From the NCBI GenBank assembly GCA_017507105.1, contig JAFWBM010000027.1, positions 186,001 to 250,000 of the forward strand: DNA of 64,000 nucleotides, written 5' to 3'. This document shows, piece after piece, positions 1 to 64,000 of this stretch. How positions within the stretch are numbered: position 1 is the stretch's first letter; each line of letters opens with the position of its first letter. The stretch is from Bacteroidaceae bacterium (GTDB lineage: Bacteria; Bacteroidota; Bacteroidia; Bacteroidales; Bacteroidaceae). Below the pieces are notes generated by a model. It did no database searches. It worked only from the letters and a program-made list of their open reading frames with translations, and was not told the origin of the DNA. A program made the position numbers and the translations under genes.

Positions 1-3000
1 GGAATAACAAGTGAGTAATTACCTGCTGTGGTAATCTCTTTATCAAGTGTTATTGTAAGCACTTTACCATCTGCAATACAATTTGTGGACGCAACAACTA
101 CACTCTCGGTATCTTTCAATTCGATAACGGCATCTGATTCAGCATTTAATTTAATATTGTCGCTGAATGTAAGTTTAATTTCACCAAGAGCCTCTACTTT
201 ACCAGCAGGAGACACCGTTATCACATTAAAAGGGATGGTAGAAGTATCAGCATTAGGGTCAACACCATCAAAAGCAAATACACTGCTTGACGGCAATGTT
301 ACTGTCAACTGTTTATCTATATCAATCTCTTCACCTTCAGTAAGACCACTGAGCGCATCCTGTACCTTGAATGATTTTGTAAGCACTATAGTTCCCTTTA
401 TGTTTGCAGGAATATTGAGCGCCTCACGCAAGGTAAATGTATATGTTTGCTGGGTATTTGCACCGTTACGCAAAGCCAATGTAGCTTTTACACCGTTCCA
501 TGCTGCCCAACCGTAAACTTCCTGCTTGCTACCAGTCCATGGGCTACCACCAACCCAATGGACATCTGCCAATACATCTGCATTCTTCTTCTGCCATGCT
601 ATACATTCTGCGATATCGGCCCATAGTTTACCATTATTAATACTATTCAGCAGAGAATAATCAGCGTAAAGCTCCACCATTCCTGAACCACAGACAAAAG
701 CACAACGCAACTCACGTAGCACAGCGTCGTATGTCATATTTTTAGAAACAGCACCGAACTTAGTAAGTATAAATCCATGAGTCATCAATGTATTGATAGG
801 ACATATTGGAGAATTGGTTACGTAGTTCTGATAAACAAGACGGTCACGATATGTAATCCACTTTTCACGATCAATAGAGTTATTACCTATCTCGCCATAA
901 TCGGCCTCTTGACGCCATGTAGCATCACTAATTTGATACCAGAACGGACTAGCCCATGTACCTACAGTGGTATTAAAGAAGATATCCTCGCGCAATTCTT
1001 CACGTACATAACGCTCGAGTCGTATTATACCCTCGGCATTCTCGTTTCCAATATCTCCGGCATCAGGACCTTTTGCCGAGAATTGGGCAGAAATACCATC
1101 AAATTTGAAGAATTTATAATCACCCTGGTTCTTTACAAGATTATAAGCTGCATCTTTAAATGCTTTGTAATATGCCGGATTAGACAACTGCATACCTCCC
1201 TTGTCGTTCCAGTATGCACGACGATAGTTACCACTCTGACCATATCCACCAACAGGACCTAACCAAGCACCTACACCGGCACCCATCTCGCTGGCCAAAG
1301 TAGCCATATCTCTCATTTCATTGGGGAATCCACTGTGGAAAGTCCAAGGACCATAATTATCCCAGCCGTCATCAATTATAAATGCCACCAGACCTTCGCC
1401 ATATTTGTCATAGAAATTTGTCTTCCAATTCTTAATGACATCGACAATATCATCAGATGTGAAATTTGTATGCTCACTACCCGGAGGCGCATTATTACGA
1501 TCTATATTAAGTTCATACCAACTGTTATAATGCGGGAACGCCCTCCAAGGCACTGCACGTTCACGCTCACTGTATGCAAGGAACGAGCGGCGTTTCTGTG
1601 TATCATGTATGTCACTTGCTGTTTCTGTTCCATCTTGTGCAACAAGACCAACAACAGCAGAAACTTTCCATGTCTCGCCGGCATCAAGAATTGTATTACG
1701 GCTCCAACGTCCCTGAATACCTACAATAGCCGAATTTATAACAGTTCCCTCCTTTGCCTCATATATATTTACACTCAATGTGCTGGATGCATTTATGCTT
1801 TCGCTCTTGCCCTCTACAAATACACGAATAGAGAATGTACCATCGTAAGGTGCTGAGAATGTGAATGTATTATTCTCGCTTTCTGTACCCGAAAAACCTC
1901 GGTGATAGTCTATTGCGGCAATATTACCTTCATTGTCGATTAGGTCGGCACCACCGAAGTTCAGACGATGACTACCCGCTGAATACTTCACTGTAATCTC
2001 AACCTTCTGATTTTTCTTGAGGGTTATATTGTTCTTTGTATATGCATATACATCGGGATAACTTGCACCTGTTGCCTCAGTTACACGGGCTGGTACCTGA
2101 TTGGCAGGAACAACCGTCCACGATGCAGCTGTGAGATTCTCGGGAGTCAATGACTCAACCAAATTCCAGGGGTCATCTTCACCGGTAGCTTCACCTACAG
2201 TGTTATATGCAGTAGGTGTTTCAAGACCTGCAAATATTTTATTACTCATGAGAACCGCACCGCGTGTATTACCGACAGTCTCGGGAGTAGAACCTGCTGC
2301 ACTTGTGTCAAGATTATAAATCATAGGAATGACATTGAACATATCTACATCAGTCACACCCTTCAACTCCATTTCAGTACGCAAATAATGACTGCCGTCA
2401 CGCAATACAGCACGCCATACAATTTCTATTTGTTGGTCATTGTAAGAATATGTATAATTTGCAACAATCTCCTTACCTGCATAATGTTCGGCACCACCGA
2501 CAGCATTACCTACGGCTGCTAGATCATTGGTTTTTATATCAACAAGTTTCATTGCAGATGCAGGAACATTATCTCCATCACCAAAGGCTACCGTAAAAGG
2601 TTCTGTACCTGCTAATAGGTCCATAGCATTTGAGCCTGCAAAATAGATAGCATTGCCAACTTTAATATAGCTTGCAGCAAGTACTTTGTTGCTCAATGTA
2701 TAGACATCGCCCTCTTGTGTCAACATAGCCTCCCCTACATTGGTCTGCTGACGAGGATATACCCATGCGTTAGTATAAGGTTCGCACTGTGGTTGAGTTG
2801 GTAATGTTGCAAAACTTACTGTAATTGTATTGTTTACGTCATCTATTGATATTACTACAAACTGACCCTCAGGAACCTTTACTGAGACATCACTCTTGTC
2901 GAGTGAGCCTTCTATTGTAATCTGGTCACCATTCTGATACTGAACATCGGCAATTGTAACTACACAACCCTCGGGAGCAACAATTGTATATGTACGTACC

Positions 3001-3530
3001 ACATATACCTCTTCCGTAAATGTGAAACGACTTCCGGCATCTGTAATACCATTCTGTTCCCACAAACCTATGGAAGTGCCAACATTAGCGCCTGCGCCTT
3101 CATACCAGTTAAGATACTTATTAGTACCTCCTGATGTTGTGTAGGGTTGAATCTCATAATCATTACCAGAGTAGTTATATACCTTGAAATAGGCACCTTC
3201 TGTTTTACTATCGGTAAGTTTTACAAAGCCTTTGCCATTAGAATAGCTGGTAGCTTTTTGGTAGCTCAACCATTTTTTAGCACTATGACTATAGATGTAT
3301 AATGCATCATTTACACCATCAACAGCATAAAAGGCGAAGAGTCCGGGATCTTCACCATCCTGCAAAGGTGCTGTCTGTGCATTTGCATACACACTATTGC
3401 CATTAATCATTGTGTAGACGTGCTCCGGCCTACCATCCTGCGGCATGGTTGTAGAGCTCGCGATCTTGTCGGCATGCACTTGTATTGTTACAAAAAGTGC
3501 CGCGACAAAAAGACTAAGAATCTTTTTCAT
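1..3530 (-). CDS. Large secreted glycoside hydrolase, clan GH-D-like (GH36-related), 3' end outside window
   Basis: The frame is open from an ATG at 3530 to the window edge, at least 1176 residues. Residues 1-20 are a signal peptide. About 25-170 look like a beta-trefoil/ricin-like module. About 490-600 form a beta-sandwich carbohydrate-binding-like module. The catalytic barrel spans about 670-980, with FIIDDGWDNYGPW near 715, FFKFDGI near 808 (Asp in the position of the GH27/36 nucleophile) and WRQEAD near 875 (possible acid/base). The visible end begins a bacterial Ig-like domain. The barrel motifs resemble clan GH-D alpha-galactosidase-type enzymes, so a secreted retaining exo-glycosidase is likely; the substrate cannot be read from the sequence. 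No SusC/SusD pair is visible, so it is not in a recognisable polysaccharide-utilisation locus here. Confidence 0.75.
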   Translation of the reverse strand, partial: MKKILSLFVAALFVTIQVHADKIASSTTMPQDGRPEHVYTMINGNSVYANAQTAPLQDGEDPGLFAFYAVDGVNDALYIYSHSAKKWLSYQKATSYSNGKGFVKLTDSKTEGAYFKVYNYSGNDYEIQPYTTSGGTNKYLNWYEGAGANVGTSIGLWEQNGITDAGSRFTFTEEVYVVRTYTIVAPEGCVVTIADVQYQNGDQITIEGSLDKSDVSVKVPEGQFVVISIDDVNNTITVSFATLPTQPQCEPYTNAWVYPRQQTNVGEAMLTQEGDVYTLSNKVLAASYIKVGNAIYFAGSNAMDLLAGTEPFTVAFGDGDNVPASAMKLVDIKTNDLAAVGNAVGGAEHYAGKEIVANYTYSYNDQQIEIVWRAVLRDGSHYLRTEMELKGVTDVDMFNVIPMIYNLDTSAAGSTPETVGNTRGAVLMSNKIFAGLETPTAYNTVGEATGEDDPWNLVESLTPENLTAASWTVVPANQVPARVTEATGASYPDVYAYTKNNITLKKNQKVEITVKYSAGSHRLNFGGADLIDNEGNIAAIDYHRGFSGTESENNTFTFSAPYDGTFSIRVFVEGKSESINASSTLSVNIYEAKEGTVINSAIVGIQGRWSRNTILDAGETWKVSAVVGLVAQDGTETASDIHDTQKRRSFLAYSERERAVPWRAFPHYNSWYELNIDRNNAPPGSEHTNFTSDDIVDVIKNWKTNFYDKYGEGLVAFIIDDGWDNYGPWTFHSGFPNEMRDMATLASEMGAGVGAWLGPVGGYGQSGNYRRAYWNDKGGMQLSNPAYYKAFKDAAYNLVKNQGDYKFFKFDGISAQFSAKGPDAGDIGNENAEGIIRLERYVREELREDIFFNTTVGTWASPFWYQISDATWRQEADYGEIGNNSIDREKWITYRDRLVYQNYVTNSPICPINTLMTHGFILTKFGAVSKNMTYDAVLRELRCAFVCGSGMVELYADYSLLNSINNGKLWADIAECIAWQKKNADVLADVHWVGGSPWTGSKQEVYGWAAWNGVKATLALRNGANTQQTYTFTLREALNIPANIKGTIVLTKSFKVQDALSGLTEGEEIDIDKQLTVTLPSSSVFAFDGVDPNADTSTIPFNVITVSPAGKVEALGEIKLTFSDNIKLNAESDAVIELKDTESVVVASTNCIADGKVLTITLDKEITTAGNYSLVI

Positions 3531-3994
3531 AAATAAGCAATTATGGTTAGTATTAAAATTAATGTTCGGTCAAATAGGATGAGGTAGATTTTCAAAAACC
3601 GCGCACTCCCCTATTATTTGCAAATATAATTGTTATTTATATAATAAATAAAAATAATCTAAAAAAAAGAACTCGTATAAAGAAAACCGGAACAATAAAA
3701 GTGACAAGAGAAAATACCAACTCAAAAAACCATAAGGTGTAATGCCGGAAGTCAATAGCAAGTTACTCCTCGCTAGAATTGAATCCTAGCCAACATCCTT
3801 ATTACATAGATAGCCTAAGATTATTAATGTAAAACATGAAATCCCTTAAAATTTGAGCAATATGATAGAGACCCCGTTTAACTTTATTTCAAGTTAAAAA
3901 GAGGACATAGATGCCTACAGCATTCACTGATAGTCCCGTAAGCAGATAAATTAGATGGTAATGCTAAAATCCAAACAGGCTCCGAATAGAGCTA
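3531..3994. other. AT-rich intergenic stretch without recognisable gene
   Basis: Apart from the promoter element near 3621 I find no open frame with family resemblance. A short hairpin (8-bp arms, 3877-3898) lies downstream of the efflux gene relic. A T-arm-like stretch near 3770-3795 is not part of a tRNA. The region may be decayed sequence linked to the adjacent relic. Confidence 0.4.
3621..3628 (-). promoter_or_regulatory. Bacteroidota -7 promoter element for the large glycoside hydrolase
   Basis: On the minus strand this reads TATATTTG, matching the TAnnTTTG consensus, about 90 bp upstream of the ATG. The -33 region is only T-rich with no clear TTTG. Confidence 0.45.
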
Positions 3995-4700
3995 CTATTG
4001 CCAACCTCCGCCGAGAGATTTATATAGTTGAACTATAGCGATATATTCATCCCTGACAGCGTTTGACAGACCTATCTGAGCATCAAAATAGCGCCGCTGA
4101 GCATCGAGAACTTCAATATATCGGGTGTCACCATACCTATATTGAAAGGTTGCAAGCTCGACATACTTCAATGCAGCTTCTCTTAGATTGTTTTTGAGTT
4201 CTGTAGCCTCGTGTGCATTACGATACTGCGCAATAGCATCATTAGCCTCCTTGAATGCCAACAGCACTCTCTTCTCATAGTTTAGACGAGCTACATCATA
4301 TGAATGAATTGCAGCCTTGTATTTGGCTTTTCTGCGACCAAACTCAAAGACAGGTGCTGTTATCTCACCTGAAAACAGACTGTAAGGTGCACTGAAGAAA
4401 CGGGCAAACTCACCATTTTCCCAACCTCCCGTTATACCTACCATAAATTTTGGGAAGCGGTCAGTATATGCCACTCCTACGGATGCTGCAGCAGCCTTAA
4501 GAGCCTGTTCAGATGCCCTGAGATCGGGACGTCGGGTAAGCAGGTCGGATGGTAGTCCGAAAGGCAGGATTGTGGGTATTTCCCTATTTAGAATCTTCAT
4601 CCTTTCATATTCCAATTCAAAATTGGGATACTCACCAATTAACACCTTTAGGCTGTTCTTGGTAACCTCTATCTTCGTCTTGAAATAGGTGACTTGACTG
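3995..4700 (-). pseudogene. C-terminal half of an RND-type outer-membrane efflux channel (NodT/TolC family), 5' end lost
   Basis: About 235 residues from roughly 4700 to the stop at 3995 match the second half of NodT-type outer membrane factors: RRPDLRASEQAL, alternating amphipathic helices, AQRRYFDAQ and the ending SLGGGW. Complete members are about 450-480 residues. Reading upstream in frame reaches a stop near 4738 with no ATG, signal peptide or lipobox; the nearest in-frame start is an internal GTG at 4645. The coding strand upstream switches to membrane-fusion-protein sequence in another frame. I infer a deletion remnant without function as a channel. Confidence 0.8.
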
Positions 4701-4818
4701 TTGTGTATTCTAAGGTCAATTGCGCTTGTACCATGTCAGCCTCACATACTGCAACATCGGCATTACCTCCCTCAAAGTTGGCTTCTGCATTATCGAGGTC
4801 AAGTTGGCTGGCGGCATT
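4681..4818 (-). pseudogene. Fragment of RND periplasmic adaptor (membrane fusion protein) fused out of frame to the channel relic
   Basis: Read on the minus strand from 4818, about 46 residues resemble the coiled-coil exit and barrel-entry segment of RND adaptors: AASQLDLDNAEANFEGG, then QAQLTLEYTTVKSPIS. The frame stops 4 codons after the SPIS motif, where similarity passes to the outer-membrane channel in the next frame. Upstream, a stop directly precedes the fragment. In intact operons adaptor, pump and channel follow in this order, as in the complete set at 40842-46294, so one deletion removing the pump explains the junction. Confidence 0.7.
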
Positions 4819-4892
4819 CAATTACCACAAGATAGAACCTTTTTCACAACAATTAACACAGCAAAGAAACTGCAGTAATAAATAAGGACAAC

Positions 4893-4937
4893 AAAAGCAT
4901 GAACGCGAACACCAATGGTGTTCGCGTTCATGCTTTT
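4893..4937 (-). terminator. Terminator of the thrS-infC-rpmI-rplT operon
   Basis: Two perfect 21-nt arms (4893-4913 and 4917-4937) are separated by three bases, 17 bp beyond the rplT stop. On the minus strand the stem ends in a T run. Confidence 0.85.
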
Positions 4938-4953
4938 GTACGAAGTATACAGA

Positions 4954-5301
4954 TTACTTCTTTACTTTATCCACAATAGCTTTGAAAGCTGCGGGATTGT
5001 TCATTGCGAGGTCTGCAAGAACCTTACGGTTAATCTCGATACCGGCTTTGTGAAGAGCACCCATCAACTGTGAGTATGACATACCCTCGAGACGAGCCGC
5101 TGCATTGATACGCTGAATCCACAATGCACGGAACTCGCGTTTCTTGTTACGACGGTCACGGAAAGCATATGTAAGACCCTTTTCCCAAGTATTCTTGGCT
5201 ACAGTCCAAACATTCTTTCTTGCACCAAAGTAACCTCTGGTAAGACCTAAAATTTTCTTTCTTCTTGCTCTTGAAGCAACGTGATTTACTGATCTTGGCA
5301 T
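4954..5301 (-). CDS. rplT: 50S ribosomal protein L20
   Basis: 115 residues, the full family length. The basic N-terminal extension ([18 protein letters not shown]) threads into 23S rRNA and the globular C-terminal part ends in a Lys-rich tail. L20 is an assembly protein of the large subunit. It is the last gene of thrS-infC-rpmI-rplT, 76 bp after rpmI and just before a strong hairpin terminator. In other bacteria L20 represses this operon by binding its mRNA; I see no obvious L20-binding leader here, so autoregulation is not shown. Confidence 0.98.
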
Positions 5302-5377
5302 AGTTTTAATTCTTTTGAATGATAGCGTCGCTATTTACGAACTTAAGGCTAATGCATTCGGTTAATAATTCTTTTAC

Positions 5378-5575
5378 TTAACGCAGTGACAACAATTCCT
5401 TAACACTCTTAACATTTGCAGAGTCGAGAGTTGTAAAGTGTACAAGGTTTCTCTTCTGCTTTTTTGTCTTCTTAGTCAGGATGTGACTGTGATAAGCATG
5501 CTTTCTCTTGATTTTACCCGTTCCGGTAAGAGCGAATCTTTTTTTAGCACCGGAGTTAGTCTTTACTTTTGGCAT
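5378..5575 (-). CDS. rpmI: 50S ribosomal protein L35
   Basis: 65 residues, typical length, starting [14 protein letters not shown] and very rich in Lys/Arg, as expected for L35, which is buried in 23S rRNA of the large subunit. It lies 49 bp downstream of infC and 76 bp upstream of rplT in the conserved order, so cotranscription is very likely. Confidence 0.97.
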
Positions 5576-5624
5576 TTTATAAAAATTAATAGTTAATATT
5601 ATTACGGCAACGTACTATACAACG

Positions 5625-6221
5625 TTACTCGCTTTTCTCTTCTTTTGCTTTATTAGCCTCGGGCTTAGGTTGCGCAGGCTTCTCTTTCTTGGCAGGAGCA
5701 GCTTTCTTGGGTGAAACCATTATTGTCATTCTCTTACCCTCAAGTATTGGCATCATATCCAATTTTCCATAATCTTCGAGATCTTTTGCAAAACGTAACA
5801 ACAAAATCTCACCTTGCTCCTTAAAGAGTATTGAACGTCCCTTAAAGAATACATAAGCCTTAACCTTATCGCCATCCTGCAAGAAACTTATCGCATGTTT
5901 AAGCTTGAAGTTGTAATCGTGTTCATCGGTTTGCGGACCGAAACGTATCTCCTTAACATCGATCTTAACCTGTTTTGCTTTCTGTTCTTTCTGACGTTTC
6001 TTCTGCTGATACAGGAATTTTGAATACTCAATAAGACGGCATACCGGCGGCACAGCTGTAGGTGAAATTTCCACAAGATCAACCCCCATCTCCTCGGCCA
6101 TACGCAATGCTTTTGATGTAGGTACTACCATAGACTCTATTTCGTCACCTACTATACGCACTTCGTTTACACGAATCTGCTCGTTGACGCGGTACTGATT
6201 CTTCAGATTGTCGTTCTTCAT
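5625..6221 (-). CDS. infC: Translation initiation factor IF-3
   Basis: 198 residues. The N-terminal domain (about 8-80) contains [15 protein letters not shown] and the [16 protein letters not shown] signature; a basic linker leads to the C-terminal domain (about 85-170) with [17 protein letters not shown]. Residues about 170-198 are a Lys/Ala/Pro-rich extension common in Bacteroidota. IF-3 binds the 30S subunit and checks start-codon and initiator-tRNA pairing. The start is an ordinary ATG, not the rare AUU used for autoregulation in enterobacteria. A -7-like element lies upstream, so infC may also have its own promoter. Confidence 0.97.
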
Positions 6222-6275
6222 TCAAAAATAAAGTTATTCTAAATTTTGTTAAATAATCTCTTAAAAAACGCGGCG

Positions 6276-6283
6276 CAAATTTA
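6276..6283 (-). promoter_or_regulatory. Possible internal promoter (-7) between thrS and infC
   Basis: The minus strand reads TAAATTTG, a TAnnTTTG match, 55 bp before the infC start in the 131-bp thrS-infC gap. No -33 TTTG sits at the usual spacing. Confidence 0.35.
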
Positions 6284-6352
6284 GCATTTATTCTTCAAAT
6301 ATAGAAGAACTTTCACTCTTTTTTTTTGCCGCCACGCTCTTTTTTTTATCAT

Positions 6353-8320
6353 TTACTCTGTAACTTCTACTTTACGTATAGTTTTTGTACGAATCTCCTC
6401 GCAAATAGCCGATACAAACTCACTGATAGGCTTAACGCCCTCATCACCGGCAAAGCGGCTACGCACCGCAACTGTACGGTTCTCCTCCTCTTGCTGACCA
6501 AGTACCAACATATAAGGTACACGATTATTACGAGCCTCACGTATCTTATAACCAATTTTCTCGGAGCGATTATCTACATGAACAAGGACACCGTTGCGCT
6601 TTAGTTCTGCCGCAACCTCATTGGCATAATCGCCATATTTCTCTGATATAGGCAATATACGTACCTGCTCTGGAGCAAGCCATGTCGGGAATTTACCTTC
6701 ATATTTCTCTATAAGCCATGCGAGTGTACGCTCGTAACAGCCCATACTTGTACGGTGTATTATATAAGGTCGTACCTTCTCACCATTCTGGTCTATATAA
6801 TACATATCGAACTGTGCTGCAAGCAATGCATCCCATTGCACGGTTATCATTGTATCCTCTTTTCCGTAGACGTTCTTGGCATTGATATCGACTTTAGGAC
6901 CATAGAACGCTGCACCTCCGACCTCTTCAACGAAAGGAATCTCCAATTCTGTAAGCATCTGGCGTATATGCTGCTGTGTCTCTTCCCACACCTCTGCTTC
7001 ACCTATATACTTTGCGCGGTTTTCAGGGTCCCACTTGGCAAGTACATATGTCACATCATTCTGCAAGCCCAATGTCTCCATAACATGCTTTGCCAAGGCG
7101 AGACAGTTCTTAAACTCCTCAATCATCTGATCGGGGCGAACAATAAGGTGACCCTCACTAATGGTAAACTGACGTACACGTGTAAGTCCGTGCATCTCAC
7201 CAGAATCCTCGTTACGGAACAAGGTTGAAGTCTCGCTGTATCGCAACGGAAGGTCGCGATATGAGTGATGTGTTGACTTATACACATAATATTGGAACGG
7301 ACAGGTCATGGGACGAAGCGCAAAGACCTCTTTATCAGTCTCTTCATCACCCAAGACAAACATACCCTCCTTATAGTGATCCCAGTGGCCGGATATCTTA
7401 TATAGATCGCTCTTGGCCATCAAAGGAGTCTTTGTTCTTATATAACCCCATTCGTTATCTTCAAGGTCCTCAATCCATCTTTGCAGAGTCTGAACAATCT
7501 TTGCACCCTTAGGCATAAGCAAAGGCAATCCTTGTCCTATTACATCTACTGTGGTGAAAAGTTCCATCTCACGACCAATTTTATTGTGGTCGATATTCTT
7601 TATATGCTCAAGATGAGCAAGATATGCCTCGCAATCCTCTTTTGTAAAGAAGGCCGTTCCATAAATACGAGAGAGTGTCGGATTGTTCTTGTCTCCTCTC
7701 CAATATGTTGTTGATGACGAGAGCAATTTGAATCCTTTTATCAAACGGGTATTAAGCAAGTGCGGTCCCATACAGAGATCTACAAAATCATCCTGAGAGT
7801 ATATTGTTATTCTATCCTCATCGGGAATTGCATCGATAAGCTCAAGTTTATATGTCTCGCCTTTGGCCTTCATCATCTCTATAGCCTCTTCGCGCGACAC
7901 CACCTTACGCTCTATTCTGGGGTTAGACTTTATAATCTTTTTCATCTCCTTCTCAACGGCCTCGAGATTCTCTTTAGTAAAAGGAGCGCACTCGAAATCG
8001 TAGAAGAAACCAGTCTCTGTTGCAGGTCCTATTGTGAGCTTAGCCTCAGGGAAGAGATGCTTTACTGCCTCAGCCATGATATGTGTGGCAGTATGACGCA
8101 ACACATGCAATGCCTCTTTATCTTCTATTGAAACCAAAAGTGCCTCTGTATTGCAAGAGGGAACATCGCGCAAATCAACAACCACGTCGTTAACCTTGGC
8201 AGCAACCACACTATTCAGTATCTTAGGATCTACCGAAGAGAGCAACTCTATATACGACTTTCCATCATACTCGGCGCCAAATTCATGCACGGCGCTATCG
8301 GGAAATACAATTTTTATCAT
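6353..8320 (-). CDS. thrS: Threonyl-tRNA synthetase
   Basis: 655 residues, full length. Order: TGS domain (about 1-60), editing domain with HTATH (about 76-80) and the later DLCMGPHL motif, class II catalytic core with the zinc-ligand Cys in RPMTCPF near 340 and downstream His residues, and a C-terminal anticodon-binding domain starting near VRILPISEKYG. It charges tRNA-Thr and hydrolyses Ser-tRNA-Thr. First gene of the thrS-infC-rpmI-rplT operon. I see no T-box leader, as expected outside Firmicutes. Confidence 0.98.
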   Translation of the reverse strand: MIKIVFPDSAVHEFGAEYDGKSYIELLSSVDPKILNSVVAAKVNDVVVDLRDVPSCNTEALLVSIEDKEALHVLRHTATHIMAEAVKHLFPEAKLTIGPATETGFFYDFECAPFTKENLEAVEKEMKKIIKSNPRIERKVVSREEAIEMMKAKGETYKLELIDAIPDEDRITIYSQDDFVDLCMGPHLLNTRLIKGFKLLSSSTTYWRGDKNNPTLSRIYGTAFFTKEDCEAYLAHLEHIKNIDHNKIGREMELFTTVDVIGQGLPLLMPKGAKIVQTLQRWIEDLEDNEWGYIRTKTPLMAKSDLYKISGHWDHYKEGMFVLGDEETDKEVFALRPMTCPFQYYVYKSTHHSYRDLPLRYSETSTLFRNEDSGEMHGLTRVRQFTISEGHLIVRPDQMIEEFKNCLALAKHVMETLGLQNDVTYVLAKWDPENRAKYIGEAEVWEETQQHIRQMLTELEIPFVEEVGGAAFYGPKVDINAKNVYGKEDTMITVQWDALLAAQFDMYYIDQNGEKVRPYIIHRTSMGCYERTLAWLIEKYEGKFPTWLAPEQVRILPISEKYGDYANEVAAELKRNGVLVHVDNRSEKIGYKIREARNNRVPYMLVLGQQEEENRTVAVRSRFAGDEGVKPISEFVSAICEEIRTKTIRKVEVTE

Positions 8321-8460
8321 AATGAAAACATTTATTCTTTAATTAAACGGCGCTAAGATAATAAATAATTTGCGCATGGTTATGAAACTAATTCAATTTC
8401 TATCAAAAATTTTCTTATTAAGATTTATATTTTAAAAAAGCAAGCCCATGATATTCGATA

Positions 8461-10473
8461 TCACTCTGTATCGGCAAACCGTTTTATCACATTATATGCC
8501 GCATATATGCCAAGCTCACCGGCCTTACTAAGATCGGCCACACCCTCTTCTTTATCCCCAAGATATATTAGAGCAAGACCTCTGTTAAAATAGGCTGCAG
8601 CCAATTTGTCGTCAATCTCTATAGCTTTGGTGTAGTCGACAACCGCCGATTTAAAATCGCTGAGTTTGGCATAGACATTACCCCTGTTATAATATGCTGG
8701 TGCAAAATCCGGGAGTGTCTCTATAACGTAATCGAGATCATTCTTTACCATGCGGTAATCTATATTTGGCAATGAGCCCATATCTATTCCAAACTCTTCG
8801 TTCTTGTTTTCCTCACTTGCATTCTTTGATTCAAGTTGTTTGTAGCGTACCATTGCACGCATAAAATAGACAGGCCACATCTCTCCTTCAAGTGTGAACG
8901 CTACATTTAGATCGGCTATTGCTGCATCAAAGTCCTGAACAAGATAGAAATCCAATGCACGACATAATCTATATGAAAGTTCCTCGGGAAAATCTACTAT
9001 GTGCTTCGAATAGCTGTTTATACCTTCGAAATGTCGTTTCACCTCGTCCTCACTTAGGGCACGTTCATCGTTGGTAAGCAACACCTTGCGTGCAAATAAA
9101 CGAACCTTGTTTATATCTTCAACAGGTTTATAAAAGAGGATATCTCCACTGACTTCACGTGGTTGTTCATAATAGGAGAGTACATATATCGGGCGCAGAC
9201 CGACATATACATTTCGGTCTTGCACACGACCTCTGTAGTCCGTTACATAATTCCTTATAGACTCATCGTCTGATACAACCATCTTGTTGTAATTGCGTAC
9301 ATTTCTATCAGAACGTTTACGCACTTTATTTTCTGCAACCTGTATTGTATCTTTATTTGTTGCTACATCAATATTATTAAAGGATGCTGTCTGATATTTG
9401 AGTAACCATAACTCATCGGCCTGTGCTCCTTTGTTATCACCTATTTTGCGGCGTGCCACTGCACGACGCTGATATCCATATTCAAAATTGGGATAATCTT
9501 CCAAAACCCTACTATAGTCGGATATTGCGCCACTCAAATCTCCTGTATTATCACGCAACATTGCACGATTGAAACGAGCCATAGTGTTATCAGGGTCTAT
9601 ATCAAGCACTTTATCAAAATCCTCTATGGCACGATTGTCATCACCGACCTGCATACGCAACAAGCCTCTGTTATAATAACCATAAAAACTCGAAGGATCT
9701 ATATATAGTACCATATCATAATCTTCCATCGCGCCACGCAGATTATTACGATAATAACGTATCAGAGCCCTATTGAGATAGCTATTACTACTTCCCGGCA
9801 TAAGATCTATTGCACGATCCAGGTCCTCCTCTGCTTTATCGTATAACTCATTCTCTGCATAAAGCATAGCACGTGTCGTATAGACATCAGGCGAATACTT
9901 ATCGTATCTGACAGCCTCATCAATCATACGATGAGCCATAAGCGAATCACCTTGTTTCACCGCAACTTGTGTACGTAACATGTATGCATCAACATTACGT
10001 GGAGAAAAAACCAACATTGAATCGATGACAGAGGCTGCACCACCCCAATCCTCACGTCTTACAGCTGTCACTGCAAGATTCTGCCACACATTTGCATTCT
10101 GAGGATCATACTTGATTGCCATACGAAAATCGCTCTCGGCATCTATATACTTCTGCAAACTTGCACGACACAATCCACGCAACTGATAACTGCGTGACAC
10201 ATATGGATTACGTTCTATCGAGAGAGTCAAATCATCTTCGGCACCCGTATAATCTTCTAGATAATACTTGGCCAACCCTCTGAAAAAATAGGGCTCGTAA
10301 AGGTAGGGACGCGACGCAATAACACGGTTAAAATACTGTATAGAAAGGACATAATCCTCGAAATAGAGTGCATTGCGCCCTATTATCATAACCTGTTCTG
10401 TGTTAAGCTGAGCCGTTGAAGATAACGGAGCCAACAGCAGAAGAGCTATTATAAAAGACTTGAAAAGCCTCAT
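8461..10473 (-). CDS. Exported tetratricopeptide-repeat protein
   Basis: 670 residues with a signal peptide (about 1-21, ending STAQ). Roughly ten TPR units fill residues 25-370 (for example FRGLAKYYLEDYTGAEDDL), then a charged linker (about 380-480) without clear repeats, then further TPRs at the C-terminus (YYNRGNVYAKLSDFKSAVVD). TPR superhelices bind peptides or partner proteins; the periplasmic partner is unknown. The ATG overlaps the def stop as ATGA, so it is translationally coupled to def and probably in the ruvX-def operon. No catalytic motif is visible. Confidence 0.85.
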   Translation of the reverse strand: MRLFKSFIIALLLLAPLSSTAQLNTEQVMIIGRNALYFEDYVLSIQYFNRVIASRPYLYEPYFFRGLAKYYLEDYTGAEDDLTLSIERNPYVSRSYQLRGLCRASLQKYIDAESDFRMAIKYDPQNANVWQNLAVTAVRREDWGGAASVIDSMLVFSPRNVDAYMLRTQVAVKQGDSLMAHRMIDEAVRYDKYSPDVYTTRAMLYAENELYDKAEEDLDRAIDLMPGSSNSYLNRALIRYYRNNLRGAMEDYDMVLYIDPSSFYGYYNRGLLRMQVGDDNRAIEDFDKVLDIDPDNTMARFNRAMLRDNTGDLSGAISDYSRVLEDYPNFEYGYQRRAVARRKIGDNKGAQADELWLLKYQTASFNNIDVATNKDTIQVAENKVRKRSDRNVRNYNKMVVSDDESIRNYVTDYRGRVQDRNVYVGLRPIYVLSYYEQPREVSGDILFYKPVEDINKVRLFARKVLLTNDERALSEDEVKRHFEGINSYSKHIVDFPEELSYRLCRALDFYLVQDFDAAIADLNVAFTLEGEMWPVYFMRAMVRYKQLESKNASEENKNEEFGIDMGSLPNIDYRMVKNDLDYVIETLPDFAPAYYNRGNVYAKLSDFKSAVVDYTKAIEIDDKLAAAYFNRGLALIYLGDKEEGVADLSKAGELGIYAAYNVIKRFADTE

Positions 10474-11027
10474 TTAAGAACTCTCTTGGTTTTATATGCA
10501 CAATGTGCCTTTCCTTTCAGAAGTCCCATAAGACGATTCTTGTTCATTTGTCGGCGTAAAGGTGACAGACGGTCAACAAAAACCTTACCCTCCAGATGGT
10601 CGAACTCATGTTGCATCACACGTGCAAGATATCCTTCCACCCATTCATCATGCTCCTGGAAGTTTTCGTCCATGTATTGTACATGAATCTTTGTGGGACG
10701 TGTAACCTTTTCATGTATTCCGGGGACACTGAGACAACCCTCCTCCATAGAATCGGTCTCGTCGGAAGTCTCTATTATATGTGCATTAATATATACTTTT
10801 CTAAAATCCTTAAACTCGGGAAAATCCTCGGCCAATGGATCAAGATCTACTATCACCAGACGTATCGGAAGTCCAATCTGTGGCGCCGCAAGACCAATTC
10901 CCTCGGCCTGTGCAAGTGTATCGAACATATCTTGAACAAGTTTATCAAGCTCGGGGTAATCGGGAGTTATATCCTCGGCAACTTTCCTTAAAACACTCTG
11001 TCCGTATAAATAAATGGGTAGTATCAT
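10470..11027 (-). CDS. def: Peptide deformylase
   Basis: 185 residues. All three family motifs are present: GIGLAAPQ (43-50), EGCLS (96-100) and QHEFDH (139-144), giving metal ligands Cys98, His140 and His144 and catalytic Glu141. It removes the formyl group from the initiator Met of nascent proteins, usually with Fe(II). It lies 24 bp after ruvX and overlaps the TPR gene by 4 bp, so the three are probably cotranscribed. Confidence 0.98.
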   Translation of the reverse strand: MILPIYLYGQSVLRKVAEDITPDYPELDKLVQDMFDTLAQAEGIGLAAPQIGLPIRLVIVDLDPLAEDFPEFKDFRKVYINAHIIETSDETDSMEEGCLSVPGIHEKVTRPTKIHVQYMDENFQEHDEWVEGYLARVMQHEFDHLEGKVFVDRLSPLRRQMNKNRLMGLLKGKAHCAYKTKRVLK

Positions 11028-11051
11028 ATTTACTATGTTTATTATCGTTGT

Positions 11052-11477
11052 TTATCTTGAGTTTCTCATTCTTCTGCTTTCCATAAAAGACTGCAATATT
11101 ATGGTCGCACTTATCTCGTCTACCAATTCTTTGTTGCGTCTAGCCATTTTTCCTATACCCGACTGCAAAATAGCCTGATGAGCCAACACCGAGGTAAATC
11201 TCTCATCGTAATACTCCACAGGAACATCCACAAGTTTACGCAATCGGTTAACAAAAGGCTCGATACGCAGCATATTTTCCGACAATTGATTATTCATCTG
11301 CTTAGGCAATCCTACAACTATAAGTTCCACCGGTTCACGTTTCATATAATCGAGTATATATTGTATGACAGTTGTCGTTTCAACTGTAGCCAAACCACCG
11401 GCTATAAGCTGTAGTTCATCAGTCACAGCCAATCCGGTGCGACGTTTACCATAATCTACAGCCAATATTCTTGCCAT
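11052..11477 (-). CDS. ruvX: YqgF/RuvX family putative pre-16S rRNA nuclease / Holliday junction resolvase
   Basis: 141 residues, family length. RNase H-like fold with ILAVDYGKRRTGLAV at the N-terminus (first catalytic Asp), VVGLPKQMN in the middle, YYDERFTSV (conserved Glu) and a final DEISATIILQSF segment with the third acidic site. Members mature the 5' end of 16S rRNA in some bacteria and were first predicted as resolvases. First gene of the ruvX-def-TPR unit, with a -7 element about 70 bp upstream. Confidence 0.93.
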   Translation of the reverse strand: MARILAVDYGKRRTGLAVTDELQLIAGGLATVETTTVIQYILDYMKREPVELIVVGLPKQMNNQLSENMLRIEPFVNRLRKLVDVPVEYYDERFTSVLAHQAILQSGIGKMARRNKELVDEISATIILQSFMESRRMRNSR

Positions 11478-11546
11478 ACCCTACACTAACTTAACTTTAT
11501 GAGTTACATGCAACAAGCCTTTGCACTTTTATTTAAAACTAAAGTG

Positions 11547-11554
11547 CAAAGATA
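11547..11554 (-). promoter_or_regulatory. -7 promoter element for ruvX-def-TPR operon
   Basis: The minus strand reads TATCTTTG, a consensus -7 element, about 70 bp before the ruvX ATG. The upstream -33 is not a clear TTTG at 19-21 bp. Confidence 0.45.
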
Positions 11555-11629
11555 GCCAAATAAGCCGGAATACATTAATAAAAGAGGTAAAAAAATGTTA
11601 TATCACAAAAGCATCTTAAACTCTTTTAA

Positions 11630-12049
11630 TCATTTATCCCTACTATTACCATAGAGGTGGAACATACGCTCCATTAGTACCCACTTTTCATCGGATGATG
11701 CCCCGGGAGGTGCAACCTGGAACTCGGCCATATAATCTTCCCACTCCTGCTGACGAGGTAAAGTAGCCAAACGTGCCATAGCGCTACTCCAATCGAAATC
11801 CACAGGAGTCTCTACAATCATAAATAGACGTGTACCCACAATGTATATCTCCATCTCAAGTATACCAACCTCGCGTATACCATCAAGAATCTCGGTCCAA
11901 GCCTCACCCTCGCTGTGACGTTTACGGTACTCGGCAATAAGTTCGGGGTTGTCTTTCAAGTCGAGTGTCTGACAATACCTTTTGACCGGAACTTTATACT
12001 CTTGCACTCTGTATCCTTGCAATTTAGAATCGCTCATAGTATTCATCAT
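11630..12049 (-). CDS. L-rhamnose mutarotase family protein
   Basis: 139 residues. The RhaM/RhaU dimeric alpha-beta barrel is recognisable: KRYCQTLDLKDNPELIAEYR with conserved Tyr, RHSEG, GILEMEIYIVGTRLFMIVE and a C-terminal WVLMERMFHL. The family interconverts alpha and beta anomers of L-rhamnose or related deoxy sugars. Typical members are about 105 residues; the N-terminal 15 residues may be extension, and Met5 is an alternative start. No rhamnose catabolic genes are adjacent, so the substrate (rhamnose or fucose type) is uncertain. Confidence 0.85.
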   Translation of the reverse strand: MMNTMSDSKLQGYRVQEYKVPVKRYCQTLDLKDNPELIAEYRKRHSEGEAWTEILDGIREVGILEMEIYIVGTRLFMIVETPVDFDWSSAMARLATLPRQQEWEDYMAEFQVAPPGASSDEKWVLMERMFHLYGNSRDK

Positions 12050-12128
12050 TATTTAATAATATATCTGCAAAAATAGCAGAAAATTCTATATAAAAAAAGA
12101 ATTGGCTGATAAGGTTCACATATATAAC

Positions 12129-12158
12129 AAACAGGCTGCAAGCGCTTGCAGCCTGTTT
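12129..12158. terminator. Hairpin terminator after the SPOR lipoprotein gene
   Basis: A perfect 30-nt palindrome (15-bp arms, no loop) lies 26 bp beyond the stop of the minus-strand gene at 12185, with T-rich minus-strand sequence after it. Confidence 0.75.
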
Positions 12159-12184
12159 ATTATAGCTCTATATAATTTGTTTTA

Positions 12185-12682
12185 TTATTTATTATAGAGT
12201 AACCACGCCTTTTGGAAGTCGGCATCACCGGGATGATTAGCCTTGAACTGTGCACGCGCCTCTGCAGCCTTTTGTCTATCATCGTAAGAAGCACACACAA
12301 CACGGTACATTCCTGTTGCAGGATTCTGAACAACAAAAGCATTATATCCCTCAGACACAAGTGTACCTTTAAGGGCCTCGGCATTTGTCTTTGAAACAAA
12401 ACTGCCACATACAACACTAAAAGCCTTTAAAGAACCTTGTTCACCTACAGCAAGCACCACCTTCTCTTCGCGATAGGTCTGATCGACAGATGAAGGAGAA
12501 GCTGTTGTTGTTGATACAGGAGCAATTTCAATGGCATCTGTTGCCTGTACAGAGCCCTGCGCAAGTTCTTGCTGTTTAGCCTGATCATAGGCAGCCTTAT
12601 ACTGACTCTCTTTTGAAGACTTACAAGAGCCAAGAGTAAAAAGCATAGCTGCAGCAAGTCCGAACACTAAAAATTTCTTCAT
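12185..12682 (-). CDS. SPOR-domain lipoprotein
   Basis: 165 residues. Lipoprotein signal with Cys20 in FTLGSC, then a Gln/Ala-rich linker and a C-terminal SPOR domain (about 84-160): SLKAFSVVCGSFVSKTNAEAL and GMYRVVCASYDDRQKAAEA. SPOR domains bind denuded glycan strands of septal peptidoglycan, so a role at division sites in the periplasm is plausible. Single-gene unit ended by the palindrome at 12129-12158. A TATTTTTG element near 12725 may be its -7. Confidence 0.88.
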   Translation of the reverse strand: MKKFLVFGLAAAMLFTLGSCKSSKESQYKAAYDQAKQQELAQGSVQATDAIEIAPVSTTTASPSSVDQTYREEKVVLAVGEQGSLKAFSVVCGSFVSKTNAEALKGTLVSEGYNAFVVQNPATGMYRVVCASYDDRQKAAEARAQFKANHPGDADFQKAWLLYNK

Positions 12683-12837
12683 ATTATACAGTTTAAATTA
12701 AAATATTGCAATTGTTTTTTCTTTGCAAAAATAGCAAGAAAAGCGTAAATCCAGATATAAGCACACAACTTTTTATCATTTTTACATTAAAATGATTATC
12801 TTAGCACATATCTTTTTATTAATGGAATATAATATAG

Positions 12838-14181
12838 ATGAAAAACAGGACAAACATCGTAATTCTTACTCTGATAGTGGCAATACTATGCGGTTGTAAA
12901 AGCAAAAGAACCATAACAACAGAGAAGAGCAAGAATCCCACCGAAGCAGTTTTATACAGCGACTATTTCACCAATGGTACAATGCGATACGACTTCTATC
13001 ATTCGGGTGACAGTGATGAAGAGTATTACACCTTTGACTGTGTTAAAAGAGAGGGAGCATGGGCCGGTTCCAAAATTGCATTGATAAACCCATTTGACTA
13101 TGGTGAACAGTTCTTTCGAATAATTGATGCCAAGAGCAATAAGATTATATTCAAGAACAACTATTGTACACTGTTCAACGAGTGGCAGACAACACCGGAG
13201 GCAGCCACAATACACCGTTCATTCCCCGAAGGAGTAATATTCCCCGAGCCTAAGAATGATTTTATCATAGAGATATATGCACGCAACAAGATAACAAAAG
13301 AGATGGAGAAGAAACACTCACATCTTGTAAAAGTTACAGACTACAACATAAGACCTTACCGTTCGTTATACAGCAGTGTTGAGATACATATCGGAGGTAA
13401 TATAGAGAATTGTTTGGATATAGTATTGTTGCCAGACGGATTTACAACAGACGAGAAGGATAAGTTCATGGCAGCATGCGAAATGTGGTGCAGTTCACTC
13501 TTTACCTATTCCCCTTTCAAGGAGAACAAGAACCGTATAAACATTCGTGCAGTGTGGGCAGCATCAGACGATTCGGGAATAAGTGAACCGGGACATGGTA
13601 AATGGCATAATACACTGCTGAATGTAGAGTTCTTTACTTTCGGAAGTGAGCGTTATCAGATGACATCAGAGTTCCAGACTGTACGCGACCTTGCATCGAA
13701 AGTTCCATATGAGAGCATATTTATATTAACGAATACCGACAAGTATGGCGGTGGCGGAATATACAATTTTTATGGACTGGGATCGGCTGGAAAGACAGGA
13801 CGTACAGGCGAAGTTTATGTTCATGAGTTTGGTCACTCCCTTATGGGGCTGGGTGATGAATATGTTGAGGTAGGAAATACAGTGAGCGCCATGTATCCGG
13901 CAGACAAAGAACCTTGGGAAGCCAACCTTACAACCTTTGTTAACTTCAATGGCAAATGGGAGAATATGATTTCCCAAGATACACCCATACCAACTCCATT
14001 TGAAGAGGGCATGTTAACCATGCCTCAAGAAAAGCTCACTATTGGTGCTTATGAAGGTGGAGGTTATCTAGAGAGAGGCATATACCGCCCGACTCCACAA
14101 TGTATGATGAACCAACTAAGAGACTTCTGTCCGGTGTGTCAAAAAGCAATAATTGAATATCTCAATTATTTGTGTCAATAA
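12838..14181 (+). CDS. Peptidase M64 family zinc metalloprotease lipoprotein
   Basis: 447 residues. Lipoprotein signal with Cys20 (LCGC). The N-terminal beta domain (about 30-170) is typical of M64 proteins; the catalytic domain starts near IHIGGNIENCLDIVLLPDGF and contains HEFGH (329-333) followed by LGDEY (338-342), the extended zinc-binding motif. The family is named after Clostridium ramosum IgA peptidase, but most members have unknown substrates. Cell-envelope anchoring suggests degradation of external proteins or glycoproteins. It stands alone between divergent and convergent neighbours and ends at a strong hairpin. Confidence 0.9.
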   Translation: MKNRTNIVILTLIVAILCGCKSKRTITTEKSKNPTEAVLYSDYFTNGTMRYDFYHSGDSDEEYYTFDCVKREGAWAGSKIALINPFDYGEQFFRIIDAKSNKIIFKNNYCTLFNEWQTTPEAATIHRSFPEGVIFPEPKNDFIIEIYARNKITKEMEKKHSHLVKVTDYNIRPYRSLYSSVEIHIGGNIENCLDIVLLPDGFTTDEKDKFMAACEMWCSSLFTYSPFKENKNRINIRAVWAASDDSGISEPGHGKWHNTLLNVEFFTFGSERYQMTSEFQTVRDLASKVPYESIFILTNTDKYGGGGIYNFYGLGSAGKTGRTGEVYVHEFGHSLMGLGDEYVEVGNTVSAMYPADKEPWEANLTTFVNFNGKWENMISQDTPIPTPFEEGMLTMPQEKLTIGAYEGGGYLERGIYRPTPQCMMNQLRDFCPVCQKAIIEYLNYLCQ

Positions 14182-14182
14182 T

Positions 14183-14234
14183 GTAACTAAAAACGATAAG
14201 CATCAAAAAAATAGCGCTTCTCGTTTTTAGTTAC
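14183..14234. terminator. Bidirectional terminator between M64 peptidase and convergent lipoprotein gene
   Basis: 14-nt perfect arms (14183-14196 and 14221-14234) with A/T-rich flanks lie between the stop of the plus-strand gene (14181) and the stop of the minus-strand gene (14248). Confidence 0.8.
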
Positions 14235-14247
14235 ATTTATTAATCCT

Positions 14248-15156
14248 CTACTTCAGATATTCTATTGTAAGTCTCATACCTGTAGGTAACTTTGCACTTA
14301 TGGGATAGCCTGCTGAATCAAACTCCCATACTGCTTCAGGCAGATTTATGCTACGTATGCCCAACATATCAAATGTTGCAAGTTGAAACATCGGTTCAAG
14401 TGCCACCTCATTACCTGCAACATCACGTTCGATTATCCAATATCCCAATAATCCCGAAATATCTATATTTGTATTATTTATATATTCAGTATAGCGATAT
14501 AACCCTTCATTGCTCTCTCCTCTCTCTTCTGCATCTATATAACTCCAGCCTGTAACATTACCATAACGATCGCGCAAAAGGGTATATATATTACCATTAT
14601 CAAAATAGGCCTTGTTAAGATTACCATAACGATTGCGCAAAAGGGTATATATATTACCATTATCAAAATAGGGCTTGTTATGAGTAGCATATGAATATTC
14701 ACATTCAAATGGTCCAAAACTTAATATAGTTCCGTCATTATTAAAAAGACCATAAAAAGAGTATTTAACATAATCGTTCCACTCCGCAAACTCGGGAAAT
14801 TCTATCTGCGCATGGTACTCAATTCTTAATCCATTATTTTTTGTATAGAAGTAATAATTATCAAATGTCACTCTCTTCTTATACATTCTTTTATTTTTAG
14901 GATTTATAACATGACGCACTATATTGCCATGAATATTCTTTATTCGATTATGGGCATCATACTCGAAACGATATTCCCAATTATACTCTCTTCCTTTGTT
15001 ATCAACGGTATCCATTCTTATACACTCTACCATTCTAAACACATCGGCAGGCAGAGCCTTATAAGAAGAGAGTGCCTTGTCGGCATTATAATCATCATGA
15101 CTGCTATTACATGCAAGCACAAACAAAACTAAAAGTAGTATCAGACATTTTTTCAT
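14248..15156 (-). CDS. Hypothetical lipoprotein with a 21-residue internal duplication
   Basis: 302 residues with a lipoprotein signal (VLACN, Cys16). The rest is beta-rich and Tyr/Asn-rich. Segments such as EYDAHNRIKNIHG and NRYGN/DRYGN resemble YD/RHS-type repeat units, but I do not recognise a family. Two tandem 21-residue units, YFDNGNIYTLLRNRYGN and YFDNGNIYTLLRDRYGN, come from a 63-bp duplication at 14558-14683. Function unknown. The other end faces the cbpA-like gene divergently. Confidence 0.7.
   Translation of the reverse strand: MKKCLILLLVLFVLACNSSHDDYNADKALSSYKALPADVFRMVECIRMDTVDNKGREYNWEYRFEYDAHNRIKNIHGNIVRHVINPKNKRMYKKRVTFDNYYFYTKNNGLRIEYHAQIEFPEFAEWNDYVKYSFYGLFNNDGTILSFGPFECEYSYATHNKPYFDNGNIYTLLRNRYGNLNKAYFDNGNIYTLLRDRYGNVTGWSYIDAEERGESNEGLYRYTEYINNTNIDISGLLGYWIIERDVAGNEVALEPMFQLATFDMLGIRSINLPEAVWEFDSAGYPISAKLPTGMRLTIEYLK
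14558..14683. repeat. Tandem 63-bp duplication inside a lipoprotein gene
   Basis: Two adjacent 63-bp copies (14558-14620, 14621-14683) differ at only a few bases and keep the reading frame, adding 21 residues. Near-identity suggests a recent event. Confidence 0.9.
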
Positions 15157-15243
15157 ACCGTTTTTTTGATTTTGACACGCGAATATAGGTCAAAATAGAG
15201 ATAAATGCCAAAATAACGGAACAAAAAAAGAGATTCAACCGTT

Positions 15244-15260
15244 TTGGCATGCTATTTGTT
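15244..15260 (+). promoter_or_regulatory. -24/-12-like promoter element upstream of the cbpA-like gene
   Basis: TTGGCATGCTATTTGTT resembles a sigma-54 promoter (TTGGCACG-N4-TTGC), with GG and GT separated by 10 bp. It lies about 30 bp before the ATG and closely matches the element upstream of groES (40643-40659). Assignment to sigma-54 is inference. Confidence 0.45.
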
Positions 15261-15291
15261 GTTTATTCTACAGAAAAGAAAGGAGGAAACA

Positions 15292-16212
15292 ATGTCATTC
15301 ATAGATTACTACAAGGTATTAGGAGTAGAACGTAACGCTACACAAGATGATATAAGAAAGGCCTATAGAAAATTGGCAAAGAAATATCATCCTGATGTAA
15401 ACGACAGTGACCCACAGGCCAAACAACGCTTTCAGGAAGTAAACGAAGCCAATGAAGTGTTAAGCGACCCGGAAAAGCGTAAAAAATATGATGAATATGG
15501 TGAGAACTGGCGTCATGCCGATGAGTTTGAGGCACAAAGGGAGCAATATGGGCAAGGTGGTTTTGGAGGATTTGACTTTGGAGGATTTGGAGGATTCGGA
15601 GATTTCAGCCGTAGCGCCGGTAACACTGGGGGATTCAGTGACTTTTTTGAAAGCCTGTTCGGTGGTGCACGTGGTTTCAATAGTCATGGAGCACAGCGCT
15701 CTACTACCGGACATGACCTGCAGACAGAGTTGACCTTGTCGTTACACGAGGCAGCACATACACATAAACGTGTAATAAACATCAATGGGAACAGCATACG
15801 TCTTACTATACCCGCCGGAATAGCCGAGGGACAGAAGATTCGTCTTAAAGGTCAAGGAGGTGAGGGAAGAAAAGGAGGTACACGTGGCGACCTTTATATC
15901 ACATTCCATATAAAGCCTGATACACAGTTTACGCGAGAAGGAGACAACCTACACACTACACTTACAGTAGATCTTTATACACTTCTTCTGGGAGGAGAAA
16001 TTGTTGTACCCACACTCGAGAACAGCGTGCGTATGCATATTAAACCCGGTACACAATCGGGTAGCAGACTACGTTTACGAGGTAAAGGATTCCCTAAATA
16101 TAAAAAGGATGACGAACATGGCGATCTTATAGTAACACTGAAAGTGGAACTGCCAACCCTTAACGAGCGTCAAAAGGAGCTACTGGCAGAAATGAGAAAG
16201 CATCAGGATTAA
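15292..16212 (+). CDS. CbpA-type DnaJ co-chaperone (no zinc finger)
   Basis: 306 residues. The ATG at 15292 is preferred over an upstream ATG at 15250 because AAAGGAGG lies just before it and the protein then begins with the J domain. J domain 4-70 with HPD at 33-35; Gly/Phe-rich segment about 85-125; C-terminal substrate-binding domains about 145-295 ([21 protein letters not shown]). The CxxCxGxG zinc finger is absent, so it is CbpA-like rather than DnaJ. It stimulates DnaK ATPase and delivers substrates. The usual MerR-like CbpM partner is not adjacent. Confidence 0.92.
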
Positions 16213-16234
16213 TAAAATTCTGATGCTTTCTCAT
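16192..16234. terminator. Terminator overlapping the cbpA-like 3' end
   Basis: 15-nt perfect arms (16192-16206, 16220-16234) start inside the last codons of the plus-strand gene (stop 16210-16212) and lie before the convergent tspO-like stop at 16259. Confidence 0.8.
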
Positions 16235-16258
16235 TTACCCAAATACAAGCGACTTCTA

Positions 16259-16723
16259 TTAATTATAGATCATTATATATCCATTTAAATATGTTGCAAA
16301 CATAAGCCAAATGACATATGGCAAAAAGAGCCATGCTGAAGGTTTATTCACAACAAATGCACCTACAATATAGAGTAAGGCAAACATATCCAACAATATT
16401 ATATCCATAAAACCTATTAACGGATCCTGCAGATAGAAGAAGAAAAAACTCCACATTATATTAAGTGCCAACTGAATGACAAAGAGTACATAAAGAACTG
16501 TTGCATAGAGGGTACGAACACCGGCTAAAAGACCGACTGAAATTCCCATAAGTATGTATAACAACGTCCATGCCACAGGAAAGAGCCAATTGGGAGGAGA
16601 GAGAGGAGAACGCACCAATGTAGGATACCACTCTACAATCGATTCACTTTGCAATAGACTGGACAAATAGCCTAAAACAAGACACAAGACAACCCAGATA
16701 GCAACAGAGAGAGATTTTTTCAT
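16259..16723 (-). CDS. TspO/MBR family membrane protein
   Basis: 154 residues with five predicted membrane helices, the family length and topology. Signature residues are present: SPPNWLFPVAWTLLYILMG near 42-60, LNIMWSFFFF near 87-96 and LPYVIWLMFATYLN near 133-146. TspO proteins bind porphyrins and related ligands in the membrane and are linked to stress responses and tetrapyrrole handling; the precise role in Bacteroidota is unsettled. Possibly transcribed after the mscS-type gene, though a 166-bp gap separates them. Confidence 0.92.
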   Translation of the reverse strand: MKKSLSVAIWVVLCLVLGYLSSLLQSESIVEWYPTLVRSPLSPPNWLFPVAWTLLYILMGISVGLLAGVRTLYATVLYVLFVIQLALNIMWSFFFFYLQDPLIGFMDIILLDMFALLYIVGAFVVNKPSAWLFLPYVIWLMFATYLNGYIMIYN

Positions 16724-16889
16724 AAAGCTTTTTTTATAGAATAAACAATATACTCATAATATTGTTTTATACTATATGAAAGTTTAAAGCTGCAGATTCT
16801 ATCTTAACAATTACATGGGATGCGATACAAGAGTTTGCATCGCATCCGAAAAGTATATCTTTATAGATTATATATCTTTAATAACAAAT

Positions 16890-17813
16890 CTATCCTTGTT
16901 TCTCTTGATTTACATTAATGGTAAATGTCTGATATGGGAAGTTAAGTCCGCGTTTAGGAAGTGTCTCATATATATTCTTATTCATATCATAGTATATACC
17001 CCAATAGTCTTCTTGTTTGGCCCATACACGCAAAACGATATTAATAGAACTTGCACCGAGTGATGATAATCCTATAAAATGTTTGGGGGACTTAAGTATA
17101 CGCGCATCTGCTGCGACTAGTTCCTCTATAACAGCTTTAGCTTTCTCATAGTCATCACCATAAGAGATGCTAAAACTGAAATCTACACGACGTAGTTCTT
17201 CACGAGAGTAGTTGTTTACAATACCTGTAGACATTGGACCGTTTGGAACAAGAATAATTTTGTTATCTCCGGTCTTGAGTACTGTATTAAAAATCTGAAT
17301 CTCCTTAACCACACCTGATTGTCCTTGTGCCTCGATAAAGTCACCTACTTTATAGGGACGGAACAGCAGAATCATTACTCCACCGGCAAAGTTCTGCAAT
17401 GTACCGCTGAGAGCCATACCTATAGCTACTCCTGCCGAAGCGAACAGAGCAATAAACGAAGAAGTATCAATACCGAAAATACTTATTACCATAACAACAA
17501 GGGTAATAAGCAGAACCACATCAATAAGGCTTGTCAGAAATGATTGTACTGTCTCGTTGGTCTTTCTTTTCTGCATAATCATTTTGGCAAAATTGAGAAG
17601 ACGTTTTGTTATCCAACGTCCCACAAACCACAAAATAGAGACTTCTACAAGTTTTATACAAAATGATATACAGGATTTTGTAACAATCTCCAATATTTCA
17701 GGTATTGTATATCCCGAGAGTGCAGCAATAGCATCTTTTGCAGTAGGTGTTATAGATGCAACAGAATCTGAAACCTCCACTGCTGATACAAAAATCGACA
17801 ATATATTAATCAT
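16890..17813 (-). CDS. Small-conductance mechanosensitive channel, MscS family
   Basis: 307 residues. Three membrane helices: about 42-66, 90-113 and the pore helix 120-150 (ASAGVAIGMALSGTLQNFAG) with the Gly/Ala packing pattern of TM3. The beta domain follows with YKVGDFIEAQGQSGVVKEI and the mixed C-terminal domain with VPNGPMSTGIVNNYS. It opens under membrane tension to release solutes on hypo-osmotic shock. Downstream of bcp by 55 bp on the same strand, possibly the last gene of the GH16-cyclophilin-bcp run. Confidence 0.94.
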   Translation of the reverse strand: MINILSIFVSAVEVSDSVASITPTAKDAIAALSGYTIPEILEIVTKSCISFCIKLVEVSILWFVGRWITKRLLNFAKMIMQKRKTNETVQSFLTSLIDVVLLITLVVMVISIFGIDTSSFIALFASAGVAIGMALSGTLQNFAGGVMILLFRPYKVGDFIEAQGQSGVVKEIQIFNTVLKTGDNKIILVPNGPMSTGIVNNYSREELRRVDFSFSISYGDDYEKAKAVIEELVAADARILKSPKHFIGLSSLGASSINIVLRVWAKQEDYWGIYYDMNKNIYETLPKRGLNFPYQTFTINVNQEKQG

Positions 17814-17868
17814 AATAGTTTTGCATTTAATTTAAATATCTCTCTATTAAGGATAAGTAAACAATTCT

Positions 17869-18321
17869 TTAATTATTGTCTATAATCTGGCTAGCAGCAT
17901 TCTTTGTATCTACCTTTTTAATAACACGTTCTATAATACCATTTGCATCTACAACAAATGTTGTACGTATTATACCCATGTAGGTACGTCCGGCCATCTT
18001 TTTTTCACCCCACACTCCAAACGTCTCAAGCAGTTTATGTTCGGGATCTGTTACCAAAGGAAAATTCAAGGTATGCTTCTCTTTAAATCGTTTGTGCGAT
18101 ACTGCACTATCGGCGCTCACACCAACAACAGCATACCCCAAAGATTGCAGTTCACACAAATTATCGCGGAAAGAACATGCCTCGGCAGTACAGCCCGGGG
18201 TATTATCCTTAGGATAGAAATAAACTACAACCTTTCTACCTTCAAACTGCGAGATTCTTATCTCACGCCCATCCTCATCTATTCCCAACATATCGGGAAC
18301 ATTGTCTCCAACATTCAACAT
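17869..18321 (-). CDS. bcp: Peroxiredoxin, Bcp/PrxQ type thiol peroxidase
   Basis: 150 residues. The thioredoxin fold carries KDNTPGCTAEACSFRDN: the first Cys (in PxxxTxxC context) is peroxidatic and the second, five residues later, is the resolving Cys of the PrxQ class. It reduces H2O2 and organic hydroperoxides in the cytoplasm using thioredoxin. Its start is 2 bp after the cyclophilin stop, so the two are cotranscribed. Confidence 0.96.
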   Translation of the reverse strand: MLNVGDNVPDMLGIDEDGREIRISQFEGRKVVVYFYPKDNTPGCTAEACSFRDNLCELQSLGYAVVGVSADSAVSHKRFKEKHTLNFPLVTDPEHKLLETFGVWGEKKMAGRTYMGIIRTTFVVDANGIIERVIKKVDTKNAASQIIDNN

Positions 18322-18323
18322 AT

Positions 18324-19007
18324 TTATTCTTTAATTATTGCTTTTATAATACGTACATCATCAAGTGGACGATTTAAGGAATCACGCTCCACTTCTTGTA
18401 TACTGGCAACTACATCCATGCCAGAAATAACCTCACCAAAGACAGTGTATTCTCCGTCAAGATAAGGCGCACCGCCCTCTTTTATATATGTATTCAACTG
18501 TTCACTACTCATTTTCATCCTATAGCCGGTACGACGTTCGGTTTTCATTATCATCAGCTTAAGTGACTCTTTGGTATATTCATCACCATAGACAATATAA
18601 AATTGTGAGGCTGAAGATTTTTTTCCGGGATTCACATCATCACTTTCTCGCGCTGCTGCAAGTGCTCCTCTTTTATGAAAAAGATGCGGTTTTATCTCGG
18701 GTTCCAATCGATAATCAAGATCACCCTCACCCAGTAATACACCTGCTGGTGCATACTTTGAATCGGGATCACCACCTTGTATCATAAAATTAGGAACTAC
18801 GCGATGAAACAATAACGAATCGTAGAAAGACTCCTTGACAAGAGATATAAAATTGTCTCTGTGTCGTGGTGTATCATCGTAAAGCTTAAGTTCTATAGTA
18901 CCGTGTGTTGTCTCCATTACCACAACAGTAGAGTTATCTTGTGGAGCGCCACACGACAAAAAGAGCATCGAAAAGCAGAAAAGCACATTATATATCAACG
19001 TTCTCAT
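18324..19007 (-). CDS. Cyclophilin-type peptidyl-prolyl isomerase lipoprotein
   Basis: 227 residues. Lipoprotein signal ending FLSCG (Cys19). The cyclophilin domain (about 27-225) contains FHRVVPNFMIQGGDP with the catalytic Arg, GALAAARESDDVNPGKKSS with a short insertion relative to minimal cyclophilins, and FGEVISGMDVV. It accelerates proline isomerisation of exported proteins at the envelope. It lies between the GH16 gene (41 bp) and bcp (2 bp). Cytoplasmic bcp in the same unit suggests a general stress/maintenance operon rather than dedicated folding of GH16. Confidence 0.93.
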   Translation of the reverse strand: MRTLIYNVLFCFSMLFLSCGAPQDNSTVVVMETTHGTIELKLYDDTPRHRDNFISLVKESFYDSLLFHRVVPNFMIQGGDPDSKYAPAGVLLGEGDLDYRLEPEIKPHLFHKRGALAAARESDDVNPGKKSSASQFYIVYGDEYTKESLKLMIMKTERRTGYRMKMSSEQLNTYIKEGGAPYLDGEYTVFGEVISGMDVVASIQEVERDSLNRPLDDVRIIKAIIKE

Positions 19008-19047
19008 ATTCTCCCTTTTAACATATGAATAGAAATTCTTTTTTGTA

Positions 19048-21792
19048 TTATTTTACGATAACCTTTACGCCTTCTACCACATAAAAGCCCTTAGGCAACA
19101 TAAATGTAATAGTATCTTCCACCATCGCTCTCTTTACAATACGACCTGATATATCGTACACGATTATATCGGAAGGTTGTTGTACATAAACCGAGATTCC
19201 ATTTTCAACAGCAATGACATCTATCTCTTTCTTTTGCTCTACAACTCCAACACCTACGGTTCCATTAGTATTCTCCATTCCCTCTTTCTGATATACACGT
19301 ACCCAATCGAAAAGAGTTTCATAGGTATGGGTTACATCGGCAGGAGCAGCCCATGAACCATCGCCAACACTTTGGTTAAGTATCAGATGGAAATGCTTGT
19401 CGAATGGCCACTGACCTTTGTCGAGATATGACTGCACATTAGACTTCGCATAACGACCTATCTCGCGCCCATCAACATACCATATAAGAGTATTCTCGTT
19501 CCACTCCAGACCATATGTATGATAACGACTGAGATCAAGGGCTACATCATAACTTGAACGGGGATTATTTTTATTTCCCAAATCGTAAGTCCAGTTTGAG
19601 TGTATCGTGTGCCATGTATGGTTCTGGGCATCAATTGCCTCCCATATATCAATCTCGCCGCAATCTGGCCAGCCATCGGCCTGATTCTCGGGCATCATCC
19701 AAAAGGCAGGGAAGTTACCCGAATATGGATTTGTCAGGATACGACACTCAACATATCCGTACGTAAATCCGAAACGCTTGTAACTCTTTATACCGCCGGT
19801 AATCATTGGTACATTATCTTTTTCAATATCCGGATTCGGGATAGCTCTTGCTACAAGATTTCCATCCTTAAGATAGATAACCTCTTCGCTATCGCTGAGC
19901 CAACGATTCCATGTAGAGCTGTAACGCTGACAACGCATCCATTTTTCATCCACAGGTTGTGAGTATGATTCAGCATTGAACTCGTCGCTGAAGACCAGAC
20001 GGTATTCGGCATCCTCTCCTGCTTCAAAATAGGCAGCAATCCCAACATCACCATTTACACTATCAGCAGGAATTTTGAATGTAGTCTTGTCTGAGAAGAA
20101 TTGACTCCACTGACGATTACCTTTTATATACTGAGGACCATCGAAATTATGACCATGTCTTACACGAATAACTGTGGGAACATAGCCTTCAGCAGCACCA
20201 ACAGCCTTGACGGTAATATCTTCAAATGGAGTGATATTCATTGGTAATGCTCCACCTGTCAAAGCGTATACATTTCCATTTATAGTATTGATTGTCAATG
20301 GATGTTCGCTATTATGTATATTAAGCAAGAAGTCTACAATCATACCTCCATTGGAAACAATCTCTGATGAACCGGCAGGAGATATATTATCCTTATCAGC
20401 CTTAAGACGCACACGATAGACACCGGAAGGCAACATCGGTGAGATAGTAAATGATGGCAGAGAAGAGGTAGATGTTGTTACAGGCTCTCCTGCACTATTC
20501 TTTCCCTGGTAGCAGGTATATGAAACCAACTCGTTAGAGATTGAATTATTGGAATCCTCACCGGAAAGCACTGTAAATTTGCCGTCATTATTAAAGTCTA
20601 TATACATGTAATAGTGTAGTCCTTCGGCTGCTGCTATGATGTTTCCGTCAACGATTGCACCGGCTTGCAAGCCGAGTTCAGTTGTCGACATATTGGTATA
20701 CAGAGAGGCTTCATTCGGGATCGTAATATCCTTTGTACCACTGGTAGATGTTGTAAAGGAGAAAGTCTGCAATTTATATGCAGTATTTTCAATAGGTTTA
20801 TCTGCATTGAAAGAGAGTGCATAATCATCATTACCACCATCATTCGATACCTTCACAAAACGGGCTTTGATACGTACATCACCATCGAGGAATTCAGCCG
20901 GGACCTCAACATTACCATCTGAGATTAGATATCCGGGTAATATAGAATTGACATACTGCGGAACACCGCATCTCAGGCTATCACCATCAAAATTGTATCC
21001 ATGCATGAATTCTATTGCGTCGCATATATATCCATCTGCAGCTTTTACCTTTAAAGTCAAGGGTGTGCCAAATGGATGGGCATAATTTTTAATTGCTGTT
21101 CCATCTGTTAAAGTAATGGTTCCACCTACTGCACCGACAAGATTTATATTGCAGTTATCCCCATGCACATTGAGACGCACATCACATATGGCACCACCAT
21201 TCTTAAGAATTCCGTTGCCATCCTCACGACGGCCACCGGCATCTATTGATGCCCAGTCTACCTTATAGCGCATGCGGTAGAAACCATTAGGCAGGTCGGC
21301 TGGTATAACAAACGAAGGCGGGTTCAGTGTATTGGGTGCCGACAAGCTCTCGCCTTTGCTATTGAATCCGTTACCCGAACCTTGTACAGGCTCGACATAT
21401 GCAAATGACATGACATCACTTCCCTCCGGAATGGAACAATCGCTATTTAGTGTTGTATTGAATGAGCCATCTTGTCCCCTGTCAAGATAGACATATCCGT
21501 GCATCCATGTTCCAATATAATTAAATGTAGCAGTAACTGTCTCACCTGGTGATGCAGAAAGAGTTGGGACATCCACTTGGGAATACACTTTTCTTGGGGC
21601 AGAGATTCTCACAGTAGATGTATTACCATTGGAATCCGTTAACGATACACCTTCAAGGTAGCGGTCTGTTCGTGTATAATCTTGTGATTTGTCAAAATTC
21701 ACCGGATAATAATTATCGGATGTTGTCGCCTGCGCCGCCAGAACTATACTAAATGAGAACAATACGGCAAAAGATAGAAATCTTTTTTTCAT
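19048..21792 (-). CDS. Secreted GH16 beta-glucanase-like protein with duplicated N-terminal modules and sorting domain
   Basis: 914 residues from the ATG at 21792, chosen because it begins a clean signal peptide (MKKRFLSFAVLFSFSIVLAA); an upstream in-frame start at 21927 would add 45 residues without signal character and would include the predicted transcription start. Residues about 35-590 hold two copies of a two-module unit: a GEVED-like sandwich with DLPNGFYRMRYK/MLPSGVYRVRLK, then a module with HGYNFDG/HGHNFDG. GH16 spans about 600-850 with EIDIWE near 713 (nucleophile and acid/base Glu). The last 60 residues resemble a type IX secretion sorting domain (DIIVYDISGRIVK). Likely an endo-beta-1,3(4)-glucanase; substrate not provable. 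Confidence 0.85.
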   Translation of the reverse strand: MKKRFLSFAVLFSFSIVLAAQATTSDNYYPVNFDKSQDYTRTDRYLEGVSLTDSNGNTSTVRISAPRKVYSQVDVPTLSASPGETVTATFNYIGTWMHGYVYLDRGQDGSFNTTLNSDCSIPEGSDVMSFAYVEPVQGSGNGFNSKGESLSAPNTLNPPSFVIPADLPNGFYRMRYKVDWASIDAGGRREDGNGILKNGGAICDVRLNVHGDNCNINLVGAVGGTITLTDGTAIKNYAHPFGTPLTLKVKAADGYICDAIEFMHGYNFDGDSLRCGVPQYVNSILPGYLISDGNVEVPAEFLDGDVRIKARFVKVSNDGGNDDYALSFNADKPIENTAYKLQTFSFTTSTSGTKDITIPNEASLYTNMSTTELGLQAGAIVDGNIIAAAEGLHYYMYIDFNNDGKFTVLSGEDSNNSISNELVSYTCYQGKNSAGEPVTTSTSSLPSFTISPMLPSGVYRVRLKADKDNISPAGSSEIVSNGGMIVDFLLNIHNSEHPLTINTINGNVYALTGGALPMNITPFEDITVKAVGAAEGYVPTVIRVRHGHNFDGPQYIKGNRQWSQFFSDKTTFKIPADSVNGDVGIAAYFEAGEDAEYRLVFSDEFNAESYSQPVDEKWMRCQRYSSTWNRWLSDSEEVIYLKDGNLVARAIPNPDIEKDNVPMITGGIKSYKRFGFTYGYVECRILTNPYSGNFPAFWMMPENQADGWPDCGEIDIWEAIDAQNHTWHTIHSNWTYDLGNKNNPRSSYDVALDLSRYHTYGLEWNENTLIWYVDGREIGRYAKSNVQSYLDKGQWPFDKHFHLILNQSVGDGSWAAPADVTHTYETLFDWVRVYQKEGMENTNGTVGVGVVEQKKEIDVIAVENGISVYVQQPSDIIVYDISGRIVKRAMVEDTITFMLPKGFYVVEGVKVIVK

Positions 21793-21874
21793 GGTTATAT
21801 CAATTATGTTTTTACAAGCTTTGTTATACAACAATAGTGACAAGCAGAATTTTACAAATGTATCTGTGCTATTT

Positions 21875-22067
21875 GCAAATATAGTAACAAACGAGCGAGA
21901 TAGACAAAGTTTACTTTGGCATTTCACAGCGAGTGAAGACTATGTTCGCGATTTATCGCAAATATAATAAACAAACGAGCGAGATAGACAAAGTTTACTT
22001 TGGCATTTCACAGCGAGTGAAGACTATGTTCGCGATTTATCGCAAATATACAAACAAATGAGCGAGA
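21875..22067. repeat. 84-bp promoter-bearing tandem repeat array, locus 1 (2.3 copies)
   Basis: Copies at 21875-21957 (83 bp), 21958-22041 (84 bp) and a partial copy to about 22067. The first two are nearly identical. Each holds a dyad CAAAGT-TT-ACTTTG and a dyad GCGAT-TT-ATCGC, and begins with GCAAATATA, which is a -7 element on the minus strand. The same unit recurs at 59158-59418. The rest of the intergenic region, 22068-22257, is AT-rich and holds the uvrB promoter region (TATCTTAG at 22225-22232). Confidence 0.92.
21876..21908 (-). promoter_or_regulatory. Promoter of the GH16 gene embedded in the 84-bp repeat
   Basis: On the minus strand TTTG (21905-21908), 21 bp, then TATATTTG (21876-21883) matches the Bacteroidota consensus. 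Predicted start near 21869 gives a leader of about 77 nt. The -33 lies in a dyad of the repeat. A second -7-like TACATTTG occurs at 21854-21861. Confidence 0.65.
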
Positions 22068-22257
22068 AATATCAAGCTAGCTTTAATATTTTCAATGCAA
22101 ATGCAGGATATATTAGTGTAACAACTCAAAATTCAAATAAACAGACACATCTTATTTAATATTACCTCCAAAATAAGAAAGAAGTTTAACAGCAACAATT
22201 GTATATTCATATTGTAATTTATATTATCTTAGCAAGATTTTCAAAATAAGACATAGG

Positions 22258-24279
22258 ATGAACTTTGAACTAATATCGGACTACAAACCTATGGGCGACC
22301 AACCCGAGGCTATCGCGCAATTGGTTGATGGCATTAAAAACGGTACACATGCACAAACGTTGCTTGGTGTTACAGGCTCGGGAAAGACATTTACAATGGC
22401 AAATGTCATAAAGGAGATAAACCGCCCTACCCTTATCTTGAGTCACAATAAGACTCTGGCTGCACAGTTGTACAACGAATTCAAAGGTTTCTTTCCAAAT
22501 AATGCTGTCGAGTATTATGTATCATACTACGACTATTATCAGCCCGAAGCATACATACCATCAACTGACACATATATAGAGAAAGATCTTGCCATAAATG
22601 ACGAAATAGATAAGTTACGTCTATCGGCAACATCGGCACTATTGTCGGGACGTAAGGATGTTGTTGTAATCTCATCCGTATCATGCATATACGGAATGGG
22701 TAACCCTGCCGACTTCTATAATAACGTTATAGAAGTGAAGATGGGTATGAAGCTCGACCGCAATGTTTTCCTAAGACAACTTGTAGGAAGTCTATATATT
22801 AGAAACGATATTGAACTCGGACGTGGAAATTTTCGCGTCAAAGGAGATACTGTAGAGGTAAGCCTTGCATATAGCGACCATATATTGCGTGTTACATTTT
22901 GGGATGACGAGATAGACGGTATCGAAGAGATTGACCCCGATACAGGTATACGTATAACAGATTTTGACGAGTATAAGATATATCCGGCAAATCTCTTTAT
23001 GACAACTAAAGAGAGCACCATGCGCGCCATAATAGAGATAGAGAACGACCTTGCCGAACGTACTGAATATTTTAGGGAGATAGGAAAACCTTTCGAAGCC
23101 AAACGTCTGCATGAGCGTGTCACATATGATGTGGAGATGCTACGTGAACTTGGGCACTGCTCGGGTATAGAGAACTACTCACGATATTTCGATGGACGAC
23201 AACCCGGCACACGACCATACTGTTTGCTTGATTTTTTTCCAAAGGATTTTCTTCTTATTATAGATGAGAGCCACGTAAGTGTACCACAGATACATGCCAT
23301 GTATGGTGGTGACAGAGCACGTAAGAGTAACCTTGTAGAGTTTGGTTTCAGGCTTCCTGCTGCATTCGATAACCGCCCTCTAAAATTCGAGGAGTTCACA
23401 GAACTCACACATCAGGTTATATATGTAAGTGCCACCCCCAACGACTACGAGTTAATGGAAAGCGGTGGTGTTGTTGTGGAGCAGGTAATACGCCCTACCG
23501 GACTATTGGATCCTGTAATTGAGGTACGACCAAGCAAAAATCAGGTTGATGACCTGATGGAGGAGATACAGATTAGAAGCGAACGCGATGAAAGAGTTTT
23601 GGTAACAACCCTTACAAAGCGTATGGCCGAGGAACTTACCGATTATCTTCAGAAGAATGGTGTACGATGCAACTATATACACAGCGACATAGAGACCCTC
23701 GACAGAATACAGATAATGACCGACCTAAGAGAAGGTATATACGACGTATTGATAGGAGTAAACCTATTACGTGAGGGATTGGACCTACCCGAAGTCTCTT
23801 TGGTTGCGGTACTTGATGCCGACAAACAAGGATTCCTGCGCGACGAGCGTTCACTGACACAGACTGCCGGACGAGCTGCACGAAATGTCAACGGACTTGT
23901 CATATTCTATGCAGAAAAGATTACAAGCAGCATGCAAAAGACTATGAATGAGACCAACCGCAGAAGAGAGAAACAGATTGCATACAACAAAGCAAATGGT
24001 ATAACTCCCACCCAGATAAAGAAACAGATAAGCAATATTCTTGCTCAAGATAAAAAGAATACAGGAAAGAGCCTATCTTACGCTTTCGATAACACACAAC
24101 CGGCAATAGCATGTGATCCCATTGTAGAGTACATGACTCCCCAACAACTCGAAAAGAGCATTGCACGCACAAAGCGCTTGATGGAGAATGCAGCCGAGAA
24201 GATGGACTTCATAGAGGCAACACAGTACCGCGACGAAATGTTCAGGCTGCAAGAACTGCTTAAGAAGAAAAAGGATTGA
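22258..24279 (+). CDS. uvrB: Excinuclease ABC subunit B
   Basis: 673 residues, full length. Walker A LLGVTGSGKT (35-44), the DNA-inserting beta-hairpin segment YYDYYQPEAYIPSTDTY, helicase motif DESH (near 339), VLIGVNLLREGLDLPEVSLV and motif VI QTAGRAARN, then a C-terminal UVR motif (about 630-665) for UvrA/UvrC contact. With UvrA it verifies helix-distorting lesions and loads UvrC for incision in nucleotide excision repair. Transcribed alone or with the MATE gene 57 bp downstream. Confidence 0.98.
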   Translation: MNFELISDYKPMGDQPEAIAQLVDGIKNGTHAQTLLGVTGSGKTFTMANVIKEINRPTLILSHNKTLAAQLYNEFKGFFPNNAVEYYVSYYDYYQPEAYIPSTDTYIEKDLAINDEIDKLRLSATSALLSGRKDVVVISSVSCIYGMGNPADFYNNVIEVKMGMKLDRNVFLRQLVGSLYIRNDIELGRGNFRVKGDTVEVSLAYSDHILRVTFWDDEIDGIEEIDPDTGIRITDFDEYKIYPANLFMTTKESTMRAIIEIENDLAERTEYFREIGKPFEAKRLHERVTYDVEMLRELGHCSGIENYSRYFDGRQPGTRPYCLLDFFPKDFLLIIDESHVSVPQIHAMYGGDRARKSNLVEFGFRLPAAFDNRPLKFEEFTELTHQVIYVSATPNDYELMESGGVVVEQVIRPTGLLDPVIEVRPSKNQVDDLMEEIQIRSERDERVLVTTLTKRMAEELTDYLQKNGVRCNYIHSDIETLDRIQIMTDLREGIYDVLIGVNLLREGLDLPEVSLVAVLDADKQGFLRDERSLTQTAGRAARNVNGLVIFYAEKITSSMQKTMNETNRRREKQIAYNKANGITPTQIKKQISNILAQDKKNTGKSLSYAFDNTQPAIACDPIVEYMTPQQLEKSIARTKRLMENAAEKMDFIEATQYRDEMFRLQELLKKKKD

Positions 24280-24336
24280 CGCTACAGCTCAGCTGTATAG
24301 CCCTGCATACACAGACCTTTAAAACACTCAACCCAG

Positions 24337-25665
24337 ATGAAGTCACAAATATCCAATAAGGAAATCTGGAGTATTGCCCTACCTATTATGTTGGGAAATA
24401 TGGCCCAGACGATTATTAATTTCACAGATACCGCATTCTTGGGGCACCTCGGTGTGATAGCTTTGGGAGCCTCAATGTTAGCCGGACTATTTTATTTTGT
24501 ATTCACAACAATTGCAGCCGGCTTTGCTGTGGGAATTCAAATTATTGTGGCGCGTCGTTTTGGAGAAAAAAACCACGAAAGAATAGGAATAATCTTCGGG
24601 CATGGCTCTCTTTTTGTTTTGATATTGGGTGCGATTCTGTTTTCCGTATTATATTTCTTCTCAGACCATCTGCTGCTTTGGCTTATTGACTCGCAAAACA
24701 TCTACGAGGCTTCATTGGATTATATAAAATACCGTCAGTTCGGAATAATTTTTGTCTGTTTCAATTTCTTATACCGGGCTTTATATGTGGGAATCTCTAA
24801 TACAAAAGTCATCACATACTCCACCATAGTAATGGCCATCGTCAATATAATTCTGGATTATTGCCTGATATTCGGAAATTTGGGGTTACCGGCTATGGGC
24901 ATAGGCGGTGCAGCAATAGCATCGCTCTGTGCAGAGGTCTCTGCATTTTTTTTCTTTACATTATACAGCCATATCACATTAAGAAAGAGAGGATTCAACT
25001 TATTCAAAGTTCATAAATTGGAATCAGGACTAATGCGTAGGATATTGAAAATATCCACACCGACGATGATACAACGACTCTTCTCTTTCAGTGTATGGTT
25101 TATCTTTTTCGTACTTATAGAAAAGATGGGAGAGACTGCTACCGGAATATCGTCAATAACAAGAAGCATTTATATGATTCTAATCACACCCTGTTTTGCA
25201 TTCTCGACAACCACAAATACGCTGGTAAGCAGAATAATAGGCGAAGGATACACCAATCAGGTTTTCTCGACAATAAGTAAAGTGCTTAAGAACTCTCTTT
25301 TATGTACAATACCTATTGTGGTATTTGTTGCAGCTTTCCCTACACAGATAGCCGGTATTTATACCGATGATATGGATTTTGCAAAACTGGTTGTTCCCTC
25401 TATTCTAATGATATGTAGCGGTACTATTTTCCAATGCATCGGTAATGCCTATTTCGAAGCGGTTTCCGGTACAGGAAACACTACAGCTGCGTTGTACCTC
25501 GAGGCTGTAATCCTTGTTATCTATATACTGTTCATAATGGCAATGACCCATCTTACCACAAGAGTAGAATGGGTCTGGTCTGCCGAAATTCTATACGGAG
25601 CATTGCTCGGAATAATTTGCTACCTTTACATGAAATTTGCAAAGTGGGACAAAAATTGTGTATAA
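24337..25665 (+). CDS. MATE family multidrug/metabolite exporter
   Basis: 442 residues with twelve predicted membrane helices in two six-helix halves. The N-terminal ALPIMLGNMAQTIINFTDTAFLG segment and the mid-protein repeat TPTMIQRLFSFSVWF fit the MATE pattern. Such carriers export cationic or planar compounds by H+ or Na+ antiport across the inner membrane. 57 bp after uvrB on the same strand. The substrate is not predictable. Confidence 0.92.
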   Translation: MKSQISNKEIWSIALPIMLGNMAQTIINFTDTAFLGHLGVIALGASMLAGLFYFVFTTIAAGFAVGIQIIVARRFGEKNHERIGIIFGHGSLFVLILGAILFSVLYFFSDHLLLWLIDSQNIYEASLDYIKYRQFGIIFVCFNFLYRALYVGISNTKVITYSTIVMAIVNIILDYCLIFGNLGLPAMGIGGAAIASLCAEVSAFFFFTLYSHITLRKRGFNLFKVHKLESGLMRRILKISTPTMIQRLFSFSVWFIFFVLIEKMGETATGISSITRSIYMILITPCFAFSTTTNTLVSRIIGEGYTNQVFSTISKVLKNSLLCTIPIVVFVAAFPTQIAGIYTDDMDFAKLVVPSILMICSGTIFQCIGNAYFEAVSGTGNTTAALYLEAVILVIYILFIMAMTHLTTRVEWVWSAEILYGALLGIICYLYMKFAKWDKNCV

Positions 25666-25735
25666 AAACTGCCTGCTATAAAAAATTAAAAGCTGAATCG
25701 TTATACCAACATAAAATTGAGTCCTATAGACTGTT

Positions 25736-27025
25736 TTATTTTCTTGTAACAGGGAAAAGTATAGACAATATTATGACTGCACCCACACACATTGGATAAT
25801 AAAGATTGGGGATTATTGCCAATGGGGAAACAGCTGCAAGACCTGATGCCATAAGCAACTGTGCGCCATAGGGTAGCATACCTTGTACAAAACAAGATGT
25901 AGTATCGAGCAGACTTGCCGAACGGCGCGGAGATATATTGAAACGATGAGCTATATCACGTGATATAGAGCCCACTGTAAGTATGGCAATTGTATTATTT
26001 GCCGTACATATATTTGCCAGCGCAGTAAGCAATGCTATAGCTCCCTCTGCAAGACGACGTGAATGTATCTTTGCAGTTATAATACGTATAAGAAAATCTA
26101 TTCCTCCGTTAATGCGGACAAGTTCAAGCAAGCCGCCGGCAAGCATTGTTACGATTATGAGTTCGCACATTGACGAGATACCATCACCGCAAGTTGTAAA
26201 GAAACTTATCACATCGAACTGCCCAAATACTATACCTATTATAGCTGCCACCAATGTTCCCAATATAAGAACAGCCAGAACATTAACTCCCAACAATGCA
26301 GCAATGATAACAAGAAGATATGGTACCACCTTAATAAAATCGAGCATTGCAATAGGAGCCGACTCTATGTTGCCAATTCCTGCTCCGCTAAAAGCATATA
26401 ATAACAATGCACATACAGCAGCAGGGATAACAAGATATATATTGGTAAAGAACTTGGAACGCATAGAGCATCCTTGTGTCTGTGTCGCAGCAATTGTTGT
26501 ATCGGATATAAAAGAGAGATTATCGCCAAAGAAGGAGCCTCCAACCACAATAGCCACCAGCCATGCGACATCGCATCCTAATTGCGAGGCAAGTGCGGTA
26601 ACCACCGGAGTGAGTGCAACCACAGTGCCTACAGATGTACCTATTGACATTGATATGAAACAGGATGCCACAAATATTCCTGCCGGCAGGAAATTACTTG
26701 GAACAAAACAAAGTGTAAAATTAACTGTAGCATCTACTGCACCCATAGCCTTAGCTGTTGCTGCAAAAGCACCTGCCAACACAAAGATCCAGACCATGTA
26801 CATGATACGGGTATCAGCAGCTCCTTTAGAGAAATTATCTATGCGACGAGCAAGGGTTTCACCACGTGTTATACTTATTGCATATATGGACGCCACAACA
26901 AATGCAACCGCAATAGGTATGCGATAGAAATCACCGGCAACAATTGAACCGGCAAGATATATTGTAAGTAACACCGCTATAGGGGATAGGGCCAAAAGAC
27001 CTTTAATTGTTCGCTTGCCTCTCAT
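25736..27025 (-). CDS. NhaC-family Na+/H+ (or solute/cation) antiporter
   Basis: 429 residues, about eleven to twelve membrane helices. Motifs typical of the NhaC/arsB-like superfamily: FISMSIGTSVGTVVALTPV, GGSFFGDNLSFISDTTIAA and a C-terminal ANNTIAILTVG. Members exchange Na+ for H+ or couple export of organic acids or amino acids. Final gene of the minus-strand run beginning with mtaB; its ATG is 7 bp after the RsmI-like stop, suggesting coupling. Confidence 0.9.
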   Translation of the reverse strand: MRGKRTIKGLLALSPIAVLLTIYLAGSIVAGDFYRIPIAVAFVVASIYAISITRGETLARRIDNFSKGAADTRIMYMVWIFVLAGAFAATAKAMGAVDATVNFTLCFVPSNFLPAGIFVASCFISMSIGTSVGTVVALTPVVTALASQLGCDVAWLVAIVVGGSFFGDNLSFISDTTIAATQTQGCSMRSKFFTNIYLVIPAAVCALLLYAFSGAGIGNIESAPIAMLDFIKVVPYLLVIIAALLGVNVLAVLILGTLVAAIIGIVFGQFDVISFFTTCGDGISSMCELIIVTMLAGGLLELVRINGGIDFLIRIITAKIHSRRLAEGAIALLTALANICTANNTIAILTVGSISRDIAHRFNISPRRSASLLDTTSCFVQGMLPYGAQLLMASGLAAVSPLAIIPNLYYPMCVGAVIILSILFPVTRK

Positions 27026-27031
27026 TTCACT

Positions 27032-27736
27032 TTACTTATATAACAAAAATATACATGGTATCTTGGATAGTTCGGGGAGCTTTCCCTTCCACTCTTTAAC
27101 TGTACGAGCCTGCACAAATTCATCGCTACAGGTGAGATTGGCAGCTATACACAATTTTGTCTGCGGACGACAGTTCTTGAGTATATCCTCAATCATCTTG
27201 GCATTACGGTATGGAGTCTCTATAAACAACTGTGTCTGATGTTCATTATATATGCGCTGTTCCAACATACGCAACTTGCGTGAACGTTCATCGGGTTTTA
27301 TAGGTAGATAGCCATGAAAAGCAAAGCTCTGGCCATTGAATCCGGATGCCATAATAGACAGTATTATGCTTGATGGACCTACGAGAGGTACCACCTTAAG
27401 CCCTTTACGTTGAGCTATAGCAACTACATCGGCACCGGGATCAGCTACGGCAGGACATCCGGCCTCCGATATTACCCCCATAGGATTACCATTCAATAAC
27501 GGTGTAAGATAACCGGCTATATCCTGTGGTGATGTATGTTTGTTCAGTTCGTAGAACTGTGAACCATCAATATCGAATTGCGGATCTACCTGACGTAGGA
27601 AACGACGGGCAGTACGCACATTCTCCACAATAAAATGGCGTATTCCCGCTATAATTTCGCTATTATATGCCGGCAAGACGTTACACAAAGGAGTATCTCC
27701 AAGTGTGACAGGCAAAAGATATAATGCAGTCTCCAT
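27032..27736 (-). CDS. RsmI-like SAM-dependent methyltransferase (tetrapyrrole methylase fold)
   Basis: 234 residues from ATG 27736; an in-frame start further upstream would overlap the DUF3267 stop and adds residues outside the fold. ALYLLPVTLGD replaces the usual LYVVATPIGN start of RsmI, and VISEAGCPAVADPGADVV corresponds to the RsmI SDAG-P-SDPG loop, followed by VPLVGPSSIILSIMASGF. RsmI 2'-O-methylates C1402 of 16S rRNA. This is the shorter, divergent form found in Bacteroidota; its target may be the same or another RNA. Confidence 0.82.
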   Translation of the reverse strand: METALYLLPVTLGDTPLCNVLPAYNSEIIAGIRHFIVENVRTARRFLRQVDPQFDIDGSQFYELNKHTSPQDIAGYLTPLLNGNPMGVISEAGCPAVADPGADVVAIAQRKGLKVVPLVGPSSIILSIMASGFNGQSFAFHGYLPIKPDERSRKLRMLEQRIYNEHQTQLFIETPYRNAKMIEDILKNCRPQTKLCIAANLTCSDEFVQARTVKEWKGKLPELSKIPCIFLLYK

Positions 27737-27750
27737 ATAATAATCTATTG

Positions 27751-28386
27751 CTATTTTTGTTTGACAAATGCCACCAGACCACACTCGTAAGGATGATCGA
27801 GATAAAGCACACTAGCCATCTTTGGTCGGTGAAACAATAACCTCACAACAACAAGGAAATCACCTCCACCGGCAAGGATAAGTATCTGCGAGAAAATGAG
27901 TAGTGATAGATTTGCTGTAGCAGCAGCCACCATTCCCGGTAGAAAGCCTAACAGAATAGTCGGCATAAGCGCTCCGATTACATATTGCCATTTCTTAAGC
28001 GTTGACGAACAGGTGCAATATGGGGTAAGAGCCTTCCATATTACACCAAACTCGATAGCCTTGCGTCCTTCCGATGCAAAAATGCCAAATGTAATTCCAT
28101 GTATAAGTTCATGTAGCACTATTGCAATCAAAAGAAACAGTGTAAACAACAACGGATGTATTACCAATGTATTAACATAGGAACAACCGTTAATGACATA
28201 GTATATATATAAAAAGAGAAGGTTCAGCGGCAAAGCCAACAGAGGACCGTATATATTTGCACCTATTATCGAGAAGAAAAGATTATGCTTCTCGTAACCC
28301 TCTCTGTACATCTCGTCACACTTTTCCTCAAATCTTCTTTTGCGGCGCTCTTCAGCCTCTGTAAGCCTCCTTTCATCGTTTTTCAT
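27751..28386 (-). CDS. DUF3267 membrane protein with putative zincin motif
   Basis: 211 residues. A charged N-terminus (1-33) precedes four or five membrane helices. HELIH at 92-96 lies at the end of one helix and fits the HExxH metal site of DUF3267 proteins, proposed to be membrane metallopeptidases. Substrate unknown. It sits 7 bp after the GT2 gene and 14 bp before the RsmI-like gene in a tightly packed minus-strand operon. Confidence 0.85.
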   Translation of the reverse strand: MKNDERRLTEAEERRKRRFEEKCDEMYREGYEKHNLFFSIIGANIYGPLLALPLNLLFLYIYYVINGCSYVNTLVIHPLLFTLFLLIAIVLHELIHGITFGIFASEGRKAIEFGVIWKALTPYCTCSSTLKKWQYVIGALMPTILLGFLPGMVAAATANLSLLIFSQILILAGGGDFLVVVRLLFHRPKMASVLYLDHPYECGLVAFVKQK

Positions 28387-28393
28387 TTGTATC

Positions 28394-29416
28394 TCATTTT
28401 CTTTTCAACATGGTAAAAAATTTGCATCGGCACACATAGTATCTCCATAGGATAGAGAAACGGCTTCTCTGAGGAATATCCTCCAATATTGCAGCCTGCA
28501 TATTCCCATTCCTATCATCTTTATAATTCTCCTTTACCTGCTTAAATTCCCGACGCGCATCTATAACAGCCTTATAGTTGGCATAATCGCCCGTCAACAA
28601 AAACTTCAATGCTGCAACATAATCCAGGACCCTACGAACAAACATTACATATGCATACTCCTTATCTGGCAGATTTTTGTATAACATCAACAGATTATTC
28701 CTGAAGTTAAGAAATGTCTTACGCGGATTGTTATAGTTGAGCGTTGCACCACCCAAATGATATACCGTACTGCATGTGACAGCAACGACACGTCTTCCAC
28801 GAGCACGTATGCGCCAACACAAATCTATCTCTTCCATATGCGCAAAAAAACGTCCATCAAGCCCACCTACACTCCAATAATCTGCAGAACGTATCATAAG
28901 AGCAGCTCCTGTTGCCCAGAATATATCACACATTGTATCGTACTGGCCCAAGTCCTCTTCTATTGTGTCGAATATACGGCCACGACAATATGGATAGCCA
29001 TAACGATCTATAAAACCACCGGCTGCACCTGCATATTCAAAATGGCTTTTGCGTTTATAGTCGAGCAGTTTTGGTTGACAGGCAGAAATGGTATTATCGG
29101 ACTCCATTACGGAGAACATTGGCTCTATCCATCCCTCTGTCACCTCTACATCAGAGTTCAACAACAGATAATAGTCGGATTTGACTTGTTCGAGGGCGCG
29201 ATTATATCCCTCGGCAAAGCCATAATTCTTATCTAACTTTATCAACTGCACCTGAGGAAATTTAACCCGCATAACCTCTACTGAATTATCTGTAGAGGCA
29301 TTATCAGCTACAATAACACGTGCTATAGGAGTGCTGTTACGCAACACAATCGGCAGAAATCGTTTAAGCATCTCTGCACCATTATAATTGAGTATTACTA
29401 CAGCTATACTTTTCAT
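28394..29416 (-). CDS. Family 2 glycosyltransferase
   Basis: 340 residues. GT-A fold: VVILNYNGAEMLKRFLP at the start, VIVADNASTDNS near 35, then YYLLLNSDVEVTEGWIEPM with the metal-binding DxD equivalent (SDVEV), and HMEEIDLCWRIRARG further on, the ED-type catalytic motif of rhamnosyltransferase-like GT2 proteins. No membrane anchor. Likely adds a sugar in cell-surface polysaccharide synthesis in the cytoplasm. It is unusual that its neighbours (mtaB, DUF3267) are not glycan genes. Confidence 0.9.
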   Translation of the reverse strand: MKSIAVVILNYNGAEMLKRFLPIVLRNSTPIARVIVADNASTDNSVEVMRVKFPQVQLIKLDKNYGFAEGYNRALEQVKSDYYLLLNSDVEVTEGWIEPMFSVMESDNTISACQPKLLDYKRKSHFEYAGAAGGFIDRYGYPYCRGRIFDTIEEDLGQYDTMCDIFWATGAALMIRSADYWSVGGLDGRFFAHMEEIDLCWRIRARGRRVVAVTCSTVYHLGGATLNYNNPRKTFLNFRNNLLMLYKNLPDKEYAYVMFVRRVLDYVAALKFLLTGDYANYKAVIDARREFKQVKENYKDDRNGNMQAAILEDIPQRSRFSILWRYYVCRCKFFTMLKRK

Positions 29417-29423
29417 AGTGGAG

Positions 29424-30752
29424 TTAAAGTACCTCTAATATCTCATCAACCGTAAGTGCCGATTTGTCATCATTGAAATCACCTAGACGTACCTTCACCA
29501 AACGGTTTACAAGGCTCTTTTCGTTTTTATACTCGGCACGGATATAATTCTCGGTAAAACCACTCATGGTAATTCCCGGACGAGGTTTCTCGAACAAGAC
29601 TATCGCCTCCCTGCCTATATGACGTTCATAGAAAGATATACGTTTTTCTTCACTTAACGATATCAACATCTGGCTGCGACGATGTTTCTCGGCAGGCGAC
29701 ACCTTACCCTCGATATTCAAGGCTCTTGTTCCCGGGCGTTCCGAGTAACTGAACACATGCAGTTGGGATATATCAAGGCTTTTGATGAAATTATAAGCCT
29801 CTTCGAACAATTCTTCTGTCTCGCCACGTGTTCCGACAATAACATCCACTCCAATGAATGCATCGGGGAATACCCTGCGGACAGTTGCAATCTTTTGGGC
29901 AAAGAATGATGTATCGTAACGTCGATGCATCAACTTGAGCACATGGTCGCTACCAGCCTGCAAAGGTATATGGAGGTGAGGCATAAAACTGCGCGAATGT
30001 GCCATATACTCTATTATTTCATCTGTTATGAGGTTGGGCTCAATAGAGGATATACGATAACGCTCAATACCCTCCACTCCATCTAAGGCCTTTATCAATG
30101 AGATAAAGCTCTCACCTGTAGACTTGCCGAAATCTCCTATATTAACACCGGTAATTACAATCTCCTTGCCACCTTCATCGGCTGCCATGCGTGCTTGAGC
30201 AACAAGTGACTCCACACTTGGATTTCGGCTGCGTCCTCGGGCAAACGGGATTGTACAGTAGGTACAGAAATAGTCACATCCATCTTGTACCTTAAGGAAA
30301 TAACGTGTTCTGTCACCGCGCGAACATGATGGTACAAACGTGCGGACATCCTTGGAAGGTTGTGCATACCACTCTCCCTCGTTCTTTTTGTCCAGATTGC
30401 CCAAATGCTGCAATATCTCGCCCTTGCGGTCTATACCCAGCACAACATCCACACCCAACTCTTGCGCAAGTTTCTGTGGCGATAACTGTGCATAGCAACC
30501 CGTTACAACAACATATGCTCCGGGATGTGTACGCACCAGTTTATGTATTGCCTGGCGACATTTCTTCTCAGCCTCTTGAGTAACAGCACAGCTATTTACA
30601 ATGCAGATATCAGCATGCTCGCCACGACGAGCTGTACGTATGCCGGCCTCTTGCAATGTTCGTTCTATTGTTGCAGTCTCCGAAAAATTCAATTTGCAGC
30701 CAAGTGTATAATAAACAGCTTTCTTATCCTTGAATATAGTTTTATCAATCAT
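29424..30752 (-). CDS. mtaB: tRNA t6A37 methylthiotransferase MtaB
   Basis: 442 residues. N-terminal methylthiotransferase domain with Cys19 (TLGCKLNFSE), a second Cys in CIVNSCAVTQ and a third in EKKCRQ binding the auxiliary 4Fe-4S cluster; radical SAM motif CDYFCTYC (CxxxCxxC); C-terminal TRAM domain. The enzyme converts t6A to ms2t6A at position 37 of ANN-decoding tRNAs. MtaB-type order and lack of RimO features favour MtaB over MiaB/RimO. First gene of the mtaB-GT2-DUF3267-RsmI-like-NhaC run. Confidence 0.92.
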   Translation of the reverse strand: MIDKTIFKDKKAVYYTLGCKLNFSETATIERTLQEAGIRTARRGEHADICIVNSCAVTQEAEKKCRQAIHKLVRTHPGAYVVVTGCYAQLSPQKLAQELGVDVVLGIDRKGEILQHLGNLDKKNEGEWYAQPSKDVRTFVPSCSRGDRTRYFLKVQDGCDYFCTYCTIPFARGRSRNPSVESLVAQARMAADEGGKEIVITGVNIGDFGKSTGESFISLIKALDGVEGIERYRISSIEPNLITDEIIEYMAHSRSFMPHLHIPLQAGSDHVLKLMHRRYDTSFFAQKIATVRRVFPDAFIGVDVIVGTRGETEELFEEAYNFIKSLDISQLHVFSYSERPGTRALNIEGKVSPAEKHRRSQMLISLSEEKRISFYERHIGREAIVLFEKPRPGITMSGFTENYIRAEYKNEKSLVNRLVKVRLGDFNDDKSALTVDEILEVL

Positions 30753-31016
30753 CGGTTTATCTCAAAGAATCAATTTGCGAAATTAGTATCTTTTTTCGAA
30801 TTATCGGGTATTTATTGTCATAAAATAATCATTAGATAAAGTAGGAAACAGTGCGTGAAAACATATGTACACCGTTTTGGCAAGAATTTTTTATTTACAT
30901 CCGATCAGATTTATTACATAATATCACGAACCAAACAAAAAGGCATTTGTTATATAGAAGAGATTGAGACCCTATCTCTACACCATTATTAGATATACTG
31001 TATAAACAGATGAGTT

Positions 31017-31343
31017 ATGGAAAATATAAAAAGTTACCTTCATCTTATCAAGGGATATGATTACACCGGTAATTATCCTGTTATAATAGATTTCTATGCA
31101 TCGTGGTGTGGACCATGCAAAGCACTCGCTCCGCTTTTGGAGAGAATAGCCCATGAGTATGACGGTGTATTGAAAGTGATAAAATTCGACATTGACAAAA
31201 ACGAGGCTATTGCCGATGCTGCCTCCATACGCTCGGTTCCCACCCTATTCTTCGTAGACATAGACGGTAACATAAAAAGACATGTAGGCAGCGTACCATA
31301 TGACGAACTGAAAAGGATGGCACAGGAACTTATAAAGAGATAA
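31017..31343 (+). CDS. Thioredoxin
   Basis: 108 residues, the classic single-domain length. FYASWCGPCKALAPLLERIA carries the CGPC active site (Cys31, Cys34), with SVPTLFF (cis-Pro) and the final GSVPYDELKRM segment. No signal peptide, so cytoplasmic dithiol reductant for peroxiredoxins, ribonucleotide reductase or similar. The 264-bp upstream gap contains a TTGGCA-type motif at 30877-30893 that is weaker than those of groES and cbpA. Confidence 0.93.
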   Translation: MENIKSYLHLIKGYDYTGNYPVIIDFYASWCGPCKALAPLLERIAHEYDGVLKVIKFDIDKNEAIADAASIRSVPTLFFVDIDGNIKRHVGSVPYDELKRMAQELIKR

Positions 31344-31393
31344 GATACAAAAGCTATCATACATTTTTATTTCAAAATAAACAGATTGCTATA

Positions 31394-32476
31394 ATGAACA
31401 GACTCACAAGCAGAATCCTTATTGGATGTACAGCACTATGTGGATGCAACTTGGCATCTATGGCATGCACCGGAATATCCCTGACAGCAAAAGATGGCAG
31501 TTATATACAGGCACGAACCATCGAAAATGCCAACACCAAGTTGCAGAGTGAATATGTTATCATTCCACGCGGTCATAGGATGACATCTTATACCCCAACA
31601 GCAAAAAACGGAATGACATTTACGGCTAAGTATGGTGTTGTGGGGCTCTCTGTCGTTCAGAAGGAATTTATAGCCGAAGGTATAAACGAAGCCGGACTCT
31701 CAACCGGACTTTTCTTTTTTCCACGCTATGGTTCTTATAAACCGTATGATGAGAAAGATAGCGACAGATGTGTAGGAGACCTTGAACTTAACACATGGAT
31801 GCTTACACAGTTTGCCAATGTTGATGAAGTTATAAAAGCCATCACGTCGGGGAAAGTTGATGTTATTGGACTTGACAAGGAGGCTGTTGTTCATTACAGA
31901 ATAGGTGACAAGAGCGGAAGGCAGGTTGTGCTTGAGTTTGTTGAGGGATTCCCTTATTTCTACGAAAACACGGTGGGGGTACTCACTAACTCACCGGGAT
32001 TTGAATGGCATATTGACAATCTGAATAATTATATAAATTTATATAGTGGAGATGCCCCCGACCACACACTGGGCAGAAATATGCTGAAACCATTTGGAGG
32101 TAACTCGGGTTTCCTGGGACTTCCAGGTGATGCCACACCCCCTTCACGTTTTGTGCGTGCAGCTTTCTTTTGCAATACAGCTCCACAGATGGCCAATGGA
32201 TTCACAACTGTAACACAATCTTTCCATCTGCTAAACAACTTCGACATTCCAATTGGAATAGAGCACAAAAAGGATAGTATTCCCGACATGCCAAGTGCAA
32301 CCCAATGGACATCATCAATAGACCTTACAAATGGAAAAGTATACTATAAGACCGCCTATAACAACAGTATACGATGTATAGACCTTAATAGCATAGATTT
32401 CATGAATGTGAAGTACCAATGGGCTCCACTCGACAAGGAGCAGATACAGCCTGTTGAAAACATCCACATCATGTAG
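31394..32476 (+). CDS. Secreted linear amide C-N hydrolase (bile salt hydrolase / penicillin V acylase family)
   Basis: 360 residues. An N-terminal signal (1-24) precedes Cys25 in MACTGISL, which after cleavage would be the N-terminal nucleophile. ARTIEN places Arg41 sixteen residues on, as in bile salt hydrolases, with Glu44 where Gram-positive enzymes have Asp. NSPGFEWHIDNLNNY contains the conserved Asn, and TPPSRFVRAAFF the conserved Arg. The family hydrolyses conjugated bile salts, penicillin V or acyl-homoserine lactones. A periplasmic location suits a gut Bacteroidales; substrate not decidable. Confidence 0.88.
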   Translation: MNRLTSRILIGCTALCGCNLASMACTGISLTAKDGSYIQARTIENANTKLQSEYVIIPRGHRMTSYTPTAKNGMTFTAKYGVVGLSVVQKEFIAEGINEAGLSTGLFFFPRYGSYKPYDEKDSDRCVGDLELNTWMLTQFANVDEVIKAITSGKVDVIGLDKEAVVHYRIGDKSGRQVVLEFVEGFPYFYENTVGVLTNSPGFEWHIDNLNNYINLYSGDAPDHTLGRNMLKPFGGNSGFLGLPGDATPPSRFVRAAFFCNTAPQMANGFTTVTQSFHLLNNFDIPIGIEHKKDSIPDMPSATQWTSSIDLTNGKVYYKTAYNNSIRCIDLNSIDFMNVKYQWAPLDKEQIQPVENIHIM

Positions 32477-32508
32477 AGCATATATACTTTGTTGTTACTT
32501 TTCAAACC

Positions 32509-32544
32509 AACTATGACGAGCCTATATTAAAGCTCGTCATAGTT
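32509..32544 (+). terminator. Terminator after the bile-salt-hydrolase-like gene
   Basis: 13-nt perfect arms (32509-32521, 32532-32544) with a 10-nt loop, 32 bp after the stop. Confidence 0.75.
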
Positions 32545-32622
32545 GTATATAAATGCAGGAAACAATGAAAAATTCCCACTAACAGATTGTATGCCTTATA
32601 ATGTAGTATAAGAGATTTTCAC

Positions 32623-32630
32623 TAACTTTG
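32623..32630 (+). promoter_or_regulatory. -7 promoter element of the EamA transporter gene
   Basis: TAACTTTG matches TAnnTTTG, 70 bp before the ATG and downstream of a terminator. No -33 TTTG at standard distance. Confidence 0.45.
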
Positions 32631-32699
32631 CATCCGAAAAATATGGTTGACCTTATACAAAAATCTGTATAATGATACCTGAAAAAAGAAGATGACAAA

Positions 32700-33620
32700 A
32701 TGAACGAGGAGAGAAAAAGTATATTCCAGCAACCAATGTGGGTCTCAATCTTTGCGCTCACGGCAGCCATTGCATGGGAATGGGCCTACCCACTTATAAA
32801 GTTAGGATTCGACGAGTTCGGAATAACAAAGGATATGACCGGTAGCAAGATGTTGTTTGCCGGAATAAGGTTTGCAATTTCGGGTTTCATTATTTTATCC
32901 ATTGCAACTTTAACAAAAAGAACTCTTAAGGTATCAACACAGCATGGATGGAGCTATATATTGATTTTTGCTCTTCTTAATACTACCCTGCACTACACAT
33001 TCTTTTATATCGGACTATCGCACAGCGAAGGAGCCAGAGCAGCTATCTTGAACTCCTTAGGTGTATTTCTGCTAGTTCTGCTTGCATGCCTTTTTTACAA
33101 AAGTGACAAACTCACCATGCGCAAAATTATTGGTTGCGGCATTGGATTTACTGGAATATTGGCACTAAACCTGGGAAATGATGGAGGAAACGGATTCAAC
33201 TTTCTTGGCGACGGAATGATTATACTGAACACTATATGCTCGGCTTTTGCCGGCATCATGACACGACGTCTAGGAAACTACGCCGATGTATTCACCGCTA
33301 CCGGATATAGTCTTGCAATAGGAGGAATAATGCTTATTGTTCCGGGAATGTTTCTGGGAGGTACAATGCCGGTTGTAACCTTTAGTGGAATATCCATTCT
33401 GATGTCACTTGTAGGAATCTCTACTCTGGGATTCACACTATACAACAAACTGCTCACCTGCAACCCGGTGGGCAAGATTGCAATATTCAATTCACTTATC
33501 CCGATAGTGGGAGCTGTCACATCATCTTTGTGCCTTGATGAGCCTTTCTATTGGAAATATCTGTTAGCTGCTATATTAGCAACAACAGGTATCTATATCA
33601 TCAATAAGGGAAAAGGATAA
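32700..33620 (+). CDS. EamA/DMT family transporter
   Basis: 306 residues with ten predicted helices in two EamA repeats (about 13-145 and 165-300). AITAAIAWE-like first helix, YIGLSHSEGARAAILNSLGVF at the end of the first repeat and GISTLGFTLYNKLLTCNPVGKIAIFNSLIPIVG motifs in the second fit drug/metabolite exporters of the inner membrane. Substrate unknown. Own promoter (32623) and a convergent terminator at its end, so monocistronic. Confidence 0.9.
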   Translation: MNEERKSIFQQPMWVSIFALTAAIAWEWAYPLIKLGFDEFGITKDMTGSKMLFAGIRFAISGFIILSIATLTKRTLKVSTQHGWSYILIFALLNTTLHYTFFYIGLSHSEGARAAILNSLGVFLLVLLACLFYKSDKLTMRKIIGCGIGFTGILALNLGNDGGNGFNFLGDGMIILNTICSAFAGIMTRRLGNYADVFTATGYSLAIGGIMLIVPGMFLGGTMPVVTFSGISILMSLVGISTLGFTLYNKLLTCNPVGKIAIFNSLIPIVGAVTSSLCLDEPFYWKYLLAAILATTGIYIINKGKG

Positions 33621-33637
33621 TACAGATACCTGTTGTT
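33581..33637. terminator. Terminator stem overlapping the EamA gene 3' end
   Basis: 14-nt perfect arms at 33581-33594 (inside the coding sequence) and 33624-33637 (after the stop), loop 29 nt, just before the convergent Smr gene. Confidence 0.55.
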
Positions 33638-33647
33638 AAAGAATTAA

Positions 33648-34727
33648 TTATTTTATAATAACCATAGTTGCTCCAAAGCCATATTTCTGGAACGAAGCAT
33701 CTTGATATAGGCAACGAGGATATTTACGTTTCAGTTCTTGCATTATGGCATTACGCAAAACGCCCTCGCCCTTGCCATGAATAAAGACGATCTTTTTTCC
33801 TTTCTCTTTTATATGTGCATTGAGAGTATTGCGCACAACCTCCATCTGATGGTTTAGAATATCAAAAGCATTCAGTCCGGCAGTAGTATCAAGCAGATTA
33901 TCGGCATGTAGGTCGACCTCGAGAATCTCGTCGCTCTTAGCAATCTTGGGCTGTGACACCTGACGGTTGTTCTCACCTTTTTTCTTTTCAAGAATAACAC
34001 GCTGTATCTCGGCGGCATCGGTAAAAATCTCTTTTACAGGTTTATCATCAACTACAAGGTCATATATAAGCGCACCCTCTTCGAAAAAGGGATTCTCGCG
34101 GAACAGATGCAGTTTATAAAACTTCACTGTATCAATACGTCTTTCGATATTCATCGATGGTTTTAGAACAAAGTGCTTATCCTGTTTATATGGCAATATC
34201 TGTACACACACATGTTCCATCTCGTTGAGTTCTTCGCGTCCGAACTCCTCGATAAACTGTTTGCTATTAGGCTCCAGAAGTCCGTTGCCACGCACACGCC
34301 ATGAACGTCCCTCGGCCGAAGAATAGGCAAAATATATCCAATAGTTACTATCGTTTATGATATATGCCTCGAAACGTGAGTTGGACATCGAATGTTCATC
34401 CATAGGCAGATAGGCAAGCATTATATTCAAGCGTTCGCCTTCGGGACGTTCCATCGGACGAAAAGAGACAATAGGAGTACTATCCTCTTCATCCTCTACT
34501 ACGACCTTAGCTGCAGTGGGTTTACGTTTTAACGGTTCCTCCTTAGGTGCAAGAGTTTTCTTCTGGAAATTATACTCGTTTGTATCTATTGCAACGCACT
34601 CGCGTATAGGCATAGGAATCTCGAAACCATCCTCTCCCTCCACTATTATAGTATCCTTACCACGAAAGGCTGTGATGATACCACCACCTGTCTCATGTAT
34701 GAATCTTACTTTATCTCCTATCTTCAT
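33648..34727 (-). CDS. DUF2027 and Smr domain protein
   Basis: 359 residues. N-terminal small beta domain (1-55, MKIGDKVRFIHETGGGIITA), a central DUF2027 beta domain (about 90-255), a Lys-rich linker, and a C-terminal Smr domain (about 285-359) with EVDLH and IVFIHGKGEGVLRNAI, the DxH and HGxG signatures. Smr domains act as nicking endonucleases or RNA-binding/cleaving modules, as in MutS2; here no MutS ATPase is attached. Bacteroidota-specific architecture, biological role unknown. Follows the Nudix gene by 56 bp. Confidence 0.88.
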   Translation of the reverse strand: MKIGDKVRFIHETGGGIITAFRGKDTIIVEGEDGFEIPMPIRECVAIDTNEYNFQKKTLAPKEEPLKRKPTAAKVVVEDEEDSTPIVSFRPMERPEGERLNIMLAYLPMDEHSMSNSRFEAYIINDSNYWIYFAYSSAEGRSWRVRGNGLLEPNSKQFIEEFGREELNEMEHVCVQILPYKQDKHFVLKPSMNIERRIDTVKFYKLHLFRENPFFEEGALIYDLVVDDKPVKEIFTDAAEIQRVILEKKKGENNRQVSQPKIAKSDEILEVDLHADNLLDTTAGLNAFDILNHQMEVVRNTLNAHIKEKGKKIVFIHGKGEGVLRNAIMQELKRKYPRCLYQDASFQKYGFGATMVIIK

Positions 34728-34783
34728 AATTGTATATTATAATCTAAAATATTCTTTAAAATGATATCTTTTATATTAAATTT

Positions 34784-35296
34784 TCAGAAATTCAACTTTA
34801 TAAATTCCTGTTCGAAGTTCGGGGTTAGAATACCGTTACCAATGGAAGTACGAACCTCATCCAGCGTCCAAAAACGTCCGCCATCGAGTTCATCACTTGG
34901 ATTTACCTCACCATTGTAACGTGCACTATAGACATATATAAGTTCTCTTTCACGTTCGCTCTCAAAAACGTATTTAATAAGGAACTTAGGTTCTATAGAT
35001 TCAATACCCAACTCCTCGCGCACCTCACGATGTAGTGCACTGTTTATATCCTCGCCAAAATCTACATGACCACCTACAGCCGTATCCCATTTGCCGGGCT
35101 GTATATCTTTCCATATAGGACGTTGCTGCAGATAGATTCTACCCTGCTCGTCAAACAGATGCAGATGCACAACCGGATGTAATATCTTGCTTCCATTATG
35201 ACACTCGCCACGTGTAGCCGACCCAAGAATATTACCCTCTTCGTCTACAACCGGAATAATCTCGGCACTATTATCGCTTTTCACTATTTGAGACAT
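34784..35296 (-). CDS. Nudix hydrolase
   Basis: 170 residues. The Nudix box is complete: GGHVDFGEDINSALHREVRE followed by ELGI, giving Gx5Ex7REUxEExGU. An N-terminal strand region with IIPVVDEEGNILGSATRGECH resembles the YfcD/isopentenyl-diphosphate-isomerase-like branch. It hydrolyses a nucleoside diphosphate linked to another moiety; the exact substrate cannot be inferred. First gene of a two-gene minus-strand unit with the Smr protein. Confidence 0.92.
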   Translation of the reverse strand: MSQIVKSDNSAEIIPVVDEEGNILGSATRGECHNGSKILHPVVHLHLFDEQGRIYLQQRPIWKDIQPGKWDTAVGGHVDFGEDINSALHREVREELGIESIEPKFLIKYVFESERERELIYVYSARYNGEVNPSDELDGGRFWTLDEVRTSIGNGILTPNFEQEFIKLNF

Positions 35297-35593
35297 ACAG
35301 ACCTTACTATAATTGAATATTCAACTTACAGAAGTGTACATTTACATAAATGGTATTTATAAAAAAATACCGTATAATTTGTCAACTTCTACACATACTG
35401 AGAAATTTATTTCCCAATATGTGCAAAGTTAATATTTTTCTATGATTTAATAGCCGGTTAAATAAACAATTAATTATGGCTAGCCTCAATCACTAAAACC
35501 ATTAAAAGTGGCTGAGTATATTATCATAATTCAATAGGTAAAAGTAAAGTGCACCCATTATTTTTACATATTATCAAAAAAATCTCAAATTTA

Positions 35594-35624
35594 TTTGCAG
35601 ATTCAAAAAGTAGTAATACATTTG
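35594..35624 (+). promoter_or_regulatory. Consensus promoter of the PadR/membrane-protein operon
   Basis: TTTG (35594-35597), 19 bp, TACATTTG (35617-35624); ATG 40 bp downstream. The remaining sequence of the 35297-35664 gap is AT-rich with no other feature I can support. Confidence 0.7.
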
Positions 35625-35664
35625 CATTATACAAGTTGTTTAATACATAAAGAATACTACAAGT

Positions 35665-36027
35665 ATGGAGAACGATGTAATGATAACAGAACTGCTAAAT
35701 GCGTGGGAAGAGACCTACAAAAAAGGGCAACTAACCTTCTGGGTATTTCTATCTCTGAAAGAGAACAATAAATGTGTAGAAGAGATAAAAGAGTTTGTTG
35801 AGAAGATGTCGGAGGGTTCGATGTCTTGCGAAGAGCAAAGTCTGTACAGAAATTTGCGAAAGTTCCTTAATTTAGGCATTGTCGCATATGATAGTAAGCG
35901 TGTCAGCAAGGGTCCTGATAGAAAATACTACTATCTGACAGAGCTTGGTAAGGAGTTGTTTCAGCACTTTGTTGAACGTAACATCAAGATATTTACAAAA
36001 GAATCCATTATAAACCTTTTAAATTAG
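35665..36027 (+). CDS. PadR-family transcriptional regulator
   Basis: 120 residues. Winged-helix of the PadR type: SLKENNKCVEEIKEF helix, SEGSMSCEEQSLYRNLRKFLNLGIVAY recognition region and DRKYYYLTELGKELF wing, with a C-terminal helix for dimerisation. PadR regulators are usually repressors that sense small molecules and control an adjacent membrane or transport gene. The membrane protein gene 6 bp downstream is the obvious target, through autoregulation of the promoter at 35594. Confidence 0.85.
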   Translation: MENDVMITELLNAWEETYKKGQLTFWVFLSLKENNKCVEEIKEFVEKMSEGSMSCEEQSLYRNLRKFLNLGIVAYDSKRVSKGPDRKYYYLTELGKELFQHFVERNIKIFTKESIINLLN

Positions 36028-36033
36028 TAAGTT

Positions 36034-36447
36034 ATGAAAGCATTGACAATCAGATTGGGACAGTTTGCAATTTGCGCATTAGTTTTGACAGTGTTATTCC
36101 GATATGCTCTAAACTTATCCATTGAGGCGAACAGTGTTGTTGGAACAACTACCTGCTCCATTGTATATGGATGTTTAATATTTCTTATCGGCTGGAATTT
36201 CGGAACGAAAGACGCCAAGGAGAATGAGGTGCACGACATTGGTTTCAGATACCATTTAGTGACCTATATTTTTTCTATTGGTACTGGATACGGCGTTCAT
36301 TATTTGGGATGGAATGCGGAGAGCCTCCGAGCAATGACCATTACGGCAATCTCTTGGGGAATAGGTCTTCTCATTCATTTTATCTTCTATCTTATCGAAC
36401 AACGCAAGACAATAAAAGGATACGCCAAGGAGGAGATCTTCCAATAA
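36034..36447 (+). CDS. Four-helix membrane protein paired with PadR regulator
   Basis: 137 residues with four predicted membrane helices (about 7-27, 33-55, 68-88, 98-123) and short loops; C-terminal basic tail. I do not recognise a family. The 6-bp spacing to the PadR gene and the shared promoter indicate one operon. By analogy with other PadR pairs it may be a small envelope-stress or drug-response protein, but this is inference. Confidence 0.7.
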   Translation: MKALTIRLGQFAICALVLTVLFRYALNLSIEANSVVGTTTCSIVYGCLIFLIGWNFGTKDAKENEVHDIGFRYHLVTYIFSIGTGYGVHYLGWNAESLRAMTITAISWGIGLLIHFIFYLIEQRKTIKGYAKEEIFQ

Positions 36448-36501
36448 ATGACAATGGCGACTACTCATATGAGCGGTCGTCACTGTTATATTATTTGTCA
36501 T

Positions 36502-36639
36502 TTATTTGATTTCTCTTATCCTTGATGGATTTCGATTTGCTCTCCTGTCCTTTGCCGCCTGCTCTTTAAGCCTTGCATGTTCGGCAAGGGCGGATTGCTT
36601 ACAAACGGCCTCTCCGTAGATCTCTACATCCTCGCGCAT
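36502..36639 (-). CDS. Possible 45-residue protein or gene remnant
   Basis: ATG at 36639, stop at 36502, with an in-frame stop immediately before the ATG. The peptide is Glu/Lys/Arg/Ala-rich and helical (QSALAEHARLKEQAAKDRR). Its GC content is visibly higher than flanking DNA, suggesting it is either a real small gene or the end of a lost acquired gene. No family recognised. It lies in the 213-bp gap between the PadR-linked gene and a convergent lipoprotein. Confidence 0.3.
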   Translation of the reverse strand: MREDVEIYGEAVCKQSALAEHARLKEQAAKDRRANRNPSRIREIK

Positions 36640-36660
36640 TTACTCAATCTTCTAGTCATT

Positions 36661-37176
36661 TTACAATAGGAGCAAACGCTCGACATCGAGCAATATCTGT
36701 TGTCTCTCTCCGTTGTATTGCTGCTCTATAGGTTTTGTCTCGAATAAAAAATCATATTCCGATGGTATATTATCCGGTTTGAATGGAAGGCGCAACACCC
36801 CTTCACTGACAAAGGTTGAAGAGTCGTCGTGTTGTATATAGTAATAGTGAAGCAGAAGTACTATTGAATCATCGCTACTATACTCTAACTCTATATTGTA
36901 TGTTCCATCACTGCACAAAAAGAGGTCACTTGCATATTGTTTCAATTGTTGGGTGTTTCCACATGTACCCATAAGTTCCACCGGACCTATAATCAATGTA
37001 TCGAATAATGCGACATTCCTGTTTTGCGGTGTAACGGATAGAAGTATCTGTCTGGTATGTAATGCTGTATCGTCGGCATAGTGACTATGCCGACTTGTGT
37101 ACATTGTCGGCTGTTCTTCAATATTGCTACATGCCGCATACACAAACGATAATAATATAAATAACCGACGAATCAT
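36661..37176 (-). CDS. Hypothetical lipoprotein
   Basis: 171 residues. Lipoprotein signal with YAAC (Cys16). The mature part is predicted beta-rich, with acidic and Tyr-rich strands (YNIELEYSSDDSIVLLLHYYY) and two Cys flanking a loop (GTCGNTQQLK and FLCSDG) that could form a disulfide. No family recognised. Located 57 bp downstream of queA on the same strand, so possibly cotranscribed, though functional linkage is unlikely. Confidence 0.7.
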   Translation of the reverse strand: MIRRLFILLSFVYAACSNIEEQPTMYTSRHSHYADDTALHTRQILLSVTPQNRNVALFDTLIIGPVELMGTCGNTQQLKQYASDLFLCSDGTYNIELEYSSDDSIVLLLHYYYIQHDDSSTFVSEGVLRLPFKPDNIPSEYDFLFETKPIEQQYNGERQQILLDVERLLLL

Positions 37177-37233
37177 CTTTCTATTGGTTCAATAGAAAAA
37201 CAAACGTCGGTACTATTTTGTTTTTATAATTCT

Positions 37234-38445
37234 TTATGGAATGAGCAACGAACTATCGCCATAGCTGAGAAAACGAAAATCGTTCTTCATGGCATAATCG
37301 TATATGTTTTTCCAATCACCTTTGACAAATGCAGACACCAATAACAACAAGGTGCTCCTAGGCTGGTGGAAGTTTGTGATGATGATGTTCACTATGTGGA
37401 ATGTGTATCCCGGTGCTATTATTATCTGTGTATGTGAGTGTATTCTATCCATATGACGCCTTTCGAGATATTCAGCAAGGGCTACAAGTGCCTCGACTGA
37501 GTCGAGTGTATGCTCTTTTTCATATGGGAGCCATTGGGATACATAAAGTTCTTCGGGAAATATATCAGGATTCTCGTGTACCATCTCGCCTATAAAATAG
37601 AGACTCTCGAGAGTACGTACCGATGTAGTGCCTACAGCAACGGCTTTTCCACCTGCAGCTATCAACTTTTTTATAAGTGATAGGGATACATCGATATACT
37701 CTTCGTGCATCTCGTGTTCTCCTATCGATTCACTCTTTACCGGCTTGAATGTTCCTGCTCCGACATGCAATGTAACCTCGCCCAGTTCTACCCCACCGGC
37801 CTGAAGCTTTCCCATTACATCGGGGGTAAAATGAAGACCAGCAGTCGGAGCTGCCACTGAGCCTTTTATCTTTGAATATACTGTTTGGTATGTCTCTTTA
37901 TCGGACTCCTCAGTATTACGGTTCAAATATGGAGGTATTGGCAGTTCACCTGCGACCTCGAGCAACTCGGCAAAGGTAAGGCATTTATCCCAAGAGAAAC
38001 GTATCTTATTGACTGCGCCTGAGGCTATACGCTCGGCACATAGTGTAACTACGGTCGTACCTATTGCAAACTGCCGGCTTAGGATACCGCTTTTCCAACG
38101 CGAGGAGTTTCCTACCAGACAACGCCACTCGCACATCTGAGTCTGCTGAAAGATAAGCTGATAATCATTGGGGTATTCGGGTTCAAGACAGAAAACCTCG
38201 ACCTGAGCACCCGTCTCTTTACGGAAACGTAACCTTGCCTGAATAACCTTTGTATTATTAAATATCATCAATGAGCCTGCCGGTATATGAGAGGAGAGAT
38301 TAGAGAATTTATCGTGCGAAATGACACCACTCTTGTATAGCAATAACTTGGAACTGTCACGCTGTGCAAGAGGATACTTGGCTATTCTTTCATCGGGCAA
38401 CAGATAGTCGTAATCGGCTATCTCTATATTACGTGTATCTTTCAT
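37234..38445 (-). CDS. queA: S-adenosylmethionine:tRNA ribosyltransferase-isomerase
   Basis: 403 residues, somewhat longer than the 340-356 of enterobacterial QueA, as in a Bacteroidota variant. DYDYLLPDERIAKYPLAQRD at the N-terminus, GSLMIFNNTKVIQARL, APTAGLHFTPDVM with the conserved Gly-Leu-His-Phe, LHVGAGTFKPV and NFHQPRSTLLLLVSAF are all family signatures. It converts preQ1 at position 34 of tRNA to epoxyqueuosine using the ribosyl part of SAM. The upstream region (38446-38615) shows no preQ1 riboswitch I can recognise. Confidence 0.95.
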   Translation of the reverse strand: MKDTRNIEIADYDYLLPDERIAKYPLAQRDSSKLLLYKSGVISHDKFSNLSSHIPAGSLMIFNNTKVIQARLRFRKETGAQVEVFCLEPEYPNDYQLIFQQTQMCEWRCLVGNSSRWKSGILSRQFAIGTTVVTLCAERIASGAVNKIRFSWDKCLTFAELLEVAGELPIPPYLNRNTEESDKETYQTVYSKIKGSVAAPTAGLHFTPDVMGKLQAGGVELGEVTLHVGAGTFKPVKSESIGEHEMHEEYIDVSLSLIKKLIAAGGKAVAVGTTSVRTLESLYFIGEMVHENPDIFPEELYVSQWLPYEKEHTLDSVEALVALAEYLERRHMDRIHSHTQIIIAPGYTFHIVNIIITNFHQPRSTLLLLVSAFVKGDWKNIYDYAMKNDFRFLSYGDSSLLIP

Positions 38446-38615
38446 CGGGAATGGTTCTTTATAGCATCATGACTGCATTGAATAGATCTACTATTTATGT
38501 GGTTGCAAAATTATAAAAACAATCGGCACATTTAAAGTAATGACACAAAAAATCTCCCCAGCATGTGGGGAGATTTCCTTAATATACTCTTAGAAGAGGA
38601 TATATAAACGGGATT

Positions 38616-40289
<1,674 letters not shown>

Positions 40290-40562
40290 TTATCCAAGAA
40301 TAGCAAGAACGTCGCTCTGACGCATTATTAAATACTTTACGCCCTCGAATTCAACCTCGGTACCCGAGTATTTTCCATAAAGTACATGGTTGCCCACTGC
40401 TATCTCCATTTTTTCATCTTTAGTACCGTTACCCACTGCAACGACCTCTCCCTGAAGTGGTTTTTCCTTTGCAGTATCGGGAATTATTATACCACCGATT
40501 GTCTTCTCCTCTGCAGGCTGAGGCAATATCAGCACTCTGTCTGCCAATGGTTTAATGTTCAT
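40290..40562 (-). CDS. groS: Co-chaperonin GroES (10 kDa)
   Basis: 90 residues. [20 protein letters not shown], the mobile loop [18 protein letters not shown] with the hydrophobic IIIP tripeptide that docks to GroEL, and [13 protein letters not shown]. Caps the GroEL ring during folding. First gene of groS-groL. Confidence 0.99.
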
Positions 40563-40642
40563 AATTGTGTTCTTTGAATTTATTTGTTAATTATTTATAT
40601 CTAAAAAATCGTCATAAGCATTGTATGCCTACATCAATATAT

Positions 40643-40659
40643 AACGAAAAGCGTGCCAA
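40643..40659 (-). promoter_or_regulatory. -24/-12-like promoter element upstream of groES
   Basis: The minus strand reads TTGGCACGCTTTTCGTT, about 80 bp before the groS ATG. TTGGCACG is an exact -24 sigma-54-like half; the -12 half (CGTT) is poor. It matches the element before the cbpA-like gene (15244-15260) at most positions. No CIRCE element is visible. An A/T-rich -7-like sequence also lies just downstream, so ordinary promoter use is possible. Confidence 0.45.
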
Positions 40660-40799
40660 TTTTGTTTTTGCGACAAACAAGGCACAAAATTAAAAAACTT
40701 TTTCCACTCTTCTGCCATTTTGACACAAAATTAAAAAACAATGGATACGATATAGATAATTTGTCACAGTAGCATCGTCATACTATTGTAAAAAAACAT

Positions 40800-40807
40800 T
40801 ATCTTTG
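40800..40807 (+). promoter_or_regulatory. -7 promoter element of the RND efflux operon
   Basis: TATCTTTG, a consensus -7, 35 bp before the adaptor ATG. No TTTG at 19-21 bp upstream. Confidence 0.5.
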
Positions 40808-40841
40808 TACCTAATTAATAAAACAAAAATAAAACCACTAT

Positions 40842-41921
40842 ATGAATAAATATTTAAAATGGGGATTGGTTGGTACCATTATTGCAAGCAGTGCAATATA
40901 CTTGGGAATTAGCACTTTTGTCCCTAAAGTAAACGAGGAACTTGAGGCTGTTCCTGTACATAGCAAAGGAAAACAGAGCAGAGAATTGAATGTAAAAGCA
41001 ATCATTACAAAGCAGACATCCATGTCTGACGATTTCTTTGTAAGCGGTTCTATAATACCGGACGAAGAGGTTAACCTCACATTCGAGACTTCGGGAAAGA
41101 TAACAGAGATTCTCTTCGAGGAGGGAACATATGTTGCCAAGGGCGACTTGTTGGCAAAGATAAACGATGAGCCGTTACAAGCCGAATTGCGCAAGTTGGA
41201 ATCGCAACTCAAACTATACACCGACCGTATGCACCGTCAGAATGTACTGCTCGAAAAAGAGGCTGTCAGCCAGGAGGCATTCCAAGAGGCACAGACCAGC
41301 CTCGCTATTCTGCGCGCCGAAATTGACGGTGTAAAGGCCAAAATTGCGCAGACCGAGCTTCGTGCTCCGTTTGACGGTATTATTGGACTTAGACAGATGA
41401 GTGTCGGTAGCTATGCTTCTTCCAGCACCAATATAGCCAAACTGACAAAGACAAACCGCCTTAAATTGGAATTCGCAATACCCGAGAGATATGCCGGTAT
41501 AGTGGTAAAGGGCACACCTGTGAAATTCCTTGTAGATGGCGACCTTGAGGAACGTAGTGCTTTGATATATGCCATAGATAGTGATGCCGATATAGACACT
41601 CGCTCTTTCACTGTGCGTGCGATATATGAGAACAAAGATGGGAAGCTATACCCGGGACGATATGCAAACATCACACTCACCGCACAAACATTCATGAATG
41701 CCATCTCGGTACCCAGCCAAGCTATTGTTTCCGAGATGGGTATCGACAAGGTATTCCTTTACAAGGGTGGCAAGGCCATGCCTGTAGAGATAAAGAAAGG
41801 ATTGCGTAACGAAGCAAACGTGCAGATACTGCATGGTCTCTCCGTAGGTGACACTGTTATAACAACCGGAACCATGCAGCTACGTACAGGACAAAAGGTA
41901 ACACTCGACTATGTAAACTAA
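40842..41921 (+). CDS. RND efflux periplasmic adaptor (membrane fusion protein)
   Basis: 359 residues. One N-terminal membrane anchor (about 6-24), lipoyl halves flanking a coiled coil (LRKLESQLKLYTDRMHRQNVLLEKEAVS), TELRAPFDGIIGLRQMSVGSY at the second lipoyl half, then beta-barrel and membrane-proximal domains. It bridges the inner-membrane pump and outer-membrane channel. 21 bp before the pump gene; the three following genes complete the tripartite system. Confidence 0.94.
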   Translation: MNKYLKWGLVGTIIASSAIYLGISTFVPKVNEELEAVPVHSKGKQSRELNVKAIITKQTSMSDDFFVSGSIIPDEEVNLTFETSGKITEILFEEGTYVAKGDLLAKINDEPLQAELRKLESQLKLYTDRMHRQNVLLEKEAVSQEAFQEAQTSLAILRAEIDGVKAKIAQTELRAPFDGIIGLRQMSVGSYASSSTNIAKLTKTNRLKLEFAIPERYAGIVVKGTPVKFLVDGDLEERSALIYAIDSDADIDTRSFTVRAIYENKDGKLYPGRYANITLTAQTFMNAISVPSQAIVSEMGIDKVFLYKGGKAMPVEIKKGLRNEANVQILHGLSVGDTVITTGTMQLRTGQKVTLDYVN

Positions 41922-41942
41922 CAACCGACAGAAAAGAAGAAC

Positions 41943-44900
41943 ATGAATATATCAGAACTAAGCATACGTCGACCTGTACTTGCAACAGTGCTTACGCTTA
42001 TTATCCTGCTTTTTGGTGCAGTTGGATATATAAGTCTAGGAGTTCGTGAGTACCCATCGGTAGACAATCCAATAATATCGGTATCATGCTCGTATGCAGG
42101 TGCCAATGCCGATGTCATAGAGAACCAGATTACCGAACCGCTGGAGCAGAATATAAACGGTATTCCGGGTATACGTTCACTGACAAGCGTCAGCCAACAG
42201 GGAAGCAGCCGCATAACTGTAGAATTCGAGTTATCGGTAGACCTTGAGACGGCTGCCAATGACGTGCGTGATAAAGTATCACGTGCCCAAAGATATCTGC
42301 CACGCGACTGCGATCCACCTACAGTATCAAAAGCCGATGCTGATGCAACCCCCATCCTAATGGTTGCAATACAGAGTGAAAAACGTTCTCTGTTGGAGAT
42401 GAGTGAGATAGCCGACCTAACCGTAAAGGAGCAGTTGCAAACAATACCCGAGGTGAGCAGTGTTTCTATTTGGGGAGAGAAACGATATTGTATGCGTCTA
42501 TGGCTCGACCCAATAAAAATGGCAGGATACGGTGTTACACCGATGGATGTTAAAAATGCGCTTGATGCCGAGAACGTGGAACTTCCTTCCGGTAGCATAG
42601 AGGGTGACAACGTGGAACTAGCAATACGAACCTTGGGATTAATGTCAACAACCGAAGAGTTCAACAATCTAATAATAAAGGAGAGTGAAGGACGTATTGT
42701 ACGTTTCAGTGATATTGGACGTGCCGAACTAAGTGCAAGAGATCTCAAGAGCTACATGAAGATGAACGGCGTGCCAATGGTAGGTGTGGTTGTTATACCG
42801 CAACCCGGAGCAAACCACATTAACATTGCCGAGGCTGTTTACGACCGTATGGAGAAGATGAAGAAAGACCTTCCCGAAGATGTAACCTACAGCTATGGAT
42901 TCGATAATACAAAGTTTATCCGCGCATCTATAAATGAGGTAAAGACAACTATATATGAGGCCTTTATACTTGTAATAATAATCATATTCCTATTCTTGCG
43001 CGACTGGCGTGTTACTCTGATACCATGTATAGTGATACCGGTATCGCTTATTGGTGCATTCTTCTTCATGTACGCACTCGGATTCTCGATAAATGTGCTC
43101 TCAATGCTTGCTATTGTACTATCGGTAGGTCTTGTGGTGGACGATGCCATCGTTATGACCGAGAACATATACTTGCGTATAGAGCGTGGTATGCGTCCGC
43201 GTGCTGCCGGAATTGAGGGAGCAAAAGAGATATTCTTTGCTGTAATATCCACAACCGTAACATTGCTTGCTGTATTCCTGCATATAGTCTTCATGGAAGG
43301 TACAACAGGACGTCTGTTCCGTGAGTTCAGCTTCGTAATTGCAGGCTCTGTCACCATATCCTCTTTTGCAGCTCTTACCATAACCCCGATGCTTGCAACC
43401 AAGATTCTCAAACGTCGACAACAAAAGAGCTGGTTCTACAACAAGACAGAGCCATTCTTTGCTGGATTGAACCATTACTATTCGGTGAGCCTCGACATGT
43501 TCCTGCGACACAGATATATTGCCATAATTATAATGGTTATATCACTCATTGGTTGTTATTGGTTGTGGAATAATATACCGGCAGAGATGGCACCAATGGA
43601 GGACCGTTCGAGCATCACCATTAGAACAATGGGTGCAGAGGGTGTTACATATGAATATATGCGTGACTACACCGAGGAGATAAGTCGCATGGCCGATTCC
43701 ATTGTACCGGATGCTGCATTCATAACAGCACGTGTATGGAGCGGTGCCGGTAACATACAGATAACACTAAAGGATATCAAAGATAGAGATTATTCGCAGA
43801 TGGAGGTTGCCGAGAAGATTTCAAAAGCAGTACGAAACAAAACTGATGCACGTGCTTTTGTACAACAACAATCTACATTTGGTAGCCGAAGAGGAGGTAT
43901 GCCCATACAATATGTATTACAATCGACCAACATAGAAAAGTTGCAAGAGGTATTGCCTACGTTCCTAAACAAGGTTTATGACAACCCCACTTTCCAGATG
44001 GCCGATGTGAATTTGAAATTCAGTAAGCCAGAGATTCAGGTTGCCATAAACCGCGAGAAGTCAAACATCCTAGGTGTAAACACTAAAGACATTGCACAGA
44101 CATTGCAATACGGACTCAGCGGACAACGTATGGGTTATCTATATCTGAATGGAAAGCAATACGAGATTGTTGGTGAGATTAATCGCCAACAGCGTAATGC
44201 ACCATCAAACCTTAAAGCTATATATGTACGCAGCGACAAGGGCGAGATGATACAGCTTGAAAACCTAGTAGACCTACTCGAGAGTATTGCTCCACCGAAG
44301 CTATACCGTTATAACCGTTTTGTATCGGCTACCATATCGGCGGGACTTGCCGAGGGAAAGACAATTGGTGACGGACTAATTGAGATGGACAAGATTGCCG
44401 AAAGCACTCTGGACGACACGTTCCGCACAGCTCTTACAGGAGACTCACGTGAATTCCGAGAGAGCTCATCGAGTTTGTTGTTTGCATTTACCCTTGCTCT
44501 ATTACTCATATATCTTATTCTGTCGGCACAGTTCGAGAGTTTTAAAGATCCGTTTGTCATAATGCTCACTGTACCTCTTGCCATATTCGGTGCACTCATC
44601 TTCATGATGATTGGAGGTGAGACAATGAACATATTTAGCCAGATAGGTATTATAATGCTCATTGGCCTGGTTGCCAAAAACGGTATCCTTATTGTTGAAT
44701 TTGCCAACCAACGACAAAAAAGCGGTATCGAGAAAGATACAGCAATAAGGGAGGCATCGGTACAACGCCTGCGTCCTATCCTTATGACAAGTACATCAAC
44801 CATACTTGGATTGTTACCCCTGATGTATGCCACTGGTGAAGGATGCAACGGACGAATAGCAATGGGTACAGCAGTTGTAGGAGGTATGATAATCTCGACA

Positions 44901-44975
44901 CTGCTTACAATGTACATTGTACCTGCAATATATTCATATGTATCAACTGACATAACCAATAAAGAAACAGAATGA
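41943..44975 (+). CDS. RND family multidrug efflux pump, HAE1/AcrB type
   Basis: 1010 residues with twelve membrane helices and two large periplasmic loops, starting MNISELSIRRPVLATVLTL. TM4 contains VGLVVDDAIVMTENIYLRIERG with the Asp pair of the proton relay, and the late helix contains IGLVAKNGILIVEFANQ with the conserved Lys. Hydrophobe/amphiphile efflux rather than heavy metal, given the sequence of these motifs. Proton-driven export of drugs or bile-type compounds. Coupled to the channel gene by an ATGA overlap. Confidence 0.96.
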   Translation: MNISELSIRRPVLATVLTLIILLFGAVGYISLGVREYPSVDNPIISVSCSYAGANADVIENQITEPLEQNINGIPGIRSLTSVSQQGSSRITVEFELSVDLETAANDVRDKVSRAQRYLPRDCDPPTVSKADADATPILMVAIQSEKRSLLEMSEIADLTVKEQLQTIPEVSSVSIWGEKRYCMRLWLDPIKMAGYGVTPMDVKNALDAENVELPSGSIEGDNVELAIRTLGLMSTTEEFNNLIIKESEGRIVRFSDIGRAELSARDLKSYMKMNGVPMVGVVVIPQPGANHINIAEAVYDRMEKMKKDLPEDVTYSYGFDNTKFIRASINEVKTTIYEAFILVIIIIFLFLRDWRVTLIPCIVIPVSLIGAFFFMYALGFSINVLSMLAIVLSVGLVVDDAIVMTENIYLRIERGMRPRAAGIEGAKEIFFAVISTTVTLLAVFLHIVFMEGTTGRLFREFSFVIAGSVTISSFAALTITPMLATKILKRRQQKSWFYNKTEPFFAGLNHYYSVSLDMFLRHRYIAIIIMVISLIGCYWLWNNIPAEMAPMEDRSSITIRTMGAEGVTYEYMRDYTEEISRMADSIVPDAAFITARVWSGAGNIQITLKDIKDRDYSQMEVAEKISKAVRNKTDARAFVQQQSTFGSRRGGMPIQYVLQSTNIEKLQEVLPTFLNKVYDNPTFQMADVNLKFSKPEIQVAINREKSNILGVNTKDIAQTLQYGLSGQRMGYLYLNGKQYEIVGEINRQQRNAPSNLKAIYVRSDKGEMIQLENLVDLLESIAPPKLYRYNRFVSATISAGLAEGKTIGDGLIEMDKIAESTLDDTFRTALTGDSREFRESSSSLLFAFTLALLLIYLILSAQFESFKDPFVIMLTVPLAIFGALIFMMIGGETMNIFSQIGIIMLIGLVAKNGILIVEFANQRQKSGIEKDTAIREASVQRLRPILMTSTSTILGLLPLMYATGEGCNGRIAMGTAVVGGMIISTLLTMYIVPAIYSYVSTDITNKETE

Positions 44976-46294
44976 AAATAAAGAATGTCATATATACACT
45001 GATGCTGTGCTGCACACTGCCATGTGCGGCACAGCAAAACGGTAACACTCTAAAAGAGTGTCTGTTACGGGGACTGGATAACAACTATTCGCTCAGGATA
45101 ATACGCAACGAAGAGAAAATTGCCGAGAACAATACAAACTGGGCCAATGCCGGCATGCTGCCTACCGCAAATGCTACAGTCTCTTATAGCGGAACACTTG
45201 ACAACAGTGATGCCACATCACGCGAAAGCGGAGAGACCACAGGAGAACGCAACATTACTGACCATACACTACATGCCGGAGTAGACTTGCAATGGACTAT
45301 ATTTGATGGATTCAAGATGCAAGCCGACTACAAGAGGCTTAAGGAACTAAATCTGATGAGCAAAACGCAAACACGTATTGCCATTGAAGACTATATTGCC
45401 GAATTTACTGCCGAGTATTATAACTTCATACAGCAACGTCTGAGAATGAACAATCTCAACTATGCGGTAAAGCTCTCAAAGGAGAGGTTGCGCATAGTAC
45501 AAGACAGATATATAATAGGTGATAACTCTCGTCTCGACCTACTACAGGCACGTGTGGATTTTAACGCCGACAGCGCCGAGAGTGTCAAGCAGAATGAAAA
45601 ACTTATAACATCGCGCATCCGTCTGTACGAACTTATGGCCGAGCGTAATGTCGATAATAAGTTTGTAGTTGCAGACACCGTCATATATACCGACAACGAA
45701 CTGAGTTTCGAAGAGTTGTGGAACGAGACTATTACAAACAATGCCGAACTTATAGCATCATCACACAAGAGAGAGATTGCGACACTCGACCTCAAGAGCA
45801 TACAATCGCGCGACTATCCATATATGCGTTTGAACTTAGGATATGGCTATACACACAACCGATACGAGACAAATGCCATAAAGAAACGCAGTAATTGGGG
45901 AGCAGACTTCGGTGTTACCATCGGTTTCAGACTATTTGATGGAAAACGTGCCAGCGAACGACGTAATGCAAAAATAGCCATAGAGAATGCCGAGCTACAA
46001 CAGGAAAATCTTGAGCTTACTCTCTATGCCGATCTTAACAACTTGTGGCAGTCGTATCTTAACAACAGGCAGCTACTGTCATTAGAGCGACAGAATGTTA
46101 TTGCGGCACGAGAGAACTACGATATAGCCTATGAGCGCTATCTGCTCGGTGACCTTTCAGGTATCGAGATGCGCAAAGCACAAAAGAGCCTTCTTGATGC
46201 AGAGGATCGTATTCTGGTAGCAGAATACAATACCAAAATATGTGAGATATCGCTTCAGTTGATAAGCGGCAACATTATTAAATATCTTGAATAA
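44972..46294 (+). CDS. TolC-family outer membrane efflux channel
   Basis: 440 residues with signal peptide (about 1-21, ending CAAQ). Two internally similar halves of long helices: LKECLLRGLDNNYSLRIIRNEEKIAENN begins the first and DIAYERYLLGDLSGIEMRKAQ appears in the second. Forms the outer-membrane trimeric duct of the pump. ATGA overlap with the pump gene shows translational coupling. No lipobox, unlike the NodT type of the relic at 3995. Confidence 0.93.
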   Translation: MKIKNVIYTLMLCCTLPCAAQQNGNTLKECLLRGLDNNYSLRIIRNEEKIAENNTNWANAGMLPTANATVSYSGTLDNSDATSRESGETTGERNITDHTLHAGVDLQWTIFDGFKMQADYKRLKELNLMSKTQTRIAIEDYIAEFTAEYYNFIQQRLRMNNLNYAVKLSKERLRIVQDRYIIGDNSRLDLLQARVDFNADSAESVKQNEKLITSRIRLYELMAERNVDNKFVVADTVIYTDNELSFEELWNETITNNAELIASSHKREIATLDLKSIQSRDYPYMRLNLGYGYTHNRYETNAIKKRSNWGADFGVTIGFRLFDGKRASERRNAKIAIENAELQQENLELTLYADLNNLWQSYLNNRQLLSLERQNVIAARENYDIAYERYLLGDLSGIEMRKAQKSLLDAEDRILVAEYNTKICEISLQLISGNIIKYLE

Positions 46295-46309
46295 AAAAAT
46301 ATCGGTAAT

Positions 46310-47611
46310 ATGCAGTTGATAATAAAAATATATAATTTCGTGCGCCGTCTTATAAAGCGCCTCTTTGTTATGTATTACAGACAGATGAGTAAGCATCGAA
46401 TTTCATGGTCGCTTATAAAGCTTGTCGACAGTTTCGGAAGTCTGCAACTTGCATCAGCAGCCCTCACCTATCACACCTTGTTTGCAATAGTACCTGTAAT
46501 GGCACTGATGACAGCAATTGCGAAAGGTCTTGGATATGACGAAATGTTTATACAGATGGTAAGAAACTTCTTTCAAGGACAAGAGGCTATATCAAACGGC
46601 TTGCTACTATATGCCGACAGCTATCTGAGCAACACCAAAGTGACAATGTGGCTCGGTGTCGGTATTGGATTGGTACTGCTGCTCTACTCGGTATTCTCTA
46701 TCTTCAGCACCATAGATGCAACATTCAACATGCTATGGAACGAAAAGCCACGCAGTTTCCAAAAGCTACTCAAGACTTTTGCATTTGTACTTGTATTGCC
46801 TTTTGCAGTAATAATGGCTTTGGCACTATGGTGGAGCGTATCATCTATATTCAGCGATACTATAGTAAAGGAGTTCAATGTATTGTTGGTCTCTGTTTCC
46901 ACATATATACTATTGCTGTTTGCTGCTTACAAACTTATTCCGAACACAGAAGTTAAAGCCAAATATGCTGCAATGTCGGCAATTGTATGCGGCCTTATCT
47001 TCGCATTGATGCAATATTTCAGCTACTACATAATATCATCATTCAACTACAGAAATATCTATGGTGACCTTGCCAGCCTTATGATATTCGTGTTGCTAAT
47101 CTATTTCTCATGGACGATATGCCTCGCCGGCTCAAAATGGAACTATTTTCTACAGAAAGCCGACGAACAAGAGCGCGAGAATGATTACAATGGCATTACC
47201 CACCGTTACCAAAATTTCTTGTGCCTGCTAATCATTGAAAGAATAGAATCAATGCATCCCTTCTCGGGTGATTTCAATGCCGATGATATTGCACAGAATG
47301 CAGAAAAGGAGTATGGTCTGCCTTCGCACCTAACGCTAAGAATTATAGAGTACCTACGCAATAAAAAGATTGTATTCAGCGGCAAAGGAGACTCATTACG
47401 TCTAAGTAAACGATATTCAGAGAAGAGTATACAGGAATTGCTGATAGCTCTAGATTATGCAGGACGCAATAGCGATGTTATAGCCATATTGAACGAGGTA
47501 CACGACAACAAGCCACTCAATAGACTATGGTATATAATAAATGGTGAGAGTGCAGACAATGAAAACATGCTGGATACTCCTGTCAGAGAAATTTTAGGTA
47601 TAAAAGAGTAG
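46310..47611 (+). CDS. YihY/UPF0761 family membrane protein
   Basis: 433 residues. Six membrane helices in residues about 40-285 with ASAALTYHTLFAIVPVMALM near the start, ILLFAAYKLIPNTEVKAKYA and YGDLASLMIFVLLIYFSWTICLAGS, characteristic of YihY. A cytoplasmic C-terminal extension (about 290-433) looks like a winged-helix. Once annotated as RNase BN in error; real function is unknown. 15 bp after the tolC-like gene, so likely in the same transcript. Confidence 0.9.
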   Translation: MQLIIKIYNFVRRLIKRLFVMYYRQMSKHRISWSLIKLVDSFGSLQLASAALTYHTLFAIVPVMALMTAIAKGLGYDEMFIQMVRNFFQGQEAISNGLLLYADSYLSNTKVTMWLGVGIGLVLLLYSVFSIFSTIDATFNMLWNEKPRSFQKLLKTFAFVLVLPFAVIMALALWWSVSSIFSDTIVKEFNVLLVSVSTYILLLFAAYKLIPNTEVKAKYAAMSAIVCGLIFALMQYFSYYIISSFNYRNIYGDLASLMIFVLLIYFSWTICLAGSKWNYFLQKADEQERENDYNGITHRYQNFLCLLIIERIESMHPFSGDFNADDIAQNAEKEYGLPSHLTLRIIEYLRNKKIVFSGKGDSLRLSKRYSEKSIQELLIALDYAGRNSDVIAILNEVHDNKPLNRLWYIINGESADNENMLDTPVREILGIKE

Positions 47612-47652
47612 TTATTATTGTTACAATTGTTTATCAATAAAACCACTTTCAT

Positions 47653-48639
47653 ATGGATAGATATGTAGCATCTGAGACAAGATATGCCAATAGCAAAATC
47701 ATGTACAGGCGCTGTGGCAACAGCGGAGTTCTTCTTCCTAAGATAAGCTTGGGACTATGGCATAATTTTGGGGCATGTGACCCCTTTGAGCGTAGCCGCG
47801 ACATACTGCGCTGTGCCTTTGACAACGGAATAACACATTTCGACCTTGCCAATAACTATGGGCCTCCATACGGCACTGCCGAAGAGACATTTGGCAAAAT
47901 AATGAAAAGTGACTTTGCTCCATATCGCGACGAGATGTTCATATGCACAAAAGCCGGATATGATATGTGGCCGGGGCCATATGGGAATTGGGGTTCGAGA
48001 AAATATCTTATTGCAAGCCTCGACCAGAGTCTGAGACGAATGGGACTCGATTATGTAGATCTCTTTTACAGTCATCGATACGACCCTGACACCCCACTCG
48101 ACGAGACTTTACAGGCAATAGTTGATATTGTACGTAGCGGCAAAGCCCTCTATGCCGGAATATCACGCTGGCCACTGGATGCGCTAATATATGCACATGA
48201 ATATCTGAGTAGCCGCGATGTCCCACTGCTTATATATCAGGGCAGGTTAAATCTGATTGACCGTGCGCCACAAGAGGAGGGTATTTTGGACTACTGCAAG
48301 AAGAATGGAATAGGGTTCATCTCTTTCTCGCCACTTGCACAAGGGCTTCTCACAGACAGATATTTAAAGGAAATTCCCAGTGATTCAAGGATGTCGCGTG
48401 GCAGAACTTTAACAAGCGACAAACTCACTCCGGAACTTTTATCATACCTGCAACAGCTTAAAGATATTGCAAAAAGCCGTAACGAGAGCATGGCACAGAC
48501 TGCCATATCATGGCTGTTGACACAAGAAGGTGTTACATCGGCTTTGATTGGTGCAAGCTCTACCGACCAGCTTCTCACAAATATAAAGAGTATATACTCG
48601 CAGCCGCTCACCGAAGAGCAAAACAAGAAACTAAGATAA
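47653..48639 (+). CDS. Aldo/keto reductase, YghZ-like
   Basis: 328 residues. TIM-barrel AKR: CGNSGVLLPKISLGLWHNFG start, FDLANNYGPPYGTAEETFG with catalytic Asp and Tyr, and YSHRYDPDTPLDE with the His. NADPH-binding C-terminal segment ALIGASSTDQLLTN. Similar in layout to L-glyceraldehyde-3-phosphate reductase (YghZ) and potassium-channel beta-like AKRs. Reduces aldehydes in the cytoplasm, exact substrate unknown. 41 bp after the YihY gene. Confidence 0.92.
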   Translation: MDRYVASETRYANSKIMYRRCGNSGVLLPKISLGLWHNFGACDPFERSRDILRCAFDNGITHFDLANNYGPPYGTAEETFGKIMKSDFAPYRDEMFICTKAGYDMWPGPYGNWGSRKYLIASLDQSLRRMGLDYVDLFYSHRYDPDTPLDETLQAIVDIVRSGKALYAGISRWPLDALIYAHEYLSSRDVPLLIYQGRLNLIDRAPQEEGILDYCKKNGIGFISFSPLAQGLLTDRYLKEIPSDSRMSRGRTLTSDKLTPELLSYLQQLKDIAKSRNESMAQTAISWLLTQEGVTSALIGASSTDQLLTNIKSIYSQPLTEEQNKKLR

Positions 48640-48657
48640 GCCCAGGAACATAGCTAT

Positions 48658-49410
48658 ATGGAAAAGAGACTTCTTGAAGAGTTAAAGAGACTCACCGGCA
48701 AAGAGTGTTGCAATATATGGCTTACCGAAACGGCATATTCAATAGAGAATGACGAAACACCTATAGCCACAAGCAAGATACTTGGTAGTGCTTTCTTCCC
48801 GGCTGACATGGAAAAGAAGTATCCGCGCACTACAGATGGTGTTCCTTTGGTTATGTTTGCACAGATAAACTTTTCTCAGATACCCGAAATGCAGGGATTA
48901 CCAAAAGAGGGACTATTGCAGATATACCTAAATCCATTCAATTGGAATGACGATAAGTACAAAATACTATATTTTACAGAAGAGGAACTAAAAAAAGAGC
49001 CATTGGATATATACGAAAAGATACTGTCAGAGTGGTTAGACGAGAATGAACACTACCTGCCTGCAAGGAATGTACATACAATGACATTCGAGAAGAGTGT
49101 ATCGTACTCGGGAGCAGATGACCGTTTCTATCAACATATTCTGAGCGAGATAAGAGAAAGATACTCGGCTGAAATCGAAGAGGAGTATGCCAAGACAATG
49201 CCTCCTGCATTTGAATGTCGCATAGGAGGATACAGTGATTTCACACAATATGATCCACGCGACAACACACCATCTTACCAACTACTGCAAATTGACAGTG
49301 TAGAGGGTATCAACTTCTACGACTGCGGAATAATGCATATATTCATAGACAAAGAGAGTCTGGATGCAAAAGAGATGGAAAATGCATTCATGACTGTTGA
49401 TTTCTACTGA
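48658..49410 (+). CDS. DUF1963 (YwqG-like) protein
   Basis: 250 residues with no signal peptide. DUF1963 features: PLVMFAQINFSQIPEMQGLPKEGLLQIY, matching the conserved LxxxAQINLxELP pattern, then GGYSDFTQYDPRD and QLLQIDSV near the end. The family is widespread and of unknown function, sometimes linked to polymorphic toxins, but no toxin is adjacent. 18 bp after the aldo/keto reductase gene, so in the same run. Confidence 0.85.
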   Translation: MEKRLLEELKRLTGKECCNIWLTETAYSIENDETPIATSKILGSAFFPADMEKKYPRTTDGVPLVMFAQINFSQIPEMQGLPKEGLLQIYLNPFNWNDDKYKILYFTEEELKKEPLDIYEKILSEWLDENEHYLPARNVHTMTFEKSVSYSGADDRFYQHILSEIRERYSAEIEEEYAKTMPPAFECRIGGYSDFTQYDPRDNTPSYQLLQIDSVEGINFYDCGIMHIFIDKESLDAKEMENAFMTVDFY

Positions 49411-49509
49411 AGATATATAATGAGTTTAAAATAGTCAAAACTTTATAACGGCAAGATACTTAATACAGAAAATAACTAATCTGACAACTACACAATAAGA
49501 AAAAATAAT

Positions 49510-49517
49510 TATCTTTG
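49510..49517 (+). promoter_or_regulatory. -7 promoter element for the 6S-like RNA
   Basis: TATCTTTG, a consensus -7 element, with nothing coding until 49814. A 7-bp hairpin (49524-49542) follows. Confidence 0.5.
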
Positions 49518-49564
49518 CACACACTCATAGCAAAACTGTGAGTACACATTAAATAAATAGGTGT

Positions 49565-49770
49565 TATTGAGATTATCTTCTATTCCTCAAATTCTCGCAA
49601 AATTTGAAAAACAGTGAAGGTAATAGCAGTAGCGCCACGCCATAGTTATATCATGCTCTAATTTTTCGATAGTATTCTATTGAAAGAATAATAAATGGTA
49701 ATATGGTGTGGGCTATTGTTTTATCCACTGTAAAGGCAATGCGAGAAGCCTGAGGAATAGGATAAATATA
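49565..49770 (+). ncRNA. ssrS: 6S RNA candidate
   Basis: The region folds by hand into one long rod. Closing stem of 22 pairs: 49573-49577, 49580-49589 and 49592-49598 with 49741-49747, 49751-49760 and 49761-49765, interrupted by small internal loops. Then a central bubble (12 nt at 49599-49610, 9 nt at 49732-49740), stems 49611-49616/49726-49731 and 49622-49627/49712-49717, a 10-bp stem 49635-49644/49702-49711 and a terminal hairpin 49673-49690. Length of about 195 nt, rod shape and open central bubble are 6S features, and the 3' strand GCGAGAAGCCTGAGG resembles CGAGAAGCC of E. coli 6S. 6S binds RNA polymerase holoenzyme as a promoter mimic. The rest of the 49411-49813 gap holds the promoter and a complementary 3' flank. 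Confidence 0.6.
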
Positions 49771-49813
49771 ATAAGTTTCACACCATATTATTATATCCTA
49801 TAAATTAAAGTAT

Positions 49814-50047
49814 ATGAGCCATGATGTTGTCCACATAGGAACAGCCATAAGAAACGAACTGTTAAGACAAGAACGAAGCATAACATGGCTGTCAAAGAAA
49901 CTATTTTGTGACAGAAGCAATGTATATGATATATTCAAAAGGCAAAGCATCGATTCGTTACTACTTCTAAGAATAAGTATAATTCTTGAATATAATTTTT
50001 TTACTCTATACGAAAAGGAGTTTCTCAAAGGGGATTGCCACATGTGA
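49814..50047 (+). CDS. Small XRE-type helix-turn-helix protein
   Basis: 77 residues. AIRNELLRQERSITWLSKKLFCDRSNVYDIFKRQSID has the five-helix Cro/C1 pattern with the turn between LSKKL and DRSNVYDIF. Likely a DNA-binding regulator; the C-terminus ending GDCHM is short and no partner toxin is adjacent. It follows the 6S-like RNA by 44 bp. Target unknown. Confidence 0.75.
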   Translation: MSHDVVHIGTAIRNELLRQERSITWLSKKLFCDRSNVYDIFKRQSIDSLLLLRISIILEYNFFTLYEKEFLKGDCHM

Positions 50048-50162
50048 ATTTTATAGCACAAAACTGTCGAATAATACAAACTATCATTTTACATTATTTC
50101 ATAATTGGTAATATATTTTTGCAAAAAAAACAAATAATAAATATTAAAACCACTACACAATT

Positions 50163-50540
50163 ATGAAAAATTTAAAATTTATTACAGGCCTATTATTTTT
50201 TGTTTTGGCTGTTGGATTCACATCATGCAGTAGTGATGATGATGACAAAAACACTATAACAGACAGTATCATCGGTTCTTGGAAACAAACCAACGATTAT
50301 GGAACTGAAATTACACTTACATTTAACAAAAACAGAACCGGTAAAGTTAATTATGAATACCCCGAAGATGGAGGAGGTTCTTATGAGGTATTCGAATACT
50401 ATTACGATATAGAAGAAAAAGAGCTTAGAATAACAGGTGATACACAATTGAGCGGTTGGTATGATGTTGTTATAACAGCTACAAAACTTATCCTTGTCGA
50501 TGATCATGATGATATTGAATATCATTTCAAAAAAATATAA
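50163..50540 (+). CDS. Small lipocalin-like hypothetical lipoprotein
   Basis: 125 residues. Lipoprotein signal with SC (Cys22 in GFTSCSSDDDD), followed by the acidic stretch that acts as a lipoprotein export signal context in Bacteroidota. The mature part, IIGSWKQTNDYGTEITLTFN to the end, resembles the small lipocalin-like beta-barrels common in this phylum. Likely surface or periplasmic; ligand unknown. Ends at a strong terminator. Confidence 0.75.
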   Translation: MKNLKFITGLLFFVLAVGFTSCSSDDDDKNTITDSIIGSWKQTNDYGTEITLTFNKNRTGKVNYEYPEDGGGSYEVFEYYYDIEEKELRITGDTQLSGWYDVVITATKLILVDDHDDIEYHFKKI

Positions 50541-50558
50541 AAACAACCTAAAAGCATT

Positions 50559-50608
50559 GCAAATAGAGTGACTTGGAATCTCATTTCCAAGTCACTCTAT
50601 TTGCAAAA
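50559..50608 (+). terminator. Terminator after the small lipoprotein gene
   Basis: 22-nt perfect arms (50559-50580, 50587-50608) with a 6-nt loop, 18 bp after the stop. Confidence 0.85.
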
Positions 50609-50726
50609 TCACTTTTGGGTACCCTATTATTTCACACTACTACCTTGACAGTATACGATTATAATCTATAGGCGACGAATAAACATATAATAATTGGAGC
50701 CATTATATGGAGGATACAATCTATAA

Positions 50727-50846
50727 TTAAAGGAGATTCCTGAAGCTACCATTAAAATTGACAAAAACGGAAACATGAATTATTACCATCCTAAAGTAGA
50801 TATCGAAGGGAGTATATATACGCTTAAAATTTCCGCAAGAAAATAA
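50727..50846 (+). pseudogene. Possible 3' remnant of a lost gene
   Basis: 40 codons open from just after a stop to TAA, reading EIPEATIKIDKNGNMNYYHP and ending in a Lys/Arg tail (SARK). It has protein-like composition and is bracketed by terminators at 50559-50608 and 50877-50921. The only ATG (50775) would give 23 residues. The family is not recognised; the rest of the 50541-51065 gap holds the two terminators and the 50996 promoter. Confidence 0.3.
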
Positions 50847-50876
50847 TAAAACAATTGTAACAAAACAGGTTTAACT

Positions 50877-50921
50877 AGTTAGGATAAATGGGCTAACCTC
50901 AAAGCCACATTTATCCTAACT
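50877..50921 (+). terminator. Strong hairpin terminator
   Basis: 14-nt perfect arms (50877-50890, 50908-50921) extended by GGCT/AGCC, followed by T-rich sequence. It insulates the glycosylation cassette from upstream transcription. Confidence 0.8.
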
Positions 50922-50995
50922 CTCATTTTATTATTTTCTCTTTTTATGATGTAAACTTTAAATAGTTTGAACTCATCACGAAATATCTAAATAGG

Positions 50996-51027
50996 TTTGA
51001 TAATTATCACTCATTTATATATCTTTG
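50996..51027 (+). promoter_or_regulatory. Consensus promoter of the glycosylation cassette
   Basis: TTTG (50996-50999), 20 bp, TATCTTTG (51020-51027), 38 bp before the first ATG. Confidence 0.7.
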
Positions 51028-51065
51028 TATCTTATAATATTTGTTAACTCACAACAATCAAAACA

Positions 51066-52334
51066 ATGAGCAATTTAAAGCCAAACAATAAATGGCAAAT
51101 AGCCTATATTTTGATGTTCGCTCCGTTCCTGGTAACAATAATATCGCACATATTCCTTGGAAAGGCCAGATTGGATGCTGACACATGGCAAATAACTGAA
51201 GTGCTAATAAACTATCAGGGTGGTTTCGTAAGGCGTGGACTTATAGGAGAGATTATATATCAACTGAGCAACAATTTTGGAATAAACACCATATTCATGG
51301 TATATCTTTTTTCCATAGCCTCCGTTGTTATATTCTTCTATTTAATAATCAGAGACACTATAAAAAAGGGATACTCCATATTATTACTTCCAACAGCAAT
51401 GTTGCTTTCGTCACTCTTCGTTTCCGGCCATTGGGTGAGAAAGGATGTATTCATAATGTTACTCTTCTATGCAATAGTACGTCTGCTCAAGAACAAGAGT
51501 TTCATTAACTATATTGCTATAAATATATTGCTGGTTATAGGTACTCTATCTCATGAAATAATTTTATTCATTGCTGCACCGATATTGTTAATTTCACAAC
51601 TGTCACACGACAATAAACGAATAAATATTGGAAAGTTTGTGAAAGGAATTGCGACATCTGTTGTATGTTACTTCCCGGCGCTTATTGCAGGCATATTGGT
51701 TGCCATAAACAAAGGTAACAGTGCTACAGCCCAAGCTATTTGGGATTCATGGACTTGTATAGGGGTATTCAACAGCGAAATACAGGGTGCAATAGAAGGA
51801 ATTGGATGGACAGGTGAAAAAGCTATCGAATACGGCACTGTAGTATGGAGTACAATACGTTGCGGTGTCTACTACCCTATTATGTGGTCGGTATTGGCTT
51901 TATCTGCATTTGTCATTTTTGTTTGGATGTATAAACTGAAGCCCCAGATTTTGGGATATAAGCCGTATAACGATTTTGACACACAGGAATCGGCATATAT
52001 AATAATTCTACAGTTTATAGCAATACTTCCACTCTTGGTTGTATTTGCCGATACCAGCCGTCTTTTCTTCTATGTAGTAATGTCGGCATACATAATAAGA
52101 CTTTTTGATGATAACAATAAATATACATCACTATTTGGCAAAATGCCACAATACATAAGCAAGAAAATGAATACTGTTGAAGAGTACATCATCAACCACA
52201 AGAAATCATTTATTGCATTTTCATTCATTATAGGCTTGCCATCAATAAGTGTCTCGGCCTTGGAACATGTTGTATTACATGGACAGATAGGCTATTTCGT
52301 CAAATCCATACTCGATTTAATAAAAGCATTATAA
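51066..52334 (+). CDS. Polytopic membrane protein, probable GT-C-like glycosyltransferase
   Basis: 422 residues with about ten membrane helices. A conserved-looking motif follows the first helix: LINYQGGFVRRGLIGEI (about 48-64), seen in membrane proteins of polysaccharide clusters; SGHWVRKDVF and GTLSHE follow in later loops. No domain assignment is certain. First gene of a four-gene operon whose other products look like a sugar mutase, a lipid-linked sugar synthase and a flippase, so by position it is the candidate transferase that uses the lipid-linked sugar outside the inner membrane (GtrC-like role). Confidence 0.7.
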   Translation: MSNLKPNNKWQIAYILMFAPFLVTIISHIFLGKARLDADTWQITEVLINYQGGFVRRGLIGEIIYQLSNNFGINTIFMVYLFSIASVVIFFYLIIRDTIKKGYSILLLPTAMLLSSLFVSGHWVRKDVFIMLLFYAIVRLLKNKSFINYIAINILLVIGTLSHEIILFIAAPILLISQLSHDNKRINIGKFVKGIATSVVCYFPALIAGILVAINKGNSATAQAIWDSWTCIGVFNSEIQGAIEGIGWTGEKAIEYGTVVWSTIRCGVYYPIMWSVLALSAFVIFVWMYKLKPQILGYKPYNDFDTQESAYIIILQFIAILPLLVVFADTSRLFFYVVMSAYIIRLFDDNNKYTSLFGKMPQYISKKMNTVEEYIINHKKSFIAFSFIIGLPSISVSALEHVVLHGQIGYFVKSILDLIKAL

Positions 52335-52352
52335 TCTAATCATTATATCCAC

Positions 52353-53588
52353 ATGAAAAAAGCAGCAATAATTGGGGCCGGTATATCAGGATTATCAACA
52401 GCACACCTTTTAAAGGATAGATACGATTGTACCATATTCGAAAAAGAAGAGACACCCGGTGGACTAATAAGATGCAGACGTGTGAACGGCAGCCTCTTTC
52501 ATATATGTGGAGGACATATATTCAATTCCAAGCGTCAGGATGTCCTCGATTGGTTTTGGAGTATATTTAACCGTGAAGAGGAGTTCCAGAAAGCCGATCG
52601 CAACTCGGTTGTATTCATGGCCGATGGAAAACATATACCCTATCCCATAGAGAATCACATATATCTGTTCGACAACGAAACACAAAAACTATTTATACAG
52701 GATTTGCTTTCCATTGCCAAGAACGAAGGCTATGAGCCACATAACTTCGAAGAGTTCCTTCGCAACCGTTTCGGAGAGACACTATACAATATATATTTCA
52801 AGCCATATAACGAGAAGGTGTGGAGACGCAATCTCAAGAGTGTACCATTATCATGGTTGGAGGGCAAACTGCCTATGCCTACAGTTGAAGAGATGATTTT
52901 CAACAATATCAACCAGGTAAAAGAGAAGAATTTTGTTCATGCAACATTCTGGTATGAAAAGGAGAACGGCTCACAGCACATTGCCGACAAACTCTCGCAA
53001 GGCTTAAACATTAAATACAACAGCAATATTGAATCTATTGAAAGAAGAGGTAATAAATGGATTATCAATGAAGAAGATTTCGACACTGTTGTATTCTGCG
53101 GTAACATCAAACAGCTGCCCACATTGCTTAAAGGTGTAGAGATAACAGAATACAAAGAAAAGATAGATGCCCTTGAATATCATGGAACAACTGCAGTCTT
53201 CTGCCAAATAGAGAAGAACAATTACAGTTGGATATATCTTCCCGATAACAAATACGAATCGCATCGTATAATATGTACCGGTAATTTTGCGGCATCAAAC
53301 AATGCGCCCGATACAATGACAGCAACGGTAGAATTTACCGACGAGATATCTAAAGATGATATTATGGAGCAGTTGGGCAGAATACCCATGAACCCCAAAT
53401 ACATCGACCATCAATATAACAAATACACATACCCTATCCAGGATGCAGATACACGTAACATGATAGCATCACTAAAAAGCGAACTCGCCAAAGAAGATTT
53501 CTTCTTCACTGGCCGTTTTGCCGATTGGGAATACTATAACATGGATGTTGCTATAGGTGCAGCAATGGATCTATGTAAAACTTTATAA
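52353..53588 (+). CDS. UDP-galactopyranose mutase-like FAD flavoprotein
   Basis: 411 residues. N-terminal FAD-binding GxGxxG: AAIIGAGISGLSTAHLL, with Glu-containing IFEKEETPGG and the FHICGGHIFNSK loop (GPHIFHT in Glf). Further correspondences: FGETLYNIYFKPYNEKVWRR (Glf: YTEKQW) and FFTGRFADWEYYNMDVAIGAA (Glf: GRLAEYKYYDMHQ). Glf interconverts UDP-galactopyranose and furanose. Differences in several active-site segments leave open another UDP-sugar or an oxidase role. 18 bp after the membrane protein, 10 bp before the GT2. Confidence 0.75.
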   Translation: MKKAAIIGAGISGLSTAHLLKDRYDCTIFEKEETPGGLIRCRRVNGSLFHICGGHIFNSKRQDVLDWFWSIFNREEEFQKADRNSVVFMADGKHIPYPIENHIYLFDNETQKLFIQDLLSIAKNEGYEPHNFEEFLRNRFGETLYNIYFKPYNEKVWRRNLKSVPLSWLEGKLPMPTVEEMIFNNINQVKEKNFVHATFWYEKENGSQHIADKLSQGLNIKYNSNIESIERRGNKWIINEEDFDTVVFCGNIKQLPTLLKGVEITEYKEKIDALEYHGTTAVFCQIEKNNYSWIYLPDNKYESHRIICTGNFAASNNAPDTMTATVEFTDEISKDDIMEQLGRIPMNPKYIDHQYNKYTYPIQDADTRNMIASLKSELAKEDFFFTGRFADWEYYNMDVAIGAAMDLCKTL

Positions 53589-53598
53589 TGAAAAAGCT

Positions 53599-54333
53599 AT
53601 GAACAATAAGACTTTTGCAGTAGTAATACCACTGGCCAACGAATCGGACACATTTGATAAATTTACATCAAGGCTCATAGAGACTCTAGATTCCATTGTA
53701 CAGAAAAGCACTGTATACATGGTAATAGACAATGTATCGAAAGATAACACTTTGGACCTATGCAAAGCCTTATCGGAGCGTGACAACCGCTTTGTCACTG
53801 TATGGGCACCCGAGAACAGAAATGTTGTAGATGCCTATCTACGCGGTTACAAAGAGGCTCTAAAAGGTAATTACGACTATATAATAGAGATGGATGGAGG
53901 TTTGTCACACGACCCCCATGCACTTCCTATGTTTATAAGAAATCTTTATGAGGGACACAACTGTGTATATGGAAGCCGATTTATTAATGGCGGTTCTATA
54001 TTTGACTCCAATTGGAAACGCAGTGTATTGTCTCGCGGAGGAACAATTCTGTCAAACCTGCTATTGGGTACAAGCATGAAGGATATGACATCAGGGTATA
54101 TGGGTTTCCATTCAGAGGTAGCACGTAAATTTGTAGAATATGGACTTTTGTCCAAGGCACATTTCTATCAGACAGAAGTACGCTATCTTCTAAGAAAAGA
54201 GCGCAGTATAGAGGTTCCCATCCACTATATGGCTCCATCGCCAAGAGTCTCTAAGAATGCAATAAAGAACTCCTTTTCTGTATTGTTCCACTATTTCTTC
54301 CTACGCCTTAAAAACAAAAGCATAAATCTATAA
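53599..54333 (+). CDS. Dolichol/undecaprenyl-phosphate sugar synthase-like GT2 (GtrB/DPM1-like)
   Basis: 244 residues from ATG 53599; an in-frame GTG at 53557 would overlap the previous gene. FAVVIPLANESDTF start, VIDNVSKDNT, IIEMDGGLSHDPHALP (the DxD-type site with SHDP of DPM1-like enzymes), VYGSRFINGGS and SRGGTILSNLLLG. No C-terminal membrane helices, so a soluble or peripheral enzyme. It probably transfers a sugar from a nucleotide donor to a polyprenyl phosphate. Third gene of the cassette, 2 bp before gtrA-like. Confidence 0.88.
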   Translation: MNNKTFAVVIPLANESDTFDKFTSRLIETLDSIVQKSTVYMVIDNVSKDNTLDLCKALSERDNRFVTVWAPENRNVVDAYLRGYKEALKGNYDYIIEMDGGLSHDPHALPMFIRNLYEGHNCVYGSRFINGGSIFDSNWKRSVLSRGGTILSNLLLGTSMKDMTSGYMGFHSEVARKFVEYGLLSKAHFYQTEVRYLLRKERSIEVPIHYMAPSPRVSKNAIKNSFSVLFHYFFLRLKNKSINL

Positions 54334-54335
54334 TA

Positions 54336-54770
54336 ATGAGTTTTATTATTAAAGCCTCACATAAAATTGCATATACATTAGGCATACACAACAAGCTACT
54401 GAAACAGGCCATCAAATATCTGTTTGTAGGTGGAATATGCACTGTATTGGACTTTGCCACCCTATTTATATTGGCAGAGTTCTTTAACATAAACTACATT
54501 GTGGCATCATCCATCTCGTTTTTGTGTGGTGTAATACTGAATTATTTTATATGCACGTATTGGGTTTTTGACGTACACGTTGTCAAGAAAAAAAGATACG
54601 AGTTCCTTTTGTACCTTTTTATATCCATAATAGGACTTGCAGTCAATACAGTTGCAATATGGGCTCTCACTGAATATTTGGGAATATACTTTATGCTCTC
54701 CAAACTGCTTGCTACAGGATTTACATATTTTTGGAACTTCTTTGCACGTAAATATCTATTGCATAATTAA
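54336..54770 (+). CDS. GtrA family flippase-like membrane protein
   Basis: 144 residues, four membrane helices. KYLFVGGICTVLDFATLFIL and SSISFLCGVILNYFICTYWVF, with the late FTYFWNFFARKYLL, are GtrA signatures. GtrA proteins flip polyprenyl-phosphate-linked sugars across the inner membrane. Last gene of the cassette, 2 bp after the GT2; a 48-nt perfect palindrome ends the operon. Confidence 0.92.
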   Translation: MSFIIKASHKIAYTLGIHNKLLKQAIKYLFVGGICTVLDFATLFILAEFFNINYIVASSISFLCGVILNYFICTYWVFDVHVVKKKRYEFLLYLFISIIGLAVNTVAIWALTEYLGIYFMLSKLLATGFTYFWNFFARKYLLHN

Positions 54771-54781
54771 ACAACATTATA

Positions 54782-54829
54782 TCAGCAAACAGTACTCCGA
54801 AACTTAAGTTTCGGAGTACTGTTTGCTGA
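54782..54829. terminator. Terminator of the glycosylation cassette
   Basis: Perfect 48-nt palindrome, 24-nt arms with no loop, 11 bp beyond the gtrA-like stop. Confidence 0.85.
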
Positions 54830-54899
54830 CAACACTGTTTCTATGATTAAACTTTTATAGTGATAATTTGAATATTACCATGTAACATAAAATGTTCAA

Positions 54900-55208
54900 T
54901 CATTTCTTGTCAGGAACACCAAAAGTCTGCCACATCTCCTGAGAATAATTCTCTTTTATAGACGTCTTGATATCTACATACAATTCCTTTAAAGCCTGAA
55001 GATCTCCATGCGCCTTCTCACGTGCTATCCTCAAACTCTCCTCAGCCTCATCCTGCAGATGTCCCGACGTCTCTAAAGAATCACACAAGGAAGATAGTCT
55101 TGCAACATCAATCACTATACCCTTTTTTATTAAAAGGTCTGTTCCATTTTTTACACCTTCGATAAGACTATGTGCCTTAGCGATAGGTTCCAAGTAAATC
55201 TTATTCAT
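54900..55208 (-). CDS. Hypothetical helical protein
   Basis: 102 residues, predicted almost wholly helical and acidic (SLCDSLETSGHLQDEAEESL), no signal or membrane segment, C-terminus ending TFGVPDKK. Family not recognised. Monocistronic, facing away from fabG, with a 260-bp AT-rich intergenic region between. Could be a small cytoplasmic structural or partner protein. Confidence 0.6.
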   Translation of the reverse strand: MNKIYLEPIAKAHSLIEGVKNGTDLLIKKGIVIDVARLSSLCDSLETSGHLQDEAEESLRIAREKAHGDLQALKELYVDIKTSIKENYSQEMWQTFGVPDKK

Positions 55209-55411
55209 CTTATTTCTATAATTATATGATTGCTTGTGTAAATTTATAAAAACAAAAATTAATGTACAAGACTATAAAACAGTACACACAAGAAGCATAA
55301 TAGCAGTTTAATCAATTAGTAATCAGTGCAATATTCCATTTGTTAAATTTTGTTATAATTTATTCCTAATAAGTAATTGTATTGATTAAAAGTAGCTTTT
55401 CTTTAAAAAAA

Positions 55412-55443
55412 TTGGCATTGTAAGAAGGAATCTGTTATCTTCG
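55412..55443 (+). promoter_or_regulatory. Promoter of the fabG gene
   Basis: TTG (55412-55414), 21 bp, TATCTTCG (55436-55443), 25 bp before the ATG. The -7 has C in place of the consensus T. The 55209-55411 sequence upstream is AT-rich with no other feature. Confidence 0.5.
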
Positions 55444-55468
55444 CATAGTAAATAAAAGATATTGGAAT

Positions 55469-56215
55469 ATGAAAATATTAGAAGGCAAAGTGGCACTTAT
55501 AACCGGAGCCACAAGAGGAATAGGTAGGGCTATAGCGATTAAGTTCGCCGAGGCCGGTGCAAATATTGCTTTTACATACAGACAAAAAAACGGAGCAGCC
55601 GAACAGTTGGAAAACGAAATATCGCAATTTGGTGTAACATGTAAAGGCTACGCAGCAGATGCAGCAGAATACACTGCAACAGAGGAGGTCGTAAAGTCGG
55701 TACAAGCTGATTTTGGGAAAATAGATATTCTTGTAAACAATGCAGGAATTACAAAAGATGGTCTTCTCATGAGAATGAGCGAGCAACAATGGGACGATGT
55801 CATAACAACAAACCTAAAATCGGCATTCAACTTCACACGTTCGGTTGTACCTATTATGGCAAAACAACGTTGCGGAAGTATTATAAACATGTCATCGGTT
55901 GTAGGTGTGAGCGGAAATGCCGGACAATGCAACTACTCAGCATCAAAAGCCGGCCTTATCGGATTTTCAAAATCTGTAGCAAAGGAGATGGGACCTCGTG
56001 GAATACGTGTCAACTGTATTGCCCCAGGATTCATCATGACAGATATGACATCAGCACTATCGGAAGAGATGCGTGATGCATGGTGCAAGACTATTCCATT
56101 ACGCAGAGGAGGCACTCCCGAAGATGTAGCAAACGTTGCACTATTCCTAGCAGGCGATCTTTCGTCGTACGTTACCGGACAGGTTATAAACTGTTGCGGC
56201 GGTATGAATTGCTGA
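55469..56215 (+). CDS. fabG: 3-oxoacyl-[acyl-carrier-protein] reductase
   Basis: 248 residues. Short-chain dehydrogenase: TGATRGIGRAIA (NADPH-binding TGxxxGxG), NNAG motif in VNNAGIT, catalytic Ser in SVVGVSGNAGQ, and YSASK with Tyr and Lys four apart. The Rossmann fold and the FabG-type insert (RVNCIAPGFIMTDM) favour FabG over other SDRs. Reduces 3-ketoacyl-ACP in fatty-acid elongation. Monocistronic between a promoter at 55412 and a strong terminator. Confidence 0.94.
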   Translation: MKILEGKVALITGATRGIGRAIAIKFAEAGANIAFTYRQKNGAAEQLENEISQFGVTCKGYAADAAEYTATEEVVKSVQADFGKIDILVNNAGITKDGLLMRMSEQQWDDVITTNLKSAFNFTRSVVPIMAKQRCGSIINMSSVVGVSGNAGQCNYSASKAGLIGFSKSVAKEMGPRGIRVNCIAPGFIMTDMTSALSEEMRDAWCKTIPLRRGGTPEDVANVALFLAGDLSSYVTGQVINCCGGMNC

Positions 56216-56228
56216 TTTTATTGCAAAA

Positions 56229-56286
56229 CTGAGAACAAACCGATAGCACAGCGGCTACATCCGCTGTGCTATCGGTTTGTTCTCAG
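56229..56286. terminator. Bidirectional terminator between fabG and the TrmH-type methyltransferase
   Basis: 26-nt perfect arms (56229-56254, 56261-56286) with a 6-nt loop. The right arm contains the last codons and stop (56269-56271) of the minus-strand gene. Confidence 0.9.
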
Positions 56287-57072
56287 CTCCCAAAAAGCAA
56301 CTGCAGCAGCCGCTGCAACATTAAGCGAGTCGACACCATGCGACATTGGAATACGAACAACATAATCGGCATCGGATATTACACAATTTGAAAGACCATC
56401 ACCCTCGGTACCCATTATAATAGCCAAGCGCTCTTCCGCTGCCAAACGAGAATCATCTATTGAAATAGAGTTCTCTTCCAATGCCATTGCTGCGGTTTTG
56501 AAACCGTACCTATTCAATGATGAAAGCGGCTCTTTTATCCAGGTCCAGGGGAGACGAAATACCGAACCCATCGAGACTCGGACTGCACGTCTGTTAAGAG
56601 GATCACATGATGTTGGAGTGAGCAGAAGTGCATCAATACCCAACGCTGCTGCCGAACGGAAAATTGCACCGATATTGGTTGTATCTACCACACCGTCAAT
56701 AACAACAATGCGTTTGGCATTAAAAGTAATCTCCTCTACACTCTTGAAAGGTTTACGTTTCATTGCACACAGTACACCTCTGGTAAGAGTATAACCTGTG
56801 AGTGAGGACAAAAGTTCCCTGCAACCTGTATATATAGGTATGTCAGCACATTGCTCTATTATAGAGGAGGCATCGCCTTTTATATGTTTCTCTTCACACA
56901 TCATTGCATAGGGTTCATAACCGGAATCGAGCGCCACCTGAATAACTTTTGGACTCTCGGCAATAAAAAGTCCGGCATCATGCTCAATGCTTTGACGTAA
57001 CTGTGCCTCGGTGAGTGTAGAAAATATCTCCACACCTTTGTGTGCAAGCGAATTAATCTTTATTATCGGCAT
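56269..57072 (-). CDS. SpoU/TrmH-type RNA 2'-O-ribose methyltransferase
   Basis: 267 residues. N-terminal substrate-recognition part (about 1-95) and SPOUT domain (about 110-265) with VVDTTNIGAIFRSAAALGIDA (motif 1, conserved Arg), IIMGTEGDGLS (motif 2) and RIPMSHGVDSLNVAAAAAVAF (motif 3, conserved Ser-Leu-Asn-Val). SAM-dependent methylation of rRNA or tRNA ribose; the exact nucleotide cannot be told. Last gene of glnA-GNAT-trmH. Confidence 0.9.
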   Translation of the reverse strand: MPIIKINSLAHKGVEIFSTLTEAQLRQSIEHDAGLFIAESPKVIQVALDSGYEPYAMMCEEKHIKGDASSIIEQCADIPIYTGCRELLSSLTGYTLTRGVLCAMKRKPFKSVEEITFNAKRIVVIDGVVDTTNIGAIFRSAAALGIDALLLTPTSCDPLNRRAVRVSMGSVFRLPWTWIKEPLSSLNRYGFKTAAMALEENSISIDDSRLAAEERLAIIMGTEGDGLSNCVISDADYVVRIPMSHGVDSLNVAAAAAVAFWELRTNR

Positions 57073-57076
57073 TAAA

Positions 57077-57574
57077 TTACTCTTTAGATATTGTCAAATG
57101 GTAGGCATCGCGTTCAGATCCGTTGGCAAGCAATATGACTCCGCAACGGGTGAAACCATATTTTCCGAGTATGTGGTGCATAATTACATTGTCGCGATGT
57201 GTATCTATACGTATTGTAGAGGTGTGTTCGAATGCCCAGTCAAGGAGTCTCTTCGCGAGACCTCTTCCAGGTTCCGATACAGCTATACGATGTATTACAT
57301 AATATGGATTATCATCGGGCCACTCTCCATTATAGATAACAGCATATGTTGGATCGGGACCTTGTATGAAAGCCATTGTAGCATGAATATTGCCTTTTTC
57401 ATCGCACATTACATAACTATTCCCCGACTCTATATCGGAGGATAGTATCAAAGGCGAGGGATATCCCTCGCCCCATTGTCTGGTATTTCCACTGTCACGC
57501 ATTATCTGCTTGGCATAGGCAAACAATTCCATCAATGCAGGAATATCGTTTAGTGTCGCTTTACGTATTATCAT
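57077..57574 (-). CDS. GNAT-family N-acetyltransferase
   Basis: 165 residues from the ATG at 57574, which overlaps the glnA stop as ATGA; an ATG two codons upstream is possible. MIIRKATLNDIPALMELF is a typical GNAT start, and YVIHRIAVSEPGRGLAKRLLDWAF contains the acetyl-CoA-binding R/QxxGxG/A equivalent, followed by IRIDTHRDNVIMHHILGKYGF. Substrate unknown. The coupling to glnA is notable but common in the phylum. Confidence 0.88.
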   Translation of the reverse strand: MIIRKATLNDIPALMELFAYAKQIMRDSGNTRQWGEGYPSPLILSSDIESGNSYVMCDEKGNIHATMAFIQGPDPTYAVIYNGEWPDDNPYYVIHRIAVSEPGRGLAKRLLDWAFEHTSTIRIDTHRDNVIMHHILGKYGFTRCGVILLANGSERDAYHLTISKE

Positions 57575-59073
57575 CCACAATGAAAATATTTGTGCACTAG
57601 CTTTAACATCTCTTCTCTATTACTGCCTATTTCACTACGCAAGGTTCTATCCTCATAAGAACGCAGACGCCTAATAATACCATCAATCATTGCTTTACTG
57701 AAGACATTATATTGCTCGAACACTGCACGTTGCGATTCCAAACAGTCGGCAGACGCCTCACAGCTATCGGGCAACTTAGCCAGAGAATTCTGTTTCTCCT
57801 CGTTCTCTTTCTTATGAATATTTACATTAACATATGTACGACGTGCTATCTCAAGAGCATTATCCATCTCAAAACCATGACGGCAGGCGACCGCCAGTCC
57901 TGCTATCAACTGATATACATCTGCCGAGCCATCGGGCGAACGCATCTCGACTGTCTGTTTCTGTGTAGTATCATAATTACTATACTCCTCTAGTGGATTT
58001 GCAATCTTACACATATCGCTTTTGGCAGCCCAACCTAGCGGTACACGCACTAGGACAGAACGGTTACGGTCGCCCCAACAAACATTAGTGGGGGCCTCTT
58101 GATGCGGAACAAGACGGAAATAAGATGTGGGATTGGTATTTCCAAACGAAGTTATTGAGGGTGCAAGCTCCATCATTCCGGCAATGGCCTTAAGAGCTGT
58201 CTCTGATAACTCGGAGCCGTTGAGCATCTGGTTGACTCCATCTTTTACAATGCGCATGTGGATATGTAACCCTGAGCCGGCTTTGCCTGCCGAAATTTTG
58301 GGTGCAAATGTGATATCATAGCCATACCTGAAGGCCAGATTACGTATTATCCATTTTGCAATCATCAACTGGTCGGCAGCATCCTGTGCTTCTACCGGGA
58401 GAAATTCTATCTCATTCTGTTCATATACAAGATTATCTATAGTAAAATTACCGACCTCGGAGTGACCGTATTTAATCTCTCCTCCTGCCTGCGCTATGTA
58501 TGACATACATTCAGCACGGAATTCATTGAACTTGGCATATGGTGCCGACTCATGGTAGCCTTTCTGATCGGTAGCCGGGAAAAGGTTGCAGTCGGGAGCT
58601 ATTACATAATATTCCAATTCGCCCATCGCCTGAAATTGCATGCCTGTTACCTCTTCGAAAGCCTTACATGCCTTGCGCAAGGTATTCTCGGGAGAACTCT
58701 CCAAGAGCTCACCATCTTTATTGAAATAGGAGCATAACATAGAGAGTGTCGGAATTTGTGCGAAAGGATCAAGAAAGGCTGTAGAGAAACGTGGCAAGAC
58801 ATACAAATCGCTGCTTCCTGCCTCTATAAAGGGAAAGAGACTCGAACCATCTACACGCTCACCACATGTCAATATTGTATCAAGATAAGCAGCGTTGTTA
58901 ATTACAAAATTAAGGGTCTTCAGCCTACCATCACCAGCCGGATACATGAAGTTTACCATACGTATCCCATTCTCTGAGATATAACGCACTATGTCAGCCT
59001 TAGTAAAATCCTTAGATGGTTTTCCTAAATAGGCCACTACTCTATTGGGAGTAAGTTCTAGTTCTTTATTCAT
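57571..59073 (-). CDS. glnA: Glutamine synthetase, type I-like
   Basis: 500 residues. FPAGDG-type N-terminal, MGELEYYVIA (metal-binding Glu), GNFTIDNLVYEQNEIEF, AGKAGSGLHIHMRI (conserved His) and NPTSYFRLVPHQEAPTNVCW with GDRNRSVLVRVPL (catalytic Arg). A longer form than the about 440-470 residue GSI of Gram-negatives. It makes glutamine from glutamate and ammonia with ATP in the cytoplasm. Transcribed from the promoter embedded in the 84-bp array upstream; GNAT is coupled downstream. Confidence 0.92.
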   Translation of the reverse strand: MNKELELTPNRVVAYLGKPSKDFTKADIVRYISENGIRMVNFMYPAGDGRLKTLNFVINNAAYLDTILTCGERVDGSSLFPFIEAGSSDLYVLPRFSTAFLDPFAQIPTLSMLCSYFNKDGELLESSPENTLRKACKAFEEVTGMQFQAMGELEYYVIAPDCNLFPATDQKGYHESAPYAKFNEFRAECMSYIAQAGGEIKYGHSEVGNFTIDNLVYEQNEIEFLPVEAQDAADQLMIAKWIIRNLAFRYGYDITFAPKISAGKAGSGLHIHMRIVKDGVNQMLNGSELSETALKAIAGMMELAPSITSFGNTNPTSYFRLVPHQEAPTNVCWGDRNRSVLVRVPLGWAAKSDMCKIANPLEEYSNYDTTQKQTVEMRSPDGSADVYQLIAGLAVACRHGFEMDNALEIARRTYVNVNIHKKENEEKQNSLAKLPDSCEASADCLESQRAVFEQYNVFSKAMIDGIIRRLRSYEDRTLRSEIGSNREEMLKLVHKYFHCG

Positions 59074-59157
59074 AACAGGATTGACTTGAACAACAATTGA
59101 AAAAAATGTTTTTACTTTAATACTTTTTCAGTAAGTGAATTAGAGATTCACAATAAG

Positions 59158-59418
59158 GCAAATATAGTGACAAACGAGCGAGAAAAACAAAGCTTGCTTT
59201 AATTTTCTTACAGCGAGTGCAAACTATATTCGTGATTTATCACAAATATTCAGACAAACGAGCGAGAAAAACAAAGCTTGCTTTAATTTTCTTACAGCGA
59301 GTGCAAACTATATTCGCGATTTATCGCAAATATTCAGACAAACGAGCAAGATAGGCAAAGTTTACTTTGGCACTTCGCAGCGAGTGCAAACTATGTTCGC
59401 GATTTATCGCAAATATAT
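59158..59418. repeat. 84-bp promoter-bearing tandem repeat array, locus 2 (3.1 copies)
   Basis: Copies at 59158-59241 (84 bp), 59242-59325 (84 bp), 59326-59408 (83 bp) and a 10-bp start of a fourth. Copies 1 and 2 share CAAAGC-TT-GCTTTA; copy 3 has the locus-1 form CAAAGT-TT-ACTTTG. The 3' dyad reads GTGAT-TT-ATCAC in copy 1 and GCGAT-TT-ATCGC in the others. Internal copies have AATATTTG instead of TATATTTG. The remainder of the 59074-59505 gap is AT-rich. Confidence 0.92.
59159..59191 (-). promoter_or_regulatory. Promoter of glnA embedded in the 84-bp repeat
   Basis: On the minus strand TTTG (59188-59191), 21 bp, TATATTTG (59159-59166). Predicted start near 59152 gives a leader of about 79 nt. 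Same arrangement as the GH16 promoter at 21876-21908. Confidence 0.65.
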
Positions 59419-59505
59419 AAAACATTTCATTATTCAACGAAACAACCCCTATTTATTTATAATTATAATTAACGTTGCATAATTATCACAGCGATGATAC
59501 AGCAA

Positions 59506-60114
59506 TTACATATTTGCAAAGTACTCCTCAACATCCTTAAGCCAATGAGAACGTTTGTCAACTGAGACCTTAGCTACTTGATCAAAGTTCATCCACTTAC
59601 ATTGATTGATACCTATGACACCAAAAGTTCCGTACTTGATAGCCTTCCACACTGCATTGCCCATAAGGGTATCGTATACGCTTGCAGGGCCACCCATAGT
59701 GGTTATAACAGTAACATGTCCAAGATTCTTCAAACTTGAATGCATGGAACCATCCGAGGAGTAGGTATAGGCTACTTCGGGAAATATCACCCTATCTATG
59801 AAACCTTTTGTGAGTGCAGGCATCAGCATCCACCATATAGGGAAAATAAATACAAGATGATGAGCCTTCTCGAGCCGTTTCTTATAGTCAAGCACTTTAT
59901 TATCCAACATCTGCAATGTTTCGAGTGGATTACTGCGCGCAACAGAAAAAGCTTTCAAATCACCACTACTCATAATCGGGTTGAATCCATCCTTATCGAG
60001 ATGAATCAAATCGAATTCACCTCCTGCACGTTCTACCCCTTGGATAGCTGCATCAAGAAGCGCGTTACAGAAACTGCCATCATAAGGATGGTTGAATATA
60101 AAAAGAGTTCTCAT
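59506..60114 (-). CDS. NAD(P)H-dependent FMN oxidoreductase (quinone reductase/KefF-like)
   Basis: 202 residues, flavodoxin-like fold: TLFIFNHPYDGSFCNALLDA start, HLVFIFPIWWMLMPALTKGFIDRV core (PxWW motif) and VTVITTMGGPASVYD with the FMN loop. Resembles DT-diaphorase-like MdaB/KefF proteins that reduce quinones with NAD(P)H. Single gene, 62 bp after the Na/Pi cotransporter gene, possibly cotranscribed. Confidence 0.9.
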   Translation of the reverse strand: MRTLFIFNHPYDGSFCNALLDAAIQGVERAGGEFDLIHLDKDGFNPIMSSGDLKAFSVARSNPLETLQMLDNKVLDYKKRLEKAHHLVFIFPIWWMLMPALTKGFIDRVIFPEVAYTYSSDGSMHSSLKNLGHVTVITTMGGPASVYDTLMGNAVWKAIKYGTFGVIGINQCKWMNFDQVAKVSVDKRSHWLKDVEEYFANM

Positions 60115-60176
60115 ACCTTTGCTATTTTACTATATAACAAAAGTATGAGAAACTATGTTCGATATAATATGCCTGT

Positions 60177-61892
60177 TTACCTTTTTAGAGCCTCGGAAAC
60201 GTTTATTATATAGTCACCCATTCGCTCTATCTCCGATATTATATCAATATAGTAAACACTTCCCTGATAATTTGCATCACCACCTTCTATCTTCAAAATC
60301 TCCTCCTCACGTAAATTGTTACGCATGTTGTTTATCTCAACCTCGCAGTCTATAGCCCTACTGATATCTGGCATGTCGTTGTGCTTCAGACTAAGGTTAT
60401 CAATCATTACACCATAAGCCTTGTCAACAAGTCCTATCATAATATCAATTTTCTTAACACTCTTTTCGCAGAAGTTCTTACCATGAGTATTACGACGTGA
60501 CAAGATACGACTTATAGTTTCACCAGAATCGCCAAGACTCTCCAATTCATTTATAATCTTATACATCGACCTTATCTGTTTCATTGTATCATCGCTTATA
60601 CTCTCTTTAGGAATTGAGTTAAGAAATGTTGCAATCTCGAACTCAACCCTATCGGCAATTTCCTCGTATTTGACAAGTTTTTTGCGATAGAATTCGAACT
60701 CTTCATCATCCTTGGCATAGACAGCCTGTCGAACATATCCCAATCCGTTACGCAGAATATGTGCGAAATGTACAATCTCACTCTTGGCCTGACCTATTGC
60801 CAGCTCCGCATTACCAACTGGACCGGCATCAATGAATTTAAGTTTATACGAATCTTCTTCTTTCTTCGGTTTCGATTTAATAATAAAAGTTACAGCCTTA
60901 ACTATATAATCGGTAAACCATACAAGAATACATGTATTAATCATATTGAACATGGTATGTAACATGGATATACCATATAGAGCAGCTGTAGAGTCTGCCG
61001 AGTTTGATGTAATCTCGGTTGTATTCACAGTATCCATCGGATTACAATATCCCATCAATGTTATTATCCAACCGATAAACATAAGAAATGGTCTGAATAA
61101 TATTAACGCCCAAATGACACCGAATACATTAAACAATGTATGTGCCAAAGCAGCTCTGCGAGCATTAGTATTACCTACAGCTGCTGCAATATTAGCAGTA
61201 ATGGTGGTACCTATATTCTCTCCTAGAACCATTGCTGCAGCCATCTCAAAAGGCAACCAACCCATGCTTAGCATTATGAGGGTGAGCGCCATCGTTGCAC
61301 TGGACGATTGCAATACAAGTGTAAGCAATGTTCCGAATACCAAAAATATGATGACAGAGCCAAAACCATATCCTGTCCACTTTGTTATGAATGACAGAAC
61401 CTCGGGCATCTGACTCAAATCGGGGACAGAATCTTTCATCAATGCAAGACCAAGAAACAACATTGAGAAACCTATTACAAACTCACTCAGGTTTCTGTAC
61501 TTTTCCCTTTTAGCTATACTCAACAGGAATCCTACGGCCATCAATGGAACCGCTAATACAGAGATATCCATCTTGAAACCAAGCCATGATACAAGCCATG
61601 CTGTTACAGTGGTACCTATATTTGCACCCATTATAACGCCAATAGCCTGTGCCAAAGTAAGCAATCCTGCATTAACAAAACCAACAACCATTACAGTAGT
61701 AGCACTCGATGATTGTATAACTCCGGTTATTCCCACTCCGGTCATAATCCTTTTAAAAGGATTAGAAGTCATTGAGGCCAGGAGATTACGCATGCGGTTA
61801 CCCGCTGTTTTTTGAAGACCCGAACTCATAAGATTCATTCCATAAAGGAACATTCCAAGAGCTCCAATAAGTGTAACTATTTGTATAAACAT
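60177..61892 (-). CDS. Na/Pi cotransporter with C-terminal PhoU-like domain
   Basis: 571 residues. About eight to nine membrane helices in residues 1-330, with the repeated QSSSATT (GVIQSSSATTVMVVG) and QSSSATMAL motifs of the Na/Pi (NptA/PNaS) family, then a cytoplasmic helical PhoU-like domain (about 350-571). Imports phosphate with Na+ and the PhoU domain probably regulates it. Upstream neighbour is a small exported protein, unrelated. Confidence 0.93.
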   Translation of the reverse strand: MFIQIVTLIGALGMFLYGMNLMSSGLQKTAGNRMRNLLASMTSNPFKRIMTGVGITGVIQSSSATTVMVVGFVNAGLLTLAQAIGVIMGANIGTTVTAWLVSWLGFKMDISVLAVPLMAVGFLLSIAKREKYRNLSEFVIGFSMLFLGLALMKDSVPDLSQMPEVLSFITKWTGYGFGSVIIFLVFGTLLTLVLQSSSATMALTLIMLSMGWLPFEMAAAMVLGENIGTTITANIAAAVGNTNARRAALAHTLFNVFGVIWALILFRPFLMFIGWIITLMGYCNPMDTVNTTEITSNSADSTAALYGISMLHTMFNMINTCILVWFTDYIVKAVTFIIKSKPKKEEDSYKLKFIDAGPVGNAELAIGQAKSEIVHFAHILRNGLGYVRQAVYAKDDEEFEFYRKKLVKYEEIADRVEFEIATFLNSIPKESISDDTMKQIRSMYKIINELESLGDSGETISRILSRRNTHGKNFCEKSVKKIDIMIGLVDKAYGVMIDNLSLKHNDMPDISRAIDCEVEINNMRNNLREEEILKIEGGDANYQGSVYYIDIISEIERMGDYIINVSEALKR

Positions 61893-61997
61893 AATTTAGC
61901 TTTTTGATTATTATTCAATAATTTATATAGTGCGAGCATACGTATAGGCACACCATGCCCATAATAGACCCATTGTTACAGAATATAATCGGTGTGG

Positions 61998-62405
61998 CTA
62001 AATTATAAGAATTCGAAAAAACAAAAAGAGCCTCTTGCCTTGAGAACGTAAATCAAAGCTATTTACAAAGGATATATACGGTAAGGGGAAAGAGGATTTC
62101 AACGAAGATACACCTATATGTGCAAACAGAGAATTTGCATTGTATCGGTGCAATCGTGTACGCGTATCGCCACGTCCACTATTTCTTATGCGCTGAAGAT
62201 TATTGCTTACAACAGGAACAGTAGCTATCTGCTGTTCCTGAAGGTTGAGATGTACATTATCAACATTATAAGATATATTGACAGGAAGTTCAATTGACCT
62301 GCTATTATCCTCATAGAAAAAGTTTGAAGAGTGAAAGCTACTACCCACGACAGTGAGTAACAGCAAAAAGAGAAATAAAGATATGAAACGAAAACAATTG
62401 TTCAT
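61998..62405 (-). CDS. Small hypothetical exported protein
   Basis: 135 residues from ATG 62405; an in-frame TTG start four codons upstream is less likely. Hydrophobic N-terminus (FRFISLFLFLLLLTVVG) as signal or anchor, then a Ser/Asn-rich region and a C-terminal run of basic and hydrophobic residues (RLFLFFRILII). Family not recognised. Possibly a short-lived ORF; the good signal-like N-terminus argues for a gene. Confidence 0.45.
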   Translation of the reverse strand: MNNCFRFISLFLFLLLLTVVGSSFHSSNFFYEDNSRSIELPVNISYNVDNVHLNLQEQQIATVPVVSNNLQRIRNSGRGDTRTRLHRYNANSLFAHIGVSSLKSSFPLPYISFVNSFDLRSQGKRLFLFFRILII

Positions 62406-62516
62406 AATTCTATGCAAAAATATAATAATAAAATAATTATTCCTATAAGTCTAATTTTTTAAAAACATAACATATGTTAAATATCGACCAATTTACTGTT
62501 TTACTTAATAATTTTA

Positions 62517-62546
62517 TTGTTTTTCAATAAACAATCATTACCTTTG
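62517..62546 (+). promoter_or_regulatory. Promoter and candidate operator of the DUF2975/HTH operon
   Basis: TTG (62517-62519), 19 bp, TACCTTTG (62539-62546). An inverted repeat ATTGTTT/AAACAAT (62516-62522, 62529-62535) overlaps the -33 and spacer, and ATAAACAAT recurs at 62527-62535 and 62555-62563, around the transcription start, where a repressor could block polymerase. Confidence 0.55.
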
Positions 62547-62572
62547 CATTATCGATAAACAATAAATAAGTC

Positions 62573-63061
62573 ATGAAAACAAACAAGAACAATTTTCTTA
62601 AAGGGGCGGCTATTGCTGCTGCCATTTTATGTGCAGTGCAAATTGTATGGCTATCTGTACAAAGTTGGAATATCTCAGGGCTAGGAGCCGAAAACAGCGA
62701 AATTAACTGGGATAAAACGATACTTCCCATACAACTTATAGTATTTCTAGGTAGACTTATATTTTGCGTTGCTTATAATGCTTTAATAATAACATTTCTC
62801 ACCAAGACAATGAAAGCACTGAAAGGCGGAGTAATCTTTCCAAAAAGTAATGTATTATTGCCTTTTTGCACAGCCGGTTGCTACTTTATTGGTACAATGT
62901 TAAACGACAATTTCGACAACATATTGATGACAGAAACACCTTGCTACACCTATTTTGCAATAAATAGCAGTACAATTATATTTACTCTTTTATTTCTTAT
63001 TTTTGCACTGCTTTACAAAATGGCAGCCGACATTAGCGAAGAGAATAATCTAACCATCTAA
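62573..63061 (+). CDS. DUF2975 family membrane protein
   Basis: 162 residues. Four membrane helices: about 12-33, 52-72, 88-109 and 132-152, short loops, acidic C-terminus SEENNLTI. DUF2975 proteins of Bacteroidota and Firmicutes are usually encoded next to a small Cro/C1 HTH gene, as here 13 bp downstream. Function unknown; a membrane sensor or stress protein controlled by the HTH partner is proposed in such pairs. Confidence 0.82.
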   Translation: MKTNKNNFLKGAAIAAAILCAVQIVWLSVQSWNISGLGAENSEINWDKTILPIQLIVFLGRLIFCVAYNALIITFLTKTMKALKGGVIFPKSNVLLPFCTAGCYFIGTMLNDNFDNILMTETPCYTYFAINSSTIIFTLLFLIFALLYKMAADISEENNLTI

Positions 63062-63073
63062 AAAGATAGAACT

Positions 63074-63280
63074 ATGTCAATAATAGTAAACGTAGATGTA
63101 ATGCTTGCCAAACGCAAAATGAGTTCGGGAGAACTTGCCGAAAAGATTGGAATAACACAAGCCAACCTATCAATACTAAAAACCGGAAAAGCACGCGCCG
63201 TACGTTTCAGTACCTTGGATGCAATATGCCGCGCACTCGAATGTCAGCCGGGAGATATTCTAGAATATCGTGAAGATTGA
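63074..63280 (+). CDS. XRE/Cro-C1 type HTH regulator paired with DUF2975
   Basis: 68 residues, one HTH domain: MLAKRKMSSGELAEKIGITQANLSILKTGKARAVRF, with the recognition helix in TQANLSILK, followed by TLDAICRALECQPGDILEY. YozG-like. It probably autoregulates the operon through the AAACAAT motifs upstream. 13 bp after DUF2975 and 18 bp before the next gene. Confidence 0.9.
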   Translation: MSIIVNVDVMLAKRKMSSGELAEKIGITQANLSILKTGKARAVRFSTLDAICRALECQPGDILEYRED

Positions 63281-63297
63281 TATAATAAATTAAATTA

Positions 63298-63906
63298 ATG
63301 ATAGCTTTTGTTTTATTAACAACGATAGCCGCATCTCTTTTTCACATGTCATCTTATGCACAGGAGAGGCATCAATTGGAAGAATTAGTTGTTATAGCCG
63401 GAAAACATAAACATAAAAAGATGTTTGGTACAGGGATGAGAATTCCTTGCACCGTAGCATCTCTCACTGCAGAGAGAACCGGATATGAGATTGGCTCGAT
63501 AATAAAGAGTAAACATCTATTTGAGATTGAAGAGATATGTTTTAATATAACATCAAACAAAATCAAGGGTGTGATATTGGGAGTAGAAATCTATAGAATA
63601 GACTCACTCTTTACAAAAGTACTACCTTCGCCTATTCTTATAGATATTCCAATAGGTAGCAGACAGAGGATTTCTGTTACTCCAAACGTACAGACTATAA
63701 TCGAGCCGGGAGAATATTTTGTTGCAGTACAATTTGTAGATTGTGATGAAGAGTATAAAAAATATAGTGAAGTAGAAAAGAGAAAAAATCATTTACTTCT
63801 TCCTCTTTATCTAAAAAAGAGCTTTATTAGAAATGAAATGGAAGGAAAATTAGAAAAGTTTAGATTTAATTTAGGACTTAAAATAAGAGGTATAGAATAC
63901 AGATAA
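63298..63906 (+). CDS. Hypothetical exported protein
   Basis: 202 residues. Signal peptide (about 1-21, ending SSYAQ). LEELVVIAGK near 28-37 resembles the start of a TonB-plug or TonB-dependent-receptor-like segment, but the rest is a beta-rich module (residues 60-200) with conserved-looking PSPILIDIPIGSRQRISV and EPGEYFVAVQFVDCDEEY. No family recognised. It follows the HTH gene by 18 bp, so may be part of the DUF2975 operon; the window ends 94 bp later with no further feature. Confidence 0.6.
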   Translation: MIAFVLLTTIAASLFHMSSYAQERHQLEELVVIAGKHKHKKMFGTGMRIPCTVASLTAERTGYEIGSIIKSKHLFEIEEICFNITSNKIKGVILGVEIYRIDSLFTKVLPSPILIDIPIGSRQRISVTPNVQTIIEPGEYFVAVQFVDCDEEYKKYSEVEKRKNHLLLPLYLKKSFIRNEMEGKLEKFRFNLGLKIRGIEYR

Positions 63907-64000
63907 AGCCATTGAGTCTATTATATAATACGGTATATAGAGCCCCAAAAAGCAATCTAACAGGCATTTTTACAGCACTCAATATAGATTTTAAAAATAT

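Follow-up and report, generated by a model that had tools for sequence, protein, structure and literature searches.

Two repeat arrays upstream of a GH16 gene and glnA

The window analysed here, a stretch of 64 kb, carries two arrays of tandem repeats, one upstream of a gene for a GH16 glycoside hydrolase and the other upstream of glnA (Table 1). Both are present as first described: Tandem Repeats Finder (TRF) returned a period of 84 at each locus, with 2.3 copies and 95% matches in array 1 (21875-22067) and 3.1 copies and 88% matches in array 2 (59158-59416), in agreement with the tandem units of about 84 bp noted in an earlier reading of this DNA (the sequence-only reading). The covariance model follows array 1 in degenerate form to about 22134, beyond 22067, and the outermost box there (22127-22134) departs from TAnnTTTG. 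When the array 1 unit was used as a BLAST query, array 2 was matched at E = 8.5e-27, a likeness far beyond chance.

The gene-proximal unit of both arrays carries TTTG-N21-TATATTTG on the minus (gene) strand, as had been proposed from the letters. The proximal box of array 2 (59159-59166) is accompanied by the TTTG at 59188-59191, and the −33 TTTG of the array 1 proximal unit (21905-21908) is the 3′ arm of hairpin 2. The distance from box to start codon is 83 nt for the GH16 gene and 85 nt for glnA, close to the predicted leader lengths, which were about 77 and about 79 nt. Both inner boxes of array 2 (59243-59250 and 59327-59334) read AATATTTG.

Table 1 Features of the two arrays and of the genes that they precede
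Feature	Position	Strand	Basis
Array 1, before the GH16 gene	21876..22134	-	three units; covariance model and TRF
Array 1 units (third degenerate)	21876-21966, 21959-22050, 22043-22134	-	covariance model, E 6.3e-19, 1.1e-17, 2.4e-11
Array 1 gene-proximal −7 box TATATTTG	21876..21883	-	right end of GH16-proximal unit
Array 1 internal −7 box TATATTTG, units 1/2 boundary	21959..21966	-	sequence
Array 1 internal −7 box, units 2/3 boundary	22043-22050	-	sequence
Hairpin 2 (CAAAG-TAAA-CTTTG), array 1 proximal unit	21905..21918	-	sequence and covariation
Conserved core CTCGCTCGTTTG, between −33 position and −7 box	21888..21899	-	sequence and alignment A1
GH16 glycoside hydrolase with GEVED domain, 914 aa, downstream of array 1	19048..21792	-	Pfam PF00722, PF20009
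Array 2, before glnA	59159..59417	-	three units; covariance model and TRF
Array 2 units	59159-59250, 59243-59334, 59327-59417	-	covariance model, E 5.0e-18, 2.0e-17, 3.0e-16
Array 2 gene-proximal −7 box TATATTTG	59159..59166	-	sequence
Array 2 outermost upstream −7 box TATATTTG, candidate native target	59410..59417	-	sequence and array boundary
Glutamine synthetase, 500 aa, downstream of array 2	57571..59073	-	Pfam PF00120, PF03951

Unit anatomy and covariation

On the gene strand, a unit starts with an upstream box, TAnnTTTG, followed by a short stem whose loop is of the TAAA type, a segment termed T′ and the GCACTCGCTGTG core; then come the second hairpin, the CTCGCTCGTTTG core, 2–5 nt and the final TAnnTTTG box, with the gene beyond. 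T′ reads CGAAnnTA, a near reverse complement of the −7 box. The element measures about 75–95 bp, typically about 85 bp, and the spacing of units among relatives ranges from 72 to 87 bp, the commonest values being 83 (39 cases), 84 (35) and 85 bp (28); units were called by fuzzy motifs, so their counts are approximate. The 84-bp period is typical of the units, yet variable, and helical phasing, which the sequence-only reading had derived from it, is not supported as a rule.

Alignment A1 comprises 64 of 84 deduplicated units (141 before deduplication) and the two window units; all were selected for perfect boxes, and the rows of the window units lack the first T. Across these 66 units both hairpins covary: 93.2% of cells are paired, and there are 175 two-sided changed cells compared with a mean of 62 after shuffling (0 of 500 shuffles) and 9–11 in slid controls. 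Hairpin mismatches on the gene strand, with the fixed pair 7-21 omitted, comprise 20 G.T and 37 A.C; because G.T mismatches are no commoner than A.C, structure or repair at the DNA level is at least as good a fit, which weakens sense-strand RNA structure as the sole source of the covariation. No Rfam 15 match above the gathering score was found in the window, in array 2 or in the units of seven loci, which speaks against the unit being a known structured RNA.

Among the diverse units, T′ shows covariation with both boxes, the upstream and the downstream one. The comparison of T′ with the boxes took in the 162 units that fitted its patterns, and where the two boxes were unequal the 21 cells divided into 14 in which T′ complemented the downstream box, 3 in which it complemented the upstream box and 4 in which it complemented neither (14 versus 3, binomial p = 0.013 on 17 cells). 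This preference for the downstream box suggests that the element itself ends in T′ and the final box. Within T′, a T.G mismatch (CGAA for CAAA) is present in 58 of the 66 A1 units.

A −33 TTTG at N21 is found in both window arrays and at 33 of 188 distinct right ends, a count that, like the count of 134 evaluable arrays below, leaves out 15 weak arrays, duplicates and arrays near locus ends. Its position is an arm of the covarying hairpin; a conserved −33 TTTG is not supported, and its presence in the window units is a local trait.

Dispersal in the host genome and its relatives

In the genome that holds the window (the host genome), BLAST with the array 1 unit returned 45 matches at E ≤ 10, units at unrelated loci being 95–100% alike, and the covariance model (E ≤ 0.001) found 52 units, which we grouped into 30 sites. 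The final TAnnTTTG is present in 23 of these 30 matches and absent from the other 7. Five host contigs (C3, C17, C28, C35 and C51) terminate within an array, as would be expected of short reads that meet a repeat.

Unit matches were found in all 44 genomes of the genus (E ≤ 0.001); likewise, model R1, applied to 120 relatives, matched every one of the 44 genus genomes and 10 of the 76 others. Loci from six genomes beyond the genus retain the plan with changed core letters. A pattern scan of genome contigs gave at least 117 loci, all from metagenome-assembled Bacteroidales, and the animals, where given, were ruminants. Model R3, a covariance model derived from 40 diverse units, matched 37 of 393 sampled Bacteroidales genomes in 22 of 205 genera (E ≤ 1e-4); three of these genomes (G313, G345 and G459) are single contigs, so the family is no artefact of assembly. 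Among 20 loci from nine R3-positive genomes, all 20 have the final TAnnTTTG and an ORF of ≥60 aa that begins within 232 nt downstream, and 17 have the upstream TAnnTTTG. Similar repeats probably occur in Prevotella genomes as well. The array 1 unit had no blastn match among plasmids and phages, a unit of the G060 type had none among plasmids, and viral contigs held no exact match to the unit pattern.

Placement before functionally unrelated genes

In the promoter direction, an ORF (≥100 aa) starts within 150 bp downstream of 109 of 134 evaluable arrays, compared with 27 of 130 in the opposite direction and 129 of 472 random intergenic points; for intergenic TAnnTTTG motifs outside elements the count is 169 of 321 (Fisher p = 4.6e-9 versus arrays). 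Part of this bias towards promoters could come from selection against harmful insertions elsewhere. In the host genome, 24 of the 30 sites have an ORF (≥60 aa) that starts past the end of the match, at 2–120 nt in 23 cases and at 225 nt in one. One further site lies before the RNase P RNA, three run into contig ends, and at two (E 2.7e-11 and 1.4e-5) no ORF starts in the 350 nt that follow.

Sixteen of the 24 downstream host proteins were submitted to Pfam, and 15 matched: glutamine synthetase, a sodium:alanine symporter, a release factor, lipoate ligase, NAD kinase, a member of the tetrapyrrole-methylase family, a pterin-binding enzyme, RsmF, a LysR regulator, GH16, an HNH/Cas9-like protein, an ArsP permease, an integrase-family recombinase (presumably XerD-like), a GDSL/SASA esterase and a primase. 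These genes have no common function and there is no regulon among them. The sequence-only reading had anticipated a spreading module, to be sought in the genome and its relatives, and this much is largely upheld by dispersed units that carry a −7 box and stand before genes in one orientation.

The same reading had suggested a common regulator, and such a regulatory promoter module would be kept for the binding of that regulator or of an alternative sigma factor, copy number tuning expression. The single orientation and promoter position of the units fit this proposal, as do the high conservation of the CTCGCTCGTTTG block in the promoter spacer (alignment A1) and the variation of unit number between close species. 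The functional mix downstream does not: RNase P RNA, a release factor, primase, an integrase-family recombinase, a Cas9-like protein, transporters and GH16 have no function in common. The array before glnA, moreover, is present at one of 26 genus loci, that of the host genome, the −33 TTTG occurs in only a minority of right ends, and core letters vary between genera while the plan is constant. We consider a module of this kind improbable.

Insertion immediately behind a −7 box

Of 80 fetched loci, 5 were without the motif pair and 19 without a clear boundary, which left 56. Sixteen of these, selected for flanks free of other repeats, were used for an empty-site test in which the flanks were joined without the element and searched for in four genomes. 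Matches spanning the junction were obtained for 7 of the 16 sites, the other 9 having none, and in five of them a TAnnTTTG-like box is kept at the join (L273, L310, L311, L331 and L333; the boundary of L310 as called lies one box upstream of the true boundary). The junction matches of L276 and L289 allowed no usable interpretation. The clearest empty site is that of L273, which holds an 85-bp element: at L386, 34 bp around the join are identical (CTCGTTTTTACTATATTTG directly followed by CATCCAAATTAAAAT). As read from these alignments, the five empty sites place the insertion just 3′ of a −7 box. The account given by the sequence-only reading is partly supported overall; insertion behind an existing box was what it missed.

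The RNase P locus gives a second comparison. It was matched in 39 of 44 genus genomes; 30 loci were fetched, and 29 of them had ≥220 nt upstream. Elements stand in the promoter of five (G000, G008, G029, G017 and G023), with core letters that are clearly unlike in G008 and in G017/G023. In the other 24, neither the motif nor inspection by eye revealed an element; a TAnnTTTG or TAnnTTCG box lies within 110 nt in 22 of them. By this comparison, the RNase P promoter is hit in separate lineages.

Copy number, for which the sequence-only reading had proposed a comparison between strains, does differ between close species. G022 and G041 share seven sites whose flanks are 85–99% identical, and unit number is unequal at three of the seven; L289 and L295 mark two additional sites apparently common to both genomes. 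At one shared site (L275/L293), all three boxes are altered together between two close species, which indicates that homogenisation is also at work.

Local tandem duplication of promoters by slippage, with concerted evolution and no mobility, would produce arrays and changes in unit number, and the concerted box change at L275/L293 is in keeping with it. It does not explain why units at unrelated loci are 95–100% alike, and it is contradicted by the empty sites unless those are precise deletions. Slippage as the origin of the units is rejected on the empty sites, and we hold this account to be extremely improbable.

The contexts of upstream and downstream boxes, compared in 132 of 168 arrays (130 distinct), agree beyond chance at columns −4 to −1 and +2, +3, an agreement that target-site duplication or homogenisation would equally give. 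It raises the case of a classical MITE, in which a transposase would duplicate a stretch of 8–12 bp containing the −7 box, so that the downstream box would be target DNA. Empty sites do have one box and filled sites two, and an 8-bp duplication of the box alone fits L273. T′ and the right-end box form complementary ends, and no partner transposon was recognised among the matches listed. Several observations run against such a duplication. At L273 the two bases ahead of the boxes are unlike (AC versus TG), which counts against any duplication longer than the box; at L331 the boxes are unlike each other and T′ matches the downstream one; T′ favours the downstream box by 14 cells to 3; and a duplication of fixed length was not seen. 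The T′ fit and L331 also weaken the case for a target-site duplication of 12 bp, which had been considered at first. On balance a MITE of this type seems unlikely.

Search for a mover

An element of the IS200/IS605 or REP type, moved by a Y1 (HUH) transposase, would share with the present units the logic of IS608 and REP, namely insertion on the 3′ side of a short motif, the presence of hairpins and a guide-like complementarity (PMC6006769). However, no Y1 transposase (PF01797) was found in the host genome, which is 93.6% complete, and the family is absent from 39 of 44 genus genomes, all of them element-bearing, although many of these assemblies are incomplete, which limits the count of absences. 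There is also no foot of the GTAG type, and T′ lies away from the hairpin foot. We judge this origin to be quite improbable, a little more so than the regulatory module. Reverse transcriptase (PF00078), the mark of a group II intron or retroelement, was found in 17 of 44 genus genomes and not in the element-bearing host. The absence of both families from the host weakens the case for either as the driver.

No neighbouring gene family within 2.5 kb recurs at more than four arrays, which argues against a partner gene beside the arrays. A long version of the element with the same ends was not recognised among the matches listed; the one distant pair of ends among them (L089, 3.75 kb apart) consists of two nearly complete short units. 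The mover may be a general host enzyme.

A probable mobile element that targets promoter boxes

The dispersal of the units, their insertion point at five sites, their orientation, covariation and breadth across genera, and the differences in copy number between close species are best explained, in our view, if the units are copies of a non-autonomous, non-coding mobile element of Bacteroidales that targets −7 boxes, and we consider this probable. The element would insert immediately 3′ of a TAnnTTTG, with its own TAnnTTTG at the right end. The native box and its upstream region would thereby stay unmoved with the element next to them, and the box nearest to the gene would now be the one that the element brought, lying about as far from the gene start as the native box had been. 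Judging from its letters and its distance to the gene, this final box is likely to be active as a promoter. The right-end box would in turn offer a new target, and further insertions, or unequal recombination, would yield head-to-tail arrays in one orientation. We infer that the arrays arise by re-insertion; the array period would equal the length of the element if the element's own box hosts the next insertion.

Because T′ follows the letters of the box, it may have a role in finding or holding it. By analogy with the guides of single-strand DNA transposition, T′ would pair with the box, of the target and/or of the right end, during insertion, and the mover would presumably act in trans. A more specific version, which we put forward tentatively and hold to be doubtful, is that base pairing takes place between the 8-nt T′ and the −7 box when the latter is single-stranded in an open transcription complex, that a host or other enzyme then inserts the DNA of about 85 nt behind the box, and that the box carried along recreates both promoter and landing site. 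The T.G mismatch in T′ would, under that version, stop the guide itself from acting as a box in the reverse orientation. If this is true, the units would represent a class of minimal mobile elements, spread across the Bacteroidales, in which promoters are located by base pairing.

Promoter boxes are usually regarded as targets of proteins rather than as landing sites. If our preferred reading is true, an element that targets them would naturally give rise to new promoters and to variation in promoter copy number, within an order that is common in animal guts. Units of the family stand before vital genes, including those for RNase P RNA, a release factor and primase. The sequence suffices for reading the target, the guide-like complement and the hairpins, which makes the family a directly testable case of target finding by tiny non-coding elements, and the host contigs that end in arrays make it relevant to assembly as well as to promoter annotation.

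Comparison with known systems

A literature search found no description of the present element; most subscription journals lie outside its coverage, so one may be in print. The nearest counterpart from the same order is BrickBuilt, a MITE of Porphyromonas gingivalis that is likewise a small intergenic repeat with variable tandem units; its internal repeats expand and contract, it has promoter activity, and it has been discussed as a possible putative mobile promoter (PMC4596501). If that term is taken loosely, as a promoter-like sequence at several loci before unrelated genes, it covers the present element with its 30 sites. BrickBuilt differs in having 23-nt units with a leader and a tail, 12-bp terminal inverted repeats, a 4-nt duplication for one copy and distances of 49–591 nt to the nearest genes, and insertion behind a −7 box and T′, both features of the present element, are absent from the accessible parts of its description (PMC4596501).

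REP/RAYT systems resemble the present family in that their hairpin repeats are dispersed outside genes, partly in tandem clusters, and in guide-like pairing; their own traits are small palindromes that end in GTAG or CGTC, together with a Y1 gene cognate to them (PMC6006769, PMC3733652). The present element instead lies at promoters in one orientation; alignments A1 and A2 contain no invariant GTAG or CGTC at the hairpin foot, and the host has no PF01797 gene that could be a cognate TnpA_REP. A Bacteroidetes subclass of Y1 with atypical structures has been listed (PMC6006769). IS200/IS605 elements also insert beside a short target motif and rely on base interactions to recognise it, but they have a tetranucleotide target and an encoded transposase (PMC6006769). 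L331 fits an insertion on the 3′ side of a short target with no duplication, as does L273 if the box is the element's; the agreement of box contexts leaves room for duplication.

The promoters of the SigmaABfr type in Bacteroides consist of a −7 TAnnTTTG and a −33 TTTG, with a 5′ UTR of mean 52 and median 32 nt (PMC7366714; see also PMC9330008), and these reported lengths are similar to the distances at the present elements. The −7 motif of that promoter is found in both window arrays, at 23 of 30 host sites and at 20 of 20 loci of other genera. SigmaABfr sequences are host promoters, whereas in the present family the −7 box is at once the landing site and a part of the element.

Arrays and variants of the element

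A two-unit array is common to the close species G022 and G041 (loci L275 and L293, respectively), and the same between-species difference is found in all three of its −7 boxes (TATCTTTG versus TATATTTG), which is a concerted change. In the host, element arrays run into the ends of five contigs (C3, C17, C28, C35 and C51), where their copy numbers are readable up to the contig end only. The RNase P promoter of genomes G017 and G023 (L231 and L232) carries a diverged subfamily, GGCACCTCGGCA...CTGCGCTCGGTTT, that keeps the element plan, with about two units in G017 (up to the locus end) and one in G023.

A second repeat (GCGAAGTTTAGCTGCGCTCATTGCGTG... and similar sequences) adjoins the upstream side of some elements (L279, L280 and L283 in G022; L337 and L348 in G027). 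Its plan is similar to that of the element, and it probably represents a related family. The units at L053, L102 and L159 are hybrids: in place of the right part of the element they have a TTTTGGCTTCGCCGAAGTTC-like stretch similar to the G060-type hairpin, which may reflect recombination between families. Tandem Repeats Finder also detected a tandem repeat distinct from the element (2.2 copies).

Coordinates of individual features
Feature	Position	Strand	Source
Tandem repeat, period 63 bp	window 14553-14691		Tandem Repeats Finder
ORF around the 63-bp-period repeat	window 14248-15156	minus	ORF listing
Lone element before Cas9-like gene	L045:4011-4103 = host contig C14:103510-103602		

Genes behind the element

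In the host, a lone element precedes a Cas9-like gene with a gap of 28 nt. The encoded protein has a Pfam match to HNH_4, with Cas9_a slightly under the cut-off; the genes fronted by the element family therefore also include a defence-type gene.
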